DNA of 64,000 nt from Kappaphycus alvarezii. Taxonomy: Eukaryota > Rhodophyta > Florideophyceae > Gigartinales > Solieriaceae. The notes under the pieces were generated by a model that worked only from the letters and a program-made list of their open reading frames with translations, was not told where the DNA came from and did no database searches. Position 1 is the stretch's first letter, and each line of letters starts with the position of its first letter. The translations under genes were made by a program, and so were the position numbers. Shown piece by piece: positions 1 through 64,000 of this stretch. The stretch is from assembly GCA_002205965.3 (NCBI GenBank), contig NADL03000685.1, forward strand, positions 186,001-250,000, given 5' to 3'.

Positions 1-43
1 TAATTTCTTTTCTCTCCCTCTCACAAGCCCTTCTCCAACAAAT

Positions 44-90
44 CCTCCCACAATCCACTCTCATGTCGACGAGAGTGGATTGTCGGAGGA
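44..90. repeat. Near-perfect hairpin (inverted repeat)
   Basis: A 13-bp arm at 50-62 (ACAATCCACTCTC) is exactly complementary to 71-83. After one mismatch the pairing continues for 6 bp (43-48 with 85-90). The 8-nt loop is ATGTCGAC. No gene is visible in the first 468 bases apart from this structure. Confidence 0.8.
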
Positions 91-468
91 CTACCACGCA
101 AATTTTAAGTATTCTTATTAATTCTGTAATTTTTAGACTCTAAAATTATTAATCAATAGCAGAAAAACGCGGCCAGCACGCCGATGCATTCATTGCATTA
201 CAAACAGCGCCGTACCGTACAGCGGGATAAGTTCGCGGAAAAAGCCACATCCACATCATCAGCTTCACACCTTGAGCTCTCTCATACTTCCTGCCTAGCC
301 AAACCTTCTCAATCATCGCTTCTGTATCTTCGAACATCTCTCTTCCACGCCTAAAAATATACAAAATGTATCACTCTCCTTGTCAGGCGCAACATGGTGC
401 TCTTGTATAGTGACTATTCCTCTTATGGCAGCTCGCTTGTCTACGAAGGGAGCACCAATGAGAGGAAG

Positions 469-2399
469 TTATTCATTTTCTTCGAGAAAGTCACTATGGC
501 CGGTAAGTCGGAAGAAAAGGAATCATCACTCTTCGAGCATCTAGATTGCCCTGCGTTTGAGTTCTATTAAGTCAAATTTGCGGCTTATGGAGAACTAAAC
601 GGGCCTTCCAAAAATTATCCGATTGTTAAGAAGAAGCTTCTTGATCTCTTAATTGATGAAAATGAACCCCAGCATATCATCTACAAATCTTTAGAGATTG
701 AAATTGACTTCAGCGACGTTTCAGGATCTGTGGGGGAGATCTAAAGATTTTCAGAAAAGAAATAATTTGATATTATCGCCAAGTTCGGCTTTCTTTTAAC
801 TGCTACTTTCCCTCATAAATACTTCTGAAACTACTGGCCTTTATTGGCCCGAAAGATTTGGTCGAAATCGTGAAGGCTTTGAAATACGTCCAATCCGGTT
901 GAACTGCATTCTCAAAAATCTCATCTTGGCCGTTGAGGATCACAGCGACGAATCTCATAGCTCGTCACGATGCTTGCGCAAATAATATGACGGACAACCT
1001 AGCAGAAGATCTTTCTCGCTTGACTCTTTTCATCAAGCAGAACTAAGGAGAAGCTCGTAAGCTTCGGCCGGATCTTCTGCTTCAATTTAACCAGGAAATA
1101 TACCACACCGTGTTATTACTGTTGTGAGCCAGGGAATCTATTCTTATGGTGAGACAAAAAACCGCACAGCAATCATAGATGCCCTTTTGCGGCAAGTTGA
1201 GCCACCCAGGGGAGCCCTGTTGGATCGCAGTTCACAGTAAGGGGCTTTATGTCGCTGGAATTAAATTTTAATATAAAAAAGAAGAAGAAATGTTAAAATT
1301 CGTTAGCAAAGGGTTCAATGTATAGGATTTTTCTATCGAGGATATGGTCAATGCGACGAGGATCACCGACGGAGAAGCAATACCGAAACAGCCGAGGCAA
1401 GAAAAACATGGAGGAATCCCAATCTATCACCTCGTTTCAATTCCGTTTAGTATTCACCTAACGGCTCTTATAAGCCGAGAACAATAAAGCAATGAAGAAT
1501 TCGAAGAACACTCAAGGGTATATAATAAAGTGAGACGTGAAGCCGGAGCTCGAAAATGCCATTTGTGACCTTATGCTTGTTAAAATTCTCAGTAGAGATG
1601 CCACTGCCTCTGAAAAAGTCTTGCGTCCACTGCTGAGGAAGAAGTCAGCACCTCGAGTCACTTTCTTTTCTGTTTACTCGCCGCGTTTGCTACGGGGCGT
1701 CTAACTACAGGTTTAAGTTATACAAGTATGTGTTTTACTGGTTTATAGAGTCAATTCCGATGTCATGTCGGTAGTAATATCCCGCCAACTTTGTGCATAC
1801 CATATTGAACCAAAAAGAATATAACAGTTGCAAATAGAGATGGATCACTTTGTTTCGATTCTCTGCTAAATGTTCCGACAACTTTAACAGATCAAGACGT
1901 CAAGTTGAACTAAATTGGCATGGATCACTCCCATTTGACCTCATAAACGTCTTTCTGGCGCTCTCTTCCATACGCAAAAGTTTGAATTTCGGAACGCAGA
2001 GCATCCGTCTTATCAATGGAACTGATATTTAATTTGAAGCCCGATTCGAAGGACGCTGAAAAGCTGAAGAAATTGCAGCACCAAGTAAAAACATTCACAT
2101 ACGATGGTAATGCTAGTACAGTCCACAACAAGTCATCGGTAGAAGTACTTGTATTAGCCATCCTTGATTATGCCTGCAAAACAGTTAATAACGCAAAGCA
2201 TAGAACAAGGAAAATTTTGCAGCTATCTTCGAATAAAATGATGAAAAAGAAGGGAGAGAAGAAACGAGAGGGACTATAAGAGTGCGCTCGCCTCAGTCTG
2301 ACGAGGAGACTAAAGGGTAAATAAAAGGCTCGCTCCCCGAGTCAGAAATCGTAGAATGGAGAATTCATGAACTTCGCTTTGCGTCGGTACCGACTACGC
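469..2399 (+). pseudogene. Decayed Ty3/gypsy gag and protease region
   Basis: The frame is broken everywhere, but pieces read like gag, for example HLDCPAFEFY followed by FAAYGELNGPSKNYPIVKKK near 535-640. This resembles the gag segment in which a peptide around an FxxxFAxYxELN pattern precedes a variable spacer. The region lies directly upstream of a recognisable reverse transcriptase, in the order gag-pro-pol. I cannot place a protease active site. An open stretch at 2016-2279 (MELIFNLKPDSKDAEKLKKL) may be part of the gag/protease linker. The number of stops and indels implies great age. Gag assignment is mostly by position; the family identity comes from the downstream pol. Confidence 0.4.
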
Positions 2400-2429
2400 T
2401 CTCATCCCAGTTGAAAGTTCTGACTCCCA

Positions 2430-3165
2430 TTTACCATTGAGTACTCCTTATGTCCCTTTATCAAAACCTGATTGCCCTTAAAGGGAGTTATAACATTTAA
2501 GAAGCTGTAATTATCATACCATCGTCTTTTTCATGGTCTTTTCTCATTTTAATATTCACTAAAAATAACGTAGGACCCCATTTCTATGTAGATTCCCGCA
2601 CACTGAACAGGAAGAAGAATGCAGATAGTTGGACCTTACAGAAGATAGAGGACATATTTGTACTCTTGAAGGGTAGTTTCATCTTTGCTACCCTGTACCG
2701 CTTTTGCTCGTTTTTGGATAATCAGTATGAAGGAGGAATTCAAGGAAATGGACAGTTCCTTGTGTCGCCTCGGTACATTTGAGTAAGAGGTTTAACTTAG
2801 GTTTCATGAAGGAGTCTTCTGTCACCAGCGAGTGATGTATCAGATTTTAAAGTACATCCCTCTCACTCGAGGATACTTTGACGAAATCTTGGTGTTTTTT
2901 CATCGACTGGAGAACATCTGCAGCATCTTCGAGAAGTCTCTAAAGCAATAAAGAATGTTGTACTGCAAATAAAAATCAGTAAATGCGGCTTCGACAAGCC
3001 GTTTTTCTAGACTACTTGGGCATCAAAATGATGAAGAAGTTTTTCGTGTGAATAATCCATCGGGGACGAATAAAGACTGACAAAAACGACGGAGTTGCGA
3101 AGTTTACTTGGCTAAGCGGGATATTATTACCGCTTCATTTAGAGCTTTGCGGAGATGCCAGCTTA
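2430..3165 (+). pseudogene. Decayed Ty3/gypsy reverse transcriptase
   Basis: Translating across frames gives the RT signature in order. An ALKGSYNI..EAVIIIPSS stretch (RT N-terminus) comes first, then FYVDSRTLNRKK..SWTLQKIEDIF (2578-2660; family pattern F-VDYRxLN..T--D-WPLP-I-D). A YFDEILVF block (about 2876-2900) occupies the place of the catalytic YxDDILVF, then a degraded FLGxxG-like block, then ELRSLLG.AGYYYRFI (about 3090-3145; family ELRSFLGLxxYYRRFI). The catalytic second Asp reads as Glu and many stops interrupt the frame, so it is dead. Sequence details (SW.LQKIEDIF) differ from the chromovirus at 17.3 kb, so this is a separate lineage. Confidence 0.8.
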
Positions 3166-3284
3166 TCTGGGTACCGAAACTTCTGGTAACAGGGAGCTTA
3201 CTGGAAAACATTAATGACGGAAGAGAGTCAAAAATATGAATAAATGGCACACTTCACCCCTATTCTCGCGTTTTTAGAATTTCA

Positions 3285-3696
3285 GGGTGCGGTCTTTGCC
3301 TTTACCGATGCTTAATATGCCTCTATAGGGGCATCCTAGTGTAGAAGAAGGAAGAAGGAAAGATTAATTCAGTGTAATGTGCGAGTAGAACTATAAACTA
3401 GACTGAAAGAAGGCACTCAATATGCAAAAGGATGAATTGGCCGTAATATTTTTGCGTTACGCAACTGTTGGGTATATTTGTTGTCACTTAACCAATTTAG
3501 CCTGAATAAATACCACCCAGTGCTCTGCCACTCATTCAGGAAAACCAAACACCATGTCAAAGTCGCGATTTGGATGTACTTTCTTGCCGAATATCAGTTT
3601 GCGGTCGAGTATTGGTCACCATTTAGCAATACTGTCCCGTACTATCTGTCAAATATGGTGTGTAAGGACTCTCGGACTCACTTGGACTGTGCATAA
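3285..3696 (+). pseudogene. Decayed Ty3/gypsy RNase H and tether
   Basis: GAVFAFTDA (3286-3313) matches the first catalytic Asp block of retroelement RNase H (family F.TDAS..AIGAVL). A KDELAVIF stretch (about 3429-3452) sits where the family has xKELLAVV. An open segment at 3478-3696 carries KVAIWMYFLAEYQFAVEYW followed by SNTVPYYLSNM, matching the end of RNase H (RxARWxxxLxEYxFxIEYRPGxxNxVPDxLSR). Order and spacing after the RT are correct. One stop follows the catalytic Asp. Confidence 0.8.
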
Positions 3697-3769
3697 AGTT
3701 AGGGGGAGATTTCATCTTCATATAAATCGCTGACGAAGAGAATGGTCTGATACCAGAGCCGTTTCAAGT

Positions 3770-4560
3770 GAACGAAAGCCTATTTCTGCCGGAACAAGAT
3801 ATAAGAGAAAGGTATGAGAAGAAAACGCGGCCTATTAAGCCTGTGTCTAAGACTTTTTTTTGTGGTAAGGCCAGATTTTGAGGCCCACAAAGAGCGGTCT
3901 CTGGCTCATCGCACCCATAAAGGTTAGAGCTTTGGTTCTTCACACCTCCCACGATGAAGTAGGGAGCTGTAACAAGGCATCAACAAGAAGCTAGTCCTCA
4001 ACGGGCATCTGTTTCCGTAGGTTCATCAAGACATTCAAGATTACGTGGAAAGTTGCGACGGGTATCATTAGGCGAAAATTCCGCTCCAGTATCGAAATAC
4101 ATGTATGTACTTTCGAAAAAAATGTTCAAGACCTATTCTATCTACTTCGCCGGACCGCTACCCTAATCTAAAAGGGAAAAGGGTTCTCACTAATCGAAGT
4201 CGAGCATGACATGGGTTGGCATATTGAAGCCGCCACCGATAACTCTTTCGCAGAAGTCTACGTTAAATTTATCGAGACCGAAATTCTATCTTTATTCGTC
4301 TCCCCAAAGAACATAGCTACAAAAAGCGTGGGTGATTTCACTGGCTAATTCTATCCTAGATTATATGCGAAGTTATTCTGTCCTATATGAAACAGTATCG
4401 GCTTACGTGCAGATATCTACTTGTCGTGCTGAGCGCATGGTGCGTACTATAAAGATATAGCTTGTGAAAGCGGTTTTTATCATGTGGCCGAATGAGACCA
4501 GTGTCTTTCCGAGTTCTTATACGGATACCGTCGCCGTCGCCTTTTTATCTGGTTAATAAC
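3770..4560 (+). pseudogene. Decayed Ty3/gypsy integrase
   Basis: Pieces of the integrase core are legible. IYFAGPLP at 4138-4161 corresponds to the first catalytic Asp block (D.AGP.P; the Asp reads as Tyr here). HIEAATDNSFAEVYVKFIE (about 4221-4280) matches the family W.ExxxxxxxAxxVxxFI segment, and AERMVRTIK at 4428-4454 corresponds to the block around the catalytic Glu. The zinc-binding N-terminus is not clear. The order RT, RNase H, integrase identifies this as a Ty3/gypsy element. No LTRs could be recognised, and 4561-5169 holds nothing I can identify. Confidence 0.75.
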
Positions 4561-5169
4561 TATTTGAGCTGATTTTCGGGTACTTAAGTGTTTGACTCCG
4601 GCGGATCCTACTTCGTTGTTGTGTAACGCTTCCGCCCACCGTCTCCGACTCTAATTATTGAATTTATATTCCTGCGTTAAAGAATGAGAGATCCAAACGT
4701 GAGAGGAGATGGGTGCGGAAATATCGCAGAATCAAAGAGATTTGAAGTAGCGGAATGGGCACCCTTCAATCATAGACAGGCCGGCCAGCATTTCTGGCCG
4801 GAATTCTGGCCGAATCATTTACGGAAATCTGTTCACCCACGGTACTGGTTGACTTCTCATAATTGCCATCACTCTCTTCTTGTCATTAATGCGAAAAGAT
4901 TGAATATGTATAGACTAAATCTGGACCACCTCAGAAATTAGCTCCCATCGAGAGAGCTCATAGGTAGTCCTAGCCACATCTGATATATTTTTATGATTAT
5001 TTGTATTTTAGTGCACTTTATAGTTAGTTGAATAGAAATATATGTGTTCCTTCTAAATCAGATTGTTTAAAAGTCGTCAGCAATGTCATTTAGAACTAAT
5101 ATTGTCGTTATCAAGCAAGATCTAGTTTACTAACTGGGAGAATATGACAAGCAACATATATATAATGTG

Positions 5170-6740
5170 CTAAGGTGAAGAGAACAGAATCAAATTTGGC
5201 TGCCCAAAAGAAATAACACTACTTTTCAACCGAAATACCCTTATGGAGCTTCCCGAGGCCATGGAGTCTCTTAAATGATCTTGGTCTACCGCAAATTTGT
5301 CTTTTCTTTCCAGAGGCTTTGGAGGTTTAGAAGAAACTGCGCCTCGTGAAAAAGATGCGGAAACGGGGGCTAAAGACAAATTATGAACGTCTTTTTTTCA
5401 CGAAATCCGCAGGGCTCGCTTAACCCGAGCAAATGCAAGACGAAATTTCAAAGAGCACCATCTTGGACTCCTCTGCGTACTTTTAGATGATCTCAGTCGG
5501 GTCATTGAGAAAATCAAGGCAGATAGCGTGATTGGATCCGAATTTTTAAGGGACGGCGGTAATTTAAACTCCACGAGCAGGTGAAAGAGATAGGACAGCT
5601 ATACATACAAGACCGAGATCACGCAGAAATTCATTAATATGACTGCTAGTAGAGCATATTCGCTAGAAAACTTCGGGACAGTTGTAGTGGAGAACAGAGA
5701 GGTTCAAAAATATTTTACTTAGGTCCTTTGGATGGTTAGTTTGGAACTAAAAAGAAATATGTAGCCTAAGGAGACTATTGAGACTGTTTCTTGTTCGTAG
5801 TGTCCTACTTATTTTCAATCGGCCTTTGTAGCCAAACAAGGAGGTCTTTGGAGTTCTATACCAGTACTTGCGTACACCGCCCTTTGAGATTTCTTTAGAA
5901 GACGGGATTGATAGACAAGAATTATCTAGAAGACAGCGATTAGAACTTTTGAGGCCTTCTTCAACACTAGTAGTAGATCGGTAGGATACTTTTGACCTTT
6001 GCGTTGCACAATCGACGGAAAACATTATTGATACAAAGACCTTCTTTCTTCTTCTACTTCAGGTCCGGCTTCTGCGGAGTACGCTGAGAATGCCTAGGAG
6101 TGTTTTATGAAAAGATAAGGCATAAATATCGATGGAATTCTATTCTCCGGTAGATGAACCGACAATGAAATATTTCCCAGAGAACATCCCGCTAGAAGTA
6201 GCGGAAGCTCTCTAGATGAAATCGGAGATGACCGTCGGCAGATTCTTTAGTGGGACTAAGTTCCCCTAAGAGTGCTTGTGCTACTCAGTTGTTCAGAGCT
6301 ACCTGCAAATATCTTTTTTCAGTCCTCTGAACAGTTCTAGGTAAGATAAGAAGGTCATTATGTTGGTTCCGAACAGCTTGAAACCTTTGAGGTAGGAAAG
6401 AACCACTGAGGATGAGTAAGTGTCAAAAGAAATCTCTAGACGGAGCTTATAGATATCTTCTCAGACTTTCATGCCCCTCTTGGCCTTCAAAACATACAAA
6501 TTACAAAAAAGACGAAATTCTTCTTTTCATGCAATGAACGAGGCCATTATCTACTACGGCGGAACTCTAGTAATTTAAGATATATATTTCTGATTAGATG
6601 GAAAAATGGAGGGAACAAGCGGCTATTTTTTTGAATTATACGAACAATATGGAAACCATTGACTTGTTCCCGTAGGGAAGCATGGAAAAGGAAGAAAGGT
6701 CTGTAGCAAAAGTGTTCAGTCCAAAAGCATTTTCATTAGG
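5170..6740 (+). pseudogene. Unrecognised coding-like relic
   Basis: The plus strand shows purine-rich, codon-like composition and several short open stretches, for example GGLEETAPREKDAETGAK near 5320-5375 and YFPENIPLEVAEAL near 6170-6215, between many stops. It follows the integrase relic without a visible LTR. It could be a gag or envelope-like ORF, or part of a second element, but I recognise no domain and assign no function. Confidence 0.3.
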
Positions 6741-9700
6741 TATGATCTCTAACTTTCATAATTGGAGGTGTTTTACCAGAAAATATTTCCTTAGTGCCCT
6801 AAAAACTTCCCGGTGTTGTTGAATATATTTCGTTACGAAAATTTATGTTTCGAAGTTGCTCTATCTTTATGGTTCAATATTTATTGAAATCGTTTTTAGA
6901 TTTCACAATATAAACGGTAAAATAACCTAAGAGCCGCTTATAATGTGAAATTTAAGGGCATAATAAAATGAGAAAAATATCCTGAGCTTATTGTTTACTA
7001 ACAAGTTAACTATTTTAATGACTAAAATGATCATTTGGATCATGATATCAATACAATCTTCGTAATTTCACATTAATATTGCATCTATACTCTTTAAACC
7101 CCTTTCTGGAAGCAGGATGGAACCAATTTAAATATTTATAGATATAAGATGACCAAACTGAAGAATTATTTCCGGGAAATACATTTTTATATGTGTTATT
7201 TGAGAAAGATGCTAGGATATTTATTATGTTCGCCACTTGGCTAAAGATATTACATCTAGTACCAAATTTAAACAAAAAAGGGGCAAATGTTTTGCATTGT
7301 TAGGCCGTTACATATGTCTGAATTCGATTTTCAACTCATATTTTGAAATTTTGGAATACTGTTGGCTGTGATTCTTCTGATCCTCGATGACTATTATTTT
7401 ATGAATAAATTACAACACTGAATTATTTAAACAGTAATTTTGGAGTTGTTTTGTTGTCATATTTTGTTTATTTATGGTAAATAATTGGAATAACAGTTCT
7501 ACTCTTCTCACTAAAGAGGGAAAGAGCAAATTAATGATTAAATGCATCACCGCAAAATTCAATGACTATTTCTTTAATCGCATTAAGATATAATTGAGGC
7601 TTTTTCTGTTATAAGAAACTGATTGTTCTTTGCAAAGCAACAAATATGGCATTTTTGTGAAGAAATATCCATTTTATGTTCTTAATAAATATCAAAACCA
7701 CAAAGTTTTCCCTTCTAAGAATTTCGTGAAGGCTTTCAACCGAAAATCTATCGTATTAAAATTTTGTGCTTTTAAAAAAAAGAAAATATATACACTTCAT
7801 ATTAATTTGATTACTGCGATAATATATTCCTTTTAGATAAGTTTCTCTGATAGTTTTCCATTTTGATCTCACTATCGTTGATAAATAAGTACTGTTCAAT
7901 AAATGATACTCTCTTTTTGCAAACAAGCGGGATTCTAAGGGCGTTCATTTGTTAGATCTATTATTGAAAAATAATTTCCCCATTGCAAAACAATGATTTG
8001 TTTATTTCTGTACAATACTTTTTACTTTTTGGGGTTTAAGGTTTCCTAAACATCGATTTGGAGACAATAAATTGATAAGGAGCTGAAATGTGCGCTTGTT
8101 ACTTTCTCCAATTATTTCGAACTCACTGAAAAATGAACAGAAGGTTGGAGAAAGTTTGATCAGAAAAAAAAACATTTTCCTGAATAAGTTTTTAAGAAAT
8201 ATTGAATATGGCTTTTTAATCTATAAATATAAATTTAAAATATGTTTAAAGTCCCTGTATGTTTTTTTGTAATGAAGAAAAACCAATTTGATGGATATAA
8301 AAGATAAGGAGACGATTGAAGAGCTTCGAATAATTTAAACCCACGGTCCCCTCGGCCATGAAATGTATCCGCAGGCCAACTTAGCAGTGTTTCCTACAAA
8401 TTTGAAAAATGAACCATTGAAATTGGAAATCACATATTATTGATGTTTTGTTGGAGAGAATTTTTGTTTGCTGTATCCGCAGGCCAACTTAGCAGTTATT
8501 CCTACAAATTTGAAAAATGAAGCATTGAAATTAGAAATCACATATTATTGATGTTTTGTTGGAGAGAATTTTTGTTTGCTGCAATTAAAGATGCATTAAT
8601 CAGCTACAATGAATAAACAGGAAATAAAATTGATAGCATCCTAATTTTAGGGGTGCATTTTTTTCAATGAAAGTTTCTAGGTGTACTATTGATTAATCTG
8701 ATTACACAAAGAACATAAAATTTATATCTATCTAGCTGTCGTTTTTGTGTTCCCTTATGAAAAAAAATAAGTACTTATCGACCAATTATCCGTATAGAAT
8801 GAATATAATTCTTCTCTTCAGAAATTGTCCTTTACATTTTACGTAACTCTACTTAATGCAGAAGAAAAATTCTCTGATTAAAATGCATACATGTATATGC
8901 CTTTATTTTATTCGGAAATTGTCCCAAGGAGCAATAAATTCCTTAATGTTGATGTAAAAACGAAAATCAATTCTTGTTTAAAATGGAGACAAGGAAAGAA
9001 ATTTCACCAAAAATGTGCCAAATAATGCTCTGATTCATTTTTAGCAGTTATAGATATAAATTAAATAATAATTTTTTAAGTTTAAAGTATCTATAAAAAA
9101 GGCCTTTGTTAAGAATTCAAATACTGGAAAAGAAAAACAAGTCTATTATTTAATAATCAGTTACGAGAAGCTCAGAATTCACAATCTTACTTATGTATGA
9201 TGAAGTAAACTGGAACATCTGTTTAAAGATAAATTTGGATTCTTAGACAGACAAATCCCGGCAAGGACTCAGACAATGCCAACTTATGTAGATTTCATAC
9301 CTCTTGTAGTATATTCGGTGCGCTGAACATTTCATGAAGGCCATATGTCTGCATTCAATTCTCCACAATTCACGGAAATCGGAGCTAAATTGTACCTATA
9401 GTATTCAAATAAATTAATTTTGTTTCTAAATAGTAGCATTTTTTCATTTCAACTTTTTCATTTGGGTTGTAGATGAAAGCATTCATATTTTTTTAATCTA
9501 AAGAATGTTATACATATAATGAGTGTTATTCTGAGCCGAAAAAATGGTAGGATACGTATAACTCTTGAAGAAAATTTGTAGAAAGTTAGGAAAGTTTGGA
9601 GTAATTCAGTTAGTTCTCGGAATAAAGGGGGTTTCAATTAAACTCACCATTCTGATTGTAAAGATATTCATCATTGGATAGAAAATATGGAAAACCGAAA

Positions 9701-12700
9701 TGTTCTTGTTGATTCTGCTTTACAACATTCATAATAATTTTTTTCTTGCAATAAGAATGAAGAAAACCACAGTACTCTCTGATTCTCCATAGAACTCAGA
9801 TATATTGCAGGTAATGTACATTAAAATTAATTTAATCGAATACAGAATACATTAAAAATCATACCTTAAGAGGCATTTTGTAAATTATTGTCGTAAAAAG
9901 ACTTAAAATAAATATTATTATTTTTTTTCTTCAGTAAAAATTTGTATATGTTCAGTAAAAAATAATTAAAAGATGGAATTCAAATATCGTAGATAGTGAA
10001 ATACGCAGAAGCAGAGGAGATTGAATAGATATGAATAAAAATTTTCGAAATATACACGGGAAAAATAGGAGCAGAAAAATATTAGAAAAATTTCAAAACG
10101 AGGAACTGAAATGAATCACTTTAAAATTTTCTGATTCCGTTTAACTTTCTGCCTCTGCTAGGCTCTTATTTTCGGTCAAAAACTGATATTGTTCCACAAC
10201 CGAAAATTCTCAATTCATGAAAATATTTGAAATGATCACCCTACTTTATTCCCTTCTAAAACATTTACGTTTTCAAAATGGCTTAATCATTGAGAATTTC
10301 TCTTATGTCATAGGGTTTATTCTGATTAACCTGAGAGGTGAAAAAAGCGATAAATTACATCTCCGAATAACTATATGTTGGAAGCCGGATTTCAACAAAG
10401 TGATCAGGAAGCGTACAAATGAAAAGGCAACTTAAAAATGTCGACAAATGCATTTATTTCTCAGAGGATTTTATATTCATTTCGTGAGGGATAACTATTA
10501 GGAGTATTTAAAAGGGTTCAAATTACCAATGAGTTTATCATCTTGATCTAAAACAAATAATATGAAAAAGAAGATATTATTGCTCATAATATTCGTAAAA
10601 ACATCTGATAAATTCATAAACGCCTTCGAATAATGAATTATAAAGCTATAAATTTAAACCCTGAGATTATATCAGCTACATGATTCCACTAGAACTTATT
10701 CTGTACCAATATCTGAGAAGCGGTAGGGAACTAGAACTATTTTGTATCAGTTGATCTTTTACATAATACAAACAACTCTGACCAAAATATGGCTCCTTTA
10801 TTACTGAAAATGACAGCAAAACGTAAATAGATATATTTGATCACATGTTGGGGGCAGAGAAGGCTATTTAAAATCCAAATATTTTTTTCCTTTTGCTTAT
10901 TAAATTATTATTTCCTCTTCACAAAAATTACCCCTAAAAATCCACATTTTCTGGATAGTTTGTCACGAAAATTGTTGAGCTACTAAAATTTGGATTTATT
11001 TAATTCAAACTATTATGTCTAGAACTACACTTTACAATATGGAAGATTATTTACGAATCTTGAAGGCCCCAACTGAAGCTCTGATTGGACATCATCGATC
11101 TCCAATTATATTAATAATATGGATTCCGAGGCTCATCAAGCAGTAATTAAATGGATTATTCTTTTAAGGAAAGGCTTCAAATCTAGCAGACCGAGCCAGA
11201 CTTTTAAAAGGAAAAGATGAAATGAAAGGGAAGCCAAAATATTTCAGTGGCGGAAGAATTTCAAAAATCGTTTACGGTCACCGAGAATTTAAGTTCCGAA
11301 ATCTAAGTAATGATACGGGCGAAGTTTATTGGCATTCATATCTTTGATTTGAATTATCGTTTCATTCATGGATTCAACGTTTTCCACATTGGAACTTTTC
11401 AGTTCTACTATAAGAAACATTTTTAATAATTTTAATAATTTTATGTAGCGAATGTGCCGTAATTTGAAACATAAGTCTTTCAAAAGGGTTTCTAGAAATG
11501 AAAAATCGAGGTAGTAGATTAATATGAGTAATATCTTATGTAAAAAAGACTTCTAGACTAATAATGCTGAACATAACCATTTAATAGCGTTTTACCTAAT
11601 GATTAGATGGAAAACTCCTTTTCCGAATTTAGGATATATTTCCGTAATTGAAAATCATTGTTGACTTCATATCATAGTATCCATAGCAAGAATATATTTT
11701 ATGTTTTGAAATATGCCGATAATCGAACCTGTACGCAGAGATCGAATCTTGGGTACCTTCAATGGTTTTGAAAGCCAATATACAATCAATATTCGATATT
11801 ACATGTGTGTTTGTAGAGAGAAAAGAGAGAAATTTGGACCTTTATTTACATATTTATGTGGAACTACTCAATACACACTACCTGGCACGGGCTTAACGGT
11901 CTAGAAAAGTGGACAGACGAAAATTATCCCTTTGAAACCTAGGCAAGCCGAGAAAGCAACGGGTTGAAAACCCCCGGTTATAAGCTATGGGCTTACTGAA
12001 AGCGACGATAACAGCGAAGAATTCTCGAAGTTTGAGCTATTTTGAGTAACACCAATACGACAGCAACAGCCAGGTTCCCTCGTTTGCTTTGGTAAATACA
12101 GCGCTGGTTTAGTACAGCAGGGTACTCCTCAGCATTGACGAACCTGATCGAGGAGGATGGCCTTCCTTACAAGCCTTTTTCATATTTATACCCATATCTT
12201 AGAATGAATGTGATATACAACTGCCAGAAGAAGTGATATATTCTTTTCTCCATTGGAATATTAATGAAAAGAGAGTTGTGCCCTCCAAATATTTGAATTG
12301 GACTCATCTTTTTCCGTAGAAAGTTGTGCCAAAAATTCAAAAAAAGTCTTGAATACACACTGAGATATTTTTGGGAACAACACAGGTCTATATTACCATT
12401 ACGTAGCTATTGTATGACAGAAAAGAACTTTGAATTCCTTAAGGATGCAGATCTTGGAAATACGAGTTTCAAATATCTAATAAAAAATGACAAATTACGG
12501 AAAACTGGAAAAAATACATTCAGCAAACACCTATGAAATTTACCCAAAATACATTTTAGGACCTGTAAAGAAATACTTTATGTGGCTCTTTGTGTACTAA
12601 ATGCATCAAGACGAGGAGAAAAAAGCAAAATTATTTTTATACCAGTGTTAGATATAGTATTTCTATTCATGCGTGTTTACAAATTCTTAGATTTAATTAT

Positions 12701-13622
12701 ATGTCATTTAGTAATTATAATAAATGATTATAACTGTAAATAAAATCATATTTCTACTAAATTTTCGAAAAAGGAAAGACAAGAAGCAGAAAAAAATTTA
12801 ATTACTAAAGGACTAGTTATAGCAATTAATTACTGCGTTTCAAGACTTCGAAGAAACACAAAAATTAACTAGATATATTTAAAAGAAGGTATTTATTCGC
12901 GAAATGTACAGTAAAATGAGAAACAGTGAATATGTAGTTATGTCTTTTTTTTGGTATTTTTTGTCGAACTAAATTTTCTTTTTGGACAGGTCGTCAACAT
13001 AATTATCGCTAACTGAGTTTAGTACAAAGACGATCAGAAATTAAAGGTGAAAATTCGATCAAAGCAACATATGTTCTATAAAAATATATATTAACATCAG
13101 GAATGCTGAAGGGCAAACAAGAGAGGGAAATATTTGAAGTTATGGAATTTGAAATGTCGTTCACTTAAATGATGGTGGTTGAATTGGTTCAACCTCATCC
13201 ATTGGGGGGCAGCTAGTCTGATTACACACAATATTTATATAGATGGATACACTATCGATAAATGTTTTATGATAGATTCGATTGTACATCTTATCTATAT
13301 TATGACGGTCGACTTTTATGAGATTGTTCGTAGAGACTTCGACAGCTCCCCTTTCTAAAAAATTTTGAGCTCGGTCATGTGTGCAGTTTCGGCTGGACTT
13401 TATGAAGACTTATCATACATTATCTATTTTTGAGATATATCTACAATATAAAAGTTATATCTTCAGATGCTTTATGAAGGCCAATGCGATTTTGGCCAAT
13501 CGGTACCATTAAATCGTCTTCTTGCATCACCATATTTCAATCAACTTCTGTAAAATTATATTTTACCATTTATTTAAAATCAGAACTCCCAGAAAGATAG
13601 GGTCAAGGTCAGATTTCCTGAA
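6741..13622. other. AT-rich region without recognisable genes
   Basis: About 6.9 kb of AT-rich DNA with only short random open frames and no recognisable transposon protein, apart from a tandem duplication at 8364-8579. Slightly more GC-rich patches at 11,710-12,170 and 13,140-13,380 may be very old insertions, but no motif is legible. Nothing supports a functional gene here. Confidence 0.6.
8364..8579. repeat. 108-bp tandem duplication
   Basis: The unit at 8364-8471 (starting TGTATCCGCAGGCCAAC) is repeated at 8472-8579 with only a handful of substitutions. It is a recent local duplication in otherwise featureless AT-rich DNA. Confidence 0.9.
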
Positions 13623-13677
13623 GGGGGAAAGTTTGGATTATTATAATGTATGGAAAATTTGGTCGGTTGTATCCACG
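13623..13677 (+). mobile_element. Mini-element copy (55 bp)
   Basis: Starts GGGGGAAAGTTTGG and ends ATGGAAAATTTGGTCGGTTG, matching the head and tail of the dispersed miniature element. It abuts the end of an RLE relic. No target duplication is clear. Confidence 0.55.
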
Positions 13678-13734
13678 CCGTTAGAAGTCCGATACGCTGA
13701 AAAAGCACTCACCGAGTAACATTAAGTGAATTTC

Positions 13735-14125
13735 CCTGGAGGGACAGCTCAATATCAGCGAGCAGATATGCCGCGTTAAGCATAAAAGTCGTTGTAGCAT
13801 GCTTTTGAGCTAGCATCGCTCGAGTATTCCAATAAGTCTCCATCACTCGAACCATCAAGTTTCGTGCGACATCGGCTAGCACAGCGCACGCGTTTAGATG
13901 TCAGCCTCCATGGGTGGATATGGCGATTGGCACAAGCCTTCCTTTGCAGAAGTCGCGATCAATGGTGATAACTTCTGCGCTTGGCGGATTTCGCTGCTTT
14001 CAGGGATGTAAACGGACTAAAATTACACATTCTCTCATTAGAAGGCGCGAAGGGTTTGACGAAACTGACTTATAAGGAGTCTATTCCTCTAACACTGCCC
14101 ATTTCCTGAATAACTGACCTTTTGC
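13735..14125 (-). pseudogene. Decayed RLE of a non-LTR retrotransposon
   Basis: On the minus strand, GSVRGIDSL.VSFVKPFAPS and SPFTSLKAAKSAKRRSY, then RLVPIAISTHGG.HLNACA and MLNAAYLLADI after a frameshift, align block for block with the endonuclease domain at 33,241-34,020 (GAVGGTDYFDVTFVNPLAPS, NPLTSLTAAHVEKQRKY, RLVPVPISMLGGWHPASF, SNAACLLAGL). This domain is the C-terminal restriction-like endonuclease of R2-type non-LTR elements, which nicks target DNA for integration. Stops and a frameshift make it dead. The flanks at 14,126-14,735 hold nothing recognisable. Confidence 0.7.
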
Positions 14126-14735
14126 GGCACGATTCTGTCGCTGCTCGATGGATTTCTGCAGGTCTTCGGGGAGGAGAAAAAATTGACGGTCATTTGGTCG
14201 GATTCGTTGTCTGCCATTTAAGGGGTTCACGAGATAATCCCAGTTGCAGTCGAGGACTTCACGGCCTCAGTGCTTCGTTAGACAGAGTAATTGAGGTAGT
14301 GCGATTTTACTTGTAACGCTCTGAGCTCCAAAGATATCGAGAAGTTCGAGAAAACCTATGAGGGACTCCATCGCCCTTAGAAATATATTCAGAGAAACAT
14401 TTATTTATGATGCATAGAAATCACTGAAAATGCTTGTTTCTCGAGTTCAAGTTTACTGTGCGGAGAATATTTGTACTTCATAGGACACGTGCTTTGCAAT
14501 AAGGGCGCTTTCATGATCAAGTCACCTCTGCATGTTACTATGAGCTCCTATTATCAAGGTAATGTTTTTATGCAAATGCAATTTGAGATATAAGACGACC
14601 AAGTAAACTAACACCTCATTACTCCCCTTTATGGATGAACGCTGAGCTCATTTTATGTACCAGATAAGCTGCTGATACCCAGTCAATTTATATAGAAGTT
14701 TGCATGTACATGAAAAATTCAGGCATGTTCTGAAG

Positions 14736-15179
14736 TGAAACAGAAATAATGAGAACCAGTGGGCTGCTAAAAGGGCAGTGGAGACGATTGAAGTGAATTT
14801 AGAAAAGTCTAAGGGGAAAGGGTCAATGGAGTGTACCTGGATTTCCACAAGAATCCAGATGAGCCTTTTTTTGACAGTACTGCAGCTCTACTTTAAAACT
14901 TCTATACTTGTATCAACTGGGTAGAACTTAATATAAAGTAGATATGTAACTATAGAATAGTACTATCTAGAAAATAACGAAGTAAATAAAATGATGACGT
15001 GGGGCTCCACGTCAATAAAAACAATGAAGGAGAATTAAACCGCTATCCAGCTAGACTGAGCCTCTAAATTCATTCAAGACGATGCAGTTTTTCTGTTACA
15101 CCACTGTGTATTAGAGAACTGAAATAACAAAAACAAACAAGTCTCTATTACACAGCGGTGTAACAGGGACATTGTTACA
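14736..15179 (-). repeat. Chromovirus LTR, reverse orientation (444 bp)
   Basis: The reverse complement begins TGTAACAATG and ends CTGTTTCA, the same termini as the LTR at 17,328-17,802, and aligns with it throughout (shared CTAGATAGTACT and AGTAAATAAA-type blocks). The terminal hairpin (15,093-15,173) is conserved. TGAAG (14,731-14,735) is the adjacent candidate target-site base block, but the partner flank is missing. It is the 3' LTR of an element lying to the right. Confidence 0.85.
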
Positions 15180-15480
15180 ATATTTCCTCCCCAGGAATAT
15201 TGACTTCCTCGTCAATGGTAGTGCCGTAGTACATTGTGTATCCGAATAAACTACTCAAAAGCCTCAGTTATCATGACAGATCCATCTTACATAACTTCGA
15301 CGAAGTCCCTCGTTGCTTGCCACTCCGAATCATGACGTCGGTTACCGCCAATTGAATATAGAAACTTGTATCCCCCATCAATTTTCTTATGAGCGAAAAC
15401 GGGAATCGCTCAATTCTTATTACTCAAGTACTCAATCCGGCAACACCCTCCACAAGAGTACCAAATGATATCTAAGTAAA
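15180..15480 (-). pseudogene. Polypurine tract and chromodomain end of a truncated chromovirus
   Basis: On the minus strand a purine run (GGGGAGGAAA) sits directly before the LTR, as expected for the plus-strand primer. Upstream, the sequence aligns with the equivalent internal end at 45,419-45,720, including a degraded chromodomain (RHDSEWQATRDFV-like reading). The element is cut off near 15,480. The stretch 15,490-15,770 shows nothing recognisable. Confidence 0.65.
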
Positions 15481-15771
15481 GCGACAATAGGACAAAAAAC
15501 AAGCTAAACGCAAATGATCAGACGGAACGAGTCCTGCTGCATGCGACAGAAGTGCGTAGAGACAGAGAGTAGAGAGTAACGGGTGATGAGGTAGAAGGAA
15601 AAGGATAACGGATGAAGCCTGATAACTCGTAACTTCAAAGAGGGTTCCTGAGTTTTGAGTTCACTGCGAACCCAAATCCGGAAAAAAAAATGACTTGATG
15701 GCCCGTTTGCTACCTCCCCCTGGCGCAGTAGATTAATTCCCGTGGATACTAAAAGAAAACTACAGTCAGAA

Positions 15772-16233
15772 CTAATAAATTGCATAATTATTAAGTAATA
15801 TGAAACTACTTCCTAATTCCCTAAACTTAGGCGCCCGGCGACGGCGTTTGATATCCTTCTTGAATGGCGAACGCGTCGCCCTGGCCCACCGGACGCACTT
15901 GAAGAAGACCCCGCAGCGATGTTGCTTCGTACATGCATTCACTTGGACAGAAGATCCGGAGTAGTCCTTGTCAGCATAGACCAATAAAGCGGCGAGATAT
16001 TCCTCCGGAGACGCCTATGCATCAGCTGCAACCATATCCTTTTCCTCATTTGAGGCCTCTTCCGCCTCTAATTCGTTGAAACGCAGGGAAAAAGGGGCAT
16101 CATTGCCATTAAAAGGTGAATGACAGCGTAGAATGTAGGGTCGTTTCATCGAGAAGAGGCGCGAGAGTGAACGAAAGAAGCTGAAACGTGAAAGGGAAAG
16201 GGGTGGAAAATATTTGATGAAGTGTTGATGCAA
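15772..16233 (-). pseudogene. Unrecognised reading frame with one stop
   Basis: One frame runs from 16,233 to 15,772, interrupted by a single stop at 16,015. The product would be about 150 residues, with an acidic stretch (NELEAEEASNEEKDMVAADA), then VYADKDYSGSSVQVNA and a Cys/His cluster CTKQHRCGVFFKC, then a basic segment. It has no family match that I know. It lies between a truncated LTR element and a minisatellite, so it may be a gag-like fragment. The stretch 16,234-16,575 contains nothing I can identify. Confidence 0.25.
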
Positions 16234-16575
16234 TTCAATTACGTAAATTCCAGCTTACATGCACAAACAAATCTGGTTTGGGCGATATATCGAGCTTCCA
16301 GAACATCCTTTGGTTCTCACACTTGTTTACTAGGCGTTGTAAGCCATGTCGTGACAGTACACACGGATCCCGAGCGAATCCGGCGCATGGTGGAATCCTG
16401 AGAGAACGCAAGAGCTAGAAATTTATGCATAAATTGCTCAAACGCCTTACCAAATTTGCGCATTTTCCAACGCTTTGTCCATACAAAACCGGTTTGTAAG
16501 AAGCAACACAAGTTGAAAACTGAATAAAAAACTCAAAAATTAAAATCGTAATTACAGAAACTGACGCAACTCAAT

Positions 16576-16725
16576 CATCCCGAAAGGATAGTTTCGCTTT
16601 CATCCCGGAAGGATGGTAGCGCTTGCATCCCGGAAGGATGGTTGCGCTTGCATCCCGGAAGGATGGTTGCGCTTGCATCCCGGAAGGATGGTTGCGCTTG
16701 CATCCCGGAAGGATGGTTGCGCTTG
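16576..16725. repeat. 25-bp minisatellite, six units
   Basis: Six head-to-tail 25-bp units start at 16,576, 16,601, 16,626, 16,651, 16,676 and 16,701, with core CATCCCGGAAGGATGG. The first unit is the most diverged and the last four are almost identical. Each unit contains the dyad ATCC-cgga-GGAT, so a transcript could form a small stem in every unit. Confidence 0.95.
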
Positions 16726-16734
16726 CAACACACC

Positions 16735-16985
16735 ACGCAAGCCAGGTCTTGACGGATCTTACTGCCAATATCCACCGTTTGAGGGTGGAACTCCGACGAA
16801 TTCGCGATGCTGGCAGACGTGTTTTAGCACGTTGCCGTGCGAGCTATTAGAATCTTTGGAAGGGTGTGACCTTTCCTCCTACAAAGAAAAGAATCCGCGA
16901 TAGTTTTGTCCAACGCGACATTTCTTACGGCTGGTCTCTCACCAGTCTTTTGAGATATTCCCACCCGCCCACGTCTCCTATTCGG
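16735..16985 (+). pseudogene. RLE C-terminal relic, family 1
   Basis: The plus-strand reading STV.GWNSDEFAMLADVF and SNATFLTAGLSP matches the last part of the endonuclease domain at 33,241-34,020 (GGWHPASF, SNAACLLAGLPSP). The same tail recurs at 34,980-35,220 and 57,270-57,540, each time followed by the same roughly 550-bp segment. Only the C-terminus is present; upstream is the minisatellite. Confidence 0.7.
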
Positions 16986-17322
16986 AGCCTCCCATAAGAA
17001 TACTTGCCCCCCTGGTCTCTGGAAAAAGCATTCTCACATTCTAATTGTTGCACAGTGTGAACCGAAGAGGATGAATGTTTTCATCTTTTATTTTACTACC
17101 AGAGCTATTACAAGGTTTAAGTACTCTTTCAGGAGTAGATCCCTGCCAAATATTTGTATGGCAGAACTCTCCCTGACTCACCTAGGAGAAATTATCAAGT
17201 ACATTTTCATAATTACATGCACTCGTAATGTGTCTGGAAATCTTTTACAAGAAAAAAAGGCCCTAAGCAAGGATTGGTGAAAACCCAATAATAACTACTC
17301 AGGCACGCGGCGGCTATTGATC
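16986..17322. repeat. Segment S0, start of unit A1
   Basis: This segment recurs almost unchanged at 35,221-35,545 and 57,541-57,860. It carries no recognised gene and lies between the RLE tail and segment S1. Here it is separated from S1 by the inserted chromovirus. Confidence 0.8.
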
Positions 17323-17327
17323 TGGAG
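17323..17327. repeat. Target-site duplication TGGAG (left)
   Basis: TGGAG here and at 23,533-23,537 flanks the chromovirus. The uninterrupted site is visible at 35,545 and 57,860 as a single GGAGGGCC-containing sequence. Confidence 0.85.
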
Positions 17328-17802
17328 TGTAACAATTTCTCTGTTACACCACTGTGTAATAGAGACTTCTTCGCTGTCGCTATTCCAAATCTCTATTACA
17401 CATTGGTATAGCAGAGAAAATGCATCACTCTTGGAAGAATATAGAAGCTGTGTGTAACCAGGTAGCGCTTTTCTTGCTGAGTATTTATTTTTTTCTACAG
17501 AACTTTTTGACGAGGAGCCCACGTCATCGTCTTGTTCCCTTACTTATGTTCTAGATAGTACTGTTACTTATTTACAGCTCTACTTTCTAGTTAAAGCTCT
17601 ACTTTCTAGTGCTTTCTACTCAGCTTGAACAACTATGAGAGTTGTTTAGAAGAGCTGCCGTACTTTCTATAAAAGGGGCTCTCATCTAGATTCTTGTGGG
17701 AATCCAGGTACACTTCAAGGACACTTGGCCCCCAACTTTGAGAAATACGACTCCTATCTGAACTACTTTAGCAGCGCCCCGGCTGTATCCCTTTCTGTTT
17801 CA
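17328..17802 (+). repeat. 5' LTR (475 bp)
   Basis: It begins TGTAACAATTTC and ends CCTTTCTGTTTCA. The same ends occur in the reverse-oriented LTRs at 14,736-15,179 and 49,949-50,393. A strong inverted repeat lies near the start (17,338-17,365 against 17,390-17,417, 25 of 28 positions). A TATAAAAGG-like box (17,668-17,676) sits about 130 bp before the LTR end and could be the promoter. Confidence 0.9.
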
Positions 17803-17803
17803 C

Positions 17804-17829
17804 TGGTAGCATCGCTCCAGCCGGTTTCG
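17804..17829 (+). promoter_or_regulatory. Primer binding site, initiator-Met tRNA type
   Basis: One base after the LTR, TGGTAGC..CGCTC followed by GGTTTCG matches the complement of the 3' end of a fungal initiator Met tRNA (TGGTAGCGCCGCTCGGTTTC). There are two changes in the middle and a 5-nt CAGCC insertion. The reverse element has TGGTATCATCG at the same place (49,938-49,948). Confidence 0.7.
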
Positions 17830-18638
17830 CTGCAGTCGCGCTATCGTCGTCTTCGAGGTTGAACTTCAGAATATTTTTGTACACGTGGAATTTTTGTTGT
17901 GTCTGTTTTGAGCTGGATTTCGGAATTTTTTTGCTGACAGGTGTTACTGTAAGCAATGTCATATACTGTACTTGTGGGCTGGGGTGCCAGTTACGTACTC
18001 TAAACGCCATTGTTCTACGCAGGTCGCGGTTACTAATTGGAGAGCTAGGTAATCGGGAACTTGGGAGTGCAGCATAGTCTGCGTTCTTTAAGTTATTCTG
18101 TTCCGGTAGCGTGCAGGCCTCACGAAGCTGCGTGATACTGTTCAGAATACTTAGAATGGACAGTTGGACTTAGCCTAGTTGCCTTAGTAGAGCCGTACTT
18201 CTGACCAAGTACCCATTTGAGGGCCCCCTTACAGTATTCTATAAAATCCTATTGCACTCGTTGGCTGTTAGCTAGGTGCACCGACCGGGTCACGGGTTCA
18301 GGTAACGCTTCACAGGGTTGAGCTGGACTGGACTTGGACTAAGAGGTAAGTGCTCAGAGCGGGTATTATTTGGTTATTCGATAGCTTAAGGTCGGCTTAA
18401 GAGGCTTTCGTATAAGGTAAGGACACCAATTGCGGTCCACGTTGTAGATTGGAGGGGATATCCCGAACGGATTGCTGAGTCACACCGGAAAGCAGGTGTG
18501 ATCAGGGCTGCTGGTCAGACACTCTCTCCGCGGGTAGGGAGCTAACTCGTCGTCCCGAGACGAATCACTGTTTTTTGGGTTTTTTTGTAGTTTTTTATAT
18601 TTGTTTGAATTGAGGGTGTTGGTTTCGGTTTTTTCGGT
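17830..18638 (+). other. Chromovirus leader
   Basis: About 0.8 kb of untranslated leader between primer site and gag. Parts of 18,100-18,390 are alignable to the leader of the reverse element (49,520-49,800, for example GGCTGTTAGCTAGGTGCACC), confirming family membership. No ORF of note. Confidence 0.7.
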
Positions 18639-19480
18639 ATGTCTTTCTTCAAACCAGATAATCTTGTGTTGTTTGATGGGACCCGAGACGCTTTTACGTT
18701 TTGGTCATGGTTGCATTCAGTCGAAAAGTACCTGAGACTTATTCAGCTGGGCCATGAAGAAGTCATCAGTGCCCAGAATGCTATCGACTTTGCTTCTGCA
18801 TTCATGACCGGAACTGCCGCAAACTGGTGGTAGACTTTTGTGTCCGAGAATACTGTTCCGCCTACATGGGAAGCTTTCAAACTCTTGGTTGAGGCAGAGT
18901 TGGTCCCCTAGGACAGTATCATTCGAGCTCGCGACAAGCTTACCAATATCAACCAGAAAACGAGTGTGGCAGCGTACCTCTCGGAGTTCAGGAATTTGGC
19001 TATCAATATTCCCGGTATCAGTAAGTCCGAAAAATTGGCGCGGTTCTGTGAAGGTCTCAAACCCACATTCTAGTCGAGGTTCGTAAAGGGAACCCATCCA
19101 AGTTTGAAGCTGCGACTACCATTGCTCTTAACGTTGATGGAGCATTTTACGGTGCAGGTATCTCCACAGGCATAGGTTCATTTCACACGAATCGAAATGC
19201 CTCAAGTACTATGCCGATGGAGATCGGAAACCTGAAACGTAAAAACGATGGGCAGCGTTAGAAAGATTTGATGGAGAACCGATACTTCAAGTGCCATAAG
19301 GTGGGATATAGACCTTGGAAAAACAGCAAAGAAAACAGGAATAGAGGTAACAGGGGTGATAATCGCATGATGGCGAACAATACACAGGCAGGATGCGGTA
19401 ATGGTTTGAATGGCTCTGACTCGGTAAGCTAGTTGGTCAACCAGACTTGGTGAACTCTTAGGTGAGACCAATACTAAGTG
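18639..19480 (+). pseudogene. gag: Chromovirus gag (capsid/nucleocapsid)
   Basis: Starts MSFFKPDNLVLFDGTRDAF. A capsid-like segment follows (AFMTGTAANWW; TVPPTWEAFKLLVEAE; TSVAAYLSEFRNLAINIPGI; SEKLARFCEGLKP), the classic Ty3 gag arrangement in which A-x-x-W-W precedes W-xx-F and a YxxxFxxL block. The region ends with MPMEIGN and a knuckle-like RYFKCHKVGYRPWKN (C-x2-C-x3-H with the last Cys lost), for RNA binding. In-frame stops occur at about 18,834, 18,910 and 19,072, and the frame shifts near 19,080. The same gag survives in pieces at 29,920-30,320 and 49,140-49,497 on the minus strand. Confidence 0.85.
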
Positions 19481-19659
19481 TGAAAAGATATCCTGATGAA
19501 CAGAGTGAAACTGTTGTGGACATCACCGGAGCGGAATTCTCAAAGGATAGTATTAAGTCGAGAATCTCCGAACCAGAATCTAATGGAATCACGTCTAGCC
19601 ATGATGGCAGCATCCCCACTGATGGACCTATACCAGTGGAGACTTTGTTAGTACTTGAG

Positions 19660-19990
19660 GTAGACTGAATGGAATAGGAGTCAAAGTACTAAAGGACGAT
19701 TGATGCAATACAAACGTGGTTTCAGCCGAGTTCCTGAAGCGAAATAGGAACTTGTTTGAGATTCGGCATGAAAGAATCATTGTTTCTCATTCACAGAAGT
19801 GAGTTACTGAGGAAATATCTGAGATCATTCTCAACGGAACTATTAAGATAGGCGAATATACATATGGTTCTAGTTGGGCTGTGTCTCAAACCAGGTAAGA
19901 TGTTCTGTTGGGAATGCACGTGGATTGTGTGCATGTTGCACACAATCCACGTGTCGACTATCGGAAACAGATTGTGATAGTAAAAGATGC
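19660..19990 (+). pseudogene. Chromovirus aspartic protease
   Basis: A segment reading NTNVVSAEFLKRN (about 19,709-19,750) matches the post-active-site strand of Ty3 proteases (D-S/D-G-A/C-xxNxVS..F). The D-T/S-G triplet itself is degraded, with a stop beside it. DVLLGMH (19,896-19,920) is the conserved late strand (xDVILGxxW). Immediately after it a perfect palindrome (19,917-19,953) replaces the expected residues. The protease would process the Gag-Pol polyprotein. Confidence 0.7.
19917..19953. repeat. Perfect 17-bp palindrome with 3-nt spacer
   Basis: CACGTGGATTGTGTGCA (19,917-19,933) and its exact reverse complement (19,937-19,953) flank TGT. The related element at about 48,600 lacks the left arm at this site, so the palindrome is derived. 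Confidence 0.95.
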
Positions 19991-20961
19991 TTCCATTCCA
20001 GTGATTGATCCCGATGACGAAAACCGTATTGATGTGTCCACTTTGGGAATGAAGAAATTTAGACGAATGCTGAGGCATAGGGGTGACTTTGAAGTTTTTC
20101 AGTTACTTCAAGCTCAATGTATGAGAGGAGTGACAGATTCAAAGTCCGATAGAAGACTGAGCAGATTACTGAATAATTTTAAAGAGGTATTTCAGAATGA
20201 ATTGCCAAGTGGGCTTCCTCCGATTAGATCAATTGATCATTATATCAAAGTGGAGGAAGGAGCAAAGAGACCTCATCGACCTTTTTTCCAGTTGTCTCCA
20301 TCCGAACTTAGGGCAGCAAAAGAGTACGTCGAGTCTTTTTTGAGGAAAGGGAAGATCAGGTCCAGTAAATCACCATATGGAGCACCTCTTTTCTTTGTGA
20401 AGGAAAGGGATGGAAAACTTGGAGGTTTTGTAGATTATCGCGCTTTGAATCCCATCACTAAAACGAATATTGCCCCACTCCCTCGTTCTGATGAAATGTT
20501 CGATCGACTTGGAGATGCGAGATTTGTGTCCAAGCTTTATCTGAAAAACGGGATTTCATCAGATAAGGGTGAACCCAGAGGACATCGAAAAGACTGCGTT
20601 CAATACAAACTATGGGCAGTTGGAATATATTTTTATGCCAATGGGACTTTGCAACGCTCCTGCTACGTTCCAAACTTTGATGAACCAGATCTTCTATGAT
20701 TGCATCGATGTCTTTCTGTTTGTCTATTTGCGAGATATTCATATATTCAGTAAGAATGGGGAAGAACATTACGAAAATCTGGAAATTGTACTAATAAGAC
20801 TCAAGGATCACAAGCAGTACATCTTTCCGATGAAATGCTCTTTCTTTCAGACTGAGCTGGAGTGTTTGGGTTTAATAGTAGTGAAGGACGGAATTCTTGT
20901 CAATCTTGAGAAGGTCAAAGTCTTTCAAACTTGGCCAAAACCTGAATATCTAACGGAGTGA
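19990..20961 (+). pseudogene. pol: Chromovirus reverse transcriptase
   Basis: The connector (ASIPVIDPDDENRIDVSTLG) leads into the RT: PSGLPPIRSIDHYIKV, RPFFQLSPSELRAAKEYVE, GKIRSSKSPYGAPLFFVKE, GGFVDYRALNPITKTNIAPL. A frameshift follows near 20,570. The second frame has YIFMPMGLCNAPATFQTLMN (fingers/palm), then FVYLRDIHIFS at the catalytic site. The family has Y-x-D-D-I there; one Asp is replaced by Arg, so the enzyme is dead. ECLGLIVVKDGI and PEYLTE close the domain, with a stop at 20,959. Order and length fit Ty3 RT. Confidence 0.9.
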
Positions 20962-21416
20962 GAAGTTTTTTAGGTCTAATACAGTTTTTCCGTAGGTTAA
21001 TCCCGAGGCTCTCTTCAATCGCTGCACCTCTCACAGATTTGACAAAGAAAGGTCGAGATATAGGTAAATGTGATCAAAAGTGTGATGGAGCTTCCCTGAG
21101 GCTAAAGGAAGCAATGAAATTGGCCCCAGTCTTGGTCGCTCCCGATTGGAAAAAGCCATTTCGTGGTCATGTAGATGCTTCACAGTTCGCTGTTGACGGA
21201 ACTCTGACGCAGTTGGATGAGAATAGAAAAGATCTCGTAATTCCTTTCTATTCAAAGAACCTTTCCCCAACTGAGACGGACTACACTGCAAACGAAAGAG
21301 AGCCGCTGTATTTGACTAGCTTTCTGGGAAGATTCAGGTGCTACATTGAAAGTTCCGAATTTGAGATTTCACAGACAACCAGGTGCTTAAGAGCTTCTTC
21401 ACAGAACCGAAACTGA
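20958..21416 (+). pseudogene. Chromovirus RNase H
   Basis: RSFLGLIQFFRRLIPRLSSI ends the RT connection. Then HVDASQFAVDGTLTQLDE carries the first catalytic Asp block (family DAS..AxGxxLxQ), and YTANERE marks the second acidic position (family YxxxExE). The last part (GRFRCYIESSEFEI.T) matches the family R-x-YIxGxxFxVxTD end. A stop at 21,414 interrupts. The domain degrades the RNA strand of the hybrid during reverse transcription. Confidence 0.85.
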
Positions 21417-21436
21417 GTTGGATAAAAGCACGTTAG

Positions 21437-22680
21437 TTGGGAACTCTTGGTAACTTCGGAATCTTCCCATCACACACACGCACAAACGCCTTGGGAGACG
21501 CATTTTACCGAGTTCCGCACGTGATGAGAGGAGATCGTGACGTCTCAGTGAATGACGTTGGAGTTCCCTACATTGATGGTGATTGGATCATTCCTCGGTA
21601 TGATGACGACCAGTTCTTCGGTCAAGTGGTAAAAGCCATGGAAGGAGAATGGCCAGAGGATATGTTTCAGAAGCCGAAACTTGAAAGAACTCTGCCGATG
21701 TTCCGAAAAGATAGTTCGAAGGCTGTTTATAATGGAAATTTGTGCGTACCAAGAACGTCAGCTTCGGATATTCTGCAAAATGCTCACGACTCGAAGGTTG
21801 CTGGACATTTTAAATTTTCAAAGACACTGCCGAGATTATAAATTTCCATAGGAAACATAAGAGCCGGGATGTTCGAAAGTACTGTGAAGGATGCCTCACG
21901 TATCAGCAGTATAAAGACTCTAATCAAAAAAATGTTGACTGATCCAGCGTCACTGGAATTGCCTGACTGCGGATGGATATCATTACCTACAGGTTTCATT
22001 GTGAGGCTACCCCTGACGAGGAGCGGTCATAATGCGACCACTACTTGGGTTGATCGACTTACTCGTCGAGTCCATTTTCTGAAATCCAAAACAGCAGATA
22101 CTACTCAGGACACGGCTCGATACTTCTTCGCGAAAATCCTCAAGAACCAAGGGGTGCCGGACGATGTGACCTCAGATAGGGACATCAAGTACATTTCAAA
22201 GTTTTAGAAGACAGTGGTGATTCTTTGGGGGATGAAATTAAGAATGTTTACAAGTAGGCACCCACAAACAGATGGTGCTTCCAAGATTATGAATGGGATG
22301 ATCGAGAACCATCTCCGTTGAAATTTCTTGTATCATCAGGATGACTGAGATGAACTATTTCCTTCTGCAGAATTTGCATACAAATCCGCTGTGAGCGACG
22401 ATCTCGGTATGTCACCATTTGGGCTGGACTTGGGATGGGCACCTAAATCGCCATTGGACTTCTCGGTTAACAGCAGCATACGTCTTCAGAGTTTGGACGA
22501 CTTCCGTGCCAACCTCAAGGTTTCTCTTGAGGATGCGCAATTTGCCTACAAAGTGGCAAAAGCTCGGCAAGCTGCATATGCTTCAAGGCGATACAAGGTT
22601 CTAGATTATAAAGTCCGTCCAAAGTTATGGATCAATCGTTCGTTGTTTATGGATTTTAAATTCTAGGTCACAGGATTCTA
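21437..22680 (+). pseudogene. Chromovirus integrase
   Basis: N-terminal HHCC zinc region: NAHDSKVAGHFKFSKTLPRL, then, after a frameshift, CEGCLTxQQY (the second Cys of the CxxC pair reads as Arg). Core: LTRSGHNATTTWVDRLTRRV (first Asp block), QGVPDDVTSDRDIKYISKF (second Asp block) and SRHPQTDGASKIMNGMIENH (Glu block). The conserved C-terminal stretch GMSPFGLDLGWAPKSPLDF and the RQAAYASRRY segment follow. Stops occur at 21,839, 22,207, 22,320 and 22,664. Integrase inserts the cDNA; the chromodomain after it would guide it to chromatin. Confidence 0.9.
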
Positions 22681-22811
22681 AAAAACTTGGTGCGCGCAGA
22701 TTCGGCCCATTTGTGGTTAAGTAGCTAATTGGTAAGAATGCTGTTCGACTGGATCTCCCTGTTAATTTTAAAATCAATCCATTTATTCACATACTTCACA
22801 CCACACAACAT

Positions 22812-23054
22812 TTGGAGCAGCCTGATGACATTTCTTTACCAATTCATTCTACAGCTGCACCGCTTGAACTGCCTGGTGCACCAGAACAGGAAGTTGAGGT
22901 TATCTTGAATGACGTAAAGGTTGGAAGCGGTTACAAGTTCTTGGTTTTGATGCGTGGTGTGCCACGTCATGAGGCGGAGCGGCAACCAACGAAGGATTTT
23001 GTTGATATTCTGGAATGTAGATCTGCTGTAGTAACGAATGCTTCCCAAGAGTAA
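22812..23054 (+). pseudogene. Chromovirus chromodomain (integrase C-terminus)
   Basis: An open 80-residue segment reads EVEVILNDVKVGSGYKFLVL, then RGVPRHEAERQPTKDFVDI. This fits a chromodomain (VExIL..R...G..YLVKWKG.P..EATWEP...) with E-A-E-R-Q-P in place of the aromatic E-A-T-W-E-P cage. Chromodomains bind methylated histone tails and steer chromovirus integration. In the reverse copy at 45.5-45.7 kb the same motif reads RYKAEWLPTRDFLD, which retains the Trp. Confidence 0.8.
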
Positions 23055-23092
23055 ATTCGGAAACATAATATACTCCCGCACTGTAGTTGATA

Positions 23093-23532
23093 TTTGTTCG
23101 CTGTCGTTATTCCAATTCTCTATTACACAGTGGTGTAGCAGAGAAAATGCATCACTTTTGGAAGAATCTAGAATCTTTGTGTAAAACCGGGTAGAGCTTT
23201 TCTTGCTGAGTATTTATTTTTTTTACAGAACTTTTTGACGTGGAGCCGACATCATCGTCTTGTTTCCTTACTTATGTTCTAGATAGTACTATTATGTATT
23301 TACAGTTCTACATTCTAGTTAAAGCTCTACTTTCTAGTGATTTCTACTGAGTTTGCACAACTATGAGCGTTGTTAAGAAGAGCTGCCTTGCTTTCTATAG
23401 GAGGGAGGCTCATCTAGATTCTTGTGGGAATCCAGGTACACTCCAAGGACGCTTGGACCCCAACTTTGAGAAATACGAGTACCATCTCAACTAATCCTTC
23501 AGGAGCGCCCAGCTGTGTCCCTTTCTGTTTCA
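23093..23532 (+). repeat. 3' LTR, 5'-truncated (440 bp)
   Basis: It aligns with 17,370-17,802 to the same CA end (TTTCTGTTTCA). The first roughly 45 bp, including the left arm of the terminal hairpin, and any polypurine tract are missing. TGGAG follows at 23,533-23,537. Confidence 0.85.
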
Positions 23533-24467
23533 TGGAGGGCCTGCATCCCATGAAGGCAGAGCGGAAAGCGCATAACTAAGTCCTGAAGCTCCGTGCCGCG
23601 TGTTGAATTCCCTCGGCTTGAAGCAATGAAGACGAGAGGAGGCGTTAAAGTTTTGTTCGCTGGCCCCTAAAGCCCCATAAGAATCACCCCCTACCGGAAG
23701 GGGAAAAATCTCGTGAACGTTGCTGTGTGGACCGTACGTCGGAATTTTGCTTGCTCAGCAAGATTTGCAGCGTTGCCGGCGGAATATGCGCTTTAGGAGA
23801 TGCAATTGACGGAATCGGGATGGGCTGCAGTGACATTCAGGGTAATATCACGAGAGTCGAGCCCATAGGCACCCAGAATGTAGAGGTCCATGCGTAGAGA
23901 CGGAGAGGAACTTAGATCCCAAGAAGGAAGAGTGTATTTGAGGAGCGCGGAGATAGACAATTCCTTGCAGTACCGGTAAATGGCATCCTGGATTAATTTT
24001 GAATGGGTGTTTGTTCATCGCCATACTTATAGGTCAGAGTTAATTTGGCGAGAGGGTCCAGGAGAGGGGCAACATCAGAGGAGCGGCGGGCGCAAACGTG
24101 GCAACTTCACCGCCCAGAGAACAGCATGATGTCAAGGCGAGAGACAACGACACTTTTCCAAGCATGGAGGATAAAGACGTGACCCGCTGGTGCTGAAGAA
24201 GTGCAGAAATACGGAACAAGAAGTTTTGGAAGACAATTCGTATCTTTCTGCCAACCAAAGCCTTATTTTTGCTAGTAAATGCGACATGACATGATTGTGA
24301 GATGAAAATATCTCGTTGATGTAGAGCGGAGACGGTTCACAGACACTGGAGGGCTCTGAGGAGACATTGGGCATCAAGTTTGGTGCGGTTGGAGCTGAGT
24401 CATGTGAAACTAGTAATAATATATATCTTTTGACCCTGTCAGGTGCGCGCGAGACGGGATGAGAAAA
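23533..24467 (-). pseudogene. RLE relic, family 2 (segment S1 of A1)
   Basis: The minus strand reads through a degraded Cys cluster, a DVAPLL-like stretch, then (best preserved at 37,325-37,620) RMDLYSLGAYGLDSRDITLN..ASHPDSVN. This fits the R-P-D-x12-13-D-V-T pattern of restriction-like endonucleases in non-LTR retrotransposons, with Met for Pro. The upstream reverse transcriptase is absent; the LTR-like unit L2 begins where it should be. Copies: 28,977-29,795, 35,546-37,953 (interrupted), 43,390-45,330 (diverged) and 57,861-58,795. Confidence 0.6.
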
Positions 24468-26051
24468 TGTTTTCCTCGTCGTCATCTTCTGACTTTTGAT
24501 TTATTGCAGTACCTTCTCTTGTACAAATTTGCTTCTAGAGCCGATTTTTCTTCGCCCTCTCTCACTCTCAGAATATTATCAGGGAGGATAGCTTTCCTTC
24601 ATAACCCTTGCTTTTCCTTCAGGATCCCCTCTAAATTCATTAGTAGTTTTTCTATATATTTTAAAAATCTACAAACCCTTAAAATCCACCGTTAATCGAA
24701 TTCTCTTACGATTTTAAGCTTACGCGCTTCTTCAAGCTCTCTATTTCCATGCATAGACCCGCGCAAAAGTGGAGAATCAAATTACATTTCATATTTTGTT
24801 ATCTATTTCAAATCTATAAAAAGTTTTCTCGAAGCCTTTATAACCCATTCAATCCGAGCCACAAACCCTTCTGACATCTCCAATTCCATACCAATCCCCA
24901 AAATAAAATAAAAATTACTAACCAACGCCCTTCCCGGTCTATTTCAAAAACCCGCTACACTCGCCCTCTAAACACTACTTCCCTGCTCCCTCTTTGTCCC
25001 GCCGATGCGAACGACTACCTGGGTTCCCAAACGAAGAAGAAGATCACAGAATTAGTCCAAAGATTCTTCGTTGAGGTGGACGAATTTGAAGAGAAGGAAG
25101 ACTCTGGGTATTCTTTCAAAGAGCGGGTGAACTCGGAGATGTTTTATTTATGAGTATGAAGGATTGCGCAAGGAATTTACGGTAGAATCTTCAGAAGATG
25201 ACGACGTGGGCCAAGATTCCGAAGAAAAGGATGAAGAAACGGACCTGAAGGTCTGATCAGTTGGTGAAAAAAGGGGTAGCGGAGTTGGGAGGGTGGGCCT
25301 CAGGCTGGATGAGAGGGACCGAGTTGTCCCACCGTTAATTTGGAGAGTGGGTATCTTTAGAGGTTCAGATATTTCCCAAGATGCAGTAGAAAGTGGTGAC
25401 AACTTCAGGGATATTTGTGGGGACTGGCTGGCTACAATAGATTTTTTCGGGGCATTTTTTGGATTTGATCTAGGGGTGGGAAATGGGAGGATTAAACTGA
25501 TTGTTTGCCTCTGACGTATGTTATTTCTAGAGTACATCGTCCACAAAAGTATTTGTCTGTATTTGACTGTATCTTATGTGGTTTTGTTCGGATTTTTTGG
25601 GTAGCCAAATGTCTACGTAAGCTGAGTAAAATACTTCCTCAAGGAGATCAAAAGAAAACTTTGAAGATAACTTTAAAGTGGCACCGCGGTAGAAACGAAA
25701 TTGGAAGCCGACTTCGGACGCAAAATTTATAAACGGCTTGCAAGCCCCGAAGGAAGGTGGAAGATCCTACCCTTTAGGCTTGTGTAGAAATCCAATGAGT
25801 TTTTCATTTCCACCAATCCCATTTACCCCGTTACGTATACGGTGGCAATTGCATCACTCGCAAAGTAGTGGAACTTCCTGTCCCCTTCCGAACAAACTAG
25901 TATGCTCTGGGTCCCTCGTTCATAAAGGTCCCTTTTTCCCCTTCAAATACCATTCAGTAGCACTTTTTTCGCTCGCAACACCTACTTTTTTGGACAGTGG
26001 ACATCACATAACTCTTTCACGCCATTGCACCACTTTCAGACCCTTCCAACA
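24468..26051 (+). mobile_element. LTR-like unit L2, copy in A1 (1584 bp)
   Basis: It starts TGTTTTCCTCG and ends CCTTCCAACA. The boundaries are inferred from the independent insertion of the same unit at 35,834-37,324, which has TGTTAGG...CCTAACA ends and a 5-bp duplication. It carries a T/C-rich first third, the acidic ORF relic (about 25,036-25,480) and a GCTGAGTAAA.TACTTCCTC block (about 25,620). Sister copies lie at 37,954-39,559 and 58,796-60,363. It may be a solo LTR or a short non-autonomous element. Confidence 0.6.
25030..25480 (+). pseudogene. Acidic protein ORF of L2, broken
   Basis: KKITELVQRFFVEVDEFEEK, then an acidic SEDDDVGQDSEEKDEETDLK stretch, then (other frame) LDERDRVVPPLIWRVGIFRG and DICGDWLAT. 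The same succession is found in the copies at 59,356-59,790 and, reverse-oriented, at 36,319-36,770. A stop at about 25,152 and a frameshift near 25,260 break it. I recognise no known domain beyond the Glu/Asp-rich tract. Confidence 0.5.
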
Positions 26052-27019
26052 TTTGTTTGCCCCAGAAAACCCTGGTTCATGGTAGCAATTAAGAACTGCT
26101 CATCCACTTGCAAGAAAAGATTGGGCTGGTTTACTATGGGGATCACCTTGCTGAGTGCTCTCTCAAACACGGACAGAGATATGTCCGAAAGCAAACTCTT
26201 TAGGAGCATCGTAAGACTAATGTAACCACCGTGCGAGGCTCGGGGCACGCATTTGTACAACTCCCAAAATGCGCTGGCGGGACATGCAATTCAAAGCGAG
26301 TCGAACGTCAATCAGGACCAAGACGTTGTCGTGGAACTCGGTGCTCTGCGAAACAACGCACGGAATGAATTATTTAATCGGTTTCATTTCTGACACCTAA
26401 CCCGACGTGAAGGCAAGGAAGGTAGGAGCGGAGGGCAAGAGGTGGATTTGTGTGCCGTGGAACATCTTCCAAGAGAGTGCATACCTTTTTGGGTCGACTG
26501 TGGTCGTCTGGAAAATATGGGGTAGTGTCGAGCTTCAATATAGAGAGGGCACATGTCACGAATAATTGAACCTTCGATAATCGGCTCTCTATACTGATTG
26601 AGTACTATTCGGATTTGATTCTAATTCAGTACTCCTTTAATTAGACATATGTCGTCAATTAGACATTGCAACATTTATCACTCAAAGTGGCTCCAATACA
26701 GTAGACATCGGAAGGGAGGCCCACAGTATAAGATTGAGGAGAAAACTAGTGATTGAATAAAGAACAAAAAAACGATAAGAAAAGAAAATTAACAAAAGAA
26801 CAGGCCCCGAATTTGCAGTCACTGCATCCGTACCACGAGAAGAAGAAACAGCCCTCGCTAGGGCCGGTCCCATTCACGTCGTTAATGCGAGAAGCTACAT
26901 CCACAACAACCCGCCATCGGGTCGGATGTGTTAAGTGGAAGCCGAAACCCACATCAGCCTTCAGATAAGGCGATCCGTGGTCCTGAGGAAGTTACACTTG
27001 CCTCGGAGAACTTTGACAA
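26052..27019 (-). pseudogene. Segment S3 of A1, minus-strand coding relic of unknown family
   Basis: The region aligns with 39,560-40,012 and 60,364-60,826. On the minus strand all three share frames such as NETDKIIHSVRRFAEHRIPR and NQPNIFLRVDEQFLVATMNQ, broken by stops. The pattern is coding-like, but I cannot assign a family. From about 26,500 to 27,019 this copy differs from its sisters and shows nothing recognisable. Confidence 0.35.
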
Positions 27020-27061
27020 ATAGATCGGATATATCTTCCAAAAGTAAAACACATAATCCTT
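27020..27061 (-). mobile_element. Mini-element copy
   Basis: Reads ATAGATCGGATATATCTTCC followed by AAAAGTAAAACACATAATCC on the plus strand, that is, tail first. It is immediately followed by a second copy. Confidence 0.65.
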
Positions 27062-27103
27062 TACTTCTCTTCCAAGAATGAAACTCCCAAACCTTCCCTA
27101 TAC
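27062..27103 (-). mobile_element. Mini-element copy, shared by A1, A2 and A3
   Basis: TCTTCCAAGAATGAAACTCC then CAAACCTTCCC. The equivalent copies at 40,519-40,560 and 61,333-61,375 show that it was present before the A unit was duplicated. Confidence 0.55.
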
Positions 27104-27757
27104 TAAAACAGTTATTTTCCGTCAACAATCCAGTCTCTGGATTACTGTAATACCGATGAGTGATTCCCTGGATCCCGTGTACAGTTGCGAGTGGCAACAA
27201 CTGCTTGAAGACCTTGGACGTAATCCGCCGCCTTCTGGGGCACTCACCTCATTGAGCAGCTATCGATCAATCTACACAGCGTGTCGCTACCGCTATCGGT
27301 CGACGTGACATGCCCTTCTTCGCCAACAGGGTTAGAAATTTACCAACGATCCAAGGGGCGAGAACGGGAGGGTGCTTTTCCTGTTGCCCAAACATCAACA
27401 AGTCGCGGAGGAGCTGCCAAAAAAAACGGAATTCCTTTACAACGATGGAACTCGTAGCAACTATCAGGCATGACTTTAGACCTGCGCCTCCGGAGAGAAT
27501 CCCAGTTTGAATCCCTTGATATCACCGAGAACCTCATGTGTACTAATAGGTTTCAAGCTGCAGCCCCTAGAAAATAGTCCTTTAGCTCTGGTTAACTACC
27601 GGGAGTAGGAGGGAGAATGACATCTGCTGCTTAAAAAGCAGACTCCTTCGCCAGTAAGCATGCAAGCTACAGAATGATGCCACGACGGCGACCAACACAC
27701 AGGATGGTCAACTTTGCGGGAAAAAATATGGTATCTTTTTACAGCGCCGTTCAAACA
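27104..27757 (+). pseudogene. Segment S4 of A1, plus-strand coding relic of unknown family
   Basis: Shared with 40,561-41,213 and 61,380-62,082. Frames conserved in all copies include LGRNPPPSGALTSLSSYRSI, VLFLLPKHQQVAEELPKKTE and (after a frameshift) ISPRTLCVVIGRKLQPLENS. This looks like a broken protein gene. I recognise no motif. Confidence 0.35.
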
Positions 27758-27776
27758 TGGGAAAGTTTTGTGTGGT
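27758..27776 (+). mobile_element. Half mini-element at a chimeric junction
   Basis: GGGAAAGTTTTGTG is the head of the mini-element seen complete at 41,214-41,273. After it the sequence jumps straight into ORF A (CTTCATTCTTTGCAGGC, equal to 42,213 onward). The roughly 1 kb that separates these parts in A2 and A3 is absent here. Confidence 0.6.
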
Positions 27777-28361
27777 CTTCATTCTTTGCAGGCAGCATCA
27801 GACCTACCTTCTGGGAGCTCTTTCTGGGTCATCAACAGAGCTCGCTGTTCTGTCTCGGCGTACCGGCCCCCAAGCTGTCTCTTTGGCCTCAACTTGTATG
27901 TGAAGCTCTGCAACGTCCCCCGTTTCTGTCTGACTTTCAAATCCTTCTGTTACGAATATGCGGTGATCCGATTTCCATGCTACTCACTGCAGTTTTTGAT
28001 CTACAATGAGGGACTGTGGCCAGATTTGATCAAATATGATCCGATCTGTAACCAAATGCAGCCTATCCATCAACAGAAAGCGACAGAATATATGGACCGT
28101 CTAACGAACTCCTGCCACGCGACCGACTTTTCTGTGGATCTCTGTCATGACTGTAGAGTGCCCTTTTTAGGGCACCAATTCCAGGTCAGTGCCATTGTTG
28201 GAGCATCACGTGAATTTAATGCAATAACTATGGATCTAGGGTTGGTCGTATTTCTTCAGGAGAGCGTCCCTCCAATAGAAGGCGGGGTATTTGAAATCGA
28301 CAGGTCACCAGAGAATGAAGAAGATGTAGAAGTCCTAGGTTGTGACGAGCTGGGCTCTTGA
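27777..28361 (+). CDS. ORF A, copy A1, N-terminus replaced
   Basis: The body of ORF A (GLHSLQAASDLPSGSSFW through LVVFLQESVPPIE) is open here. The native start MPLSHYPN of the other copies has been lost at the mini-element junction just upstream, so any protein would begin in foreign sequence (the open frame extends to 27,714). A one-base deletion near 28,281 relative to A2 extends the C-terminus with an acidic tail, EIDRSPENEEDVEVLGCDEL, ending at 28,361. Family features are given under 42,192. Probably non-functional as it stands. Confidence 0.5.
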   Translation, partial: LHSLQAASDLPSGSSFWVINRARCSVSAYRPPSCLFGLNLYVKLCNVPRFCLTFKSFCYEYAVIRFPCYSLQFLIYNEGLWPDLIKYDPICNQMQPIHQQKATEYMDRLTNSCHATDFSVDLCHDCRVPFLGHQFQVSAIVGASREFNAITMDLGLVVFLQESVPPIEGGVFEIDRSPENEEDVEVLGCDELGS

Positions 28362-28770
28362 TTGGGAATCGAACGTTCATGTAGTGGATAAATATGAAGT
28401 CGAGGATATTTCCATCGTTATGCGTTCTGATGCAGAGTGTTGTATCTTTGATGGTTCCCAGTTTGTTTAAGGATGCAAATCTTCCAGCTTTTCGATGAGA
28501 CCTGTAGTTTCGAAGGACGATCAGTTGGATGCCTAAACTGAAGCACACAGTCTGGATATTAGTTTGCGGCTAAGGGCAGCTGTGAAGATTGAAATGCATT
28601 AGCTTTTACGCATATAAGGGGTGATCCATTCATATGAGAGAACTGGAGCAATAAAAGTATCTTAAATAAATTCTCTGAAGCGCGACAAATCCAAAACTAA
28701 ACGAAAGTGATCACTCCTTCAATGGACTCCCCTCTACTTCCTAGTGGTAAATCTTTATAGGTTGTACAAT
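28362..28770. repeat. 3' flank of ORF A
   Basis: Common to 42,738-43,233 and 63,539-64,000. It carries no further recognisable gene; the minus-strand frame here is a shadow. Confidence 0.6.
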
Positions 28771-28820
28771 TTGGGATAGTTTGGGTGTTATGCTCTTTGA
28801 AGATATATCCGATCTATCCC
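28771..28820 (+). mobile_element. Mini-element copy downstream of ORF A (A1)
   Basis: TTGGGATAGTTTGGGTGTTA, then GAAGATATATCCGATCTATC. The orthologous copy is at 43,234-43,282; A3 runs out of the window just before it. Confidence 0.7.
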
Positions 28821-28976
28821 ATGGTTTTCCAATGTTGCACAGAAGCGTGTGGAGAATATTCATAAATTAACTGCAGATACGGGCGGCGGGTGAACACCTG
28901 TCGCGCCTATATCACTCGGAGACTAAACTGTCCATAGGAATTATCCCCTACCGTAAGGAGAAAAATTTCTTGAACG

Positions 28977-29795
28977 TTGTTGTTCGCTGGCCCCTAAAGC
29001 CCCATAAGAATCACCCCCTACCGGAAGGGGAAAAATCTCGTGAACGTTGCTGTGTGGACCGTACGTCGGAATTTTGCTTGCTCAGCAAGATTTGCAGCGT
29101 TGCCGGCGGAATATGCGCTTTAGGAGATGCAATTGACGGAATCGGGATGGGCTGCAGTGACATTCAGGGTAATATCACGAGAGTCGAGCCCATAGGCACC
29201 CAGAATGTAGAGGTCCATGCGTAGAGACGGAGAGGAACTTAGATCCCAAGAAGGAAGAGTGTATTTGAGGAGCGCGGAGATAGACAATTCCTTGCAGTAC
29301 CGGTAAATGGCATCCTGGATTAATTTTGAATGGGTGTTTGTTCATCGCCATACTTATAGGTCAGAGTTAATTTGGCGAGAGGGTCCAGGAGAGGGGCAAC
29401 ATCAGAGGAGCGGCGGGCGCAAACGTGGCAACTTCACCGCCCAGAGAACAGCATGATGTCAAGGCGAGAGACAACGACACTTTTCCAAGCATGGGAGGAT
29501 AAAGACGTGACCCGCTGGTGCTGAAGAAGTGCAGAAATACGGAACAAGAAGTTTTGGTAGACAATTCGTATCTTTCTGCCAACCAAAGCCTTATTTTTGC
29601 TAGTGAATGCGACATGACAGGATTGTGAGATGAAAATATCTCGTTGATGTAGATCGGAGACGGTTCACAGACACTGGAGGGCTCTGAGGAGACATTGGGC
29701 ATCTAGTTTGGTGCGGTTGGAGCTGAGTCATGTGAAACTAGTAATAATATATATCTGTTGACCCTGTCAGGTGCGCGCGAGACGGGATGAGAAAA
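28977..29795 (-). pseudogene. RLE relic, family 2, recent duplicate (S1b)
   Basis: Almost base-for-base identical to 23,650-24,467; I counted only about six differences. It reads LAKIRLWLAERYELS and LGKVSLSLALTSCCSLGG on the minus strand, and further left the same RLE end described for S1. The duplicated block also includes the first bases of L2 (29,796-29,870). Confidence 0.65.
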
Positions 29796-29870
29796 TGTTT
29801 TCCTCGTCGTCATCTTCTGACTTTTGATTTAGTGTAGTGCCTTGTTTCGTACAACTTTACATTTGTTTAC
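29796..29870 (+). mobile_element. L2 fragment, 5' end only
   Basis: TGTTTTCCTCGTCGTCATC and the following 55 bp repeat the beginning of L2 at 24,468, then break off into unrelated sequence. Confidence 0.6.
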
Positions 29871-29919
29871 ACTCACGAATAGTCTCCTTTGAATGTTTGC
29901 CACGTCTGGTGGACCAAAT

Positions 29920-30322
29920 AGTTTTATCAGTCAAAGCTTTTTAAATAATTAACGTGTCCTGCCCGTTTTTTGTCTGCCATTATGCGGCTTTTAACCCTGT
30001 TACCTTTATTAACGTTTCCATTTTTGTGTTTACAAAGTCTTCGTCCCACTTTAAGACACGTGAAGCATCGGATTCCCATCAAGTCTTCCTGACGCTGCCA
30101 AACTGGGACTACGATTCGGGTTACCTATCTCCATTGGTATAGGGCCTGAGGCATTTCGATTGTTTAAAAGTGAACCTCTGCCAGTAAGAAATCCGATCCA
30201 TAAAATGCTCCATCTGCGTTGAGAGCAACGGTGGTAGCAGCCTTGGGCTTGAGTTTCTTCTCCATACGGACCACCAGCAGAATTTGTGGTTTGAGATCTT
30301 CGCAGAGCCGCGCCATTTTTTT
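29920..30322 (-). pseudogene. gag: Chromovirus gag fragment
   Basis: The reverse complement ends in the LARLCEDLKP block and continues through the segment equivalent to 19,040-19,400 of the plus element, with the MPxxIGN-type stretch and the CHK-like knuckle region. It aligns with 49,140-49,497 as well. Only gag is present, with no LTR on either side, so this is an isolated fragment at the edge of unit B1. Confidence 0.65.
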
Positions 30323-30815
30323 CACTTTTACTTACATATTGTTATCGCAAGTGTTAATGGATTTGCCTACAAGTCAATTGTGTTTCTGATGAGTCCTAAT
30401 CTTTTAAAAGTCTACTTAGATGTGAAACATATATGTTTCGAACGTACTGTAGATGAGTAATCGTGATGTCGGAACCAATTCAAAGGAAAATCATTTTTTG
30501 GATTCGCCAAATAAGTCGCTTAAAAATTTTGAATCTTTAGATGAGCAGGGCATTAGATTATGGTGCCGTTTTCAGTCAATTACCATTCAGTGACATAATT
30601 TATTGTTAATTGAATAACCCGATGTCTCCTTTGATAAGATTTCAATGAAATAGGTAATTTGGTGGACTGAAAAAGAGGAGGAAAATTTTACGTTATTTTA
30701 ATGCATGGAAGATATGACCGAGGACCGAAAAAGTGATTGCTTTACAGTTTTTCGAAGCAGATTTCGGAAATACTTCTAAAAGAATTAAATCTTTCATAAA
30801 TTCAGGAGCTGGTTC
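30323..30815. repeat. Left part of unit B1
   Basis: It aligns with 50,720-50,842 joined to 53,864-54,435, the same sequence in B2 split by a non-LTR element. No gene is recognised; it includes one mini-element copy. Confidence 0.75.
30676..30722 (+). mobile_element. Mini-element copy with 10-11 bp flanking repeat (B1)
   Basis: AGGAGGAAAATTTTACG to GGAAGATATGACCGAG. GACTGAAAAAG (30,665-30,675) and GACCGAAAAAG (30,723-30,733) flank it (10 of 11 identical). Confidence 0.6.
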
Positions 30816-31244
30816 ATGATATCCATTTCAATCATGCAAAATCCCTCGACAAAGGATGAAAACTCTTTACTTTCATTTCTTCTGTACGGAGATCAAAAAT
30901 CGGTTAAAACCCCGACCGACCGTTTCCAACAAGAAAAAACTAAGCAGTTCGCTGTATTGGGACGCAGAAACACTATCATGAGTACTTCAACAAGATACCG
31001 CCGAAAGGCAAGTAACCGTCCACAAAATGCTCCGGCTGATGCAATGGGATTTTCCAGTCTCTTTACTAATTTTCGGAACGTGAATAACACAGCAAAAAAC
31101 CGCCGTTCTTTCCAAACAACAAAAATCCCAACATTTCCTCTACTTCTCGCAAAAGAATACAGAACACCAAACAAATTTCCCAAGGGACACAGATTTAAAT
31201 TTCTTAACGCTGCTGTTCACTTTACGGAATATACTTGGACATAG
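30816..31244 (+). CDS. Hypothetical 142-residue ORF of unit B (B1)
   Basis: Open from MISISIMQNPSTKDENSL to VHFTEYTWT. Basic and Ser/Asn/Arg-rich, for example RRKASNRPQNAPADAMGFS and NTAKNRRSFQTTKIP. The copy at 54,436-54,819 is nearly identical, but a one-base insertion after IPAFP changes its end. It has no transmembrane segment and no motif I know. It lies about 200 bp before ORF B on the same strand, so both may belong to one transcription unit, possibly as a first exon or separate ORF. Coding status is uncertain because one frameshift already separates the two copies. Confidence 0.35.
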   Translation: MISISIMQNPSTKDENSLLSFLLYGDQKSVKTPTDRFQQEKTKQFAVLGRRNTIMSTSTRYRRKASNRPQNAPADAMGFSSLFTNFRNVNNTAKNRRSFQTTKIPTFPLLLAKEYRTPNKFPKGHRFKFLNAAVHFTEYTWT

Positions 31245-31448
31245 CCGCCCACATCTTTCAAATATTAAAAAACCCAAGCTTTTTCCCCTTTTCACGAGAA
31301 CCTCCAGTCGAAATTATAGTTTTAAAGGTCTCTGAACTCTACTCAAACCTGGTCATCACCCACAAAGTGCTATCCTACTAACATCTTCTTGAACCTGAAG
31401 CCACGATCCTTAAACGTCAACTCCATCTCATTTACAACCTTTGTCACC

Positions 31449-32154
31449 ATGCCGTTGCAACACTTTCCTGGCGGTCTCAACGTAATGGCCCCATCACCAA
31501 TGCTGCCATCACCACCTTCACTCTGGACAAGTAGACGAATGGATTGCACTGCCATGGCCTACAGGCCAAATTATACCCCGTATGGCCTCAACGTCTACAT
31601 CAAAATGAGCAACGCGCCACGTTTCTTTCTCGGTTTCCCCTGTTTTACGTATAATAGCTTGGTTATCCGTCTGCCAGGTCAAAGCTATTTATCTATGGAT
31701 TCTGAACATGGGGCTCACCGCAAACTTTATCAAGTATTTCCCGCGCCGGAACTCCGCGGAATCTGACTATCGCCGCAGAGTAAAGGAAGATATGGACGAT
31801 TTGACAAGGTCAGTTAACAGTCCGGATTGCCGTGTAGAAATAAATCACGACCGTACAGGATCATGGCCCGGGCAGCGGTTCCAGGTCGATGCGGTGGTAG
31901 GTAAGGCTAGTGAGGATAACATCTTGACTGTCGATTTGTCTATGGTCATTTGGCGTCAAGAAGCGGTTCAATTCGGTGCGCAAGCAGGGCGTATCGAGTA
32001 CGTCGTTACACAAGGGCGCGCAGGTGGGATGGAAAACAGTACTATGGCTGCGGAGTCCGGAAGTGATGCGTGGACGTCGAGGAGGTCGTTGCCACCTGTA
32101 CCATCGGACCGCTCATATCTAATTACGAAGGGCCAGTCATATTGGATGGACTAG
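31449..32154 (+). pseudogene. ORF B, copy B1, frameshifted
   Basis: Start MPLQHFPGGLNV chosen because ORF A also begins MPL.H(Y/F)P.GL. A single extra A at about 31,683 relative to B2 (55,304) shifts the frame in the middle; both halves are otherwise open. Conserved blocks: YGLNVYIKMSNAPRFFLGF before the shift, and CRVEINHDRTGSWPGQRFQV and VGKASEDNILTVDL after it. It differs from B2 at only a few positions. The family is described under 55,070. Confidence 0.6.
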
Positions 32155-32309
32155 TCACAACTTACACTATAAGCACGTTCCCAGAGATTGAGAGGGTCTC
32201 TTGATTTTGAATTGTCTCCAGTTTGCTGACTGCTGTGATCATATGATTAGCGAGACATGTCCATTGATTCACTTGTAACACGGATAGTTGAAGAAGTAAA
32301 GGATTTATT

Positions 32310-32525
32310 TTGGCTCAAATATTTCGTGGCTACAGCGAGCTGCGTCTTTCAGTTGAATGGCCAACTCAAGAATCACGCGGCCATCGTAACTGTAACTGTC
32401 GGGTGGCGTCATGTTCTCATTTTAAAGCTGTCCTAGGTTGCAGCCCTCTGGAGACTCGCGGTAAACATATCCCTATTTTCTCTATCGCAAAAAAAGAACA
32501 ATCAGAGATTGGATTTCGAGAGTGA
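32310..32525 (+). CDS. Small hypothetical ORF of unit B (B1)
   Basis: 71 residues, MAQIFRGYSELRLSVEWPTQ, then a Cys-rich HRNCNCRVASCSHFKAVLG. The B2 copy at 55,930-56,157 stays open (75 residues), with a frame change near the end. It has no known motif. It lies 155 bp after ORF B on the same strand and may be noise. Confidence 0.2.
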   Translation: MAQIFRGYSELRLSVEWPTQESRGHRNCNCRVASCSHFKAVLGCSPLETRGKHIPIFSIAKKEQSEIGFRE

Positions 32526-32709
32526 GTCAGAAATAAACTCCTGAGAGAGAAACGGCAGCTTAAATTGCGCTTATCGAAAAGACAGTACATTATGGATTTG
32601 ATAGCCGTTACATCAAATCCAGCACACTTTTCCGGGTGACCTCTCGTCAGTCTTCTATTGCAGAACAACCATTCAGCTGCCTGAGAGATTACTGGGGCAA
32701 ATGAATTGG

Positions 32710-32746
32710 GGAAAGGTTTGGGTGTTTTTTTCTTGGAAGATATATC
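32710..32746 (+). mobile_element. Mini-element copy with exact 10-bp target duplication
   Basis: A 37-bp insert, GGAAAGGTTTGGGTG to GGAAGATATATC, lies between AATGAATTGG (32,700-32,709) and AATGAATTGG (32,747-32,756). The sister block B2 has a single AATGAATTGG at 56,320-56,329 and no insert, with matching flanks on both sides. Confidence 0.9.
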
Positions 32747-32756
32747 AATGAATTGG

Positions 32757-33189
32757 TAAAGTACGAAGTTTATGAACTGCGAAAGCTTGAAGGGCCGAGG
32801 TCCAGGGAAGTTTTTAAGTTAGGTTTCGTAGAGCAAACAACACCGACCATGCAGCTCAAAAACTGGGGGTTAATGGGGTCGGTTTTCCTCGAGCAATGCG
32901 AAGGTATGATGTCCTCTGAACTTGGATTCAAACCATTTGGCAGGTTCTGCTGTAGAAAAAATGTAAAAACACATCTGGACATGAGTGATGAATGAAATAA
33001 GCAAAACACAACCCAGCAGTTTTCCAGTCTTCAGGAAGCTAAAACTCCCGTTCCAGTCGATTGAGGACAGGAAACGAAAAATTTATGTCGGCCTTACCTC
33101 TGTCCAAATCATCTCCACAGCCACCTTCTCCGCTTCTAGCTTCCAAACAGACCATCTGTGTGACTGATGCCTGCCGTCCGCAGTGAACC
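32757..33189. repeat. Unit B 3' region
   Basis: Shared with 56,330-56,780. Short open frames differ between the copies by indels, so I call no gene. It ends where family-1 RLE coding begins. Confidence 0.5.
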
Positions 33190-34020
33190 ACTTGGCAACC
33201 TACGCTCCTTCCGCGCTAACATGTCCCTCCCGGAGCCAAAGTGTGGGTCTACTGTGCACCTTGCCCTGGAGTGAGGACGCACATAAAGAGAAAAGACTTC
33301 TCCGTGTGGTTCCAGTACTTTTGCCAAACCCTTTTATTCGCCCCAAGGACCCCTTGCCCAAAAGCAGGGTGTCCTGAATTGCTGGATATCTACGGGGATC
33401 ACTTGCTACATTGCCGCTTTGGCTGCGAGCGGAATACTCGCCACAACAACCAGGTGACTTTATTGGGGAAAGATCTAGCAAGACCCGCCCGACGTCCATT
33501 CATTGAACCTCGTTCACACTACCAAAACAGGACAAGGCCGGATATCAGGGCGATGGGAGCCGTCGGTGGCACGGATTATTTTGACGTAACCTTTGTCAAC
33601 CCGCTCGCTCCCTCCCACGCAAGAGCCAGGGCTTTCAACCCACTCACAAGCCTCACCGCAGCCCACGTAGAGAAGCAGCGGAAATACCAAGGGTTCCTTG
33701 CTGAGCTGCCTGGGAGAAACAGGCTGGTTCCTGTTCCCATCTCAATGCTTGGAGGATGGCATCCGGCGTCGTTCTCCGTCATCAAGGAACTCGCGAGAAC
33801 TGTTGCCACTCGCGCAATAGAACGGTTCTCGAAGGTTAGAGGCATTCTTTTACGGCGGCACTCAGCATTGACAGTAACCTCCAATGCCGCTTGTTTGCTG
33901 GCTGGCCTCCCTTCCCCTTCTGGTAGATTGGAGAGCCATCTACAGTTTTCGACGCATTGTACGGTTTCACAATTGGCTTGGCCATTGTACGGTATCCACG
34001 CTCCGGTACAAATTTACTAG
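33190..34020 (+). pseudogene. RLE domain of a non-LTR retrotransposon, family 1, frame still open
   Basis: An open frame of 259 codons (33,241-34,020) holds the C-terminal endonuclease. Counting from 33,241: zinc motif C39-x4-C44-x9-H54-x3-C58, then RHNN at 67-70, catalytic-type P100-D101-x13-D115-V-T, then the SLTAAHVEKQRKYQGF segment (136-151) and LGGWHPAS further on. This is the CCHC plus PD..D arrangement of R2-like site-specific non-LTR elements. The RT that should precede it is not present, so it is a 5'-truncated copy even though the frame survives. Absent from B2, where a deletion joins 33,198- and 34,076-equivalent positions. Confidence 0.75.
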
Positions 34021-34066
34021 GTACCAACCCACATATCTACCACAGTTAATTAACACCCCATTTTTC
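34020..34066 (-). mobile_element. Diverged mini-element copy
   Basis: TACCAACCCACATATCTACC then ACAGTTAATTAACACCCC. The reverse complement (GGGTGTTAATTAACTGTGG, TAGATATGTGGGTTGG) follows the mini-element consensus. The same variant is inserted at 61,739-61,780. Confidence 0.5.
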
Positions 34067-34136
34067 CAAAAACCCACGAAGAGGCTAAATCACCATTCAC
34101 CCATGATCAATTCCGCTGCCAAAAGTAGTTCCCTAC

Positions 34137-34620
34137 ATGTTTAACATCAGGTCATCTGTGAGTATGCTTCCTGCTTGGCATTGAAGATGACTGATGTAAT
34201 GTACTGATTACTTGGAGAGTATTACGAGCAGTTAATAATATAGTGCTGCGCATCCCGGAGATAGTTGATTATTTCGTGTTACCCCCGATTTATAGCCAAG
34301 GCTTCGTTCGATACAGTAGTATATATTCGTGGCATTGTAGTAATGTCCGTATCAAATGAACACAGAGACAGAGACAGAGACAGAGACAGAGACAGAGACA
34401 GAGACAGAGACAGAGACAGAAAAAGAGAAAGAGACAGAGACACAATGGGACACTGAGACACAATTGAGACACAACTGAGACAAAATTGAGACACAGCTGA
34501 GACTAAAGAGCCTGAGACAACCACAAAAATATATACTGAGACTGCACTGAGACCTTGATACTATTGAGACCAATCCACTTGCATACCCTTTTTGAACCCA
34601 CACTTTATATTCTATTTTTG
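34137..34620. repeat. Extra segment with (GACAGA)n microsatellite
   Basis: Absent from the sister block: 56,836 continues directly into the RLE relic. It contains a GACAGA hexanucleotide run (about 34,361-34,445) that grades into imperfect GAGACAC/GAGACAAC repeats to about 34,565. The acidic/basic frames through it are repeat artefacts. Confidence 0.85.
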
Positions 34621-34621
34621 C

Positions 34622-35220
34622 TTCAGCGTTATACCCTTGTAAATGAAACTGAAGGATGCAATTCACGAAGCAGTTTAAGAAGGAACACTCCCTGGCGACA
34701 CCAGGAGACAACCTTCCGCCAGCTTAAAATTCTCAGGTTGGACATGGCAAAGACAGCTCTCCGCCCAGTCATGGAGCCCCGTCTCGATGGCCAACATCGC
34801 ACGAGGCCAGATATCTGGGCTACAGGGAGTATCGGAGGGACAAACATCCTCGACGCTACTGTAAATTCGTTAATACACTTGCTCTCTCAAAATAAACGGG
34901 CACGATGTTTCCACCCCTTGACATCTCTGAACGCTTCGGGATCATTGAAGTTCAGAAGGTTTGAAGAGTTTACCACCACGCAAGCGAGGTCTTGACTGAT
35001 CTCACTGCCAATATCCACCGTTGGAGGGTGGAACTCCGACGCATTCGCGGTTCTGGCAGACGTGGTCTAACACTTTGCCGTGCGAGCTTTTGAAATCTTA
35101 GGAGGGGTGTGATCTCTTCTCCTACAAAGACAAGAAGCGGCGATAGTTTCGCCCAATGCGACATTTCTTACGGCTGGTCTTTCATCAACCTTTTGAGATA
35201 GTCCCATCTGCCCCCGACTC
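34622..35220 (+). pseudogene. RLE relic, family 1 (before A2)
   Basis: Reads TLVNETEGCNSRSSLRRN, then MEPRLDGQHRTRPDIWATGS, GGTNILDATVNSLIHL and FHPLTSLNASGSLKFRRFEE, then STVGGWNSDAFAVLADVV and SPNATFLTAGLSS. This covers the PD..D endonuclease core (RPDI to LDAT) and the C-terminal blocks of the family, with stops between. It is the sister of 56,850-57,540. It keeps the empty target (34,766-34,775) of the mini-element found in that copy. Confidence 0.7.
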
Positions 35221-35545
35221 CTACTCGGAGCCTCCAATACGCATACTTGCCTCACTATTCTCTGGAAATAGTATTCTTGTTGTACAGTGTGAACCGAAGA
35301 GGATGACTATTGTCCTCTTTTATTTTACTCCCAGAGCTTTTCCAAGGTTTAAGTACTCTTTCATGAATAGACCCCTACCAAATATTTGTATGACAGAACT
35401 CTCCCTGACCCACCTAGGAGAAAAAATCAGGTACATTTTCATAATTACATATCCACGTAATGTTTGTGGATATCTTTTACAAGAAATGAAGGCACCTAAG
35501 CAATGATTAGGGTGAAGACCAATGTCAAACACTCAGACACGCGGC
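35221..35545. repeat. Segment S0 of A2
   Basis: Aligns with 16,986-17,322 and 57,541-57,860. The uninterrupted S0/S1 joint here shows the pre-insertion state of the chromovirus target at 17.3 kb. Confidence 0.8.
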
Positions 35546-35833
35546 GGCTCTTGACCTGGAGGGCCTGATTCCCATGACGCCAGAACGAAAAGCGGATAAC
35601 TAAGTCCTGAAGCTCCGCGGCTAGTGCTGAATTCCGCCGGCTTGAAGCGAGAGAAGCGAGAGAAGGCGGAGAAAAATTATTTCGCTGGCCCCTAAAGCTC
35701 CATAGGAATCAAAACCAACTGGGAGGAGAAAATTTTCGTGAGCGATGCTGTGTGGACCGTAACCTAGGAATATCGCTTGCTCAGCAAGATTTGCAGCGGC
35801 GCCGCCGGAATATGCGCTTTAGGAGATGCAATT
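35546..35833 (-). pseudogene. RLE relic, family 2 (S1 of A2, left part)
   Basis: The left end of S1, continuing at 37,325 after the L2 insertion. It is equivalent to 23,540-23,810 and 57,865-58,134. Confidence 0.55.
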
Positions 35834-37329
35834 TGTTAGGGATAAATCAGCAGGGGAAGAGATCCTCAGAACCAACTACCCCAAGAAGGAGGTGTTGTAA
35901 GCGACAGAAGTGCTACCGTGGTATAGTTGAACGAACAAAAAGGAGTGGATAGGGAAGACAGTTGAATGGGCTACAAGCAGGTATGGAAGGGGCAGGGACT
36001 ACCACATATGCTTATCGACTAAGGTAAAATAAATGCTTCTTGGGTCTGAAGTTGACTCTCAACTTCCTAACTATTTGGGACTGGGCTTGAAATTGTCTGC
36101 CAAATTGCTTTACCTCTCCATGAGGAAGCAGTTTACTCAGCTTATATAGACTTTTGGCTACCCCTAAAGTCCGAACAAAACTACAGAAGGTACCAGGAAA
36201 TGCACAGAAACAATTTTTGTGGATGACATACTCTAAGCAGAAGATACTTAAGAAAATAACAATCAATGAGGTCCTCTTATTTCACATTCTCTAAATCAGA
36301 TCCTAAAAACTCCTCTTAAATATTCATGCTGTCCAAGCAGTCCCCACAAATATCTGCGAATGGCTCACAGCTCTCTATTCCCTCCTGGGAGATATCTAAA
36401 CTACTAAAGATATCTCCATCCGGTTCCAGCGTCGGCACCACTTGATCCATACTCTCCAGTCCAGGCCCCACCAGTACAACACTTTCAATGCCCCCATTTC
36501 CCTAATCCAACTCGTCCTAGTCCTCGTCATCCTCCTCTTCCTCCTCATCCTCCTCTTCATCTTCCTCTTCCTCCTCATCCTCCCCGTCCTCCTCGTTATT
36601 AACCTCATAGACCAATCCAGGGGCTACCCACTCCTCAAAGATCTCCCTAGCTCCCTCCTCGATGTCCCACTCCCGCCACTTACCTACCTCCTCCGCCTTA
36701 TCCTCGATAAAGAGTCGACGCACGAATTCGATGACCTTTTCTTGGTTTTCCGGCGCAGGTAGTCCTCGTGGTCAGTAGGTCCGAAAGGGAGTAGGGGAAT
36801 AGAGTTTAGGGGGCGGGGATGGCGATTTTTGGAAATGATTTTCGAGGGGCGTAGATTGGTCATTTTGGTAGGTTTGGGGGAATGGGAGGTAATGGAGGGT
36901 GTTTCGTGTGTGTGGGGGGAGAGGTGTGATGAGAAAAATGATCGGGGACGTTTAAAACTTGGAATAAAGGGGTTTAAATAGGCTCCCGGGGCAGGTTCTA
37001 TAGATTAGAAATAGGTAAAATAAATCTACAAGGGATTTTTGTAGTAGTGCATTTGCGCCCTTTTTCTCAAAAAAAGTGAATTTGGAGGAGGAGGTAAGCA
37101 AAAAGGGAAAAAGAACTTGATTCGGGATCGATTGAGAGGGGTAGACACAGTATAAAAATATCTAGTTAAAATGGAAGTAAATTCGGAGAGGACCACGGTA
37201 ATGATAAGCGAGATTCAGGGAGGACGAGGAAGGACCGGAACTACAAGCAAATTTGGACAAGGAGAGGTATTACAGTAAACTATAGGCCTGTAGATGAAGG
37301 CGACAAAAAAATCTGCGCCTAACACAATT
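35829..37329 (-). mobile_element. L2 unit inserted in reverse, with 5-bp CAATT duplication
   Basis: A 1491-bp insert (35,834-37,324) bounded by TGTTAGG and CCTAACA and flanked by CAATT (35,829-35,833; 37,325-37,329). The uninterrupted site GATGCAATTGACGG is seen at 23,797 and 58,130. In reverse orientation the insert aligns with L2 of units A1-A3. TG..CA ends plus a 5-bp duplication are those of an LTR retroelement, so this is a solo LTR or a short LTR-like unit that carries its own acidic ORF. Confidence 0.85.
36319..36770 (-). pseudogene. Acidic protein ORF of the inserted L2
   Basis: On the minus strand: EKVIEFVRRLFIEDKAEEVG, GLVYEVNNEEDGEDEEEEED and further Glu/Asp runs. After two close stops (near 36,500-36,516) come GPGLESMDQVVPTLEPDGDI and FADICGDCLDSMNI. 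These blocks match MITELVRRFLVEN, SEDDDEGQDSEEKDE and SDQVVPPL.KGGDIFSGSDI / DICGDCLG of the copy at 59,356, showing one ancestral protein of about 150-190 residues with an acidic middle. No ATG lies in frame before the first block. The function is unknown. Confidence 0.5.
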
Positions 37330-37953
37330 GACGGAGTCGGGATGGGATGCAGTGACATTCAGGGTAATATCACGAGAGTCGAGCCCATAGGCACCCAGCG
37401 AGTAGAGGTCCATGCGTAGAGACGGAGAGGAACCTAGATCCCAAGGAGGAAGACTGTATTTGACGAGCGCGGAGATACACAATTCCTTGAAGTACGGGTA
37501 GATGGCGTACCGGAGTAAATTGTGCACGATTGTTTGCCCATCGTCATACTTACAGGTCAGAGTGAGTTTGGCGAGACGGTACAGTAGAGGGGCAACATCA
37601 AGAGAGCGGCGAGCGCAAACGGGGCAACGTCACCGCCCAGAGAGCAGCATGGTATCAGGGCGAAAGAACACGACAGCTTTCCAAGCATGGGAGGATAAAA
37701 ACGTGACCCGGTGGTGGTGAGGAAGTGCGGAAAATACGGAGTAAGAAGGTTTGGAAGACAATGCATATCTTTCTGCCAACCAACGCCTTATTTTTGTTAT
37801 TATATGCGACATGACAGGATTGTGAGATGAAAATGTCTCGTAGATGTAAGCGGAGACAGTTCACAGACAGTGGAGGTCTCCTCAAAGACCTATGGTGTCT
37901 GTGAACCTATTTCTGTAGACCCTGTCAGCCGTGCGCGAGACGGGATGAAAACA
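37325..37953 (-). pseudogene. RLE relic, family 2 (S1 of A2, right part)
   Basis: The best-preserved copy of family 2. On the minus strand: HAWKAVVFFRPDTMLLSG, CPVCARRSLDVAPLLYRLAK (zinc motif, last ligands lost), TCKYDDGQTIVHNLLRYAIY, then RMDLYSLGAYGLDSRDITLN and ASHPDSVN. The R-(P)-D-x-Y/L..SRD..L-V-T arrangement is that of an endonuclease core distinct from family 1. An 85-residue stretch (37,270-37,527) is still open across the L2 junction. Confidence 0.65.
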
Positions 37954-39559
37954 TGTTTTCGTCGTCGTCATCTTCTGACCTTTGCTTTAGTATAGTGCCT
38001 TTCCTCGATTTCCTCGTACTAATTTGCTTGTTGTTGTTCGCCCTCTCGCACTCTCAGCACATTCTCAGGGAGAATGACTCTCCTTCCCTACTCTTGCGTA
38101 TCCTTTATGCGATCCTCTCCAGATTCACTACAAGTTTCTACGGATATTCTAATGCTATCTACATCCCTCTTAATCCATTCTAAATCGAGTTCTTTTCCCC
38201 TTTCAGCTTACATTTACCTTCCAATTCTCTATTTCTATGCACAATACCGCGCAAAAGCGCAGCAACAAATTCCATTTTATATTTTGTTATCTATTTCAAA
38301 TCTACAGAAAATGCTCTCCAAGCCTATATAATTCCGTTTAATCAGAGCAGCAAACCATTTAGGCATCTCAAATGCGCTGCCACTCCCTTGACCAAAATCA
38401 AAATGACCGACTTACGCCCTTTACGGTCCAGTTCAAAAACCCGCTATTCCCTCTTTCTAAAAGCCGCTTTCCTGCTCTCTCCTGGTCCCACTGACGCGAA
38501 ATATTAGCTTCGTCGCCAAATGGAGAAGAAGATCATAGACTTTGCCTGATTTTTTTTCGTTGCGGACGACGCGGAGGAGGTTTAGGACGAGACCACTACA
38601 GAGGAGGATGACACTGGGGATTTGCTCGAATTTTGGGTGACACAGGGGGTAGTTTATGAGAATGAAGACTCTCACAAGGAGGATACGGACGAAAATTCAG
38701 AAGAAGACGACAAGGGCGAAGAATCCGAAGAAGAGGAAAAATGTATGGACGTGAAGGTCAGGAAAATGGTTTGAGAGGGATTAGCGGATGTAATAGGGTG
38801 GGACTCCGACTGGATAGGAGGGTTCAAGTTGTCCCGACGTTAGTTTTGAAAGGGGGCATACTTAGTGGTTTAGATATTTCCAAGAGGCGGTAAAAATCGG
38901 AAAATCATTCGGGGGTATTTGTGGGGACTGATTGGATAGCATAGATATTTGGAGGAATTTTCTGGATTTGGTCTAGGGGATGGGAAATGGGAGGTTTGGA
39001 TTGATTGTGCGTCTCTTAAGTATCTATTGTTTAGAGTCTATCGTCCGTACAAAGTAACTCTCCGCATTTTAGTTTATCTTTTGTAGTTTTGTTCAGACTT
39101 TATTGGTTGCAAAATTTCTATATAAGCCGAGAAAACTGCTTTTTCGAGGAGAGTTAACGCCAGTTGGCAGACAACTTCAAAGTGATACCTTGGTAGAAAC
39201 GACGTTGGTAGTCGAATTCGGACCCAAAATTTATAAAAATCTTGCAAGCCTCGAAGCGAGGCGAAAAACCTTACCCCTTCAGGATTTTTTAGTAGTTCAT
39301 TGAGGCCCTTTTCATTTCTACAAACCTCATTTGCCCAGTTTCGTGTAAGGTGGCAATTGCGTGGCTCACAACGTGAGGGTGCTGCCTACCCTTCTCCGAA
39401 GTAATTCGTAGAACCTGGGTCCCTCGTCCATACACGCCACTTTTGTGCCCACAACTACCTTATGGTCCCACTTTTGTCGCTCGCAACACCTAAGTTTTTA
39501 AATAGTGGACATCAGATAACTCTTTCACGCCAATCTACCAATTCCAGACCCTTTCAACA
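37954..39559 (+). mobile_element. LTR-like unit L2, copy in A2 (1606 bp)
   Basis: Starts TGTTTTCGTCG and ends CTTTCAACA, aligned over its length with 24,468-26,051 and 58,796-60,363. The acidic ORF remnant is at about 38,520-38,770 (SEEDDKGEESEEEEKCMDVK), with several stops before it. Confidence 0.6.
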
Positions 39560-40012
39560 TTTATTTGCACCAGAAACCCCTGCTTCATGGTAGCGACTAA
39601 GAACTGCTTTTCAACCCGCATCAAAAGATGGGGCTAGTTTATTGTAGGAATCACCTCACTGAGTGCTGTCTGAACCACGGAAATAGAAAGGTCCAAAAGA
39701 AAACTCTGTAGGAGAATCGTAAGACGACTTTAACCACCGTGCCAGGCCCAGGGCACGCATTTGTACAATTCCCAAAATGCGCTGGCGTAAAATGCAATTC
39801 AAAGGGTTGCGACGTCAATCTGGGCCAACATTTGGTCGTGGAATTCTGTGCTCTGCGAAACGACGTACGGAATGAATTATTTTATCAATTTCATTCCTGG
39901 CACCTAACAGAACCTGAAGGGGCAGGGGGCGAGAGGTGGATTTGTGTGCCGAGAAACATATCACAAGGAAGTGCATACCTTTTAGGTCGATTGTGGTTGT
40001 CTGGAAAGCTGC
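39560..40012 (-). pseudogene. Segment S3 of A2, minus-strand coding relic
   Basis: Aligned with 26,052-26,500 and 60,364-60,826. Minus-strand frames NEIDKIIHSVRRFAEHRIPR and EQFLVATMKQGFLVQINVER persist with stops between. The family is unrecognised. Confidence 0.35.
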
Positions 40013-40058
40013 GGGATAGATCAATTATATCTTCCAAAAGTAAAACACCCAAACCTTA
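40013..40058 (-). mobile_element. Mini-element copy (A2)
   Basis: GGGATAGATCAATTATATC, then TTCCAAAAGTAAAACACCC and AAACCTT. The orthologous copy is at 60,827-60,876. Confidence 0.7.
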
Positions 40059-40518
40059 GTTAGACTGTGCCCTGACTATATGCCCATTTTTTGGAACAAC
40101 ACAATGATGTAGCCGTAGTGTTCGAATGAGTTACTGCAACTGCGTTCCTACTCTTGACTATGATTGGGCTCAAGATGTCGATGGCAATTTTCATGGGATA
40201 AATTTACTGAATGTATTTTGATCAACTGTGATGAGCCACTCACGGGAGGCAATAGAGGATAAAGCAACTTATTGTATTGCAGTGTACTCTGAGTGATCCA
40301 GTCGATCAAGAACTAGTCAGTGACCTGACTACCCGGATGAGTTACGATGACTATGCACATGGCCACTCCTTGTAGTCCCAAACGAAAATCAGAGAATCTA
40401 TAGCAGACGCAAGTAGTATAGGAATTGAGCTTTACGACCAAGTAGTTAGAGATGAAAAAGAGGTACCGAACACGGACACAATATCATCCACCGCCCTACG
40501 TCCAAATCTATCTACCCT
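40059..40518 (+). pseudogene. Relic shared only by A2 and A3
   Basis: Aligned with 60,877-61,332. A plus-strand frame DPVDQELVSDLTTRMSYDDY, SQTKIRESIADASSIGIELY, DEKEVPNTDTISSTALRPNL is conserved apart from one stop, so it may be a piece of a protein gene. No family is recognised. Confidence 0.3.
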
Positions 40519-40560
40519 TACTTATCTTCCAAGAGTGAAACACCCAAACCTTCCCCATAC
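40519..40560 (-). mobile_element. Mini-element copy (A2)
   Basis: TATCTTCCAAGAGTGAAAC then ACCCAAACCTTCCCC. It corresponds to 27,062-27,103 and 61,333-61,375. Confidence 0.55.
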
Positions 40561-41213
40561 TAAAAGCGTTCTTGTCCGACAACAACTCATTCTCTGGATT
40601 ACTGCCATACCTCTGAGCGATTTCTTGGATGCCGTGTACAGTTGCGAGTGGCAACACCTGCTTTAAGACCTTGGACGTAATCCGCCGCCTTCTGGGGCAC
40701 TCACCTCATTGAGCAGCTATCGATCAATCTACACAGCTTGTCGCTTACGCTACCGGTCGACGTGACATGCCCTTCCTCGCCAACAGGGTTACAAGTGTAC
40801 TAACGATCCAAGGGGCGAGAACGGGCGGGTGCTTTTCCTGTTGCCCAAACATTAACAAGTCGCGGAGGATCTGCTAAAAAAACCGGAATTCCTTTATGAG
40901 GATGGACCTTCTAGCAACTATCAGGCATGACTTTAGACCTGGGCCTCCGAAAGAGAATCCCAGTTTGAATCCCTTGATATCACCGAGAACCTTATGTGTA
41001 GTAATAGGTCGGAAGCTGCAGCCCCTAGAAAATAGTCCTCTGGTTCTGGTTAACTACCGGGAGTACGAGGTAGAATGACATCTGCTGCTTAAAAATCAGG
41101 CTCCTTCGCCCGCAAGCAGGAAAATACAGAATGATGCCACGACGACGACCAACACACAGGATGGGCAACTTTTCGGAAAAACATATGGTATCGTTTTCAG
41201 CGCCGTTCGAGCA
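40561..41213 (+). pseudogene. Segment S4 of A2, coding relic
   Basis: Same succession as 27,104-27,757: LGRNPPPSGALTSLSSYRSI, RVLFLLPKH, LLKKPEFLYEDG, then the open 60-codon frame MRMDLLATIRHDFRPGPPKE...LVNYREYEVE (40,896-41,078). The family is unknown. Confidence 0.35.
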
Positions 41214-41273
41214 GGGGAAAGTTTTGGTTGTTTTTACTGCTGGAGGATATGTTCGATCTACCCTATAAGCAAC
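41214..41273 (+). mobile_element. Mini-element copy (A2)
   Basis: GGGGAAAGTTTTGGTTG, TTTTTACTGCTGGAGGATAT, GTTCGATCTACCC. The orthologue is at 62,083-62,133. Its head survives alone at 27,758. Confidence 0.65.
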
Positions 41274-41324
41274 GCCATCGTCCTACACCATTCAGGGGCG
41301 AGGGGTTTCGGTACCGTCAACAAC

Positions 41325-41383
41325 GGGGGAAGGTTTGGGTGGTTTAATCTTGGAAGATATATCTGATCTATCCCATAGTTTTC
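41325..41383 (+). mobile_element. Mini-element copy (A2)
   Basis: CGGGGGAAGGTTTGGGTGG, TTTAATCTTGGAAGATATAT, CTGATCTATCCC. The orthologue is at 62,192-62,243. Confidence 0.75.
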
Positions 41384-41865
41384 CAGATAACCGCAATCGA
41401 CTCAAAAAGCTATGCCGACACAATAATTTGGAAGGAATTACGCTCCCTAAAAAGCTACCTTCAGGCCAGCATCAATAACCGTATCGACGAAAGCGGTGTA
41501 GCAATATCGTAGCAGTTGGGGTATGTCGATCTGCAGACGAAACGGGCTAGACGGTCAGAAGTGGCTGCGCTCGCACCCGACGGTGCAACGGTCGGGCGCC
41601 AAAAGCGGCGAAAGATTGAAGAGGCTTCGTAGTGGCTGAGTTGACTTCGAATTTTGGGTGTGACCACTAGTTTGTGGAACTGCATAACCATACGGTTCAG
41701 GTTTTTGAACACATTAAAAATTTGCCTCCGAAATTTGGGTCGTTGCTAAGGGTGTAACGGAACGGAAAAGAATAGAAAGTAACGTTGACCGTCAAAATGT
41801 AACCATCGGTTTTAAATTCCCCGACGAGAGTTTCAATTCGGTTTGTTCAATTAATAAACAAGCAC
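41384..41865 (+). pseudogene. Short relic ORF region before ORF A (A2)
   Basis: Equivalent to the open frame at 62,244-62,513 (LRSLKSYLQASINNRIDESG, VDLQTKRARRSEVAALAP). Here a TAG after VAIS and indels break it. The rest, to 41,865, has no recognisable content. Confidence 0.3.
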
Positions 41866-41875
41866 AAATTTCAAA

Positions 41876-41931
41876 GGGGGGAAAACTTTGGGTGTTTTAA
41901 TGATTGAAAAATAAGGTCGGCTAGTACGGTC
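41876..41931 (+). mobile_element. Mini-element copy with exact 10-bp target duplication and empty sister site
   Basis: A 56-bp insert (GGGGGGAAAACTTTGGGTG to GGTCGGCTAGTACGGTC) between AAATTTCAAA (41,866-41,875) and AAATTTCAAA (41,932-41,941). The sister block A3 has one AAATTTCAAA at 62,733-62,742 and no insert. The gap is exact to the base on both sides, apart from two substitutions just beyond. Confidence 0.92.
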
Positions 41932-42191
41932 AAATTTCAAAGTACTTTCGATTTACAGTCGACCCTGGGGCTGCAGAGTGCCACGTGAAATCGTGCTTCG
42001 GTATGTGATATCTCATAATTTTCCATATAAACATAAACACCTTCTCAACTCTTCCCAGAAGTTCAACCGTACTCATTATAACACCCATCTAAAGCTGAAG
42101 CTAGTACCTGTTTCATCCCTCAGCCCACTTTCAACCAGTTTACGCACATCTAAACTTCGGTCAAGTATATCGAATTGCCGATTTCCCTAGG

Positions 42192-42737
42192 ATGCCGCTG
42201 AGTCACTATCCAAATGGTCTTCATTCTTTGCAGGCAGCACCAGCCCTCCCTTCTGGGAGCCCTCTCTGGGTCATCAACAGAGCTCGCTGTTCTGTCTCGG
42301 CGTACCGGCCCCCAACCTGTCTCTTTGGCCTCAACTTGTATGTGAAGCTCTGCAACGTCCCCCGTTTCTGTCTGACTTTCAAATACTTCTGCTACGAATA
42401 TGCGGTGATCCGATTTCCATGCTACTCATTGCAGTTGTGGATCTACAATGAGGGACTTTGGCCAGATTTGATCAAATATGATCCGATCTGTAACCAAATG
42501 CAGCCTATCCATCAACAGAAAGCGACAGAATATATTGACCGTCTAACGAACTCCTGCCACGCGACCGACTTTTCTGTGGATCTCTGTCATGACTGTAGAG
42601 TGCCCTTTTTAGGGCACCAATTCCAGGTCAGTGCCATTGTTGGAGCATCACGTGAATTTAATGCAATAACTATGGATCTAGGGTTGGTCGTATTTCTTCA
42701 GGAGAGCGTCCCTCCAATAGAAGTGCGGGGTATTTGA
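42192..42737 (+). CDS. ORF A, copy A2, intact 181 residues, novel family
   Basis: Start MPLSHYPNGLHSLQ, end SVPPIEVRGI. It is homologous over its length to ORF B (55,070-55,774). Shared blocks: MPL.H(Y/F)P.GL; GLN(L/V)Y(V/I)K(L/M).N.PRF.L at about residues 45-62; VIR(F/L)P; a W..N.GL....IKY.P stretch; (Y/D)MD.LT.S; V...HD......GHQFQV or GQRFQV; and VG.A.E.N..T.DL. Aromatic-rich, with no signal peptide or clear membrane span and no motif I recognise. The leader (42,000-42,191) is similar in A2 and A3. The paralogue in A3 differs at about ten residues. Its conservation within decayed surroundings suggests it was selected, perhaps as a gene of the composite mobile unit. The function is unknown. 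Confidence 0.6.
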   Translation: MPLSHYPNGLHSLQAAPALPSGSPLWVINRARCSVSAYRPPTCLFGLNLYVKLCNVPRFCLTFKYFCYEYAVIRFPCYSLQLWIYNEGLWPDLIKYDPICNQMQPIHQQKATEYIDRLTNSCHATDFSVDLCHDCRVPFLGHQFQVSAIVGASREFNAITMDLGLVVFLQESVPPIEVRGI

Positions 42738-43233
42738 AATCGACAGGTCACCAGAGAATGAAGAAGATGTAGAAGTCCTAGGTTGTGACGAGCTGGGCTC
42801 TTGATTGGGAATCGCACGTTCATGTAGTTGATGAATATGAAGGCGAGGACATTTCCATCTTGGTTATGCGTTTCGGTGCAGAGTGTTCTATCTTTGATGG
42901 TTCCCAGTTTGTTTAAGGATGCAAATCTTCCAGCTTTTCGATGAGACCTGTAGTTTCGAAGGACGATCAGTTGGATGCCTAAACTGGAGCACACAGTTTG
43001 GATATTAGTTTGCGGCTAAGGGCAGCTGTGGAGATGTTGAAATGCATTAGCTTTTACGCATATAAAGGATGATCCATTTATATGAGAGAACTGGAGCAAT
43101 TAAAGTATCTGATTAAAGTATCTTAAATCATTTCTCTGAAGCGCGACAAATCCAAAACTAAACGAAAGTGATCACTCCTTCAATGGACTCCCCTCTACTT
43201 CCTGGTGGTAAAACTTTATGGGTTGTACAATGC
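42738..43233. repeat. 3' flank of ORF A (A2)
   Basis: Aligned with 28,362-28,770 and 63,539-64,000. No further gene is seen. Confidence 0.6.
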
Positions 43234-43282
43234 GGGAAAGGTCTGGGTGTTTTACTCCTGGAAGATATCTCCGATCTATCCC
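43234..43282 (+). mobile_element. Mini-element copy downstream of ORF A (A2)
   Basis: GGGAAAGGTCTGGGTGTTTT, ACTCCTGGAAGATATCTCCG, ATCTATCCC. The orthologue is at 28,771-28,820. Confidence 0.75.
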
Positions 43283-43389
43283 CTAGTTTTCCAATGTTGC
43301 AAAGAAGCGTGCGGAGGGTGTTCATAAATTAACTACGGATGCGAGCGGCGGGTGGAAACCTGTCGCGCCTGCATCACTTGGAGACTAAA

Positions 43390-43992
43390 CGCATAACGGG
43401 TAACGCAGTCGCGGAGCTCCTGTTGAGGGGAGGAACTGCGATGGTAAGCAGCGAAGGAAGCAAGGCGGCGGAAAAAACCCTTGCCGTCGTCGCCCAAGGC
43501 GTCATAGATATGAATTTCGCCTGCTGAGAGGAGGATATTGTTTTAGCTGCAGTAAGTGCCGTAATGACGATGTTTCTCGCTCTCTGCGAGTGTCGCGGCA
43601 GCGCCTGCGGTGACCTTACTTTGCGAGTTGTTGCGGCGAACAGAAGAGTCGGCAACAGTAACGTCGACGGCGATATCAGTGCTGTGAATCCCACAGGCAG
43701 CGGGAATGTAGATATACATTCGTAAAGCGAGGGACTCTAAATGTACAGAAGAATTGGAAACCTGATAGAGGAGCGGATGCTAGACGAGGGCCACGATCTC
43801 AACTCTCTTACAGTAGCGGGCAAGAACGTTGCGGAGGATGTGATGTCGACGAGTCATTCCGTCTTCGTATTTGCAGGTCAAAGACGTGTTAGCCGCTTGG
43901 GTCTAAGACGGGTGCGACGTCGGCCGAGCGCCGGGAGCAGACCGCACAGCGAGTATGTCCAGAGAATAGCGCGATGCCTAGACGGAGAGCCA
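43390..43992 (-). pseudogene. RLE relic, family 2, diverged copy (part 1)
   Basis: On the minus strand the reading CAVCSRRSADVAPVL (about 43,935-43,979) matches CPVCARRSLDVAPLL of family 2. Further on, NVYIPAACGIHSTDIAVDVT matches the YSLGAYGLDSRDITLNVT endonuclease core. It is more GC-rich and clearly more diverged than S1/S1b. It follows the same GGAGACTAAAC joint that precedes S1b at 28,920, so the A unit is followed by an RLE copy in both places. Confidence 0.55.
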
Positions 43993-44049
43993 GGGGGAAA
44001 ACTTTGGGTGTTTTAATGATTGAAAAATAAGGTCGGCTGTAATCCCGGA
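43993..44049 (+). mobile_element. Mini-element copy at the edge of an insertion
   Basis: GGGGGAAAACTTTGGGTGTT, TTAATGATTGAAAAATAAGG, TCGGCTGTAATCCCGG. Nearly identical to the copy at 41,876, and it interrupts the RLE relic. Confidence 0.8.
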
Positions 44050-44700
44050 TAACATTGGTATGTTAAGGTACGGTCTTGCAATGTCACAACCTGCGCGTAA
44101 GTCCAACACCTACTGATCCTCGTACTCAATCGAATCTGGCTCTAATGGGTCGGCGACGTCGCTATTAACGTCGTCGCCTTCCACAGAATTAGAGTCAGAC
44201 CAATCCATCAAGCTAACCGGCACCCACAGGCGCTCAGTTCCATACGGATCCTGCAGAGGCAAACCATGGTCGTCTCCATGCTCGTAATAGTCTTGCACGC
44301 GCGCCTAGTATACGCCTGCCCATAGGCGACTTCGGGGTTGAATGGGATAGGGACGGCTTCCGAAGAAGATAACGGCTTCTCATCATCGACAGGTGATGAG
44401 CGTGGGGGCTTCGGTAGACATGAGGTGTTGACCGGTGGTTTGTTTGCTGTAGAGGCTGATGGAACAGGGCTCAGTTCCAAAAAGGCCACCTTGTTCGCCG
44501 TTTCCGAGCTCGTTATAGCCTCACCCGCGCGCCCAGTGTACGCCTGCCCATAGGCGACTTCGGGGTTGATTGTAATAGGGGCGGCTACCTGAGAAGATAG
44601 GAGCTGCTCGTTACTTATTTGTGACAGGCGTGAGGGTTAGGTAGACACGGAACGTTGACGATGGTCCTGTTTGATTTGCGGACTGAAGAGGCAAACTCTG
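44050..44700. repeat. Inserted segment with a 228-bp tandem duplication
   Basis: It splits the RLE relic (part 1 left, part 2 right). Units start at 44,296 and 44,524 and share GTATACGCCTGCCCATAGGC-type sequence, CTTCGGGGTTGA and a later GGTAGACA..GTTGAC block. On the minus strand the unit reads PEVAYGQAYT and a Pro/Ser-rich stretch. The family is unknown. Confidence 0.6.
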
Positions 44701-45333
44701 GGTCAGAGCGAATTCCGTCATAGACGGTGGCCGAGTGAAGAGCAGCAAAGTGCCGTCTTGCGCGTTGTGCCAGCAGTGCGATGACCGGCGAAAGGGGGGA
44801 AGAAAAAATCCACGATCACAACTGTGCCGAGCCATGGGTGTAGTCGCTTGAAAAACTGAGAGCCAAGGCGACTTTCCACGCAGAAGAGGACATGTGCGTA
44901 GCGCGGTGGGGGTGGGGGAGCGAAAAGAAAACAGCGGAGGCGGATAATGTGCGCACGGAAAGTAGCCGTGCTCGGTCGTGTGCTGCCGCGGACAAAAACA
45001 AAACAAAACAACTATCGGACTTCGATAGCATGAGTTCAGTTGTGATCGCAGACTGTAGCCTTCCGCCGGGGACCGGCGATGACCAACGCTCAAAAAGAGC
45101 CGTAGCTGTAAGCGACTACGGCAGCTGCGGGTGGCGGGAGGATAAGAGCGAGATGGCGAACCGAGGGATCTCTTCCAGGTGGCGGTCCTGGGAAAGAGTC
45201 AGGAGGTCGGAGATAAGTCCAAATCGATCAATTACAAATGATGCGGAAGCAGCCTTGGTAATGTTTGAAGTTTGCATGAGACCAAGAGCGCCCATTGAGA
45301 AGGAGGACGAGGCCTGAAGCCAGGCCCGAGCGT
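44701..45333 (-). pseudogene. RLE relic, family 2, diverged copy (part 2, upstream)
   Basis: The minus strand reads HRATHMSSSAWKVALALSFS, matching HHRVTFLSSHAWKAVVFFRP of the family-2 relic at 37.7 kb. Further upstream, GLMQTSNITKAASASFVIDR and LISDLLTLSQDRHLEEIP give coding-like sequence that may be the region between RT and RLE. It ends against the LTR fragment at 45,336. Confidence 0.5.
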
Positions 45334-45335
45334 AG

Positions 45336-45418
45336 TAAACCAATGTGTAATAGAGAACTGAAAAAGCAAAAGGCAGCCAGTCTCTATTACACAGCGGTGT
45401 AGCAGAGACATGGTTACA
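45336..45418 (-). repeat. 3' LTR fragment
   Basis: The reverse complement begins TGTAACCATGTCTCTGC and contains both arms of the terminal hairpin (TCTCTATTACACAGCGG and ATGTGTAATAGAGA). The polypurine tract (GGGGGAGGGAATA on the minus strand) precedes it at 45,419-45,435. Confidence 0.8.
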
Positions 45419-45479
45419 ATATTCCCTCCCCCGGACTATTGACGCCCTCATCAATGGTAGAGCGGTAGTAAACTTTGCT

Positions 45480-45720
45480 TTCGAACATTTTGCTGAATAT
45501 ACTTAGTTACCATGACAGGTACATCTTCCATAACATCTAAGAAGTCCCTCGTTGGTTACCACTCCGCCTTATAACGTGGGTTACCGCTCATTAAACATAG
45601 GAACTTGTATCACCGATTAACTTTCTTATGAATTAAAACAGCCTCAATTTCTTGCTCTATTCCAGTCGGCAATTGGAGCAGTTCAGAACTGGGGAAATAG
45701 GTACGGCAATATCATACGGT
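45480..45720 (-). pseudogene. Chromodomain of the reverse chromovirus
   Basis: The reverse complement reads WYKFLCLMSGNPRYKAEWLP then TRDFLDVMEDV, aligned with YKFLVLMRGVPRHEAERQP at 22.9 kb. The Trp of the EAxW block is kept here. Stops occur upstream. Confidence 0.7.
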
Positions 45721-45929
45721 TGCTCGAAAAGTTGCGTTGTGTGGATGGGATGAATGATTGGATAGATCTTAAACTGATCAGTAGGATACAATCGACCAGC
45801 ATTCCTGCAAAATAATCCTTTTTACCTCAAATGGCCCAAATCTTCGCACTCCAAGCCTTTTCGAATCCTGCGACCAATATTACAGAGCCGTAAAAAATGA
45901 GTGATGTATCCAAAGCTTTGAGCTGACTT

Positions 45930-47105
45930 CATAATCTACAACCTATTTTCTCCTCGAAGCGTAGAGAGATTTCCCGGCTTTCGCCACTTTATAGGCATAT
46001 TTCGCATCATCAAGAGAAAATTCGAGCTTGAAACGAAAGTTTCCCAAGCTCTGAATAGGTACGCTGCTGTCATCTAGAACTCCTAACTGCGATTGAGGTA
46101 TCCCTCCAAGATCCATCTCAAATGGCGACATATCCAGATCATCGCTGAGAGCCGACTTGTACGCAAATGCTGCAGGTATCAGCTCATCCTAGTTATCCTG
46201 ATGATAAGATCAATAAAAATGAATATAGTTTTCGACCACCCTATTCATAATTTCGGAAGCAACATCTGCTTGTGGAAGTCTGCTAGTAGATATTCTTAGT
46301 TTCATACCTCAAAGATTTATCAGTGCCTCCCAAAACTTTGAAACGAACTTTCTATCCCTGTCCGATGTCACATCTTCCAAAAAGCCGCGTTTTTTTAAGA
46401 TTTTCAAAAAACGGCTCGCCGTCCCTTCATAATTATCAAATTTTTTTATTCCAGAAAATGGATTCGACGAATATGTCGATCAACCCAAGTCATAATTGAG
46501 TAATGACTGCTCTTCTCCATGGGTAGCCTCACAATGAAATGTTCGGGTAGCGACCCCGATCTGTGATCAAGCAACTCCAGCGAAATTGGACCTGTCAATT
46601 TCTTTTGCTTATAGTCCTTATAATTCTGACAAGTAAGACATCATTCACAGTACATTCGAACAACGCGGCTGTTTGGGTTCCATACGAGGTTTTCTAATCT
46701 GGACAGTGTCTTTGCAAATTTGAAATGTCCACCGACCTCGGAGTCGTGAGAAATTTGCAAAAAATATCCGGCATAGGACTTCGCGGAATACACAACTTTC
46801 CAATGTAAACAGCCTGGACCCCTCCTTTGAGAACATTGGCGGAAATTTCCCAAGTTTCTGCCTCTGAAATCATCCTATGGCCATTCTTCTTCCATGGTTT
46901 TTACCACTGGACCAAAGAACTGGCTTTCGTCATACCACCGAATGATCCAGTCTAAATCAAGGTAAGGAACTTCAACGTCATTCACTGATACATCATGATA
47001 TCCTCTCGTCACATTAGGAGTTGGTGACAATGCGTCTATAAATACGTGAAAATTTCCGAGCTTGAGTGTGATTGGAAAGATTTCGAAGACACCGAGAGTT
47101 TCCAA
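45930..47105 (-). pseudogene. Integrase of the reverse chromovirus
   Basis: From right to left: DVSVNDVEVPYLDLDWIIRW (46,875-47,105), HDSEVGGHFKFAKTLSRLEN (HH of the zinc site) with a C..CQNY-like stretch near 46,620, a core broken by frameshifts (46,200-46,560), then MSPFEMDLGGIPQSQLGVLD and AYKVAKAGKSLYASRRK (45,943-46,131). Same order and motifs as 21,437-22,680. Confidence 0.85.
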
Positions 47106-47159
47106 ACAACGTGCTTCCTTAAAACTCAGCTCTGGTTTTGCAAAGAATCTCTTAAGCGC

Positions 47160-47430
47160 CTAACTGTCAGTGAAAATTTCAAATTCGGAACCTTCAAGAT
47201 AGAACCCAAATCTTACCGGAAAATTAATCAAAGACATAAGCTGTCTGCCATTTGCAGTGCATTCCCGCTCAGTTGCTGAAAGCTTCTTTGAATAGAGAGA
47301 AATTTCACGATTCCTTCCATTCTCATCCAAATGTGGTATATGTACACCTGCAGCGAACATCGAAGCATCTTAATGGACACGAAATGGCTTTTTTCAATTA
47401 ATAGTGACCATGATTGGAGCCAAAGTCGTT
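47160..47430 (-). pseudogene. RNase H of the reverse chromovirus
   Basis: The reverse complement reads DASMFAAGVHIPHLDENGRN (first Asp block), KLSATERECTANGRQL (acidic block) and FGFYLEGSEFEIFTDS. The final TDS keeps the last catalytic Asp that is lost in the plus element. Confidence 0.8.
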
Positions 47431-48561
47431 GCTTCCTTTAGCTTTTGAAAGTCTTTATCACACTGTTAATCCCGTTGACCTATTCCTCGATCCTTTTCGT
47501 CTGATCCGTGAGAAGTGCAGCAATTTCGGAGACTATTGGTATGAGGCTACGTAAAAAGTTTATTAGACCAACCAAAAATCTTAACTCTGTAAAAGAAATA
47601 GGTTTTGGCCATGCCTGTAGGACATCTATCTCGTCAGGATTGACACGTGTGCCTTGCTTTCCGACAATCAAACCCTGGAACGCAATCTAATCCCGAAACA
47701 AAGAGCATATATGTAGTAATAAGTATAGCCCATATTCCTTAAATCGCTTCAACAAAATTTCCAGATGTTCGTAATGTTCTTCGTTATACTTGCTGAATAT
47801 TAGAAGATCATCCATGCAAGCAACCAAGAAGAAATCTACGTAAATGTAAAAGATCTTGTTCATTAACGTTTGGAACGTAACAGGAGCATTACAAAGTCCC
47901 AGAGACATAAAAAAATATTGCAATTGCCAACATTTGTATTTAATGCAGTGTTTTCGATGTCCTCTGCTTCCACATTTATCTGATAATAACCTGTTTATAG
48001 ATCAAATTAGGAGAAAAATCTCTCATCTCCAGGCTGATCGAATATTTCTTCGGAAGAAGTTAGTGGAGAATTATTCCTTTTTTTGATCCGATCTAAAGCA
48101 CGGTAATTGCCAAACCCCATACGCTTTCCATTCTTTTCTTTCCCAAAGAAAAGAGATGCTCTGTAAGGTGGTTTACTAGATCATATCTTCTCTTTCCTCA
48201 AAAGAGATTCGATGCACCTTTGTGCTGCTCTGGGTTCAAATGAGGACAAGTAGAATTACAGTCGATGAATTGCCTTTGCTCCTACCTTCAATTGGATCTC
48301 AGGGTCCACTGATCGAATCTGGAGGAGCCCATATGGAAAATACTCACGGAAGACCTCCTTATACTTTTCAAATAAGATTTTTGGCTTTCCATGTGACTTA
48401 GAAGCTTTCCTTTCTCTCATACTGTGAACCTCCAGTAACCGGAATACTTCGAAGTCATCTCCATGCCTCAGCCCGGGTGTAAACTTATTCACTTTAATAC
48501 TGGACACATCTGTACGGTTTTCAGCATCCGGATAAATCACTGGAAGAGACACATCTTTCAA
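47430..48561 (-). pseudogene. pol: Reverse transcriptase of the reverse chromovirus
   Basis: From right to left: KDVSLPVIYPDAENRTDVSS (connector) and PYGLLQIRSVDPEIQL (48,256-48,561). A frameshifted stretch (47,930-48,250) has legible RT N-terminal blocks. Then FFMSLGLCNAPVTFQTLMN and VACMDDLLIFSKY (47,687-47,923), where the catalytic M-D-D is intact, and PISFTELRFLVGLINFLRSL (47,480-47,671). It is broken by several frameshifts. Confidence 0.85.
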
Positions 48562-48599
48562 TATCGCAATTCTTCGTTGTTATTCAACATTCGGACTGT

Positions 48600-48760
48600 G
48601 GGCAACATTTCACTGCATTCCCAACAGAGCGTCATACCTAGTCTGTGAGACAGCCCAGTTAGAAGTTTAGAAACAATCGGCTAATCGTATAGTTCCGTTA
48701 ACCGTGATTTAATATTCCTCTTCCGTTATCCCCGTCTGCGAACGGCGAACAATGAATCTT
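48600..48760 (-). pseudogene. Protease end of the reverse chromovirus
   Basis: The reverse complement reads DALLGMQ, matching DVLLGMH at 19,896, preceded by the NGTIR..RL strand. The palindrome of the plus element is absent here. The active-site triplet is not legible. Confidence 0.5.
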
Positions 48761-49139
48761 TCATCGAATCTCAAGAAAACTTCTTATTTCTCTTCAGTAA
48801 GTCAGCTAAAAACAATTTTACATTGATTCATTCATCCTTTAGTACATTGATTGATTCCACATTCACTCTATCTTAAAGCGATAAAAAAGGCTCCACTGGT
48901 ACAGGCCCATCCGTGGGGATGCTTTCATCATGACCAGACGTGATTCCACTATATTCGGCTTCGGAAGTGCTCGACTTTTTGCTGTACTCAGAGAAATTAG
49001 CTCTGGTGATACATACAACAGTTTCATTCTGCTCATTGGGACATCAGTTCACATTCATGACTGGTCTCACCTGCATTTTCACTAAGAATGGTGGACAAAA
49101 TAGTTTTCCGAATCAAATACCTTCAAAGACTTACCGTGT

Positions 49140-49497
49140 TATGCCTGTATGTTGTTCACCATTATGCGTTTATCAAAGCTGTTACCTTTATTCCCGTTTC
49201 TATTTTCTAAAGTCTACATCCCACTTTAGGGCACCTAAAGCATCGGTTCTACTCCAAGTCTTTCTGACTCTGCAAAATTGGGACTACGTTTCAGGTTACC
49301 TATCTCCGTTGGTATAGGGCCTGAGGCATCTCGATTGTTTGAAAAAAAACCCTGCCAGTAAGAATCTTGCTCCGTGAAAATGCTACATCAAAGTTGAGAG
49401 CGACATAAGCAACTGGTTCGAACTTGGATGGATTTTACTAACGGAACACCAGAAGAATGTGTGGTTTGAGATGCCCTCAGAACCGCGCCAGTTTTTC
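49140..49497 (-). pseudogene. gag: Gag of the reverse chromovirus, C-terminal half
   Basis: The reverse complement begins IPGIKESEKLARF (equal to IPGISKSEKLARF at 19.0 kb) and runs through the linker to the knuckle region. The N-terminal half is removed by a deletion that joins directly to leader sequence at about 49,520. Confidence 0.75.
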
Positions 49498-49948
49498 CGA
49501 CTCCTTTATACCGGGAATACATATATTTAATCTGTCCAACAACCAAGTAGTACCTGTTCTGAGCACGTGCCCCTTAGTCCAAGTACAGTCCAAGTCGACC
49601 CTTTCAAGCACTACCTGAATCCGTGACCCAGTCGGTGCACCTAGCCAACAGCCAATAAATGCAATAGTATTGTAGAGAAATACTGACATTGGACCCTGAA
49701 ATGGGGACTTTTTCAGAAGCACGGCTTTACCGAGGCTACATCGTTAAGCCAAACTGTGCAGTCTAATTATTCTGCATAACATCACGCAACTTCGTGAGGC
49801 CTGTACGCTACCTGTATAGAATGGCCTAAAAAATCTTTGCTGCACCGTGACGTTCCCGACCAGCAAGGTCTCCAGTTAGTAACATGAAAAAAGAAAAATT
49901 CACGTTTACAATACCTAAAGGTAGAGCAAAACAGAAGCGATGATACCA

Positions 49949-50393
49949 AAAGAGAGAGAGACAGCCGGTGCACTGTTAAAGGAGCAGTGGAGCCAATTGC
50001 AGTGGATTTCAGAAAGTTTAAGGCAAAGAGTCAATGGAGTGTACTCGGATCCCCACAAGAATTCAGATGTTCCCTCCTTTTATTGACAGTACTATAGCTC
50101 TACTTTTGAACTTCCATGCTTGTGTTAACTCGTTAGAACTTACTAAAAAGTAGAGATGGAACCATAGAATAGTACTATCTAGAAAACAGCTAAGTAAATA
50201 AAACGATGACGTGGGGCTCGACGTCAATAAAAACATCGAAAGAAAAAATTAAACCGGTATCTAGGTACAATAAGCTTCTAAATTCATTCAGGACGATATA
50301 ACTTCTCTGTTATACCACTGTGTAATAGAGTACTGAAATAACAAAAGCGAAGAAGTCCCTATTGCAAAGCGGTGTTACAGAGACATTTTTACA
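49949..50393 (-). repeat. 5' LTR of the reverse chromovirus (445 bp)
   Basis: The reverse complement starts TGTAAAAATGTCTCTG and ends near CTCTCTCTCTTT, just before the primer site TGGTATCATCG. It aligns over its length with 14,736-15,179 and is the same length to within a base. The terminal hairpin is at 50,308-50,385. Confidence 0.85.
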
Positions 50394-50593
50394 TGCAGAT
50401 GGCATTACTGATGTTTATTTTTCTTACTAATTTATCTGTGAGAGGGGATTGTAGCAAGAAACCTTCCGCAGAGTATCTGGGTTTTGACAGGTTTATTACC
50501 GTTGGGGAACAAAAACTTACCATAAATTATCAAATAGTAGATCTACCTACCAGGATTTATTTCTTCTCCCCTCTTAATACGATGAAATTGTAG
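50393..50593 (+). CDS. Short ORF with hydrophobic N-terminus, doubtful
   Basis: From the ATG at 50,393: MQMALLMFIFLTNLSVRGDC, a possible signal peptide, then TVGEQKLTINYQIVDLPTRI and a stop after 66 codons. It begins on the last bases of an LTR, has no copy elsewhere in the window, and could be chance. The stretch 50,594-50,719 shows nothing else. Confidence 0.15.
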   Translation: MQMALLMFIFLTNLSVRGDCSKKPSAEYLGFDRFITVGEQKLTINYQIVDLPTRIYFFSPLNTMKL

Positions 50594-50719
50594 GTTGCCT
50601 GCGAAATAATCTGCGACCAGATATTTCTGGATTCCTAAAGTTACTGCGGCATGAAATGCAAGCAATCAACATTTTCCTTGTATTGCCGAGTATCAGGACA
50701 ATGCTCAGGTTGTTTCACC

Positions 50720-50842
50720 TACATATTGCTACCGCAATAGTGTTAATGATTTTGCATACGAATCAACTGTGTTTCTGAGGAGTTCCAATTTTTTCAAAGT
50801 CCACTTAGATGTGAAACATATATGTTTTGAACGTACTGTAGA
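50720..50842. repeat. Unit B2, left fragment
   Basis: Aligned with 30,323-30,452 (CATATTG, GTTTCTGA, CTTAGATGTGAAACATATAT, GTACTGTAGA). It continues at 53,864 after the non-LTR insertion. Confidence 0.8.
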
Positions 50843-50875
50843 AAAGAAGAACAAACTTTATTGGGGTAACCACTG

Positions 50876-51560
50876 CTAGGCAGTGGTCAGTGCTAGAGAG
50901 GGGCGACAAACGGTGTGAGCCGTGAGTTGCAGGGTGATGGAAGAGATCTTAGTCAGAAGTCGGAGGTGAATACGGAGAAATTCGTACCTCGGTGGCGGGA
51001 AATATGTGAGGCAAGGAGTGCCAGGACGGTCTTGGCGGGCTTTCCGAGACCCCATTAGTATCGAGACCCAGGGAGTGGAATTTCGCTCGTATATTGTTAA
51101 AGACGGCAGCATATTGACGGGTTTTGACAGCCTTGATACCAGTTGTAACCCCTCCTAGATGCTTGGAAGAGGCGGGGAGGGCGCAGGACGTGTAGAGGCT
51201 GACAATAAAGATGTAGATCGCCTGCAGCGGCAGAGCGAAGGCGAGGTCATCGATGAGGATGTCCATGCGGAGTCTTTTGTAGGCGGGGAGATGGTCATGA
51301 CCGGGGAACGTAAACTACCTCTTAAAATGAAGGCCGGTGGTGGGTTGATGGAGGATACAAATAAGCTTTTCGCGGATGTGGTTGTGTCTGCTAACATAAC
51401 CTTCGAGCGAGGTGCGACTGGTAGCATGCACACCAAGAGGGTCGAGGAGGGGCGGGGTTCGGATCGTGAGTGAGCGAATCTGGGTCAGGGCTCGGTGCAA
51501 ACGAAGAAAGGGTTCCCAAGGCGAAGTTGAACCATCATTTTCCACACTTCGGGTTCCACT
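50876..51560 (-). pseudogene. RLE domain of the non-LTR element, family 3
   Basis: The minus strand reads KRLRMDILIDDLAFALPLQA then IYIFIVSLYTS (R-x-D-I-x..-V-S, the endonuclease core with Met for Pro), then GGVTTGIKAVKTRQYAAVFN and KFHSLGLDTNGVSESPPR. The latter aligns in position with AAHVEKQRKYQGF and VPVPISMLGGWHPAS of family 1. The zinc motif is not legible. This is a third, distinct RLE family in the window. Confidence 0.6.
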
Positions 51561-51817
51561 GTGGTGCAGGATCTGGAGTCGGGCAGCTCGGTGAAGTGGA
51601 GATGTGAGGATTGTGTGCGACAGGGAAAGTTGCGTGCAAGGCAGCGGGAAGCAGATTAGAGACAGTTTCCTGGCTTGGTGGAGTCGTTTGCCAATGATGG
51701 CACGGCAACAAACATGCTGTCCGACTGCAGAACCAAGAGTAGTGATGGCTGAAGATTTGTTGACCGTGCACGGAGAACGGCTTGCTGTGGGGGAGTGGAC
51801 CACCAAGCCTCAGTTTT

Positions 51818-52532
51818 TTAGAGATCGATGTAGATACCGAAGTCGGGTCCCTCGGTTTCAATTTGACGCAGGAAGGAGGCGGCGGATTCTTGTTGTATAA
51901 TAATGTTTCCGTCGTATGCGTACCATTTCTGAAGAGGGGCCGTACGAAAATACTCACGTAAACGAATCAGTAATGGGTGTATTGATAGCCCGTAAAGGGG
52001 CATGGCAAGTAGATCGCCTTGGTGTGTACCGGTCCTAGAGGAGACCAAGTAGGGGCCGAAAAGAGGGTGCGATTGGTGGCCATATACCAGGTGCGCGTAA
52101 CGAGCAACCTGCAGATGGGTCAATCTAAAGAAGAGCGGAAGCGGCCTTGGCAATATGTCCGTCACGAAGTAGGGGCTGAAAACGTTGAGCATGGGTGAGG
52201 AGGGAAGAGGTAGAGGTGGATTGGTGGTGCATGAGGGGAAAGGCTTCCAGGCATCGGGTGTACAGATCCTCCCATTTCCCCGCGGTGGCTAGCGCGAAAC
52301 GAGATCGCACAGAAGAGACGAAGGCGGAGGAAGAGCAGTTGCGGGTTTCTTGCCGGCCATGGAAACGGAGAACAAGCTTTGGGACCGCAAATATTCTGGC
52401 AAGTGCCTCCGGCCGGTGGGTCTCGGATCGCCTCGAGGCGGAGCGGGAGAAGAGGTCATGGTAGAGGCGGTGGATGTCTGTGCGGAGGCAGGTGGGAAGG
52501 TACTTGAGGGTGGGGACGCCAGCAAGGAACAA
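51818..52532 (-). pseudogene. Reverse transcriptase of the non-LTR element
   Basis: First frame (52,125-52,532): FLAGVPTLKYLPTCLRTDIH, LARIFAVPKLVLRFHGRQET and a LATAGKWEDLY region, ending FQPLLRDGHIAKAASALL, the typical N-terminal part of this RT type. Second frame (51,818-52,192): YAHLVYGHQSHPLFGPYLVS, SRTGTHQGDLLAMPLYGLSI (the QGD-P/L block) and KWYAYDGNIII, where the catalytic Y-A-D-D reads Y-A-Y-D. The loss of that Asp and a frameshift inactivate it. Confidence 0.8.
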
Positions 52533-52573
52533 GACGTCAGGGAGAGGGCACTAATGGTAAGCCGGAGGTTAGG

Positions 52574-53404
52574 TCATGATGAGAGTGGTATCATTTCGGA
52601 ATCGGAACAGGGGATGTGTTCAAGTACAAGTGAAGAAAACTGGTTGCTGTTCGGAGTAGGCACAGGATGGATGGCGATTGCTGGCGACTCGGTGGTATGG
52701 CCACGGGCTAGGGTGGGGGCAGGACCAATGTAAGGGGATGGAGTGCGATGGCCAATCGTTGTCCAGACACCGGAACCAGGCTGCGGACTTGTTGAGCGCG
52801 GGCGCTTGGTATGTGTTGAGTGTAGGGGTGGGGGCAAAGGGTCGATGGTGATGCCAGCGTCGGAGCTGGAGAGGGCGTCGTAGACAATGCGCTCGGCATC
52901 GCACAGGGCGGCGGCGAATCTCGGAGCAGGTATCCACGAGCAAGTGTCGGATTCCAGTCTCACAATTTCACTGCGCAACCTAAATAGGACGGAAGCCATC
53001 TCTCCACTGGGCAGGTGGGTGGTGTCAGAAGTGAGAATGCCTGAGAAATCCAATTCTGGTGCAGCGAGGTTGTCGGACTGGGTGGCAAGCGTTTTAAACG
53101 CACTATATTCTTGTTGAATGAATTGCAGGTCGCGCTCGGCGGCTGCAACGAAAAATGTGCGGGCATCTGCTGTCAGAATGACAGAACAGGAGCCCGGAAA
53201 CCCGCCACTGGCGAGGCCGCGACGGAACTGAGAGGGATCATGTACCCTCTCAGTAAAGTCTCCGCAAAGTCTGATGGAAAGGTAATACGGACGAACTTCT
53301 TGTCGTTGCCACCAAAAAGACCTCGTGAGGGCCCGTCGACCTGTATCGGCAAATTTTTCCGAAATGCGCAGGCCAGAAAGAATCGCCACGCCGCGGCGGA
53401 CCAA
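52574..53404 (-). pseudogene. ORF1-like segment of the non-LTR element (276 codons)
   Basis: The longest open frame of the window on this strand. It has AAAERDLQFIQQEYSAFKTL (possible coiled coil), MASVLFRLRSEIVRLESDTC, then a low-complexity PPPLHSTHTKRPRSTSPQPG linker. It sits between the N-terminal segment and the RT. I recognise no domain. The low-complexity linker is typical of such elements before the RT. Confidence 0.45.
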
Positions 53405-53464
53405 GACGAGGAGAGGGGTGACCGGATAAGACGGAGAGTTTCGTTTGGCAGCTTTTAGATATGA

Positions 53465-53880
53465 TTATGGTGTAGGCGTCGGTGTGGATTGTGCGGCGGT
53501 GGCGTTATTGTCTGACGGCGGGCCAGCGGGATGACCAACGGCCGGGGAATGGACTGAAGACTCAGGCGGGGGAGTGTGTGTGTCGACTAGTGGCAACCCA
53601 GCTAGGGAAGCGAGTATAGCGATAACGGATTGAAATCGCGGGTTGTTACAAAAGGAAGGGATGAGGGTTTGGGCTGCGTAGTAGTCTTCGAGTTGTGAGC
53701 AGAGTCGTTGAACTGAGGCGGAGTCGCTAAGGTCGACGCTGGCATTCAGAGGGGGGAGGACTGAACGAGGAAGTCGAGGGCGGCGAAGGTGAGAGATACG
53801 AGGGCAGCGACATAGGACGGAGTGGAATTTGCGGACGGAATGGTGGGATGGAGAGAGGGGGAGTTGATCTTGATGTTGGA
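53465..53880 (-). pseudogene. N-terminal ORF segment of the non-LTR element
   Basis: The minus-strand frame reads RKFHSVLCRCPRISHLRRPR, VQRLCSQLEDYYAAQTLIPS, FQSVIAILASLAGLPLVDTH, then a Pro/Ser/Thr-rich tail. It resembles a gag-like first ORF in composition only; no zinc knuckle is visible. Its first residues lie in flanking DNA. Confidence 0.4.
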
Positions 53881-54082
53881 ACCGATTCACAGAAAAAATC
53901 ATTTTTTGGTTTTGCTAAATAAGTCGCTTGAAATTTGGAATCTTGAGATGGACAGGGCATTAGATTATGGTGCCGTTTTCTGTCAATTACCATCCAGTGA
54001 CATAATTTATTGTTAATTAAATAAACGGATGTCTTCTTTGATAAGATTTCAATGAAATAGGTAGTTTGGTGGACCGAAAAAG

Positions 54083-54130
54083 GGGACGAAATTTTTTGCG
54101 TTAATTTAATGCATGGAAGATGTGGTCGGG
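54083..54130 (+). mobile_element. Mini-element copy (B2, first of three)
   Basis: Orthologous to 30,676-30,722. Flanked by GACCGAAAAAG (54,072-54,082) and GACTGAAAAAG (54,131-54,141). Confidence 0.6.
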
Positions 54131-54141
54131 GACTGAAAAAG

Positions 54142-54195
54142 GGGGGAAATGTGGGGTGATTTCATATTTGAAAGATATGGTCGGTTGTGGCCCGG
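54142..54195 (+). mobile_element. Mini-element copy (B2, second)
   Basis: GGGGGAAATGTGGGGTGATT, TCATATTTGAAAGATATGG, TCGGTTGTGGCCCGG. It directly follows the GACTGAAAAAG repeat. The next 90 bp (54,196-54,285) match nothing else here. Confidence 0.65.
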
Positions 54196-54297
54196 AATAT
54201 CGTACAGGGTGCGCAGTAATACCTCTGAAATTAACCTAAAAAGCCGGCTCAAGGCCCCCCAGCAGACGGGCTGCGTTGGACATTACGGCCGAAAAAG

Positions 54298-54341
54298 GGG
54301 GGGTAAAGGGGTGGTTTACTGCGAGTAATGGAAAGGTTGGG
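54298..54341 (+). mobile_element. Mini-element copy between exact 12-bp repeats (B2, third)
   Basis: GGGGGGTAAAGGGGTGGTTT to GGAAAGGTTGGG, lying between CGGCCGAAAAAG (54,286-54,297) and CGGCCGAAAAAG (54,342-54,353). B1 has only one related site, GACCGAAAAAG at 30,723. Confidence 0.65.
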
Positions 54342-54435
54342 CGGCCGAAAAAGTTATTGCTTTACAGTTTTTCGAAGCAGATTTCGGAAATACTTCTAAA
54401 GGAATTAAATCTTTCATAAATTCAGGAGCTGGTTC

Positions 54436-54819
54436 ATGGTATCCATTTCAATCATGCAAAATCCCTCGACAAAGGATGAAAACTCTTTACTTTCATTTCT
54501 TCTGTACGGAGATCAAAAATCGGTTAAAACCCCGACCCGCCGTTTCCAACAAGAAAAAACTAAGCAGTTCGCTGTATTGGGACGCAGGAACACTTGCATG
54601 AGTACTTCAACAAGATACCGCCGAAAGGCAAGTAACCGTCCACAAAATGCTCCGGCCGATGCAATGGGATTTTCCAGTCTCTTTACTAATTTTCGGAACG
54701 TGAACAACACAGCAAAAAACCGCCGTTCTTTCCAAACAACAAAAATCCCAGCATTTCCCTCTACTTCTCGCAAAAGAATACAGTACACCAAACAAATTTC
54801 CCAGGGGACACGGATTTAA
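54436..54819 (+). CDS. Hypothetical ORF of unit B (B2)
   Basis: Copy of 30,816-31,244: MVSISIMQNPSTKDENSLLS through KNRRSFQTTKIPAFP, then a different end because of one inserted base. 127 residues, basic, no known motif. Either this copy or B1 carries the altered C-terminus. Confidence 0.3.
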   Translation: MVSISIMQNPSTKDENSLLSFLLYGDQKSVKTPTRRFQQEKTKQFAVLGRRNTCMSTSTRYRRKASNRPQNAPADAMGFSSLFTNFRNVNNTAKNRRSFQTTKIPAFPSTSRKRIQYTKQISQGTRI

Positions 54820-55069
54820 ATTTCTTAACGCTGCTGTTCACTTTACGGAATATACTTGGGCATAGCCGCCCACATCTTTCAAATATTAAAAAACCCAAGC
54901 TTTTCCCCCTTTACACGAGAACTTCCAGTCGAAATTATAGTTTTAAAGGTCTCTGAACTCTACTCAAACCTGGTCATCACCCACAAAGTGCTATCCTACT
55001 AACATCTTCTTGAACCTGAAGCCACGATCCTTAAACGTCAACTCCATCTCATTTACAACCTTTGTCACC

Positions 55070-55774
55070 ATGCCGTTGCAACACTTTCCTGGCGGTCTCA
55101 ACGTAATGGCCCCATCACCAATGCTGCCATCACCACCTTCACTCTGGACAAGTAGACGAATGGATTGCACTGCCATGGCCTACAGGCCAAATTATACCCC
55201 GTATGGCCTCAACGTCTACATCAAAATGAGCAACGCGCCACGTTTCTTTCTCGGTTTCCCCTGTTTTACGTATAATAGCTTGGTTATCCGTCTGCCAGGT
55301 CAAGCTATTTATCTATGGATTCTGAACATGGGGCTCACCGCAAACTTTATCAAGTATTGCCCGCGCCGGAACTCCGCGGAATCTGACTATCGCCGCAGAG
55401 TAAAGGAAGATATGGACGATTTGACAAGGTCAGTTAACAGTCCGGATTGCCGTGTAGAAATAAATCACGACCATACAGGATCATGGCCCGGGCAGCGGTT
55501 CCAGGTCGATGCGGTGGTAGGTAAGGCTAGTGAGGATAACATCTTGACTGTCGATTTGTCTATGGTCATTTGGCGTCAAGAAGCGGTTCAATTCGGTGCG
55601 CAAGCAGGGCGTATCGAGTACGTCGTTACACAAGGGCGCGCAGGTGGGATGGAAAACAGTACTATGGCTGCGGAGTCCGGAAGTGATGCGTGGACGTCGA
55701 GGAGGTCGTTGCCACCTGTACCATCGGACCGCTCATATCTAATTACGAAGGGCCAGTCGTATTGGATGGATTAG
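55070..55774 (+). CDS. ORF B, copy B2, intact 234 residues, novel family
   Basis: Start MPLQHFPGGLNVMAPSPMLP, end KGQSYWMD. The start was chosen by alignment with ORF A; the frame is open further upstream to 55,010. Blocks shared with ORF A: YGLNVYIKMSNAPRFFLGF, SLVIRLPG, LWILNMGLTANFIKYCPRR, RRRVKEDMDDLTRSVNS, CRVEINHDHTGSWPGQRFQV, VGKASEDNILTVDLSMV. It then continues with a Gly/Ser-rich tail absent from A2/A3. I estimate A and B share roughly a third of residues, with few gaps, so they are old paralogues that both kept reading frames. No signal peptide, no transmembrane helix, no motif I know. Confidence 0.6.
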   Translation: MPLQHFPGGLNVMAPSPMLPSPPSLWTSRRMDCTAMAYRPNYTPYGLNVYIKMSNAPRFFLGFPCFTYNSLVIRLPGQAIYLWILNMGLTANFIKYCPRRNSAESDYRRRVKEDMDDLTRSVNSPDCRVEINHDHTGSWPGQRFQVDAVVGKASEDNILTVDLSMVIWRQEAVQFGAQAGRIEYVVTQGRAGGMENSTMAAESGSDAWTSRRSLPPVPSDRSYLITKGQSYWMD

Positions 55775-55929
55775 TCACAACTTACACTATAAGCACGTTC
55801 CCAGAGATTGAGAGGGTCTCTTAATTTTGAATTGTCTGCAGTTTGCTGACTGCTGTGATCATATGATTAGCGAGACATGTCCATTGATTCACTTGTAACA
55901 CGGATAGTTGAAGAAGTAAAGGATTTATT

Positions 55930-56157
55930 TTGGCTCAAATATTTCGTGGCTACAGCGAGCTGCGTCTTTCAGTTGAATGGCCAACTCAAGAATCACGCGG
56001 CCATCGTAACTGTAACTGTCGGGTGGCGTCATGTTTTCATTTTAAAGCTGTCCTAGGTTTCAGCCCTCTGGAGACTCGCGGTAAACACATCCCTTATTTT
56101 CTCTATCGCAAAAGAAGAACAATCAGAGATTGGATTTCGAGAGTGAGCCAGAAATAA
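55930..56157 (+). CDS. Small hypothetical ORF of unit B (B2)
   Basis: 75 residues, MAQIFRGYSELRLSVEWPTQ, HRNCNCRVASCFHFKAVLGF. Sister of 32,310-32,525. Very tentative. Confidence 0.2.
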   Translation: MAQIFRGYSELRLSVEWPTQESRGHRNCNCRVASCFHFKAVLGFSPLETRGKHIPYFLYRKRRTIRDWISRVSQK

Positions 56158-56849
56158 ACTCCTGAGAGAGAAACAGCAAGTTAAATTGTGCTTATCGAAA
56201 AGACAGTACCTTATGGATTTGATAGCCGTTACATCAAATCCAGCAAACCTTCCGGGTGGCCTCTCTTCAGTCTTCTATTGCGGAACAACCGATCAGCTGC
56301 CTGATAGATTACTCGGGCAAATGAATTGGTAAAGTACGAAGTTTATATACTGCGAAAGCTTAAATGGCTGAGGGCCAGGGGAGTTTTTAAGTTAGGTGTT
56401 GTGTAGAGCAAATAACACCGACCATGCAGCTCGAAAACTGGGGGTTAATGGGGCCGGTTTTCCTCGAGCGATGCAAACGTATGGTGTCCTCTGAACTTGT
56501 ATTCAAACCATTTGGCAGGTTATGCTGTAGAAAAAATGTAAAAACACATCTAGACACGAGTGATGAATGAAATAAGCGAAACACAACCCAGCAGTTTTCC
56601 AGTCTTCAGAAAGCTAAAACTCCCGTTCCAATCGATTGGGAACATGAAACCAAAAATTTAGGTCGGCCTTACCTCTGTCAAAATCATCTCCACAGCCACC
56701 TTCCCCGCTTCTAGCTTCCAAACAGACCAGCTGTGTGACTGATGCCTGCCGTCCGCAGTGAACCACTTGGCAACCTACGAGGAGGCCAAATCACCATTCA
56801 CCCATGACCAACTCCGCAGTCAAAAGTAGTTCCCTACAGCGACTTATGC
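56158..56849. repeat. Unit B2, 3' region with empty mini-element site
   Basis: Aligned with 32,526-33,198 and then 34,076-34,136; the family-1 RLE of B1 (33,199-34,075) is missing. AATGAATTGG at 56,320-56,329 is the empty counterpart of the insertion at 32,710. No gene. Confidence 0.75.
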
Positions 56850-57540
56850 TTCAGCAACCCACCCTTGTGAAAGAAACTGACGGATGCAATTCACGACGCA
56901 GTTCAAGAACGAACATCCCCTGGAGACAGCAGGGGACAAGCTTCCGCCAGGTTGAAATTCTCAGGTCGGACTTGGCAAAGACCGCTCGTCACCCTGTCAT
57001 GGAAAAAAATGGGATAGATCGGATATATCTTCCAGTAGTAAATCACCCAAACCTTTCCCACTGTCAAGGAGCCCCGTCTCGATGGCCAACATCGCAGGAG
57101 GCCAGATATCTGGGCTACAGGGAGTACCGGAGGGACAGACGTCCTCGACGCTACTGTAAATTCGCGAATACACTTGCTCCCTCAAAATAAACGGGCACGA
57201 TGTTTCCACCCCTTGACATCTCTGAACGCTTCGGGATCATTGAAGTTCAGAAGGTTTGAAGAGTTTACCACCACGCAAGCGAGGTCTTGACTGATCTCAC
57301 TGCCAATATTCACCGTTGGAGGGTGGAACTCCGACGCATTCGCGGTTCTGGCAGACGTAGTCTAACACTTCGCCGTGCGAGTTATTGAAATCTTTGGAAG
57401 GGTGTGACATCTCCTCCTACAAAGACAAGATGCCGCGATAGTTCCGCCCAACGCGACATTTCTTACGGCTGGTCTTTCACCAGCCTTTTGAGATAGTCTC
57501 ACCTGCCCCCGTCTCCTACTCGGAGCCTCCAATAAGAAGA
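56850..57540 (+). pseudogene. RLE relic, family 1 (before A3), split by a mini-element
   Basis: The reading is TLVKETDGCNSRRSSRTNIP, RQVEILRSDLAKTARHPVM, then the mini-element (57,004-57,060), then EPRLDGQHRRRPDIWATGS, GGTDVLDATVNSRIHLLPQN, FHPLTSLNASGSLKFRRF and the C-terminal GGWNSDAFAVLADVV, SPNATFLTAGLS-type blocks. The PD..D core (RRPDI to LDAT) is clear once the insert is skipped. Stops occur near the end. Confidence 0.7.
57004..57060 (-). mobile_element. Mini-element copy inside RLE coding sequence, 10-bp target duplication, empty sister site
   Basis: A 57-bp insert (AAAAAATGGGATAGATCGG to CCCAAACCTTTCCCA) between CTGTCATGGA (56,994-57,003) and CTGTCAAGGA (57,061-57,070), 9 of 10 identical. 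The sister relic has a single AGTCATGGAGCCCC at 34,767-34,780. In element orientation this copy ends in six T. Confidence 0.9.
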
Positions 57541-57860
57541 CTTGCCTCCCTGGTCTCTGGAAACAGCATTCTCACATTCTAATTGTTGCACAGTGTGAAC
57601 CGAAGAGGATGACTATTGTCCTCTTTTATTTTACTCCCAGAGCTATTCCAAGGTTTAAGTACTCTTTCAGGAGAAGACTCCTGCCAAATATTTGTATGGC
57701 AGAACTCTCCCTGGCTCACCTAGGAGAAATAATCAAGTATATTTTCATAATTACATATACACGTAATGCGTGTGGAAATCTTTTATGGGAAACGAAAGTC
57801 CCTAAGCAAGGATTAGGAGGAAGACCAATAATAACTACTCAGGCACGCGGCGGCTGTTGA
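57541..57860. repeat. Segment S0 of A3
   Basis: Aligned with 16,986-17,322 and 35,221-35,545. No gene. Confidence 0.8.
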
Positions 57861-58795
57861 CGTGGAGGGCCTTCATCCCATGACGGCAGAACGAAAAGAG
57901 GATATCTATATCCTGAAGCTCCGTATCGGGTGCTGAATTCCGTGGGCTTGAAGCGAAAGAAGCGAGAAGGCGAAAAATTTTGTTCCCCTTTCCCTAAAGC
58001 TCCATAGGAATCAACACCTACTGGGAGGAGAAAAATCTCGTGAACGTTGCTGTGTGGACCGTAACGTCGGAACTTCGCTTGCTCAGCAAGATTTGCAGCG
58101 GTGCCGGCGGAATATGCGCTTTAGGAGATGCAATTGACGGTGTCGGGATGGGCTGCAGTGACATTCAGGGCAATGTCACGAGAGTCGAGCCCATAGGCAC
58201 CCAGAATGTACAGGTCCATGCGTAGAGATGGAGAGGAGTTTGGATCATTAGGGGAAGAGTGTTTTTGACGAGCGCGGAGATACACAATTCCCTGCAGTAC
58301 CGGTAGATGGCATCCCGGAGTAAATTGTGCATGAGTGTTTGTCCATCGTCATACTTATAGGTCAGAGTGAGTTTGGCGAGAGGGTCCAGGAGAGGGGTAA
58401 CATCAGAGGGACGCCGGGCGCAATCGGGGCAACATCACCGTCCAGAGAACAGCGGGAAGCCACGGCGCAAGGCAACGACAACTTTCCGAGCATGGAAGAA
58501 TAAAAACGTGCCCCGATGGTGGTGAGGAAGTGCGGAATTACGGAACAAGAAGATTTAGTAGACAATGCGTATCTTTCCGCCAATCAACGCCTTGTTTTTG
58601 TCAGTATATGCGACATGACAGGGGTGTGAGATGAAAAGGTCTCGTTGATGTAGAGCGGAGACGGTTCAAAGACACTGGAGGGCTCTGAGGGGATTTTGGG
58701 CATCTATTTTGGTGCTGCCGGAGCTGAGTCATCTGAAACTAGGAAGACTGTGTTTCTGTTGACCCTGTCAGGCGCACGTGAGACAGGGGAAAAAA
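57861..58795 (-). pseudogene. RLE relic, family 2 (S1 of A3)
   Basis: Complete S1 copy without the L2 insertion. On the minus strand: GGKIRIVY-like, CPDCARRPSDVTPLLDPLAK (zinc motif), LTYKYDDGQTLMHNLLRDAI, and a frameshifted endonuclease core. It shows the uninterrupted GATGCAATTGACGG site of L2. Confidence 0.6.
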
Positions 58796-60363
58796 TGCTT
58801 TGGTCGTCTTCATTCTCTGACCTTTGATTAGCTATAGTACCTTCTCTTGCACAAATTTGCTAGTAGCTCCTATCCTTCCTCGCCCTTTTTCACTCTCAGA
58901 ATATTACCAGGGAGGGTATCTCTCCTGTTAAGCTTGCTTTTCCTTTATGAGATCCCCTCCTTAATCATTATTAATTTATATAAATATTTTAACAGTGTAA
59001 ACACCCCTTAAAATCCACCCTTAACCGAATTGTTTTCCTTACGCGCTTCTTCAAACTCTCTTTTTCTATGCATTGGCCCGTTCAAAGGCGGAGAATGAAA
59101 TTACATTTTATATTTTGTTATTTATTTCAAATCTATAGAAAGTTTTCTCAAAGCCTTCATAACCCATTCAATCCGAGCGACAAACCCTTCTGACATCTCC
59201 AATTCCCTATCAATCCCCAAATTAAAATCACAAGGACTACCCTACGCCCTTCCCGGTCTATTTCAAAAGCTCGGTACCCTCGCCCTCTAAACACCACTTT
59301 CCTGCTCCCTCTTGGTCCCGCCGATGCGAACGACTGCCTCCATCGCCAAACGAAGATGATCACAGAATTAGTCCGAAGATTCCTCGTTGAAAACGACGAC
59401 TCTGAGGAGAAGGAAGACGCTGGTTATTCTTTTAAGGCGCGGTTGAAATCGGAGATGTTTTATCAGTATGAAGAATTGCACAAGGAGGTTATGATAGAAG
59501 CTTCAGAAGATGACGACGAGGGCCAGGATTCCGAAGAAAAGGATGAGAATACGGACCTGAAGGTCAGGGAAGTTGATAAAAAGGGGGTAGCAGAGGTGAT
59601 AGAGTGAGCCTCAGGCTGGATCGGAGTGACCAAGTTGTCCCGCCGTTAGTTAAGGGAGGGGATATTTTTAGTGGTTCAGATATTTACCTAGATGCAGTAA
59701 AAAGCGGTGACCCATTCTGGGATATTTCTGGGGACTGCCTGGGTAGCAAAGATACTTTAAAGTTATTTTTTTGGATTTGATCTAGGAGAATGGAAATGGG
59801 AGGACTAAACTGTTTTTTCGCCTCTCGCGTATGTTATGTCTAGAGTATATCGTCCAGAAAAAGTATTTTTCTGCATTAAATTGATTTTTTGTAGTTTTAA
59901 TCGTATTTGAGGGGTACCCAAATTTCTATGTGAGCTGAGTAAACTACTTCCTCAAGGAGATTAAAAGAAAGTTAGAAGACAACTTTAAAGTGGTACCGAG
60001 GTAGGTAGAAATAGATCGTCGACTTCGGACCCAAAAATTTATAAACTGCTTGCAAGCCCCGAAGGAAAGTGGAAGAGGGTATTCCTTTAGGCTTGTGTAG
60101 AAATGCAGTTTTTCTTTTCATTTCCACAAATCCCATTTACCCCGCAACGTATACGGTGTCAATTGCATCGCACTCAAAGTGTGGAATGCCTGCCTCCTTC
60201 CGAGCAAACCCGTAGGCCCTGGGTCTCTCGTTCATAAACGCCACTTTTATTCCTAAAAATACCATCAAGTAGCATTTTTGTCACTCGCAACACCTACGGT
60301 TTTTGAAAGTGGACATCAGATAACTATTTGACGCCAATATACCACTTTCAGACCCTCTCAACA
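58796..60363 (+). mobile_element. LTR-like unit L2, copy in A3 (1568 bp)
   Basis: Starts TGCTTTGGTCG and ends CCTCTCAACA. Aligned over its length with the A1 and A2 copies; carries the best acidic ORF. Confidence 0.6.
59356..59607 (+). CDS. Acidic protein ORF of L2, best copy (83 residues)
   Basis: Open from MITELVRRFLVENDDSEEKE through FKARLKSEMFYQYEELHKEV to ASEDDDEGQDSEEKDENTDL and a stop after VAEVIE. About one third is Asp/Glu. The reading continues after the stop with LDRSDQVVPPL-like, GGDIFSG-like and GDCLG blocks (to about 59,740) that also exist in the L2 copy at 36.4 kb, so the original protein was longer. Possibly nucleic-acid or histone interacting by composition only; no domain recognised. 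Confidence 0.4.
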   Translation: MITELVRRFLVENDDSEEKEDAGYSFKARLKSEMFYQYEELHKEVMIEASEDDDEGQDSEEKDENTDLKVREVDKKGVAEVIE

Positions 60364-60826
60364 TTTACTTGCCTCCGAAAATCCTGGTTCATAGTAGCGA
60401 CTAAGAACTGCTCATCCACTCGCAAGAAAATATTGGGCTGGTTTACTGTGGAGATCAACTTGCTTAGTGCTTTCCCAACCACGAACAAAGAGAGGTCCAA
60501 AAGAAAACTCTGTAGGAGAATCGTAAGACGAATTTAACCACCGTGTCAGGCCGGGCACGCATCTGTACAATTCCCAAAATGCGCTGGCGTGAAATGCAAC
60601 AGAGCGTGTCGAGCACCAATCTGGACCAACACGTTGTCGTGGAATTCGGTGCTCTGCGAAACGACGCACGGAATGAATAATTTTATCCGTTTCATTTCTG
60701 ACACCTGGAACGACCTGAAGGGGCAGGAAGTAGAGCGAAGGGCGGTAGGAGGATTTGTGTACCGTGGAACATATTCCAAGGAAGTGCATCTCTTTGTAAG
60801 TCGATTGTGGTTGTCTGGAAAGCTTT
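60364..60826 (-). pseudogene. Segment S3 of A3, minus-strand coding relic
   Basis: The best-preserved S3: a 125-codon open frame on the minus strand (60,412-60,789), with VVPGVRNETDKIIHSVRRFA and SPTEFSFGPLFVRGWESTKQ, overlapping another with HALLHFTPAHFGNCTDACPA. Two overlapping frames mean that at least one is chance. The family is unknown. Confidence 0.35.
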
Positions 60827-60876
60827 GGGATAGATGAAATATATCTTCCAAAAGTAAAACACCAAAACCTTAGTTA
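60827..60876 (-). mobile_element. Mini-element copy (A3)
   Basis: GGGATAGATGAAATATATC, TTCCAAAAGTAAAACACC. Orthologue of 40,013-40,058. Confidence 0.7.
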
Positions 60877-61332
60877 GAATGAGCCCTGACTATATGTCCA
60901 TCTTTTGGAGCAACACAATGATCTAGCCGTAGCGTTCAAATGAGTTACTGCAACTGAGTGCCTACACATGACCATGATTGGGCCAAAGATTTCGATGGCA
61001 ATGTTCATGAGATAAATTTACTGAATGTATTTTGATCAACTGTGATGAGCCGCTCACGGGAAGCAACAGAGGATCAAGCACCTTATTTTATTGCAGTGTA
61101 CTCCAAGTGATCCAGTAGATCAAGAACTAGTCAGTGACCTGACTACCCGGATGAGTTACGATGGCTATGCACATGACCACTCCTTGTAGTCCCAAACGAA
61201 AATCAGAGAATCTATAGCAGACGCAAGTAGTATAGGAATTGAGCTTTAGGACCAAGTAGTTAGAGATGAAAAAGAGGTACCGAACACGGACACAATATCA
61301 TCCACCGCCCTACGTCCAAATCTATCTACCCT
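60877..61332 (+). pseudogene. Relic shared by A2 and A3
   Basis: Near-identical to 40,059-40,518, with the frame QELVSDLTTRMSYDGYAHDH and RESIADASSIGIEL. Unrecognised. Confidence 0.3.
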
Positions 61333-61375
61333 TACTTATCTTCCAAGAGTGAAACACCCAAACCTTCCCCATACT
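61333..61375 (-). mobile_element. Mini-element copy (A3)
   Basis: TATCTTCCAAGAGTGAAAC, ACCCAAACCTTCCCC; orthologue of 40,519-40,560. Confidence 0.55.
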
Positions 61376-62082
61376 AAAAGCGTTCTTGTCCGACAACAAC
61401 TCATTCTCTGGATTACTGCCATACCTCTGAGCGATTTCTTGGATGCCGTGTACAGTTGCGAGTTGCAACACCTGCTTAAAGACCTTGGAACGTAATCTGC
61501 CGCCTTCTGGGCACTAACCTCATTGAGCAGCTATCGATCAATCTACACAACGTGTCCTTAACGCTATCGGTCGAGGTGACATGTCCTTCTTCGCCAACAG
61601 GGTTAGAAGTGTACCAACGATCCAAGGGGGGGAACGGGCGGGTGCTTTTCCTGTTGCCCAAACATTAACAAGTCGCGGAGGATCTGCTAAAAAAACCGGA
61701 AGTCCCTTATGAGGATGGACCTCGTAGCAACTATCAGGAACCAACCCACATATCTACCACAGTAAATCAACCCCCCATTTCACTAGCAAGCATGACTTTA
61801 GACCTGAGCCTCCGGGAGAGAATCCCAGTTTGAATCCCTTGATATCACCGAGAACCTCATGTATGCTAATAGGGCGGAAGCTGCAGCCCCTAGAAAATAG
61901 TCCTCTGGTTCTAGTTGACTACGGGGACTACGAGGCGGAGAATGACATCTGCTGCTTAAAAAACAGGGTCCTTCGCCCGTAAGCATGGAATTTACAGAAT
62001 GATGCAACGACGACGACCAGCACACAGGATGGGCAACTTTGCGGGAAAACATATGGTTTCCTTTTATAGCGCCGTTCGAACA
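61376..62082 (+). pseudogene. Segment S4 of A3, coding relic
   Basis: Aligned with 27,104-27,757 and 40,561-41,213, with the same RVLFLLPKH, LLKKPEVPYEDG and RPEPPGENPSLNPLISPRT-like frames, and broken by the mini-element at 61,739. Confidence 0.35.
61739..61780 (-). mobile_element. Diverged mini-element copy, absent from A1 and A2
   Basis: A 42-bp insert (AACCAACCCACATATCTACC to AACCCCCCATTT) between AACTATCAGG (61,729-61,738) and CACTAGCAAG (61,781-61,790), 7 of 10 identical. A1 and A2 read AACTATCAGGCATGAC without interruption (40,916-40,931). Confidence 0.65.
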
Positions 62083-62133
62083 GGGGAAAGTTTTGGATCT
62101 TTTTACTGTTGGAGGATATAGTGATCTATCCTA
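62083..62133 (+). mobile_element. Mini-element copy (A3)
   Basis: GGGGAAAGTTTTGGATC, TGTTGGAGGATATAGTGATC; orthologue of 41,214-41,273. Confidence 0.65.
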
Positions 62134-62191
62134 TAAGCAACGCCATCTTCCTACACCATTCACGGGCGAGGGGTGTCGGTACCGTCAACAA

Positions 62192-62243
62192 CGGGGGGAA
62201 GGTTTGAGTAGTTTAATCTTGGAAGATATATCTGATCTATCCC
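62192..62243 (+). mobile_element. Mini-element copy (A3)
   Basis: CGGGGGGAAGGTTTGAGTAG, TTTAATCTTGGAAGATATAT, CTGATCTATCC; orthologue of 41,325-41,383. Confidence 0.75.
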
Positions 62244-62513
62244 ATGGTTTTCCAGACAACCGCAATCGACTCAAAAAGCTATGCCGACACAATAATGGGG
62301 AATGAATTACGCTCCCTAAAAAGCTACCTTCAGGCCAGCATCAACAACCGAATCGACGAAAGCGGTGTAGCAATATCGTACCAGTTGGGGTATGTCGATC
62401 TGCAGACAAAACGGGCTAGACGGTCAGAAGTGGCTGCGCTCGCACCCGACGACACGTTGCACGGATCGGGCGCCAAAAGTGGCGAAATATTGACGAGGCT
62501 TCGCAATGGCTGA
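62244..62513 (+). CDS. Hypothetical 89-residue ORF before ORF A (A3)
   Basis: MVFQTTAIDSKSYADTIMGN, ELRSLKSYLQASINNRIDES, VDLQTKRARRSEVAALAP, GAKSGEILTRLRNG. Open here, broken in A2 (41,384-41,640). It begins at the tail of a mini-element. No motif. The next 480 bases (62,514-62,992) hold no gene but contain the empty site AAATTTCAAA (62,733-62,742). Confidence 0.3.
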   Translation: MVFQTTAIDSKSYADTIMGNELRSLKSYLQASINNRIDESGVAISYQLGYVDLQTKRARRSEVAALAPDDTLHGSGAKSGEILTRLRNG

Positions 62514-62992
62514 GTTGACTTCGAATTTTGGGTGTGACCCACTACCTGTGTAACCATACGGTTCAGGTTTATGAACAGATTAAAAGATCTCCCTCCGAAA
62601 TTTGGGTCATTGTCAAGGGTGTAACGGGACGGAAAAGAAGAGAAAGTACCGTTGACCGTCAATAAGTAACCGTCGGTTTTAAATTCCCCGACGAGTGTTT
62701 CAATTCGGTTTGTTCAATTAATAAACAAGCACAAATTTCAAAAGAAATTTCGATTTACAGTCGACTCTGGCGCTGTAGAGTGCCACGTCTAATCGTGCTT
62801 CGGTATGTGATAGCTAATAATTTTCCATATAAACATAAACACCTTCCCAACTCTTCTTAGAAGTTCAACCGCGCTCATTACAACACCCATCTAAAGCTGA
62901 AGCTTGTACCTGTTTCATCGCCCAGCCCACTTCAACTAGTTTACGCGCATCTAAACTTCGGTCAATTATATCGCATTACCGATTTCCCTAGG

Positions 62993-63538
62993 ATGCCGCT
63001 GAGTCACTATCCAAATGGTCTTCATTCTTTGCAGGCAGCACCAGCCCTCCCTTCTGGGAGCCCTCTCTGGGTCATCAACAAAGCTCGCTGTTCTGTCTCG
63101 GCGTACCGGCCCCCAAGCTGTCTCTTTGGCCTCAATTTGTATGTGAAGCTCTGCAACGTCCCCCGTTTCTGTCTGACTTTCAAATACTTCTGTTATGAAT
63201 ATGCGGTGATCCGATTTCCATGCTACTCATTGCAGTTGTGGATCTACAATGAGGGACTTTGGCCAGATTTGATCAAATATGATCCGATCTGTAACCAAAT
63301 GCAGCCTATCCATCAACAGAAAGCGACAGAATATATGGACCGTCTAACGAACTCTTGTCACGCGACCGACTTATCTGTGGATCTCTGTCATGAGTTTAGA
63401 GGGCCCTTTTTAGGGCACCAATTCCAGGTCAGTGCCATTGTTGGAGCGTCACGTGAATTCAATGCAATAACAGTGGATCTAGAGTTGGTCGTATTTCTTC
63501 AGGAGAGCGTCCCTCCAATAGAAGTACGGGGTATTTGA
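62993..63538 (+). CDS. ORF A, copy A3, intact 181 residues
   Basis: MPLSHYPNGLHSLQAAPALP to SVPPIEVRGI, the same length as A2. About ten residue differences (for example YMDRLTNS for YIDRLTNS, and CHEFRGP for CHDCRVP), with no stop or indel. The upstream leader is conserved with A2. Family description under 42,192. Confidence 0.6.
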   Translation: MPLSHYPNGLHSLQAAPALPSGSPLWVINKARCSVSAYRPPSCLFGLNLYVKLCNVPRFCLTFKYFCYEYAVIRFPCYSLQLWIYNEGLWPDLIKYDPICNQMQPIHQQKATEYMDRLTNSCHATDLSVDLCHEFRGPFLGHQFQVSAIVGASREFNAITVDLELVVFLQESVPPIEVRGI

Positions 63539-64000
63539 AATCGACAGGTCACCAGAGAATGAAGAAGATGTAGAAGTCCTAGGTTATGACGAGCTGGGCT
63601 CTTGATTGGGAATCGCACGTTCATGTAGTTGATGAATATGAAGGCGAGGACATTTCCATCTTGGTTATGCGTTTCGGTGCAGAGTGTTCTATCTTTGATG
63701 GTTCCCAGTTTGTTTAAGGATGCAAATCTTCCAGCTTTTCGATGAGACCTGTAGTTTCGAAGGACGATCAGTTGGATGCCTAAACTGGAGCACACAGTCT
63801 GGATATTAGTTTGCGGCTAAGGGCAGCTGTGGAGATGTTGAAATGCATTAGCTTTTACGCATATAAAGGATGATCCATTTATATGAGAGAACTGGAGCAA
63901 TTAAAATATCTTAAATCATTTCTCTGAAGCGCGACAAATCCAAAACTAAACGAAAGTAATCACTCCTTCAATGGGCTCCCCTCTACTTCCTGGTGGTAAA
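63539..64000. repeat. 3' flank of ORF A (A3), to window end
   Basis: Aligned with 42,738-43,210. The window stops just before the position of the mini-element present in A1 and A2. No gene. Confidence 0.6.

Follow-up and report, generated by a model that had tools for sequence, protein, structure and literature searches.

Short dispersed repeats in a 64-kb window of the Kappaphycus alvarezii genome are probably 5'-truncated LINE tails

The short repeats dispersed over 64,000 nucleotides of the red alga Kappaphycus alvarezii (contig NADL03000685.1, positions 186,001 to 250,000; hereafter the window, from whose first letter all coordinates are counted) are very probably the 3' ends of non-LTR retrotransposons (LINEs) belonging to three or more subfamilies (A, B and C), left by target-primed reverse transcription with extreme truncation at the 5' end. 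The copies share a 3' end and vary at the 5' end, tails of the B and C types sit on the ends of LINE reading frames, empty sites exist for several insertions, and some copies are flanked by target duplications. Similarity to B suggests that the A subfamily is of LINE origin too, the cross-matches being individually weak (E of 0.011 or worse). The repeats had been put forward as an undescribed mobile element; the observation stands, in that each locus that could be delimited is an insertion of its own with exact junctions, but the claim of a new element does not, the copies being best explained as LINE 3' ends.

Three subfamily profiles place 25 tail sites in the window (14 A, 9 B and 2 C) at E ≤ 5.1e-5, ≤ 1.9e-4 and ≤ 4.9e-11, respectively, values that are partly circular because the profiles were built from family members. 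Ten 64-kb Markov decoys gave far weaker matches (best E 0.085 for A, 0.81 for B and 0.78 for C), and in the reversed window the only match was to A (E = 1.6), with B and C giving none; the dispersed short family is real. A profile from 8 A-type seeds recovers 5 non-seed A copies at E ≤ 7.1e-7 and also picks up 5 B copies in register (E 0.011-0.066), their matches beginning at position 2 or 3 of the model; conversely, 10 A copies match the B profile (E 0.064-2), which gives none in the reversed window. The homology of C to B is a judgement by eye, because in the window search the C profile finds just its own two members. The tail is a non-repetitive sequence of about 45 nt, and no tandem arrays are listed at tails in the window. 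Among the 24 copies given in the preliminary description, 23 coincide with the 25 sites, but the one at 27,758 is a half copy (E = 3.5 on its own), which block alignment places at a deletion edge as the remnant half of the copy at 41214 (27758-27773, minus strand). Two copies missing from that list, at about 31,241-31,289 and 54,862-54,910, are B-type tails on the plus strand and form a block pair. The tail sites bear out the occurrence of the family in both orientations, and block alignment that of copies common to duplicated blocks.

The conserved head of the family, GGGGAAAGGTTTGGGTG, is on the other strand a common 3' end, ...ACACCCAAACCTTTCCCC, and the tail end that had been taken as fixed varies. 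The family was first read backwards, the LINE sense being the opposite strand: when the copies are aligned, the 3' ends coincide at most of them and the 5' ends do not. A hairpin had also been proposed for the tail, which is not confirmed. The alignment of A tails folds into a 6-pair stem (-3.3 kcal/mol), found in A only, with compensatory change in 0 of 6 pairs, and single-tail folds (n = 10) lie mostly near shuffled sequences, with z between -1.41 and 1.22 in nine and -2.09 in one (28,772); on these results the hairpin was set aside as a conserved core.

The link to LINEs is provided by three units in which a B- or C-type tail is joined to the end of a LINE frame, at 33205-34070, 13623-14239 (minus) and 54142-54286 (minus), the first and last of these being single insertions between direct repeats. 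LINE-a (33205-34070, plus), an 866-bp 5'-truncated copy, contains a frame at 33220-34017 with its stop codon TAG at 34018-34020, followed by some 45 bp of C-type tail, and is bounded by an 8-bp duplication alike at 7 of 8 positions (AACCTACG, 33197-33204; AACCCACG, 34071-34078), with an empty site at 56772. Its frame has 13 protein homologues at E ≤ 0.001, the best being P0001 (77% of the query aligned at 58% identity), and the LINE C-terminus matches EukProt transcripts with the prefix GFKZ; IMG/VR held no relative of this frame and no exact match to a 20-mer. LINE-c (13623-14239, minus) consists of LINE C-terminal coding sequence with stops (14239-13748), which matches the LINE-a frame at E = 8.6e-18, with a B-type tail directly 3' of it (about 13670-13623); its identity rests on this upstream coding, as its last codons score below 22 against a 4-row LINE end profile. 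The 145-bp copy at 54142-54286 (minus) comprises, as one insertion, the last 16 codons (VMSNAARLLGGLEPAF plus stop, from 54286), a short 3' UTR and a B tail, between flanks alike at 9 of 11 positions (GACTGAAAAAG and GGCCGAAAAAG). Against the same profile these codons score 36.75 and rank fifth among the stop-free six-frame 16-mers of the window, below LINE-a and three LINE-b block copies (three of these four are in the profile) and above the next at 28.5. Three of four independent LINE C-terminal copies thus have a B or C tail and none has an A tail, the fourth (34696-35193, with block copies at 57063 and 16735) showing no tail after its stop. No A-type tail joined to a recognisable LINE frame, no full-length LINE and no intact reverse transcriptase linked to the tails were seen in the window. 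None of the LINE pieces had a match to a Pfam reverse transcriptase model, and neither a reverse transcriptase-like piece at 51821-52288 (minus) nor the frame at 54947-55771 had a protein match at E ≤ 0.001. That all copies might belong to one larger repeat, which had been named as an outcome fatal to the new-element proposal, is largely the case for B and C, and would extend to A through its resemblance to B.

The duplicated blocks of the window supply empty sites, and eight loci could be delimited, with insertions of 37, 44, 46, about 45-52, 55, 57, 145 and 866 bp, six of them no longer than 57 bp. Target duplications of 8-12 bp are found at seven of the eight. Empty sites exist at five loci (32710, 41876, 57004, 33205 and 61736) and for the compound insertion 54142-54344, with clear duplications at four of the five, 61736 being the exception. 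The 10-bp duplications of the preliminary description are present at some loci but not at most copies: an automatic test, which covered inserts no longer than about 130 bp, gave scores of at least 9 to 5 of the 25 copies, at 4 loci, compared with 2 of 400 random positions; 17 of the 25 copies fell below 7, in the control range. Copies shorter than 60 bp, as counted in the window, are in unusual excess. Within the 6 bases flanking the first strand, adenine accounts for 40 of 90 positions where 25.5 would be expected (15 of 16 loci used; p 0.002), a skew that is suggestive only, because 3 of the 15 loci are one nested target.

Among the B-type tails, the 55-bp copy at 41876-41930 (minus) lies between exact duplications of CAAATTTCAAA (41865-41875 and 41931-41941), with its empty site at 62732, and over 46 bp its positions 41877-41922 are identical to the tail at 43993-44040 (minus), where a duplication was not found. 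Two tails of about 46 bp on the minus strand, at 54083-54128 (duplication GGACCGAAAAAG / GGACTGAAAAAG) and 30677-30722 (GGACTGAAAAAG / GGACCGAAAAAG), represent the same insertion. A 44-bp tail at 54298-54341 (minus) entered the same target as 54142-54286 and has GGCCGAAAAAG on both sides. The C-type tail at 61736-61782 (plus) stands alone, matches the LINE-a tail at 91% identity across 45 bp, and is absent from sister blocks 1 and 2, without a clean duplication.

The A-type insertions include a 37-bp tail at 32710-32746 (minus), with an exact duplication of AATGAATTGG (32700-32709 and 32747-32756) and an empty site at 56320-56329, and a 57-bp tail at 57004-57060 (plus), which sits inside an older LINE copy and has the duplication CTGTCATGGA / CTGTCAAGGA and an empty site at 34768. 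The tails at 43233-43290 and 28771-28830 (both minus) are a block pair. A longer form at 41325-41415 (minus; block copy 62193-62284, minus) aligns from 41330 to 41415 over 86 columns with 39973-40057, part of a second longer form at 39973-40061 (plus; tail proper 40002-40057) whose block copy is 60786-60875 (plus). The tail at 27020-27064 (plus) is likely the block-1 counterpart of 40013, its 5' part split off, and the terminal C run is absent at these last three sites, which are one locus (40013, 60827 and 27020). The remaining profile matches are 41214-41264 (minus), with its block copy 62083-62132 (minus), and a short tail at 40520-40557 (plus), with block copies at 61334-61371 and 27066-27100 (both plus).

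Under target-primed reverse transcription, a LINE endonuclease would nick the target and reverse transcriptase would begin copying from the LINE RNA's 3' end, ...CACCCAAACCTTTCCCC, so that the first cDNA strand would begin GGGGAAAGG and the strand on which the family was originally read would be this first strand. Copying would often halt within 37-57 nt, and the stub would be joined between target duplications of 8-12 bp. A stronger version, that the LINEs of this genome insert stubs of 37-57 nt as their main product, for example through a weakly processive reverse transcriptase or a host factor that stops it just past the tail, is rather improbable.

The best-surviving alternative, itself improbable, is a non-autonomous SINE-like retroposon, in which a short tail-only RNA is the template and some 45-57 nt are the element's own length. 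Six of the eight delimited insertions, at 57 bp or less, would suit it, but the sizes spread from 37 to 866 bp rather than clustering at one length, the 5' junctions differ among copies, and the 145- and 866-bp copies contain coding sequence; on these grounds it was rejected. An element this short would have no room for the usual Pol III promoter, and in the window no tRNA gene was found, nor did any Rfam family match at its gathering threshold. Of the three identities first proposed, a tiny retroposon comes nearest; the copies do not have the defined 5' end expected of a SINE.

A MITE, MULE-like or other, moved by transposase in trans is far less credible. MULE target duplications are typically 9-11 bp, a range that the 8-12 bp found here overlaps, and MULE-derived MITEs are small, with duplications of similar size. 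The copies in the window, unlike these, show no terminal inverted repeats where delimited (ends judged by eye), share one end and vary at the other, and in their longer forms run into a LINE reading frame, and the proposal was discarded. A Pfam scan at E ≤ 0.001 of 22 of the 57 stop-to-stop frames of at least 110 codons yielded matches to no models other than reverse transcriptase, RNase H-like and, below its own cut-off, integrase zinc-binding. An introner-like element, the least plausible of all, would fit short copies dispersed in both orientations, but was dismissed since seven of the eight delimited copies (37-145 bp) have no GT..AG pair, whichever strand is read and wherever the junction is placed within the duplications; the one in LINE-a (shift 3, minus strand) is taken as chance.

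The closest precedent that a narrow-phrase literature search on miniature or very short LINE copies returned is that of RTE-clade LINEs in Lepidoptera (PMC2887409), whose 5'-truncated copies, like those in the window, have an extremely short 3' UTR and are prone to being mistaken for SINEs. The RTE copies there frequently terminate in simple-sequence repeats and include the end of the reverse transcriptase coding region, whereas the tails in the window do not have an RTE-type 3' UTR of simple-sequence units and six of the eight delimited copies are 57 bp or less without recognised coding; this is a likeness and not a clade assignment. The conserved 3' tail common to LINE copies also recalls zebrafish ZfL2-1 and ZfL2-2, stringent-type LINEs whose protein recognises the 3' tail (PMC4176376); theirs is a stem-loop, whereas in the tails described here no stem with covariation was found. 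When GTDB genomes were scanned with a 17-mer of the tail, 27 single hits turned up, in varied bacteria and one archaeon, close to the roughly 30 that chance alone would produce for a 17-base query over both strands of 257 Gb.

LINE tails alone can be taken for a novel class of miniature mobile elements, and duplicated blocks can be used as built-in empty sites to settle such cases. If stubs are indeed a main product, the genome would be seeded with tail-only insertions, each bringing a near-constant short sequence and an 8-12 bp duplication. Should the skew towards copies below 60 bp hold genome-wide, the tails would naturally record the points at which LINE reverse transcription breaks off.

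Profile searches with the three subfamilies (A, B and C) of a dispersed repeat of about 40-60 bp find 25 tail sites in the window (14 A, 9 B and 2 C), or 16 loci (7 A, 7 B and 2 C) once copies shared between blocks are merged by our own grouping from the block alignments. The repeat family proposed in the preliminary description is real: 23 of its 24 sites are among the 25, and decoys made from the reversed window and ten Markov copies do no better than E = 0.085. The sole site outside the 25, 27,758, lies where a deletion has left half of a copy, and two sites (~31,241-31,289 and 54,862-54,910) are new. The window also contains a multi-kilobase block that is repeated directly, with divergence, three times and in part four times (23533-28928, 37325-43390 and 58131-64000), further duplicated pairs (30460-33204 and 53867-56779; 34616-35833 and 56844-58135) and a tandem array of about six copies of a 25-bp unit (16576-16727).

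Aligned on the opposite strand, the conserved "head" described earlier turns out to be a shared 3' end, reading CACCCAAACCTTTCCCC in A and CACCCAAAGTTTTCCCCC in B, while the end opposite varies between copies; the terminal C run is missing at one A locus (three sites). A common 3' end with a variable other end is the anatomy of 5'-truncated copies of LINEs (non-LTR retrotransposons), and the strand first described would correspond to the first cDNA strand. The hairpin suggested for the tail is present in A as a 6-pair stem, weak and free of compensatory change, and six B and C tails, each folded singly, give 0 to -1.6 kcal/mol.

A connection to LINE coding is seen in LINE-a, an 866-bp insertion at 33205-34070 with a 7/8 duplication, absent in its entirety from the sister block, where AACCTACG is single (empty site 56772). 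Its frame (33220-34017) has 13 homologues at E <= 0.001 in a protein search, the best of them (P0001, a eukaryote transcript) covering 77% of the query at 58% identity, and no Pfam match. We read it as the C-terminal part of a LINE-type protein, a name based on features general to such proteins, on its being shorter at the 5' end than P0001 and on the insertion anatomy. A C-type tail directly follows its stop codon (34018-34020), and block 3 has this tail by itself at 61736, ~45-52 bp long and lacking a clean duplication, with nothing at that place in blocks 1 and 2. A second C-terminus of this kind (14239-13748, minus) contains stops and has the 13,623 copy at its end. A third unit (54142-54286, minus; 145 bp, 9/11 duplication), flanked by GACTGAAAAAG and GGCCGAAAAAG, joins 16 codons of frame end (VMSNAARLLGGLEPAF plus stop) through a short spacer to a B tail. 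Scored against a LINE end profile, it comes fifth (36.75, the next below 28.5) among all 16-mers that the six frames of the window offer without a stop. The four ahead of it are LINE-a and LINE-b in three block copies, and three of the four had been profile members. Two results count against the LINE link: the stop of LINE-b, the fourth C-terminus of independent origin (34696-35193, with block copies), is not followed by a tail, and no A-type tail in the window is joined to LINE-type coding. A is tied to B through an A-seeded profile, which picks up five B copies in register (E 0.011-0.066), and through the B profile, which picks up ten A copies (E 0.064-2).

An inverted pair of retroelement internal regions (19007-23015 and 45526-49519) is 72% identical over ~4 kb, the first copy matching RT, RNase H-like and, weakly, integrase domains in the order of Ty3-type elements. 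A further LINE-like region (51821-53464, minus) has a long upstream frame and an RT-like frame with GTHQGD and YAYDG; it has no Pfam match, and 51821-52288, the part queried, no protein match. A family of stop-to-stop frames, each 210-275 codons long and 39-95% alike among themselves, recurs at 54947-55771, 62861-63535, 42105-42734 and 27678-28358; the three scanned (all except 42105) have no Pfam match, and 54947-55771, the one queried, no protein match.

Eight loci can be delimited, six of them at most 57 bp long, a size skew that may not be general, since every count was made in a single 64-kb window with many duplicated blocks. Besides LINE-a, the 145-bp unit and the solitary C tail, these are A tails at 32710-32746 (37 bp, duplication AATGAATTGG, empty site 56320) and 57004-57060 (57 bp, flanks CTGTCATGGA/CTGTCAAGGA, empty site 34768), and B tails at 41876-41930 (55 bp, duplication CAAATTTCAAA, empty site 62732), 30677 with its block copy 54083 (~46 bp, duplication 11/12) and 54298 (44 bp, duplication 11/11). 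One target, YGAAAAAG, was hit by three same-orientation insertions (54,083-54,341). Two block differences also involve A-type tails: ~500 bp of block 1 (26519-27018), without alignment to blocks 2 and 3, appear to split one tail (26,509 and 27,020 sides), and ~460 bp (40062-40519) separate two tails in block 2 and in the block 3 copy, being absent in block 1, where the two adjoin.

An automatic test, which covers inserts up to ~130 bp, gives duplication scores of at least 9 at 5 of 25 copies, which represent 4 loci, the control figure being 2 of 400. Scores of at least 7 occur at 8 of 25 copies and 40 of 400 controls, at least two of these eight (27099 and 34063) not being true duplications. 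The other 17 copies show no duplication above control in this test and lend duplication no support, though age may be the cause.

PMC2887409 describes RTE LINEs in which the 3' UTR is extremely short; their truncated copies can consist of the 3' end alone, flanked by 6-12 bp duplications, and have been confused with SINEs. The stubs here are short by the measure of PMC3747384, since truncated LINE copies are put at 100 to 1,000 bp there. LINE proteins that recognise a stem-loop in the 3' tail are known, as PMC4176376 reports; in contrast to the tails of those LINEs, no such stem is established for the window tails.
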